A DNA stretch of 64,000 nucleotides from Microglena sp. YARC. Its lineage: Eukaryota; Chlorophyta; Chlorophyceae; Chlamydomonadales; Chlamydomonadaceae. Of this stretch, positions 1 through 64,000 are shown in pieces; within the stretch, counting starts at the first letter, position 1; every line of letters starts with the position of its first letter. The position numbers and the translations under genes are program-made. The notes beneath the pieces are model-generated. The model saw only the letters and a list, made by a program, of their open reading frames with translations. It was not told where the DNA came from and did no database searches. The DNA lies in NCBI GenBank assembly GCA_022414725.1, contig CM039467.1, forward strand, positions 14,089,658-14,153,657, read 5' to 3'.

Positions 1-630
1 TTGAAAGTAAAATCGATGACTTTTTACTGATGCCATCAACTAAGCTGCTGCTTCTTTGCTTGTCATATTCTTGACTACGATGAAGAAGACTGACTGCACC
101 TTCCCCCCGCAACTATGTCAACACTGTTGGAGTTGACCTGCAGAGGATCGTGTGAACACTGTCCACCCCCCTCCCCCCCCACACACATACACCAGCCAGT
201 GCTTCTCCCCTAGCCCCCTCCCCCATCGACCACCATCCCTCCCCCACTGCACCACCATTAACGCGAACAAGCAGTGAAATACAGCTCCATTCTATGTTGG
301 TTCATGACTGCCCCCCTCTGTTCCCCCCCCCACCCGCCCCTCCCTCCCTCCCTCTTCCCTTCCCCCCCCCCCCCCCACCCTCCCCCCTCCATTCTCTGAA
401 CCCACCATCCCTACCCCGTGCACCACCATTAACTCGATCAAGCTGTGAAATACAGCTGCATTATACGTTGGTTCATGGATGGCCAATGAAATCTGCTGTG
501 TGTAGGTGGATAAAAGGTGCCATTGTAGCCCCTAACAGTGAAACAGAGGCATCAGGCATCACCCACTGCCACCTCACCTACTACCACCTCACCCACTGCC
601 ACCTCACCCACTGCCACCTCGCCACCCCAG
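1..630. other. Intronic flank upstream of the first visible QS exon
   Basis: No coding exon is recognised here. The stretch is C-rich on the + strand, with long C runs around 160-400. It carries a direct duplication of about 62 bp (roughly 248-310 and 419-481, both containing GTGAAATACAGCT). Just before the exon lie several copies of the 15-mer CACCTCACCCACTGC (about 560-620), which form the pyrimidine-rich acceptor region. By inference this is the end of an intron of the quinolinate synthase gene, because the exon at 631 starts in mid-protein. Open frames here on both strands are proline- or glycine-rich translations of the C runs. Confidence 0.6.
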
Positions 631-1034
631 GTCGACGCATCTATGCTGCGCCAGCTGTCCCTCGGCCCTGCCATCCTGGCACCCTCCAGGGCCAACGGCT
701 TCGCCAACATGTTCGAAACCATGCAGAAGCAGGCGCGCCTGTTGGCAGGCGACTACCCCAAGTTCCCTACCCTTCGTATCGGGAGGGATGAGTTGGTACC
801 AACAGGAGCCTTTGCGGAGGCACAAGCGCAGTATTTGAATCCTAAACAGGATCAGGTCGACAGGCTGGCGGCAATATTGTGGGAGAAGAGTGTGGGTGTG
901 GTTGCACACTTCTATATGGACCCAGAGGTGCAAGGCGTGCTTATGTCGGCAGCAGAGCAGTGGCCCCACATTTACATTAGTGACTCCTTAGTGATGGCGG
1001 ACACTGCTGTCAAGATGGCTAAAGAGGGCTGCAA
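631..1034 (+). CDS. nadA: QS exon 1 (first in window)
   Basis: The acceptor is CACCCCAG before 631 and the donor is GTGAGT at 1035. The exon encodes 134 codons plus two bases and contains [19 protein letters not shown], then [16 protein letters not shown] and [19 protein letters not shown], all strongly conserved in plant quinolinate synthases. The frame upstream of 631 stays open only through a 15-bp repeat, so the acceptor at 629-630 is preferred over a longer exon. The donor leaves AA, completed by G of the next exon to a lysine codon. Residues 1-70 are less conserved and correspond to the linker before the catalytic domain. Confidence 0.9.
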
Positions 1035-3595
1035 GTGAGTGCATGACTTGGGGTGGAGGTGGGGTAGGGTATGGGATGGAAGTGGGGTAGGGGGTGGAGT
1101 AGTGGGGTGGGGGGAGGGGCTCTCCTGAGGAAGAAGAGTGTGGGTGTGGTGACACACTTCTATAGGACCCTGAGGTGCAAGGTGTGCTTTTGTCAGCAGA
1201 AGAGCAGTGGCTCCGCATTTACATTAGTGACTCCTTAGTTATGGCAGACACAGCGGTCAAGATGGCTAAAGAGGGCTGCAAGTGAGCGCATGACTTGGGG
1301 GAGGTAGTGGACGTGGAGGTGGGGAATGGGGTGGAGGAGGGAAGGGGCAGGGGGTGTAGGGATGAGGGGGAGGGGTGTTGGGTTGGAGGTAGGAGGTAGG
1401 AAGCAATCCTGACTTGGGGAGTGGGGTAGGAGGGAGAAAGCAATCCTGACTTATGCTCCTGCTCTGCTTGCAGGTACACTACTGTCTTGGGGGTGGGGTA
1501 GGAGGTGGAAGTGGGGTACGGGGTGGAGGAGTGTGCGTGTGTGTGTGGGGGGGGGGGGGGGAGGGGGGGGGGCGTGCATCAAGAGAAACAAACTTGTAAT
1601 CCTGACTTGAGCTCCTGCTTTGCTTACAGGTACATTACTGTCTTGGGTGTTGACTTCATGAGTGAAAACGTGCGCGCAATCCTTGACGAATCAGGCTACA
1701 AAGATGTACAAGTGTACCGCATGTCCCCCGACGCCATTGGCTGCTCCTTGGCAGAAGCTGCTGAGTCAGAGACCTACAACTCGTACCTCAAGACAGCTGG
1801 CGAAACCCCTAACTCAATGCATGTGGTGTACATCAACACGTCGTTGGTGACAAAAGCGGTAGCTGACTCCATGGTCCCCACCATCACGTGCACATCGTCC
1901 AATGTGGTTCAGACAGTGTTGCAGGGCTTTGCACAGGTACAGAGAGGACTGGGGGAAGGGGTGTGTGAGGTGTGTGTGTGGGTGGTGGTGGGGTGGGGTG
2001 GGGGAGCTGCTTATGTCGTTGGTGATGAAGGCGGTAGCTGACTCCATGGTCCCTACCATCACATGCACATCGTCCAATGTGGTTCAGACAGTGTTACAGG
2101 GCTTTGCTCAGGTACACAGGGGATTGGGTGGAGGGGTGTGTGTGTGTGGGGGGGGGGGGGGGGGGGGGGGAGGGGGGGGGGGGGGGGGATGGGCTGCCTA
2201 GGTCGTTGGTGATGAAGGCGGTAGCTGACTCCATGGTCCCTACCAGGACGTGCACATGCTAGTGTGGTTCATAAAGTGTTGGGGGGCTATGCTAAGGTAC
2301 AAAGGGGATTGGGGGAAGGGGTGTGAGGTGTGTGGGGGGGTTGGGTGGGAGGGGGAGGGGGGAATGGGCTGCCTTGGTCGTTGGTGATGAAAGCGGTAGC
2401 TGACTCCATGGCCCCTACCAATCACGTGCGCATCGTCCAATGTGGTTCAGACAGTGTTGCAGGGCTTTGCACAGGTACACAGAGGATTGGGGGAATGGGT
2501 AGTAAGTGTGTGTGTGTGTGTGGGGGGGGGGGGGTGGGGGGGGGGGGGATGGCTGCCTAGGTCGTTGGTGATGGAAGCGGTAGCTGACTCCATGGCCCCT
2601 ACCATCACGTGTGCATCGCCCAATGTGGTTCATACAGTGTTGCAGGGCTTTGCACAGGTACACAGAGGATTGGGTGAAGGTGTGTGTGGGGTGGGGTGGG
2701 GGGATGGGCTGCCTAGGTCGTTGGTGATGAAGGCAGTAGCTGACTCCTTGGTCCCTACCACCACGTGGTATATATGTATATATATATACGTATGGGCCGT
2801 CACTTGGCACAGCTGTTTGCAAGCCTGGCACAGAACTCTTTCCTTCCTCACCAGACTTACCTGTCCTCTTGTTTTCGTAGGTACCTGAAGCAAATGTCTG
2901 GTATGGCCCGGACACATACATGGGACATAACTTGGCGCAGCTGTTTGCGAAGCCTGACACAGGTATATTTCCTTTCTCACTAGACTTACCTGTCCTTCTG
3001 TTTTTGTAGGTACCTGAGGCAAATGTCTGGTATGGCCCCGACACATACATGGGACGTAACTTGGCGCAGCTGTTTGCGAGCCTGGCTGAGAACGGCACGG
3101 ACGAGGAGATTGCTTCCATCCACCCTGACCATAACGTGGCCTCTATCAAGGCAATGCTCCCGAGGTTGCGATACTATGAAGATGGAACATGCATCGTGCA
3201 TCACATCTTTGGGGGACAGGTGAGTGGGGGTGTGTGTTGGGGGTGGGGGGAGGGGGGGGAATTTGGTGCGTGTGTTTGTGGTGGGGGTGTGGGGGAGTTA
3301 GGGAATATGTGTGTGTGTGGTGTGTGGTGGGGGTGGGGGAGGAAGGAGTTTGGGGGGGGGAAGGATGAGGTTGAGGGTTGAGTTACGGAATGTGGGTGGG
3401 TGGGTGGGGATCTTGTGGCAAGCATAGGGGATATGTGTGTGCACCGCATCTTTGGGGGACTTGTGAGTGGGGGATATGTGAGGGTGTGTGTGTTGGGTGG
3501 GGGGGGAGGGGGGTGGGGGGAGTTGGTGTGAGTGGGGGATGGGTGGGGTGGGTGTGGGGGGGGGAGGGAGGAGTTTGGGTTGTGTGGGTTGTGTA

Positions 3596-3641
<46 letters not shown>

Positions 3642-6600
3642 TGAGGGTAGAGTTGGGGAATGTGTGGGTGGGTGGGTGGGGGGGGGGGATCTTGTGTTAA
3701 GCATGGGGGATACATGTGTGTGCACCACATCTTAATGGGTCCGGTGAGCTGGCTGGCATTTTGTGGCAAGCAAGGGGGATGGGGGGAAGGGGAGATAAGA
3801 AGGGCCTGGCTGGCAATGGCCCCAGCGTGAAGATCGCCTCCATCCATGCTAACCGAAACAAGGCCTCCCTTCACTGCAGGCACATTTAGAGTCCAGGAGG
3901 GCACCACAGGATAACATATCCATCATCATCGTCACCACAGCGACACACCCTACATCATGTGCCCTTCTATCCACACCCTACACCCTGCAACCTGCTCTTT
4001 AACCCTAGACCCTATTCCCCACTTAAACCCTAAACCCTTAACCCTATTCCCCACACCCTGCACTTCAATCCGAAACTTTAAGCAACACACCATTGGACAT
4101 GTCCAGGTGTGCAATCTCGTTCACCAGGCACATGGTGATGCCATATACCCTATACCCTACACCCTATGCCCAGGCGTGCGCCATTGTGCGCGAGGCACAT
4201 GGTGATGCTTACCTGACTGCACACTTCGAGATACCTATACTCTGCGCCCTACACCTTGCACGTATACCCTACACCCCATGCCCTGTACCCCATACCCTAT
4301 ACCCTACACCCTACACCCTAATCATAGGTGTGCGACTTTGTACGTGAGGCATATGGTGATGCTTACCTGACTGCGCACTTCGAGGTGCCTATACCCTGCA
4401 CCTATCCCCTACACCTTACATCCTATTCCCAGGTGTGCGACATCGTACGTGAGGCATATGGCGTTGCTTACCCGACTGCGCACTTCGAGGTGCCTATACC
4501 CTGCCCCTATACCCTACACCTTCCACCCTATGCCCAGGTGTGCGACATCGTACGCGAAGCATATGGCGATGCTTACCTGACTGCGCACTTCGAGGTACCG
4601 GGGGAAATGTTCAGTCTAGCCATGCAAGCCAAGGCTCGTAACATGGGGGTGGTTGGCTCTACCTCCAACATCCTGGAATTCATTGCCGGCAGGGTGGAGG
4701 CAGCACTCGAGCGACCACACGCTGACAGGCTGCAGTTTGTGTTGGGCACTGAGGCTGGAATGATCACATCCATTGTTCGGAAGGTGAGGCACTGCCCTTT
4801 TCGTTTTTTCGTAGTAAAGTGTAGTGTAGTGGCTTAGTATCTGAAATGCACTCCATATTATGAGACGCAGGAGGTGGAGGGGTAGAGTCACTGTTTCTTT
4901 TCTGGGCGACGCGTAGCAGCTTCCACCCAGCTCCATCAGCCAGCGACTGAGTTGAGACCGATGATTACAGCTGCATTGGAGTCACTGTTTCTTTTGGGGG
5001 ATATGCGTAGCAGCTTCTAGGCAGCTTCTTTCACCCACCCATGGGCCAAATAAAATACACGGGGTCCTGTCCTTCAATGGTACTAAAATACATGGGTTCC
5101 TGTCCTTCAATGGTACTAAAATACACGGGTTCCAGTCCTTCAATGGTACTAAAATACACGGGTTCCTGTCCTTCAATGGCACTAAAATACACGGGTTCCT
5201 GTCCTTCAATGGTACTAAATTACACTGGTTCCTTTCCTTAACAATAACCCTGCCTGTGTGTAGGTCCAAGGCATGCTCAGGGAATCCGGTAGGGACGATG
5301 TGGACATTGAGATTGTCTTCCCAGTGGCTCCGCAGGTGAGCCTCTTTTCTTTCATTTTCTGTTGCCATTTTTGGAGGGTCTGATGCTCCCAGTGGCTCCC
5401 CTTAGGCGATCCCGCAGCATGACTGTCTTCCATACATAAATACATAACTTGTACGCCTTTTTACTTTTTGTTGCACCCCTACCAGCAATTTTTTCCTGTA
5501 GCCATTTCCCCCCATATTTTGTTGGGTTCGATGCTCCCAGTGGCTCCCCTTAGGTGATCCCACAGCATGACTGTCTTCCATGCATAAATACATAACTTGT
5601 ACACCTTGTTTCTTGTTGTTGCACTCCTACTCGGCCATTTTTTCCTGTAGCCATTTCCTCCCATATTTTGTAGGGTTCGATGCTCCCAGTGGCTCCCCTT
5701 AGGTGAGCCCTCAGCATGACTATCTTCCATACACAAATACATAAATGACACGCCTTGTTACTTGTCGTTGCACCCCTACCCCTACCACCGCACCCCTACA
5801 CCTCAACACCCAACATCGCCACCTCTCGATTCCCATCTCCCGATCTCAGTGGATTTCTCCCTCATTCTTCCCTCTCCCTCTCCTCCTCCCTCTCCCTCTC
5901 CTCCTCCCTCTCCCTCTCCTCCTCCCTCTCCCTCTTCCTTTCCTTCTTTCTTAACCACCCTACTGCAGAAATGTGCTGGCACCTCCACTAAGGCTGTCTC
6001 AGCCTGCAATAGATCTTGCGCCTCTTGCACGTTTTGATCACGCCTATTATCCTTATGCTTCTTGCCAATGACCCCCTCTAACTCAGCCTCACTCAGGTCG
6101 AATGTCTCAATGTCGTCCATGCTGAGTTGCTGGGCTGGGTGGACATACTGCATGTTATGAAGGAAGTGGTAGCTCGATGCGTACTTGCGTGTCTTCACGG
6201 GTAAAGAATGGCAGATAGGGCATGCCACAGGCACAGGAACCCAAAGGCATGCAGAAAAGCAATGGTGAAAAGGAATGCGCCAGGGAGCAAGCCCTTGCTC
6301 TCTTGCGCCTTCCTTTTCGCGGTTGCTTCTCTGCATGCCTTCAAGTTCTTCTGCCTCGCGACGTTCGAAAGGTACCTGTTGAACAATTCCCGTCCACACT
6401 CGCCACATTTGATGCCAGAAGCGATGGGGTCCATCGAACAACATTAAATGGTCCCAGATAGAAGGAAGAGATGTGGGGAAAGAAGAGCCTGCCCTAGTTT
6501 GTTCGTTGCAGAATCTGTACTTCCTCGTTTTGTACTGCAAGTGTTGGGTTGAGTTGGATTGGGGGGGAGGGTAAGGGTTGTTGGTGGTGGTGTGTGGGGG

Positions 6601-6739
6601 GGAGGGGGGGCTTTCCTTGTAGCACCAATGGACTGGTCTCAGTAGAGGAATACCCCAGTTATGCGTCATTCTGTGGTCTAGGAAACAATGCTTGAAAGTA
6701 CCAAATTTTAGACAAATTCAGTCTTTCGACCTCGACCCC

Positions 6740-6772
<33 letters not shown>

Positions 6773-9700
6773 AAAAATACTTAGTAAAAATACTTAATAG
6801 TTTTGCCCACTGGGCGAAAAAAAAGAAGATTCTTCATCCTCACAGCAAGCTCTACATATTTGGGGCATGGGGTCAGGCATCCTCCCCCCCCCCCCCCCCA
6901 CACACACACACTCGCCTGACGGGGAATAAAAAGCTGAACCATTTCTGAAAGGAGAGGGGGGGGGGGCACCCCATGAAAATAATTTTAGAGTTAGCTCATC
7001 TGACAGCAATTGATCTCCTCTTTCACATTACCCACGCACCAATGCCCCACCACCCATCTGTATCAGGGTACTTCAAATGGCCAAATTGGCCAGCGCTTTA
7101 GCGCACTTTCAAACAAAGATACTGCGCTTTGTAGTGTAAAAAGCGCAAAAATGGCTTGCTGCGCCCACGAGGGGTTGCAAAAAACTGTGCTTAAAGCGCA
7201 GAGGGGGTCAAAAAGTCAGCACTCAAAAGCGCAAAAGCGCGCGCTTTGAATTACCCTGGTCTATATGAAGGGAACGGCAGTATTATATTATATGATAGCA
7301 TGTCATCTTATGATATCATATAATGCCAGCAGTCTGACTGGGCTAAAATTACCATTTCTATGCAGTATCAGATGATGCAGTTTGTAAGATATTATACTCG
7401 CCCTAGGTCATTTTCTATACAGCATCATATGATTTGCTTTTCTTATTCATATATCAGTATATGTGTTTGATTGGACGCCAAATCTGTACCCAAAACCAAA
7501 ACCGTACCCAAAACCAAAACCCTGCCCAAAACCAAAACCCTACCCAAAACCAAAACCGTGCCCAAAACCAAAACCGTACCCAAAACCAAAACCGTACCCA
7601 AAGCCAGAACCGTACCCAAAACCAAAACCAACTCCTTGTATGCAGTCCATTACCAAAAAAAAAACTTCCAACCAAACCCCTTGCGACCAAAAACCCTTTG
7701 CAACCCCTTGCATGCAGTCAAGAACAAAGAGACAAGACTAAAACCAAAACTTAAACCAAAACAAACCCCTTGCATGCAGTCCATAACCACGGCTAAGCAA
7801 GAAGTGTCTGCGGGCATTTGATCGGACACCAAAAGCAAATCAAGAACTAAGAGCAAAAGCAAAAAACTTTGCAACCCTTTGCATGCAGCCCATAACCACG
7901 GCCAAGCAAGTAGTCTTTCCGGCGGTTGATTTGACACCATATTGAAAACCTAAACTAAAGCCCAAACCAACCTCTTGCATGCAGTCCATAACCAAAAACC
8001 CCTTTGCAATCAAACCCCTTGCAACTAATAACCCATCAGCAACCCCTTGCATGCAGTCAACCAAAAAAACACAACTAAAACTAAACCCAACCTCTTGCAT
8101 GCAGTCCATAACCACGGCTAAGCAAGGAGTTTCTGCGGGCAGTGCAGCAATAGAACTCCCACTGGGCCTTTCTATCATTCCCGGGCCTGCCTCTGGAGAG
8201 GGCTGTTCCCTAGATGGTGGCTGTGCTGCTTGCCCATACATGCGCATGAACACCTTGCATGCATTGATGGATGTTTGTATGAAGGTAAGCTTGGTGTTGG
8301 ACTCCGGTGTTATTTTTCAAGATCGGCATTATGTAGAATGCCCATACATGCGAATGAACACCTTGCATACATTGGTGGATGTTTGTGTGAAGGTAAGCTT
8401 GGTGTTTGATACCAATCTTTTTTTTAATCGGCATAATCTAGATTGCCCATACGTGCGCATGATAGATGTTTGTGTTGGGGTGAGGTTGGTGGTGGACGAA
8501 GTTCTCAAATTTCAAATTTAAAAATGTTTGTTTGCCTATACTAGGGCATGACCACCTTGCATGCATTGATGGATGTTTGTGTGGAGGTTAGAAAAGAGCA
8601 GGAATGGCGGGGTAGGGCAGGGTAGTACTGGGCAGGGCAGGGTCAGGCAGGGTAGTGGCCTGGGGTAGCGCTGGGCAGGGTAGTGCGGGCCGGGCCGGGT
8701 TTGAGCCGGGCCAGGTATATGCCGGGCAGGGTAGTGCTATGCTGGGTATATGCCGGGCCAGGTATATGCCGGGCAGGGTAGTGATAGGCTGGGTATATGC
8801 CAGGCAGAGTAGTGCTAGGCTGGGTGTATGCCAGGCAGGGTAGTGCTAGGCTGGGTATATGCCAGGCAGGGTAGTGCTAGGCTGGGTATATGCCAGGCAG
8901 GGTAGTGCTAGGCTGGGTATATGCCAGGCAGGGTAGTGCCAGGCTGGGTATATGCCAGGCAGGGTAGTGCTAGGCTGGGTATATGCCAGGCAGGGTAGTG
9001 CTAGGCTGGGTATATTGCCAGGCAGGGTAGTGCTAGGCTGGGTATATGCCAGGCAGGTAGTGCCAGGCTGGGTATATGCCAGGCAGGGTAGTGCTAGGCT
9101 GCGGTATATGCCAGGCAGGGTAGTGCTAGGCTGGGTATATGCCAGGCCAGGGTAGTGCTAGGCTGGGTATATGCCAGGCAGGGTAGTGCTAGGCTGGGTA
9201 TATGCCAGGCAGGGTAGTGCTAGGCTGGGTATATGCCAGGCAGGGTAGTGCTAGGCTGGGTATATGCCAGGCAGGGTAGTGCTAGGCTGGGTATATGCCA
9301 GGCAGGGTAGTGCTAGGCTGGGTATATGCCAGGCAGGGTAGTGCTAGGCTGGGTATATGCCAGGCAGGGTAGTGCTAGGCTGGGTATATGCCAGGCAGGG
9401 TAGTGCTAGGCTGGGTATATGCCAGGCAGGGTAGTGCTAGGCTGGGTATATGCCAGGCAGGGTAGTGCTAGGCTGGGTATATGCCAGGCAGGGTAGTGCT
9501 AGGCTGGGTATATGCCAGGCAGGGTATGCTAGGCTGCTGGGTATATGCCAGGCAGGGTAGTGCTAGGCTGGGTATATGCCAGGCAGGGTAGTGCTAGGCT
9601 GGGTATATGCCAGGCAGGGTAGTGCTAGGCTGGGTATATGCCAGGCAGGTATATAGTGCTAGGCTGGGTATATGCCAGGCAGGGTAGGCTAGGCTGGGTA

Positions 9701-11022
9701 TATGCCAGGCAGGGTAGTGCTAGGCTGGGTATATGCCAGGCAGGGTAGGCTAGGCTGGTATATGCCAGGCAGGGTAGTGCTAGGCTGGTATATGCCAGGC
9801 AGGGTAGTGCTAGCTGGGTATATGCCAGGCAGGGTAGTGCTAGGCTGGGTATATGCCAGGCAGGGTGTGTATTGCCAGGCCGCCAGCAGGTAGTGCTAGG
9901 CTGGGTATATGCCAGGCTGGGCAGGGGGTAGTGCTAGGCTGGGTATATGCCAGGCAGGGTAGTGCTAGGCTGGGTATATGCCAGGCAGTAGGTAGTATAT
10001 GCCGGGCAGGGTAGTGCCGGGCAGGGTAGTGCCTGGCAGGGTAGTTCCGGTCAGGGTAGTGCTAGTGCTCTCACCAACACCACCAACACCTCTCACCAGC
10101 ACCACCAACACCACTAACACTTTCACCAGCACCAGCAACACCACCAACACCTCTCACCAGGACCACCAACACCTCTCACCAACACCTCTCACCAACACCG
10201 CCAACACCTGTCACCAACACCACCAACACCTCTCACCAACACCACCAACACCTCTCACCAGCACCACCAACATCACCAACACCTTACACCACCAACACCT
10301 CTCACCAGCACCACCAACACCTCTCACCAACACCACCAACACCTCTCACCAGCACCACCAACACCTCTCACCAACACCACCAACACCTCTCACCAACACC
10401 ACCAACACCTCTCACCAGCACCACCAACTCCACCAACACCTCTCACCAACACCACCAACACCTCTCACCAACACCACCAACACCTCTCACCAACACCACC
10501 AACACCTCTCACCAACACCACCAACACCTCTCACCAACACCCCCTACACCTCACACCAACACCACCAACACCTCTCACCAGCACCACCAACACCACCAAC
10601 ACCTCTCACCAACACCTGTCACCAACACCTCTCACCAACACCACCAACACCTCTCACCAACACCACCAACACCTCTCACCAGCACCACCAACACCACCAA
10701 CACCTCTCACCAACACCACCAACACCTCTCACCAACACTACCAACACCACCAACACCTCTCACCGCTCACATCGCTTGACTCCTGCACTCATACCACACT
10801 TATCTAACCTCATCGCCTCCGTCTCACCCCCAGGCTGGCAGCCCCGCTGGTGAGGCCATGCTTGAGGCGCACCAACCCAGGCCCTACAGTGAGACGATAG
10901 GAGGCAAGACTGTGGCGCAGGCTGGCTGTGTGCCCATCTTACACATGCGCCACTTCCAGCAGAACAAGAGTCTCAGTGACCAGCTTGTTCAGGACATCCG
11001 TACTCGCAACCAAGCCAGCTAG
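631..11022 (+). CDS. nadA: Quinolinate synthase (plant-type NadA), 3' part of gene, seven exons
   Basis: Quinolinate synthase condenses iminoaspartate with dihydroxyacetone phosphate to quinolinate, the pyridine-ring step of de novo NAD synthesis; in plants it is plastidial. Joining 631-1034, 1630-1936, 3010-3219, 4538-4783, 5264-5335, 8105-8284 and 10834-11022 gives 535 codons in one open frame plus a TAG stop. Conserved family segments appear in order: [94 protein letters not shown] and the plant-type tail [11 protein letters not shown]. The three cluster cysteines known from E. coli NadA have counterparts in IGCSL (1742), GTCIVHH (3190) and CAACPYM (8231). The N-terminus, where plant enzymes carry a transit peptide and a SufE domain, is outside the window. 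Every intron contains decayed copies of neighbouring exon ends. Confidence 0.95.
1136..1490 (+). repeat. Decayed echo of exon 1 end and exon 2 start
   Basis: Positions 1136-1284 repeat about 885-1034 of exon 1, including AAGATGGCTAAAGAGGGC and a donor-like GTGAGC, but with a single-base loss near 1166 that breaks the frame. Positions 1463-1490 repeat the start of exon 2 with its CTTGCAG acceptor. The intron therefore holds one tandem copy of the block exon 1 end, intron, exon 2 start. It is not expected to be translated if the outer splice sites are used. Confidence 0.85.
1630..1936 (+). CDS. nadA: QS exon 2
   Basis: The acceptor is TGCTTACAG and the donor follows TTTGCACAG at 1937 (GTACAG). 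After completing the split lysine codon it encodes 102 codons, beginning [18 protein letters not shown]. The cysteine at 1742-1744 in IGCSLAEA aligns with Cys113 of E. coli NadA, a [4Fe-4S] ligand. HVVYINTS and [12 protein letters not shown] follow, typical of the middle domain. The donor is weak (GTACAG), and many similar downstream copies compete with it. Confidence 0.93.
2013..2961 (+). repeat. Five echoes of exon 2 end, then two of exon 3 start
   Basis: Copies of the exon 2 3' segment with following donor and G-rich intron start occur at about 2013-2111, 2201-2296, 2377-2475, 2559-2658 and 2716-2767, with a unit of about 180 bp. Each contains GCGGTAGCTGACTCC or a close variant. They are followed by two partial copies of the exon 3 start (2787-2839 and 2881-2961, the latter preceded by a TTTTCGTAG acceptor). 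Single-base differences and indels break the frame in several. The order is always donor-side copies first and acceptor-side copies last. Confidence 0.9.
3010..3219 (+). CDS. nadA: QS exon 3
   Basis: The acceptor is TTTTTGTAG and the donor GTGAGT at 3220. Exactly 70 codons, phase 0 at both ends. It encodes [16 protein letters not shown] and ends with [12 protein letters not shown]. The cysteine at 3190-3192 corresponds to E. coli NadA Cys200, the second Fe-S ligand. A perfectly open frame and consensus splice sites make this the functional copy, in contrast to the two partial copies upstream. Confidence 0.94.
3597..3641 (+). repeat. Uninterrupted poly-G tract, about 44 nt
   Basis: A homopolymer of more than 40 G lies in the donor half of intron 3. 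Similar tracts occur at about 2149-2190 and 2521-2549. On the RNA these could form G-quadruplexes. Homopolymer length is unreliable in most assemblies, so the exact size should not be trusted. Confidence 0.9.
3883..3942 (+). mobile_element. Dispersed repeat fragment with short CAT tail
   Basis: The segment GGCACATTTAGAGTCCAGGA, followed by GGGCACCACAGGA and CATCATCATCG, closely matches two segments in the other gene (56507-56588 and 57416-57497), where the same sequence ends in a long (ATC)n run. A shared body with a 3' microsatellite of variable length is typical of the 3' end of a non-LTR retroelement or SINE. The family is inferred; no coding part is visible. Confidence 0.55.
4538..4783 (+). 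CDS. nadA: QS exon 4
   Basis: The acceptor is CTATGCCCAG and the donor GTGAGG at 4784. It contains 82 codons, phase 0 at both ends. It encodes [32 protein letters not shown] and [16 protein letters not shown], the substrate-site region of the third domain in NadA enzymes. It is the last of five tandem copies of its 5' part and the only one that continues past HFEVP. Confidence 0.95.
4784..5049. other. Start of intron 4, dispersed CAGCTTCTAGGCAGCT motif
   Basis: No coding signal. Two related stretches containing GCGTAGCAGCTTC (about 4910 and 5005) flank a 70-bp segment. The 16-mer CAGCTTCTAGGCAGCT near 5010 recurs around 11842 and 57000, suggesting a fragment of a dispersed element. Nothing else is recognised. 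Confidence 0.4.
5050..5240 (+). repeat. 33-bp minisatellite in intron 4
   Basis: About six tandem units of 33 bp (core AAAATACACGGGTTCCTGTC, then CTTCAATGGTACT) with few substitutions. As 33 is a multiple of three, an artefactual repeat peptide is open on both strands. It ends just before the exon 5 acceptor. Confidence 0.9.
5264..5335 (+). CDS. nadA: QS exon 5 (24 codons)
   Basis: A small exon with acceptor TGTGTAG and donor GTGAGC at 5336, phase 0 at both ends. It encodes [10 protein letters not shown] and [12 protein letters not shown], matching the stretch VEVVFPV that precedes the Fe-S loop in plant enzymes. The frame joins exon 4 and exon 6 without a shift. Its small size and repeat surroundings make it easy to miss. 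Confidence 0.88.
5370..5720 (+). repeat. Three echoes of exon 5 end
   Basis: Three units of about 145 bp begin near 5378, 5527 and 5672 with GATGCTCCCAGTGGCTCCCC, then TTAGGYGA. They resemble the end of exon 5 and its donor (CCCAGTGGCTCCGCAGGTGA). They are followed by a shared intron segment containing CAGCATGACTGTCTTCCATA. Confidence 0.7.
5803..6669 (-). pseudogene. Possible nested gene relic on the minus strand of intron 5
   Basis: I do not recognise the product. The minus-strand frame contains [14 protein letters not shown] (near 6190-6226) and an acidic stretch [18 protein letters not shown] (near 6070-6120). A second minus frame around 6370-6430 has [17 protein letters not shown]. Two zinc-ribbon-like cysteine pairs in different frames, separated by a large palindrome, suggest a frameshifted remnant. 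The right part runs into a poly-pyrimidine tract and is not coding. Base composition is more even than in the surrounding intron, which supports an insertion. It could also be chance. Confidence 0.3.
6231..6354. other. Imperfect palindrome, about 60-bp arms
   Basis: The sequence from GCACAGGAAC to GAGCAAGC is nearly the reverse complement of TTGCTCTCTTGCGCC to GTTCTTCTGCC. The centre lies at about 6292, with almost no loop. About 80-85% of positions pair, with scattered mismatches (GGCATGCAGAAAAGCAA against GGCATGCAGAGAAGCAA). Transcribed from either strand it would form a long hairpin, like a pre-miRNA or foldback element. Open frames on both strands here are similar because of the symmetry. 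Confidence 0.75.
7064..7258. mobile_element. hAT-like MITE, 195 bp
   Basis: The ends are CAGGGTACTTCAAA and TTTGAATTACCCTG, inverted repeats of 14 bp with one mismatch that start with CAGGG as in many hAT transposons. The 8 bp before (ATCTGTAT) and after (GTCTATAT) agree at six positions, compatible with an aged 8-bp target duplication. The interior is full of AGCGC palindromes (for example GCGCTTTAGCGC) and has no coding capacity. It sits in QS intron 5. Confidence 0.75.
7476..7632 (+). repeat. CCCAAAACCAAAACCGTA minisatellite
   Basis: About nine tandem 18-bp units of CCCAAAACCAAAACCGTA with small variants. The 18-bp period leaves all frames open, giving artefactual PKPKPY-type peptides. 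Confidence 0.9.
7637..8060 (+). repeat. Echoes of the exon 6 start
   Basis: Repeated copies of the exon 6 acceptor and first codons (TTGCATGCAGTCCATAACC, some continuing ACGGCTAAGCAAG) occur near 7637, 7706, 7767-7825, 7878-7940, 7975 and 8048. They are separated by AACCAAAAC-rich intron. Two reach the GTCTGCGGGC/TTTCCGGCGG position of exon 6 before diverging into TTTGACACCA-type sequence. Confidence 0.85.
8105..8284 (+). CDS. nadA: QS exon 6, C-terminal Fe-S loop
   Basis: The acceptor is CTTGCATGCAG and the donor GTAAGC at 8285, 60 codons, phase 0 at both ends. It encodes [20 protein letters not shown], the cysteine-rich loop of quinolinate synthases. The cysteine at 8231-8233, just before PYM, matches E. 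coli Cys297, the third cluster ligand. It lies 2.8 kb from exon 5 in a repeat-filled intron but joins both neighbours in frame. Without it the enzyme would lack a cluster ligand. Confidence 0.93.
8339..8590 (+). repeat. Three echoes of exon 6 end
   Basis: Copies of the exon 6 3' end with a donor occur at 8339-8395 (reads [19 protein letters not shown], donor GTAAGC), 8441-8482 (shortened) and 8535-8588. Divergence increases with distance. The first keeps an intact frame over its length but has no acceptor. Confidence 0.9.
8600..10063 (+). repeat. 31-bp minisatellite, about 40 copies
   Basis: Tandem units of GGCTGGGTATATGCCAGGCA plus GGGTAGTGCTA, very uniform from about 8780 to 9520. More single-base indels occur toward 9990. 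It fills the donor half of QS intron 6 and is G-rich on the + strand. Confidence 0.95.
10064..10775 (+). repeat. CACCAACACCTCTCACCAA tandem array
   Basis: A C/A-rich array of interleaved CACCAACAC and CTCTCACCA units fills the acceptor half of intron 6 directly before exon 7. It stays open in one frame for over 280 codons (Thr/Pro/His-rich), which is an artefact. Confidence 0.95.
10834..11022 (+). CDS. nadA: QS exon 7 and stop
   Basis: The acceptor is CACCCCCAG; there are 62 codons and then TAG at 11020-11022. It encodes [20 protein letters not shown], the conserved C-terminal signature of plant-type enzymes, and stops where plant homologues end. The entry frame agrees with exon 6. No clear algal TGTAA polyadenylation signal is seen close by. 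Confidence 0.93.
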   Translation, partial: AGSPAGEAMLEAHQPRPYSETIGGKTVAQAGCVPILHMRHFQQNKSLSDQLVQDIRTRNQAS

Positions 11023-11039
11023 CTCATGCATGTATCATG

Positions 11040-11440
11040 TCTGACCCGACAGCCACCTAGCCAGCTAGCTCATGCATCATGGCATGGGTAGTGTGCCCAT
11101 CTTGCACATGCGCCACTTCCAGCATAACAAGAGTCTCAGTGACAAGCTTGTTCGGGGCGTCTGTGCTCGCAACCATGCCAGCTAGCTCATGCATCACGAT
11201 CGACCTGACAGTCAGCTAGCTCATGCATCATGGCAGCCATGGTGCCAGCTAGCTTGTGGCTCGTGAGTGACATGACTGTGACCAAGCCAGCTAGCTCATG
11301 GTTCACGAGTGTCATGTATTTGACTGTCACCAAGCCAGCTAGTTTGACCTGACTGTGACCAAGCCAGCTAGCTCATGAGTCACGAGTCATCATGTATTTG
11401 ACTGTCACCAAGCCAGCTAGCTCATGAGTTATGAGTCATC
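11040..11440 (+). repeat. Echo of the last exon and CCAGCTAGCTCATG repeats
   Basis: Positions about 11090-11195 repeat the exon 7 end (GTGCCCATCTTGCACATGCG to GCCAGCTAGCTCATGCATCA). From 11195 to 11440 only the last piece, CCAGCTAGCTCATG, is repeated six or more times with spacers. Since this is after the stop codon, these copies probably lie in the 3' UTR or downstream of the gene. Confidence 0.88.
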
Positions 11441-12360
11441 CTATATTTCTAATTATTTCATTGATCATATATGAGGCCGCTAGCTTGATAGACCTAAATG
11501 TCACAAGCTTATATCGATGAGCTCAACCACTTTCCACTGTTTTTCTTTACCGCCCTCAACTAAGCTGAGACCCCATGGTTACACCGGTCACTTTGGCGAC
11601 GGAGGAAGAGGAGCAATTTAACCTAAGGGATCGACGCCCGAAGGCGCCCTCGGGCGACGCCAGCCGGCGTTGCGCATGACCTGCGGCTCAAGCCACCTGC
11701 GGATGCCGCATGGAAGGTTCCAGACGCAGAACACCAAGACCCAGACCCAGATCGAAACCGAGTCCTAGACCCTGACCGAGACCCACGAACCCACGATCGT
11801 CCTGTCGGGGCTGTCACCTCTAGTTTCAGCTACGAGCAGTAGCTTCTAGGCAGCTCCCTTGGCTGGCTTATCAGCCAAACCTAGTGCAACCTCATGCACC
11901 TTGAAGCTGACGGAACCAGCTTTGTAGCGCCGCAATTGTATTGAGGCTTAGCCCATTGGCTGGCTCAGGGAGCTGTCTAGAAGCTGCTGGTAGTAGCCAA
12001 AAAGACCAACACTGCCACTTTCAAGATTGGTGTATAGCCATTGTATTTATCTGACTGACCAAAATCCGACCACCGGGTGGGAATCGGGGGCTTTAGATGA
12101 AGTCGAAGATTCTGAAAAAGGTCTGGGATTTGAAGGTCCGGAAATTCGGGATTATGGTCAGTCAAAATTTATGGGGAGACCGATGTTGGTGACCCCATTG
12201 TTTTTGTTCTGTGCGATGCGTCGCCATTCCGTTGCTGCATGGCGACGCATGGGTCTGGCTAATGTTTTCAGAAATGCCTCCCCGATCCCCCCGAGCTCTG
12301 TGTCGCACAGAGAAAAAAACAGTGGCTGGTGTGCTGTCTCGTCGAGACTAAATATAGTTT
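11441..12360. other. Intergenic region with a short inverted repeat
   Basis: No gene recognised. Around 11640-11820 a GC-rich stretch of unknown nature has open frames on the minus strand without similarity I can name. At 11836-11860 and about 11968-11994 an imperfect inverted repeat (CAGTAGCTTCTAGGCAGCTC against CAGCAGCTTCTAGACAGCTC) encloses about 110 bp, resembling a small foldback element. A 111-codon frame at 12027-12362 (+) has no recognisable motif and is probably not a gene. Confidence 0.4.
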
Positions 12361-12645
12361 AATGAATTTAGCACACGGATATCTGATCAGATGTTCATGT
12401 GGTTAATCTACATAACTACAACTAAAACGCTAGACCTGGGAATGCCACCAAGTACCGTAGTTGAGTGGATTTAGCACACGGATATCTGATCAGATGTTCA
12501 TGTGGTTCATCTACATAACTACCACTACAAGGCGTGACCTGGGAACGCTACAATATAGCACAGTTAAGTGGATTTAGCACACAGATGTCTGATCAGATGT
12601 ATGTGTGTTATACCTGCTCTACTACAATAACACTAGACCTGAGGA
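12361..12645. repeat. Three tandem copies of a 106-bp unit
   Basis: GATTTAGCACACGGATATCT, then GATCAGATGTTCATGTGG, is repeated at about 12364, 12470 and 12571. Each copy is followed by CTACATAACTAC-type sequence and ACCTGGGAA. Divergence is moderate. There is no coding signal. Confidence 0.85.
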
Positions 12646-13574
12646 AGGGGGGGGGGGGGGGGGGGGGTAGAATTCCAGATTTATCACATCTCTAGTAGTG
12701 TCCCCCACATACTGTTTGGGCGGTAAGCATTGATATATGGATTTATGATGTGATTTTTCGACTGATAGGTTAGCGATCTGATTGCCTACATCGAGCGGTT
12801 CGAAATTCGGCAAATTGCCTGTGTTGTGACCAGAGAGCTCGGCACTGTAGTGCATTGCTGAGTGTGTGCGAGGGGTCCCACCCATTAGGGTGGATTGGTT
12901 TCTGACATGGTTTTTCAGCCAACTCTGGGTTGCTTACCATCTTTCAAATCCAAGCCCCCCCGTGCGAGCGATACCCACAGAAAGCAGGGTGCGCACTAAG
13001 CGATTCTACAGTTTAAAGACTTGTCCAGGTCCTAGGGTGAAAGGTCTGGGTGGGGGGTGGGGAGGGGGGGATGAAGATTGCAGTGGGCCTTGCCCGTCAC
13101 AGCGTTGACGTAGATGAAGCATGAGATCTTTCGATTCACGGGAGTCTGTGCATCTCTGAACAATTGATTTTGTTTCTTACAGATGTTCCTCTGGCTGGGA
13201 AACGTTATTCATTTTTGCCAACTCCTGTAATTAAAAAACCATTTTGGTTTTAGTTTGGATATTGCATGGTCTTTTAGCCGAGACATTGCTTTAGGGAAAG
13301 CAGTCCCAAAAGGCTCTTCCAGACACTTTTTAGTTGTGAAAGGTATTTCACCTCAGGAGGTGGGTCTCCCCACACTATGGCCCGCTTTCTTTGTTCGCAA
13401 TCCAGCAGCACCGAGGATTTAGTTCGAATGGCGTTGCCATTCCTACAAAAGAGTAGAGGCGATACAGACCCTCGACCAAACGAACATTAACCAGTACCCC
13501 TATTGACCACGGCAAACTAGCTCTGATTCTACAAGTAAACTAATATCTAAAACACAATATATATGGGCTATGGT
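12646..13574. other. Unassigned intergenic sequence
   Basis: Apart from a poly-G run at about 12648-12667 I see no repeats, splice-linked coding blocks, RNA genes or transposon ends. Composition is balanced and unlike the intron repeats. Confidence 0.5.
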
Positions 13575-13768
13575 AACGCCTGGTGGGGCGTGGTATTAAG
13601 GGGCTCCCGTATTACGACGGTAGAGAACGGGCAGCTACTTCATCTGGACAAAGCTGGCCATGGCGGTTGACAGCGACCGCGAACACTGAAGCGCACTGAT
13701 AAGGATTCGCACCCCGTACCTTCTTGTTTCGACATGCTGTCCCATTGAACCATTCGTCGAAACGGGAT
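13575..13768 (-). mobile_element. tRNA-derived SINE, divergent subfamily
   Basis: The 3' body (on + read as AACGCCTGGTGGGGCGTGGT then TTAAGGGGCTCCCG) is shared with the SINE copies at 33603, 47482, 48446 and 58180. The tRNA-like head differs: on the minus strand the A-box-like TGGTTCAATGG and B-box-like GGGTGCGAATCC replace TGGTCTAGTGG and GGTTCGACTCC of the other copies. The arrangement of head and body is the same. It lies in intergenic DNA. Confidence 0.7.
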
Positions 13769-13988
13769 ACATGCATGTGTATGGATCTCTAGCACATAGA
13801 TTTGACGTCTGTACCAAGGTTGTTCAAAACGTCACGTTTCACATATCTAATGCAGTAAGAACGGACAATCTCAGGAAGCCAGCTCCAATGCAGCTTCGGG
13901 AGGATTCGTTACCTTGGAAACATAGATTTGGGGCCATGAGGCCACGACTTAAGTTCCATGAAGTGTAGATCTTGAGAAAAGGGATCTA
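13769..13988. other. Unassigned spacer
   Basis: A short stretch with no recognised feature between the SINE and the CCCTACC array; a 65-codon + strand frame shows no motif. Confidence 0.4.
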
Positions 13989-14930
13989 ATGTGCGCTAAC
14001 CCTACCCTACACCCATCCTGCCCTACCCCACCCTACCCTACAAACCCTACCCACCCTATGTCCATATCCCAGCACCCTACCCACCCCATCCCCACACCCT
14101 ACCCACCCTGCCCTGCCCACCCTAAACCCACACCCCTACCCCCATCCTGCCCTACCCTACCCTACCCACCCTGCCCAACCCACCTTACCCTACAACCACC
14201 ACCCCACCCCACCCACCCTACCCTAACCACCCTACATTACCACCCTACCCCAAACCTATCCACCCAACCCCTACCCCACCCTAACCACCCTGCCCAACCA
14301 ACGCTACCCACCATATGTCCACATCCAGCACCCTACCCACCCTACCCTACTCCTACCCTGCCCACCCTATCCCCACCCTATCCCCACACCCTACCCCCAT
14401 CCTGCCCTACCCTACCCTACCCACCCTGCCCAACCCACCCTGCCCAACCCACCTTACCCTACAACCCCTACCCCACCCACCCTACCCACACTACCCCAAC
14501 CCTATCACCCAACCCCTACCCCACCCTACCACCCCCTGCCCAACCAACCCTACCCTACCAACCCTACCCTACCCACCCTACCCTACCCACCCTACTATCC
14601 CCACACCCTATCCCCACACCCTACCCTACCCTACCCACCCTGCCCAACCCACCTTACCCTACAAACCCTACCCTACCCACCATATCCCCCCACCCTACAT
14701 TACCCACCCCATCCACCCAACCCTCACCCTACACTACCCACCCTACCCCCACCCTATCCCCACACCCTACCCCCATCCTACTCTACCCACCCTGCCCCCA
14801 CCCCCTACCCTACCTTACCCCCACCCTACCCACTCTACCCTACCCCACCCAACCCCCACCCTACCCTCCCTACCCTACCCACCCAAACCCCCACCCTACC
14901 CTCCCTACCCATCCACCCTACCCTACCCAC
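13989..14930 (+). repeat. CCCTACC-rich satellite-like array
   Basis: A long degenerate array of CCCTACC, CCCAACC and CCCACACC. It resembles telomere repeats (CCCTAAA) but with C for A, and is irregular. Long Pro/Thr/Tyr-rich frames across it are artefacts. Confidence 0.9.
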
Positions 14931-15704
14931 TAGGGGTGCTCAAAAGTAACAAGCCAAGTGAGCAGGCACGTGAGCATAAGTAACTAAGCAACTATTTTAT
15001 GGACTTGGACTACTCCCATCTCCTAGTCACTTATGCCCCAGGGTAAGAGCTTCCAGGTCTGGATAGGGGAACCCTATATCCAGCTTAGGTGTTTGGGTGC
15101 TGGCATGAATGTGAGTGAGCTGTGAACCAGGGGTAGTGTTAGTTTTTAGTGTTGACAACTTTTAAATCTGGGAAAATACAGGATCTGTTTTGTTTTTCTT
15201 GGCCACTGTTTTATCATGTTAGGTGGGGCTAGCTTGTTCTCTCGTGTGTTGCTCAGTTGTGACTTACCACTTCCTGGTTGGTGGTGCCATTATGTGTGAC
15301 TAGTCACTAAGTGTGTGTGTGCGAGGGGGTAGGTGCTATAAAATGTGAAGGGCCAACCTCTTAAAATTTGTGGACCTCGGACCATTAAGGCCTTCCATAG
15401 CCAACTAAACCCTAGCAACATACTTTGGAACTGAAGGGGGTGGGTAAAACGAACCTTGCAGAAGTATGCAAAAATAATGTTTGGGTAACAAATTGTATGC
15501 CAATTTTATGCCAGAGATGGAAATGGCGGAAAAGTTGAAGGGCCCCCCTAGCTAAAAGCAGGCACACATGTGCGTTCAAACAGATCCCTATAAACCCAGC
15601 ACATCAGCCATAGACAAGTATCATGGCGTAGTATGCTTACTTAATCAATATGCTAGTAGTGTGAAATATAACAATAGGTGCCTTATTACTTTTGAGCACC
15701 CCTA
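14931..15704. mobile_element. Non-autonomous TIR transposon, 774 bp
   Basis: The ends form a perfect inverted repeat: AGGGGTGCTCAAAAGTAA at 14932 and TTACTTTTGAGCACCCCT ending at 15703, with a further T/A pair outside. It is inserted in the CCCTACC array, so the target duplication cannot be read safely. The interior has no transposase frame. The AGGGGTG-type end is compatible with hAT-like elements, but the superfamily is not proven. Confidence 0.8.
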
Positions 15705-15811
15705 CCAACCTACCCTACTCACCCTACCCTACTAATAGAGCACAATATTATCGTCATTTAATCTTCTTCATGATTGGTTTATTGGACTTTAATTTTTCCT
15801 GTATGGAGTCC

Positions 15812-16029
15812 TGTTATTGTCCGTTACGTTGGACACTGAGTTGGCATAGTGCACGCGTGGTCCTGGGGCTCCAGGACCCGGGTTGCCTGCCGCCAGGCCA
15901 TAGGCTAACTATGGCCTGCACGTGTCTTCAGAATCTTCCTGGAGACTTCCCATTATATATAGCCGCACGAGTAGCGATGTTAAGCTATCTGCTCTTCAGT
16001 CTTCAGTGTAACTACTCTATCGATTGAAA
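15812..16029 (+). repeat. 5' LTR
   Basis: Starts TGTTATTGTCCGTTACG and ends CGATTGAAA. A TATA-like ATTATATATAGC lies at about 15950. It contains CTCCAGGACCCGGGTTGCCT. Unlike canonical LTRs it does not end in CA, but the end is fixed by the target duplication on the other side. Confidence 0.92.
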
Positions 16030-16045
16030 GGTTATCGGCCCGACC
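16030..16045 (+). promoter_or_regulatory. Primer-binding site of half-tRNA type
   Basis: Directly after the LTR stands GGTTATCGGCCCGACC. Drosophila copia has GGTTATGGGCCC here, complementary to the anticodon arm of initiator tRNA-Met rather than its 3' end. The match is close except ATC for ATG at the anticodon position. The usual plant copia site TGGTATCAGAGC is not present. Confidence 0.6.
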
Positions 16046-16638
16046 GCTACCCGCAGACAGCGCCCCTGCGCCCGTGCCAAGTGGATCTTCAGCCCTGCAC
16101 AAGGTGACAGTTTTCCCTCAGACTAGCTCGACGGCTTGAGTACTGCTTTTGGCCCTGGATTGCCTACGTGTTCATGTGAGGAATCTAACCTGCGCTGCCT
16201 CGCCTACTGCCCACACGACTATCCCGTTGTCTCTACCATCCGTCCAAGACGAAAAATAGACGCAGTCCAGGAGTCTGAGTAGATCTTTGACGTGAGTTGT
16301 ACACTCATCAGATCACACACAGCGTTGCGCAATCCTCTGAGATTGCTTGTGCCACGGAGAATCAAACCTGCACACCCTCGTACCCCCCACCCGCCCCTCC
16401 CCTCCCACCCCCTGATTCCGTCACCCCTTACCCCCTCTCCCTGCCACTTTGCTACAATTTCAGACCAACAGGACCCATTTGGTTCCCCCTTTGTTGTCAA
16501 CACTCCCTCACCACTCCCTCCGAAACGCACACCCAAGACTGAAGCCCGACAAGCTTCACACCCGGATTACCCACATGCCGGTTTATTAACCCGGTGTGAA
16601 GACCAAGACCCCAAGACCCCAGCGCCGCGACAGACATC
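16046..16638 (+). other. Leader of the LTR element
   Basis: No conserved coding block. A Pro/Ser-rich frame is open here on + but does not match Gag. It is presumably the untranslated leader. Confidence 0.5.
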
Positions 16639-17412
16639 ATGGCAACACCAGCCAAGCCCCCTGCACTCATCTTCGACGGCACACCTACTGTTCCCTAGCA
16701 CAAGTTTGGACCCTTCCTCCTCCGCCACCTCAGGTCCCACCCTGGGTGCATCTCCGTCGCCATTGATGCGGCGAAGAACGTACCCCCAGCCATTGAGCAA
16801 GGAACAGCTGACGGATACCCATTGGAGGACTCTCACTACCCGAATTTGGAACACACTAATGCAACTATTGCGGCTCGTGCTGTTTCCCACCCAATCAACA
16901 TGGTAAAGAATGCTGTCGCCTTCAATGAGATCCTCAAGCACTGTTCAGAACCAATCCAGCAGGCCATACTTGCAAACACTGACGTCGCTGCCAAAGCCTA
17001 CAGGTTCCTCAAGCTCACGTACGCTACAGGTTCCTCAAGCTACAGGTTCCTCAAGCTACAGGTTCCTCACGCTACAGGTTCCTCACGCTACAGGTTCCTC
17101 ACGCTACAGGTTCTCACGCTCACGTACGCTACAGGTTCCTCACGCACGCTACAGGTTCCTCACGCACGCTACAGGTTCCTCACGCTACAGGTTCCTCACG
17201 CACGCTACAGGTTCCTCACGCTCACGCTACAGGTTCCTCAAGCTCACGTACGCTACAGGTTCCTCACGCTACAAGTTCCTCACGCTACAGGTTCCTCACG
17301 CTACAGGTTCCTCACGCTACAGGTTCCTCAAGCTCACGCTGCCAAAGCCTACAGGTTCCTCAAGCTCACGGTGGTTGGGAGTTTGGTTTGTTTGTCCTCG
17401 ACACACCCCTGA
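16639..17412 (+). pseudogene. gag: Gag N-terminal part, interrupted
   Basis: From ATG at 16639 a Gag-like sequence begins MATPAKPPALIFDGTP. It meets a TAG at 16696-16698 (codon 20) and then continues in the same frame with HKFGPFLLRHL and AIDAAKNVPPAIEQG to AAKAYRFLK at about 17010. There it enters a 16-bp tandem repeat and ends at 17412. The segment corresponds to the start of copia-type Gag. The downstream half is in another frame after the insertion. Confidence 0.75.
17003..17370 (+). repeat. 16-bp CTACAGGTTCCTCACG expansion inside gag
   Basis: About twenty units of CTACAGGTTCCTCACG, some with AAGCTCACGTACG inserts, grow out of a single gag codon run (CTACAGGTTCCTCAAGCTCACG). The unit has no stop in any of the three frames, so three units read as a 16-residue repeat. 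Each unit includes CAG/GT, like a splice junction. Confidence 0.9.
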
Positions 17413-17548
17413 TGTAATGGGGTTTTTTGCTTTGTGGGTGCTTTTTCTTTTTGTTTAAAGCACAGAGTCTCATACACCCTCGCGGTGTCAAGTAGACTTT
17501 AACATGTAATGTAATGTAATGTAATGTAATGTAATGTAATGTAATGTA
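17371..17548 (+). mobile_element. Putative LINE 3' end with (TGTAA)n tail inside gag
   Basis: Between FLKL and the resumption of Gag at TATGGAGAACGG lies foreign sequence. It has a T-rich stretch, then a small hairpin (ACACCCTCGCGGTGT) and about nine copies of TGTAA/TAATG. A 3' stem-loop followed by a short tandem tail is typical of truncated non-LTR retrotransposons. The family cannot be named. Confidence 0.5.
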
Positions 17549-17956
17549 ATGTATGGAGAACGGAACTCTGACCTGGAAACGGGTGCTGTGAGATCCATGT
17601 ATAACCTCAGCATGACTACTACTGAGCCACTGCAGGTTTACCTCTCCCGCAGCTATGAGCTGTATACCTTGCTACCCCAAGTTAATGGTGTCAGTAACAC
17701 CTCCATCCCTGCTTTTCTCAGCATCATTGTCCAGGGACTCACCCCGCGTCCAGAGTACAATGGTTTCAGGTTCTCCTTCCACAACTCTGTCTGCCCTGAC
17801 TTTGCCTCATTCCAGACACAGATCATCAAGTACCAGGTCTCCAACCAAATATCTGACTCCAACATCTCCCCCGAAGAAAATGAGCACATGGCAGCTGCTG
17901 CCTTCCACGGTCGACCAAGGAAGAACCATATCCCATCAACCCAGATGACCTGCTAG
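17549..17956 (+). CDS. gag: Gag C-terminal domain up to an in-frame TAG
   Basis: Reads YGERNSDLETGAVRSMYNL and SYELYTLLPQVNGV, the pattern of copia-type gag polypeptides (UBN2-like family). It stops at TAG 17954-17956, which falls inside the zinc knuckle: Cys 17951, TAG, Asn, Cys 17960, His 17975, Cys 17990 (CX2CX4HX4C). The frame continues open to 19777 after the TAG. The TAG is thus either a nonsense mutation or a read-through codon. Confidence 0.85.
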   Translation: MYGERNSDLETGAVRSMYNLSMTTTEPLQVYLSRSYELYTLLPQVNGVSNTSIPAFLSIIVQGLTPRPEYNGFRFSFHNSVCPDFASFQTQIIKYQVSNQISDSNISPEENEHMAAAAFHGRPRKNHIPSTQMTC

Positions 17957-19780
17957 AATTGTAATGGTTTTGGGCACAACTCCCTCTCTTGCACCAGTGC
18001 CTCCACTAATCTGAAGTACAGGCCTCCACCGTTTTCATCCACATCTGGAAATAGGGGATCTCCATCACCCCCAAAGGATGTAGCCAGGAGGTCATCCAGC
18101 AAATCCAAGTCCCCAAGGAGAGACCACAGGAACTCCAACAGAGACCCCATGAGCCGCCGTGACAGACGTGGGCATGCCCATGTAGCAGATGATGACTGCT
18201 CTACCTCCCAGTCCAGCACAGACAATGAGGATGAGCACAACTTCATGGCATTGACTACTGATGGACCCCAGCCTCTCCAGTATGCTGAGTCAACAAGAGG
18301 CAAGTCCACAACCCTATCTCTCCCACATGCCCCCATGGATGACAGTTTTTTCTTTGGACCCATTAATGATACAGATGCCTGTCTTATTGAAAAGGAAGAG
18401 TCCATGCCAGACCTACTATCAAGCGATGGCACTAATGATGATGATGATGATGAGGGGAATGCAAATGTGGATCATGCTGTCAGTACACCCCTTGATCACT
18501 ACCAAGCAGCCCTCCAGACAGAATGGCTGTTAGACTGTGCAGCCCACTCCCACTACACCAGTAACCCCTCCAACTTGCATGACATTCAGGATCTCCCTCA
18601 GCCCATTAGCCTCCACCTGGCTGACCTTGGAGCAGCCCCACTGATCTGCCTCCAGAAAGGAAAAGCTCATAGCAGGGGACACCATGGGTCCCTGATCATC
18701 CTCCACGATGTGCTCCTTGCCCCACCCCTGACTACAGCCAACAACATCAGCTTGCATGCAGCACACAGGCTATCTCCCAAGCTTCAAGTCCATTTGTCCA
18801 ATGCTGCTGCTACCCTCTCCCTCCCCACAGCCAAGGGTACAAAGACTATCCTCTTATGCCCCAAAAGGCATGGCCTCTACTTCACTAGCACCTCTAAGAA
18901 CCCTACCCCTTCCCCTATCCCCAGTAACCCTCTTCCCCTTATAGTCATGATGGTCACTCAACAACTGACCAACCAAGCTGCCCACTACAATGATGACTTT
19001 GCTGGCAGCCGCCCCATCCCACAGGAAAGTGCCAGCAGCTCCAGCAGTCTACCAGATCTGATCCCAGTCATTGGTGATGATGACATGCCTGACCTTGTCC
19101 AAGCCAACCCACCTTCCTTGCTCCAGTCAGACAATGGGGGGGAATTCTCACCACACCAAGATGATTTGTACACCACATCCTCCCATGACTTCATCCCAGA
19201 TCCTGACTACTCCACAGCCCCTATCCAGCAGCTCCCCACCGTTCCCCATGATGAGCTCTGTAACCTGACAGAAGCACAAGCCAGAAGAGAAATGGTCCTC
19301 CTGCTGGATCAGGGCAGAACTACATATGAGGGTGCATTCCCTGTTGATGGGCAGGGGTCCTGCACTCAGCATGAGCTCTCCCAAGCCCTTAGATTTGACC
19401 AGTGGATTCCCTCAGCTACCTCCCCATCCCCTGATCAGCCCCTAACTCATGTCAACATGAACACCTTCCCAGTCCATTTCCTTAACAACTCTGGTCTCTC
19501 CAGAAACAGGTTTGGAACCCTGCTGACTACCCTCAACAACTCCCCTTCTTCCCTTAGAGCCTTTAGCATCAGACCTAGACAACCTGTCCCCACTCTCATT
19601 GACCAGCTAGCCATCAAATTCCCTGCCCTGATAGCTTATGAGAAGGCTAAGTTCCCCAACAGACAGATGCACAACAGCCCCTCCTCAGTCTGTGGACCCC
19701 TTCTCAAGCATGTCAACAGATTGCAGCACAAGGTCCACATCTACCCCACTGTTTCTACAACTGACAGGCCCACCATTTAG
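17957..19780 (+). CDS. Zinc knuckle, copia-type protease, integrase remnant, unknown C-terminal region
   Basis: In the same frame as the gag segment. After the knuckle follow an Arg/Ser-rich basic stretch (about 18060-18170) and an acidic stretch with a run of five Asp (about 18436-18455). The aspartic protease signature LLDCAAHSH follows (catalytic Asp 18533), then ILHDVLLAPPL, like the protease flap region of copia. Instead of a full integrase there is only LLQSDNGGEFSPHQ (19127-19147 for SDNGGEF). A further 210 residues without recognisable RT motifs follow, ending at TAG 19778-19780. An internal deletion joining protease and integrase is the likely origin. Confidence 0.8.
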   Translation, partial: NCNGFGHNSLSCTSASTNLKYRPPPFSSTSGNRGSPSPPKDVARRSSSKSKSPRRDHRNSNRDPMSRRDRRGHAHVADDDCSTSQSSTDNEDEHNFMALTTDGPQPLQYAESTRGKSTTLSLPHAPMDDSFFFGPINDTDACLIEKEESMPDLLSSDGTNDDDDDEGNANVDHAVSTPLDHYQAALQTEWLLDCAAHSHYTSNPSNLHDIQDLPQPISLHLADLGAAPLICLQKGKAHSRGHHGSLIILHDVLLAPPLTTANNISLHAAHRLSPKLQVHLSNAAATLSLPTAKGTKTILLCPKRHGLYFTSTSKNPTPSPIPSNPLPLIVMMVTQQLTNQAAHYNDDFAGSRPIPQESASSSSSLPDLIPVIGDDDMPDLVQANPPSLLQSDNGGEFSPHQDDLYTTSSHDFIPDPDYSTAPIQQLPTVPHDELCNLTEAQARREMVLLLDQGRTTYEGAFPVDGQGSCTQHELSQALRFDQWIPSATSPSPDQPLTHVNMNTFPVHFLNNSGLSRNRFGTLLTTLNNSPSSLRAFSIRPRQPVPTLIDQLAIKFPALIAYEKAKFPNRQMHNSPSSVCGPLLKHVNRLQHKVHIYPTVSTTDRPTI

Positions 19781-20050
19781 TGGGCCATCTGCCTACAAGC
19801 AGCTATGGTTCAGGCACATGCCAGGGTCCTTGTCTCCTGGCCCAAGATGCTCATGCACCCCATCAGCTGTGTGAATCCTGGAGGCAAAGTCATCTGTGTC
19901 AACAACCTAAGCATGCACTGGAACCCAATGGATTTCACATTCATCAACATGCTGGACACCCCAAGGATGTCTAGGAAATCTTTCTCCACCCTCCTGCAGA
20001 AAATCCACAGCCAGCTGGACCTTGATGGATACCCAGCATCTGGCACCTAA
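19781..20050 (+). CDS. In-frame continuation after second TAG
   Basis: The frame goes on for 89 codons, starting WAICLQAAMVQAHARVLVSW and ending with TAA at 20048-20050. Its composition matches the preceding region, so it belongs to the same original protein. It contains VICVNNLSMHWNPMDF. I do not recognise the domain. Confidence 0.65.
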   Translation, partial: WAICLQAAMVQAHARVLVSWPKMLMHPISCVNPGGKVICVNNLSMHWNPMDFTFINMLDTPRMSRKSFSTLLQKIHSQLDLDGYPASGT

Positions 20051-20823
20051 ATATGCACCCATAGTCTATTGCTCCATATTGTTTTAGCCATGAACACTCT
20101 AAGATTAATCTGTGTATTGCTTCCTGTACTGGTATCTTGTACTGCCTAATGTACTGGTGCCCCTTTGATTTAGATTTTGATTTAGACTCCCTCATCAAGT
20201 TACTAATGTATGTCTGCAATACTCTAATTTAGGATAAGCCCAAATTATGGGGGGGATAGCACAGACATCTTGTCTAAACTTACTCTCCCATCTCAAATCA
20301 TGTCCCACTTCTCGCAACCAGCTTCCTGGCAGCTTCTCTGCAATCTAGCCTGCAGCTTATCCCCTATGCAGGCTATTCCTGGCACATCACTGTGGCCCCA
20401 TAGTTCCCTAGCATTAATCTGCAGACCCTGACTTATGATACTTTATAGATGATACTGGAAGTACCTCACCATGTCCTTCCAAGTGGATTGATTATCTTGA
20501 GCTAGCGGGGGACGTCTACCTTTAAGTTGTTTACCATAATGGCAATCACACAGTTTGCTATCTAGTCCTTTTATGCTTCCCCTAGCTTCCTCAAGGCAGC
20601 CTCCCTGCCACCTGCTACCCTAGCAGACTGACATTGATCTGAAGATCCCTGCTCTTAATGTGCCGTGTCCCCTTGGATCCTGTTCCAAATAATGTATTAT
20701 TTACAGCATCTCCTGTCAGCCATTAGCATATCTAAATAGCCTTGTCAGCCTTTATACTTCTATAATTTCTTTATGCCCCTCAGTTAATTCCAGGAATTCT
20801 TGTATCCAAGAATACCTTGAATT
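20051..20823 (+). other. 3' non-coding part of the LTR element
   Basis: No frame of note. A second purine tract (ATTATGGGGGGGATAGC at about 20245) resembles the terminal one and could be an internal priming site or the end of an older element. Confidence 0.5.
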
Positions 20824-20831
20824 GGGGGGGA
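20819..20831 (+). promoter_or_regulatory. Polypurine tract
   Basis: GAATTGGGGGGGA lies immediately before the 3' LTR, the expected position and composition of the plus-strand primer. Confidence 0.85.
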
Positions 20832-21049
20832 TGTTATTGTCCGTTACGTCGGACACTGAGTTGGCATAGTGCACGCGTGGTCCTGGTGCTCCAGGACCCG
20901 GGTTGCCTGCCGCCAGGCCATAGGCTAGCTATGGCCTGCACGTGTCTTCAGAATCTTCCTGGAGACTTCCCATTATATATAGCCGCACGAGTTGCGATGT
21001 TAAGCTATCTGCTCTTCAGTCTTGAGTGTAACTACTATATCGATTGAAA
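20832..21049 (+). repeat. 3' LTR
   Basis: Same length and ends as the 5' LTR with six substitutions. It is followed by AGTCC, identical to the five bases before the 5' LTR. Confidence 0.92.
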
Positions 21050-21054
21050 AGTCC

Positions 21055-22350
21055 ATACTATGGACATGTCAAGGCTAATTTTGTAATATCCCCAGAAGCT
21101 CTGACTGATTTCAAACACCGATTTTCTAAGAAAAGGGGTGTACGATACGAGAATCACGCCACGATACGATAATCGTACGATATATCACGTGCACTAACAT
21201 ATGTTCAGGAGAGTGTTGCCATGCATCCTACTGACTTGCTTATGATCTGACCATCATGAATTCATAATGAAGTATCTTAAAACTGGGTAGTAGACTAGTA
21301 GGGTTAAATGGGCACATTGTGCAGTCGCCCTGAATTATCCCGAATTATTGATCTTCGAGCAAGTTTACTCGGGCAGGCCTTCAAGATGTGGGGTGACCAT
21401 ACAAATCCATGTTCCAATTGTCAGCCGCGCACCGCAGCAGCAACGGGTAATCGCCCAAGCTGGTTAGCATGTTTTTTTCCTCGGGGGAAGGGAGGGGGGA
21501 AGGAGGGAGAGAGGAGGGACGGGAGAGAGGTGGAGTTCGCCGAACGTGTTGGAGATGCAGACAAGGTGAATGGGGAATGGGGAGCGTGAATAACCCTGTC
21601 CCAGAGCAGTGCGTATATTTTGCCTTACTTTAGGCTTTATGGGGGCGTGGTGGGCAGTACGGATTCCGGGATGTGGCGTGGCCACAGGGCGTTTCGGAGC
21701 TGCTTGATGCTTGGCCCTGCCAGGTGAGGGCGCGTGCGCGCGTTCGTGCGCTCCCCCCCTACAGTGTCCGCGCATCCAACGCCTCTGAGAACGGCATCCT
21801 TTTCAATGCATACCTACGAATTTGATTAACACCAATTATACCAGACTTGGGGCAGACTTGGAGTCTCTAAAATTTTGACCATGCCCATCGGTACCACTGA
21901 ACTCCTCATGAAACACGACTCGACATTGTCCTATTGATGCAGCATTTTCGTTCCGATCAAGTCTGTAGCTATTCGCATCGGATACGCTTCTGCCCACGTC
22001 ACATGTGTAGAGCTCAGGCCAAGCCAAACTTCTGCCCACCTCTCTCACAAACCTGATTCCTGTCACACACATTGGCCTGTCCTAGACAGTAGCCTCCACC
22101 AGACCTCCATTCGGCTTGGCCTCTCAAAAACAGACACCGCTCACCTGGCACTGGCTCGGGCCTGAGGACCTGAATTCACTGCCCCACCGCAATAGGGCCA
22201 GCCCACCATGGGAGGACCCCAGCCTGGGACTTAGAATGCAGAGCTAGCTGAAACGTGGCCCTGAGTCTCACCCTTAGAAGAGAGCCCACTACATAGGTTC
22301 AATCGTCCTAAACCAGGGCTGGCGTAGGCCAGTGTGGACCAAGGACAGCA
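21055..22350. other. Unassigned intergenic region, possible promoter of the coiled-coil gene
   Basis: No gene recognised. At 21130-21190 an AT/CG-rich stretch contains repeated ACGATACGA words in both orientations. A G-rich purine stretch lies at 21480-21540. If the gene starts at 22351, its promoter should be here; no clear TATA box is obvious close to that position. Confidence 0.4.

Positions 22351-64000
<41,650 letters not shown>

Follow-up and report, generated by a model that had tools for sequence, protein, structure and literature searches.

Tandem echoes of exon edges beside splice junctions in two genes of a green alga

Genes and exon models

The window, meaning the whole 64,000-nucleotide stretch analysed here, is nuclear green-alga DNA with 50.1% GC. 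Its features are collected in Table 1. Gene 1 encodes the plastid quinolinate synthase NadA, and its homologues carry PF02445. The seven gene 1 exons in the window join into a single open frame of 535 aa. The best database match to gene 1 is the gene model P0001, with 96% identity across the whole query; in a FastTree analysis of at most 39 selected homologues, P0001 and P0002 group inside Chlorophyceae, with Chlamydomonas eustigma and strain UWO 241 as neighbours. Cymbomonas tetramitiformis, a candidate on account of its GC (51.4%, PMC10675990), was dropped in view of this placement of P0001 and of the use of MAKER for the 2015 annotation (PMC5741210). Exon 1.2 had no match in phage records. 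Within intron 1.5>1.6 lies an antisense ORF of 304 aa (5803-6717, minus strand) with no Pfam match.

Gene 2 encodes a coiled-coil protein. Exons 2.H-2.M join in frame to give 814 aa, for which a length-limited search with 7,998 candidates scored found no homologue at E<=1e-10. Exon 2.G ends at 45649, and the computations used 45653, 4 nt too far. At about 34400-36600 and at 40000-47400, copies and repeats are dotted with small indels, the pattern that a poor assembly consensus would leave. Modelled sequence comprises 44,384 bp in 17 introns and 5,109 bp in exons.

An LTR-retroelement-like insertion (15812-21040) has 218-nt aligned repeats that are 97% alike and a weak Pol_BBD match below the Pfam cut-off. 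Two elements of about 0.9 kb, at 49142-50050 and 51843-52793, form an inverted pair and are 90% alike. The latter interrupts the 2.I acceptor array and holds no array-unit copy, which suggests that it probably arrived later. Copies of a short dispersed element lie at 33597-33812 (minus strand), 48438-48650, 58172-58378, 47467-47553, and about 13575-13765, some of them within echo arrays. By eye this element looks tRNA-derived; ARAGORN found no tRNA in the window, and a 22-base SINE pattern had no match in viral and prokaryote contigs. No RNA families or tRNAs were found in the window.

Table 1. Genes, exons, introns and echo arrays, in positions of the window
Feature	Position	Strand	Remarks
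Gene 1, quinolinate synthase NadA (plastid)	631-11022	+	stop in last exon
Exon 1.1	631-1034	+	
Intron 1.1>1.2	1035-1629	+	one donor echo 1126-1375, one acceptor echo 1442-1494
Exon 1.2	1630-1936	+	
Intron 1.2>1.3	1937-3009	+	4-5 donor echoes 2015-2767, acceptor echo 2792-2950
Exon 1.3	3010-3219	+	
Intron 1.3>1.4	3220-4537	+	donor echo 3439-3473, exon-interior copy 3804-3867, 3-4 acceptor echoes 4099-4494
Exon 1.4	4538-4783	+	
Intron 1.4>1.5	4784-5263	+	no echo; internal 33-bp array 5051-5239
Exon 1.5	5264-5335	+	
Intron 1.5>1.6	5336-8104	+	149-bp donor-side array 5365-5780 (echo by eye), acceptor echoes 7608-7994
Exon 1.6	8105-8284	+	
Intron 1.6>1.7	8285-10833	+	donor echoes 8339-8591, then 31-bp and 22-bp-based minisatellites to 10764
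Exon 1.7	10834-11022	+	stop
Echoes of last coding exon end, stop codon and 3'UTR	11023-11424	+	no splice junction involved
Gene 2, coiled-coil protein	23592-64000	+	runs past window end
Acceptor-type array upstream of tentative exon 2.A0	22722-23591	+	
Exon 2.A0, tentative	start 23592	+	putative exon
Exon 2.A	23664-23821	+	frame broken
Exon 2.A donor echoes	24040-25627	+	seven; first is a copy of the whole exon
Exon 2.B acceptor echoes	30940-31835	+	five
Exon 2.B	31961-32117	+	
Exon 2.B donor echo	32268-32380	+	one
Exon C acceptor-type copies and CACAAA-type spacer repeats	32500-36560	+	low-quality consensus
Exon C	near 36437-36620	+	unmodelled
Exon 2.D	36689-36833	+	
Exon 2.D donor echoes	36895-37495	+	three
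Exon 2.E acceptor echoes	38625-38954	+	two
Exon 2.E	39111-39345	+	
Exon 2.E donor echoes	39472-39923	+	three to four
Exon 2.F acceptor echoes	40779-41537	+	three to four
Exon 2.F	41561-41732	+	
Exon 2.F donor echoes	41800-43065	+	six
Exon 2.G acceptor echoes	44354-45337	+	three to six
Exon 2.G	45462-45649	+	
Exon 2.G exon-end copies	45886-48801	+	six, three junction-spanning
Exon 2.H	50508-50741	+	
Exon 2.H donor echo	50804-50939	+	one
Exon 2.I acceptor echoes	51171-53134	+	eight; broken up by 0.9-kb element 51843-52793
Exon 2.I	53274-53435	+	
Exon 2.I end copy	53721-53798	+	without intron part
Exon 2.J acceptor echoes	55961-56194	+	two
Exon 2.J	56252-56461	+	
Exon 2.J donor echoes	56733-58561	+	six to seven
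Exon 2.K acceptor echo	58649-58729	+	one
Exon 2.K	58938-59069	+	
Exon 2.K donor echoes	59176-59374	+	two
Exon 2.L acceptor echo	59951-60049	+	one
Exon 2.L	60182-61330	+	
66-bp tandem duplication inside exon 2.L	60641-60798	+	in frame
Exon 2.L donor echo	61484-61637	+	one
Exon 2.M	62210-62764	+	
Exon 2.M donor echoes	62820-63619	+	five

Echoes at exon ends

Echoes were counted with probes of 60 exon and 40 intron nt placed at the 36 exon ends of 19 modelled exons. The probes recovered 81 junction-spanning copies, of which 80 lie on the plus strand within the exon's own adjacent intron and one lies elsewhere in the window. The same 36 ends gave no inverted (minus-strand) junction copy in the window. 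In a dinucleotide-shuffle control of the 17 introns, each of ten runs returned 5-6 matches; five of these, checked on the last shuffle, are the copies of 2.M, which lie in an incomplete intron that was left unshuffled, and 0-1 match per run remains without them. Echoes of exon edges beside splice junctions are thus confirmed as real, and the four ranges named for them in the original prediction (2013-2961, 24020-25450, 44156-45461, and 51200-53150) all contain copies.

The prediction had placed such copies at essentially all introns. This holds for introns, 16 of the 17 modelled being echoed at one end at least (the exception is 4784-5263), but not for intron ends, since a junction-spanning tandem copy was found at 27 of 36 exon ends. 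Under the strict criterion, 10 of 17 introns are echoed at both ends. The nine negative ends are the acceptors of 1.1, 1.5, 1.7, 2.D, 2.H, and 2.M and the donors of 1.4, 1.5, and 2.I. Two of these strict negatives show weaker echoes, the 1.5 donor by eye in its 149-bp array and the 2.I donor as an exon-end copy that lacks the intron part.

The copy used as coding sequence

The outermost copy appears to be the coding copy in the well-assembled parts, as judged from sequence. The earlier claim that the intact junction is always outermost is verified for gene 1 and, by open reading frame, for exons 2.B and 2.H-2.M; in 2.A and 2.D-2.G the frames are broken or unverified. For the clean exons, which are 2.H-2.M together with those of gene 1, differences were tallied by codon position. 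At positions 1, 2, and 3, outer copies differ from inner ones at 94/1061, 89/1058, and 167/1050 (8.9, 8.4, and 15.9%), while differences among inner copies are nearly flat at 171/1647, 186/1652, and 214/1630 (10.4, 11.3, and 13.1%), with 151/1217 in the terminal intron part. A constrained outer copy accompanied by unconstrained inner copies is expected to yield such a pattern. Exons 2.B-2.G lack it (105/755, 79/727, 84/742); there the frames are unverified, 2.B was assigned the wrong phase in the comparison, and assembly indels are abundant.

Of the 17 inner copies in gene 1, 3 were omitted for indels; in tests of the other 14, the outer copy is in every case the one nearer to 60 homologues. 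The codon and homologue counts are not independent, because copies in one array share ancestry. Together they support the proposal that the duplication is neutral because the outer site is used. Relative to the outer copy, the exon part differs by about 10%, and the intron part by about 25% for donors and 20% for acceptors (means). This ratio near 1:2 is as expected if the inner exon copy alone drifts.

Inner copies largely retain splice signals. Among copies found without use of the junction, the donor GT is kept in 41 of 43 and the acceptor AG in 22 of 25. Scored against their own outer site, 23 of 40 inner donors are weaker, 8 are stronger, and 9 are equal; with 17 of 40 at least as strong, strength by itself is not enough to distinguish the outer site. 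The best guess is that exon definition probably decides in favour of the outer site, as inner copies almost always carry just one of an exon's two splice sites.

In the clean parts, the 45 inner copies show 4 indel events alongside 350 substitutions, and noncoding yardsticks give substitution:indel counts from 6:0 to 27:15. A stop codon occurs in 4 of the 45, against 9.0 +- 2.5 under a neutral null (P 0.03). The scarcity of indels and stops hints at some constraint on inner copies, though their codon positions look unconstrained.

One result goes against the expectation that inner copies are never used. The predicted gene model P0001 takes the inner copy at 4433-4489 as an exon, in frame, and also has a short stretch before this copy that the window does not encode (compared with 3196-4600). 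P0002, a NadA with 80% identity, is without the insertion.

Array growth and intron length

Copies within an array commonly share an exon breakpoint. In one array all five copies have it 97 nt from the donor; in others it falls at 86 nt (5 of 6 copies), 90 nt (5 of 7), and 56 nt (6 of 8). The common breakpoint suggests one founding duplication per array, followed by amplification. Copy spacings are about 105-380 bp in most arrays, and the exon depth of the copies is less than the full exon in every array except 2.A. The copies had been described as decaying. Divergence does rise with distance in 9 of 13 arrays of at least three copies, but the trend is weak (mean rho 0.31), and simple decay with distance is rejected.

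Echo spans account for 17,923 of the 44,384 intron bases (about 40%) and other short-period repeats for 13,293 (30%). The remaining intron bases comprise 2,583 in mobile elements and 10,585 in the rest, where the exon C array is partly counted. Intron growth by junction duplication is thus borne out by the share of length that echoes make up, but growth through repeated junction duplications is not, because breakpoints are shared. The leftover unique sequence has a median of 338 bp per intron and resembles whole introns of six Reinhardtinia algae, for which medians of 198-343 bp are given (PMC8226300). TRF gave 42 arrays with periods of at least 60, such as 105 and 128 bp; a modelled exon is touched by 9 of the 42.

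Origin of the arrays

Duplication is not specific to splice junctions: the stop codon of gene 1 is echoed into the 3'UTR, and the interior of exon 2.L contains an in-frame 66-bp duplication. A process acting on splice junctions as such is thereby not supported. A 16-bp tandem array (17021-17334) also lies inside an ORF of the LTR-retroelement-like insertion. In a simulation of random duplication and selection, with unit lengths taken from the observed arrays, 94, 83, and 65% of survivable duplications spanned one junction at introns of 150, 200, and 300 bp, and 10% did so with introns of 2,600 bp. Short ancestral introns would therefore suffice for the junction bias, and no special junction mechanism would be needed.

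Generic tandem duplication filtered by selection is the likely cause of the lengthening of these introns. A segment of about 100-240 bp across one exon edge would have been duplicated head to tail while the intron was still short. The duplicate would be neutral as long as the outermost site still joined the exons, a step that the codon pattern and the homologues support, whereas exon-internal duplicates out of frame and duplicates of a whole exon or intron would alter the protein and be lost. The unit would then have been amplified to 1 to about 8 copies, as the common exon breakpoint argues, while inner copies drifted without coding constraint. Short-period repeats and mobile elements, which are present in the sequence, would have filled the remainder, although their place in this order is inferred. 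Several observations fit generic duplication poorly: a uniform random process does not explain the gap in density between genes and intergenic DNA, one copy of exon 2.A (24040 on) includes the whole exon, inner copies have few indels and stops, one inner copy serves as an exon in P0001, and the codon pattern is absent from 2.B-2.G.

The density gap bears on an alternative in which duplication itself is directed at exon edges or at transcribed genes. Conceivable triggers include breaks linked to transcription or splicing, R-loops, quadruplexes formed by the G-rich sequence beside donors, and units of nucleosome size where exons meet introns. Genes are indeed favoured for duplication: large-offset complex duplications cover 292/10,901 intergenic bases (2.7%) against 3,431/10,392 (33%) and 17,630/40,409 (44%) in the two genes, and 139 of 144 such pairs touch echo spans or exons, with 5 outside. 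However, the complexity filter prefers exon-bearing pairs, since most intron DNA is of low complexity, and the intergenic sample is small, being a single stretch of about 11 kb that is half retroelement. Under other settings, duplicated probes number 15/210 in intergenic DNA, 512/539 inside echo spans, and 25/347 in mobile elements, and complex intron probes outside echo spans are often duplicated too (77/215); an earlier probe version agrees (intergenic 13/109, intron 218/317). The first 300 nt are G-richer than the last 300 nt in 14 of 17 introns (opposite in 2, tie in 1), which suits a G-rich trigger at the donor; acceptor flanks are C-rich, so a sense-strand trigger of this kind misfits one end. 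Targeting is considered unlikely. Equally doubtful is the broader view that this lineage duplicates transcribed exon edges far more than other DNA, that the introns of most genes expand outward from their two splice sites, and that exon definition tolerates up to eight near-identical decoys per end.

Far less probable is the reading that inner copies function as alternative splice sites or exons and are maintained to regulate expression or to provide variants of the protein. The in-frame exon of P0001, the retained GT and AG dinucleotides, and the low numbers of indels and stops speak for it, but differences among inner copies are nearly flat by codon position, homologues lie nearer the outer copy throughout, P0002 is without the insertion, and nearly all inner copies carry a single splice site. 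An assembly artefact from collapsed or mis-joined noisy long reads is more improbable still. Small indels do abound within copies in parts of 23.6-48.5 kb, and the 185-nt stretch at 34209 is 99% like another at 34669; against this, copies differ by about 10-25%, almost without indels in clean parts, and the separate model P0001, which may derive from the same assembly, holds the inner copy at 4433-4489. The flip in base composition between intron ends might suggest mobile introner-like elements or a designed hairpin of G-rich donor and C-rich acceptor intron halves, and neither is credible to any real extent. Introner-like elements are rejected for this one window because 80 of 81 copies are restricted to their own intron. 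The hairpin is rejected because, in 16 introns, pairing the donor and acceptor parts of the same intron gives a duplex energy (-49.4) equal to that of mismatched pairs (-49.1) and not better than that of intergenic pairs (-51.7).

Significance

Long introns are usually attributed to mobile elements and simple repeats. The arrays described here would record another route of intron lengthening, in which tandem duplication of exon edges is made harmless by splicing. With a coding copy and neutral copies side by side, they may serve as a dated, countable series of intron growth, and they offer natural tests of spliceosome choice among several near-identical sites. They also carry a warning for annotation: in the public gene model P0001, a decayed inner copy is already annotated as an exon, so that the gene sets of comparable genomes may include duplicated peptide segments that are spurious.

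Comparison with known systems

A literature search of titles and abstract openings, with most subscription journals outside it, found no description of multi-copy exon-edge echoes, which does not prove their absence. Introners place the same sequence in many unrelated introns; in this window, 80 of 81 copies stay in their own intron. Tandem or mutually exclusive exons also fit poorly, as copies are shallower than the full exon except in 2.A and inner copies differ almost evenly across codon positions. Intronic minisatellites resemble the echoes in their head-to-tail arrays, shared unit breakpoints, and variable copy number, and most copies per array do share an exon breakpoint. Unlike minisatellites, the echo unit has coding sequence and a splice site, and one copy is under selection.

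Tandem duplication of an exonic AGGT segment is a described route of intron gain (Rogers 1989; Hellsten 2011, via PMC4974935). In both cases, splicing hides the product of tandem duplication from the protein; as that route is summarised there, an exonic segment becomes a new intron, whereas here the 80 copies span an existing exon-intron junction and introns lengthen. Internal gene duplication including introns (Gao and Lynch 2009, Knowles and McLysaght 2006, via PMC4974935) likewise involves segmental duplication within genes across exon-intron borders, but in its summary there whole introns multiply, while the units seen here hold one junction.

The closest likeness is to the potato RdRp gene (Ma, Lan and Niu 2016, PMC4974935), where a new intron and new exonic sequence arose when a segment crossing an intron-exon boundary was duplicated in tandem. 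In both systems the tandem duplication straddles an existing junction and carries splice signals, and the 80 copies at 27 of 36 ends are head-to-tail copies of exon, splice site, and intron in the same manner. The potato case as detailed there comprises one gene and one duplication, whereas here most ends bear between 1 and about 8 copies, without requiring any new intron. Junction-crossing tandem duplication is thus already known, detailed once in the potato gene, and multi-copy echoes at most intron ends appear to be new.
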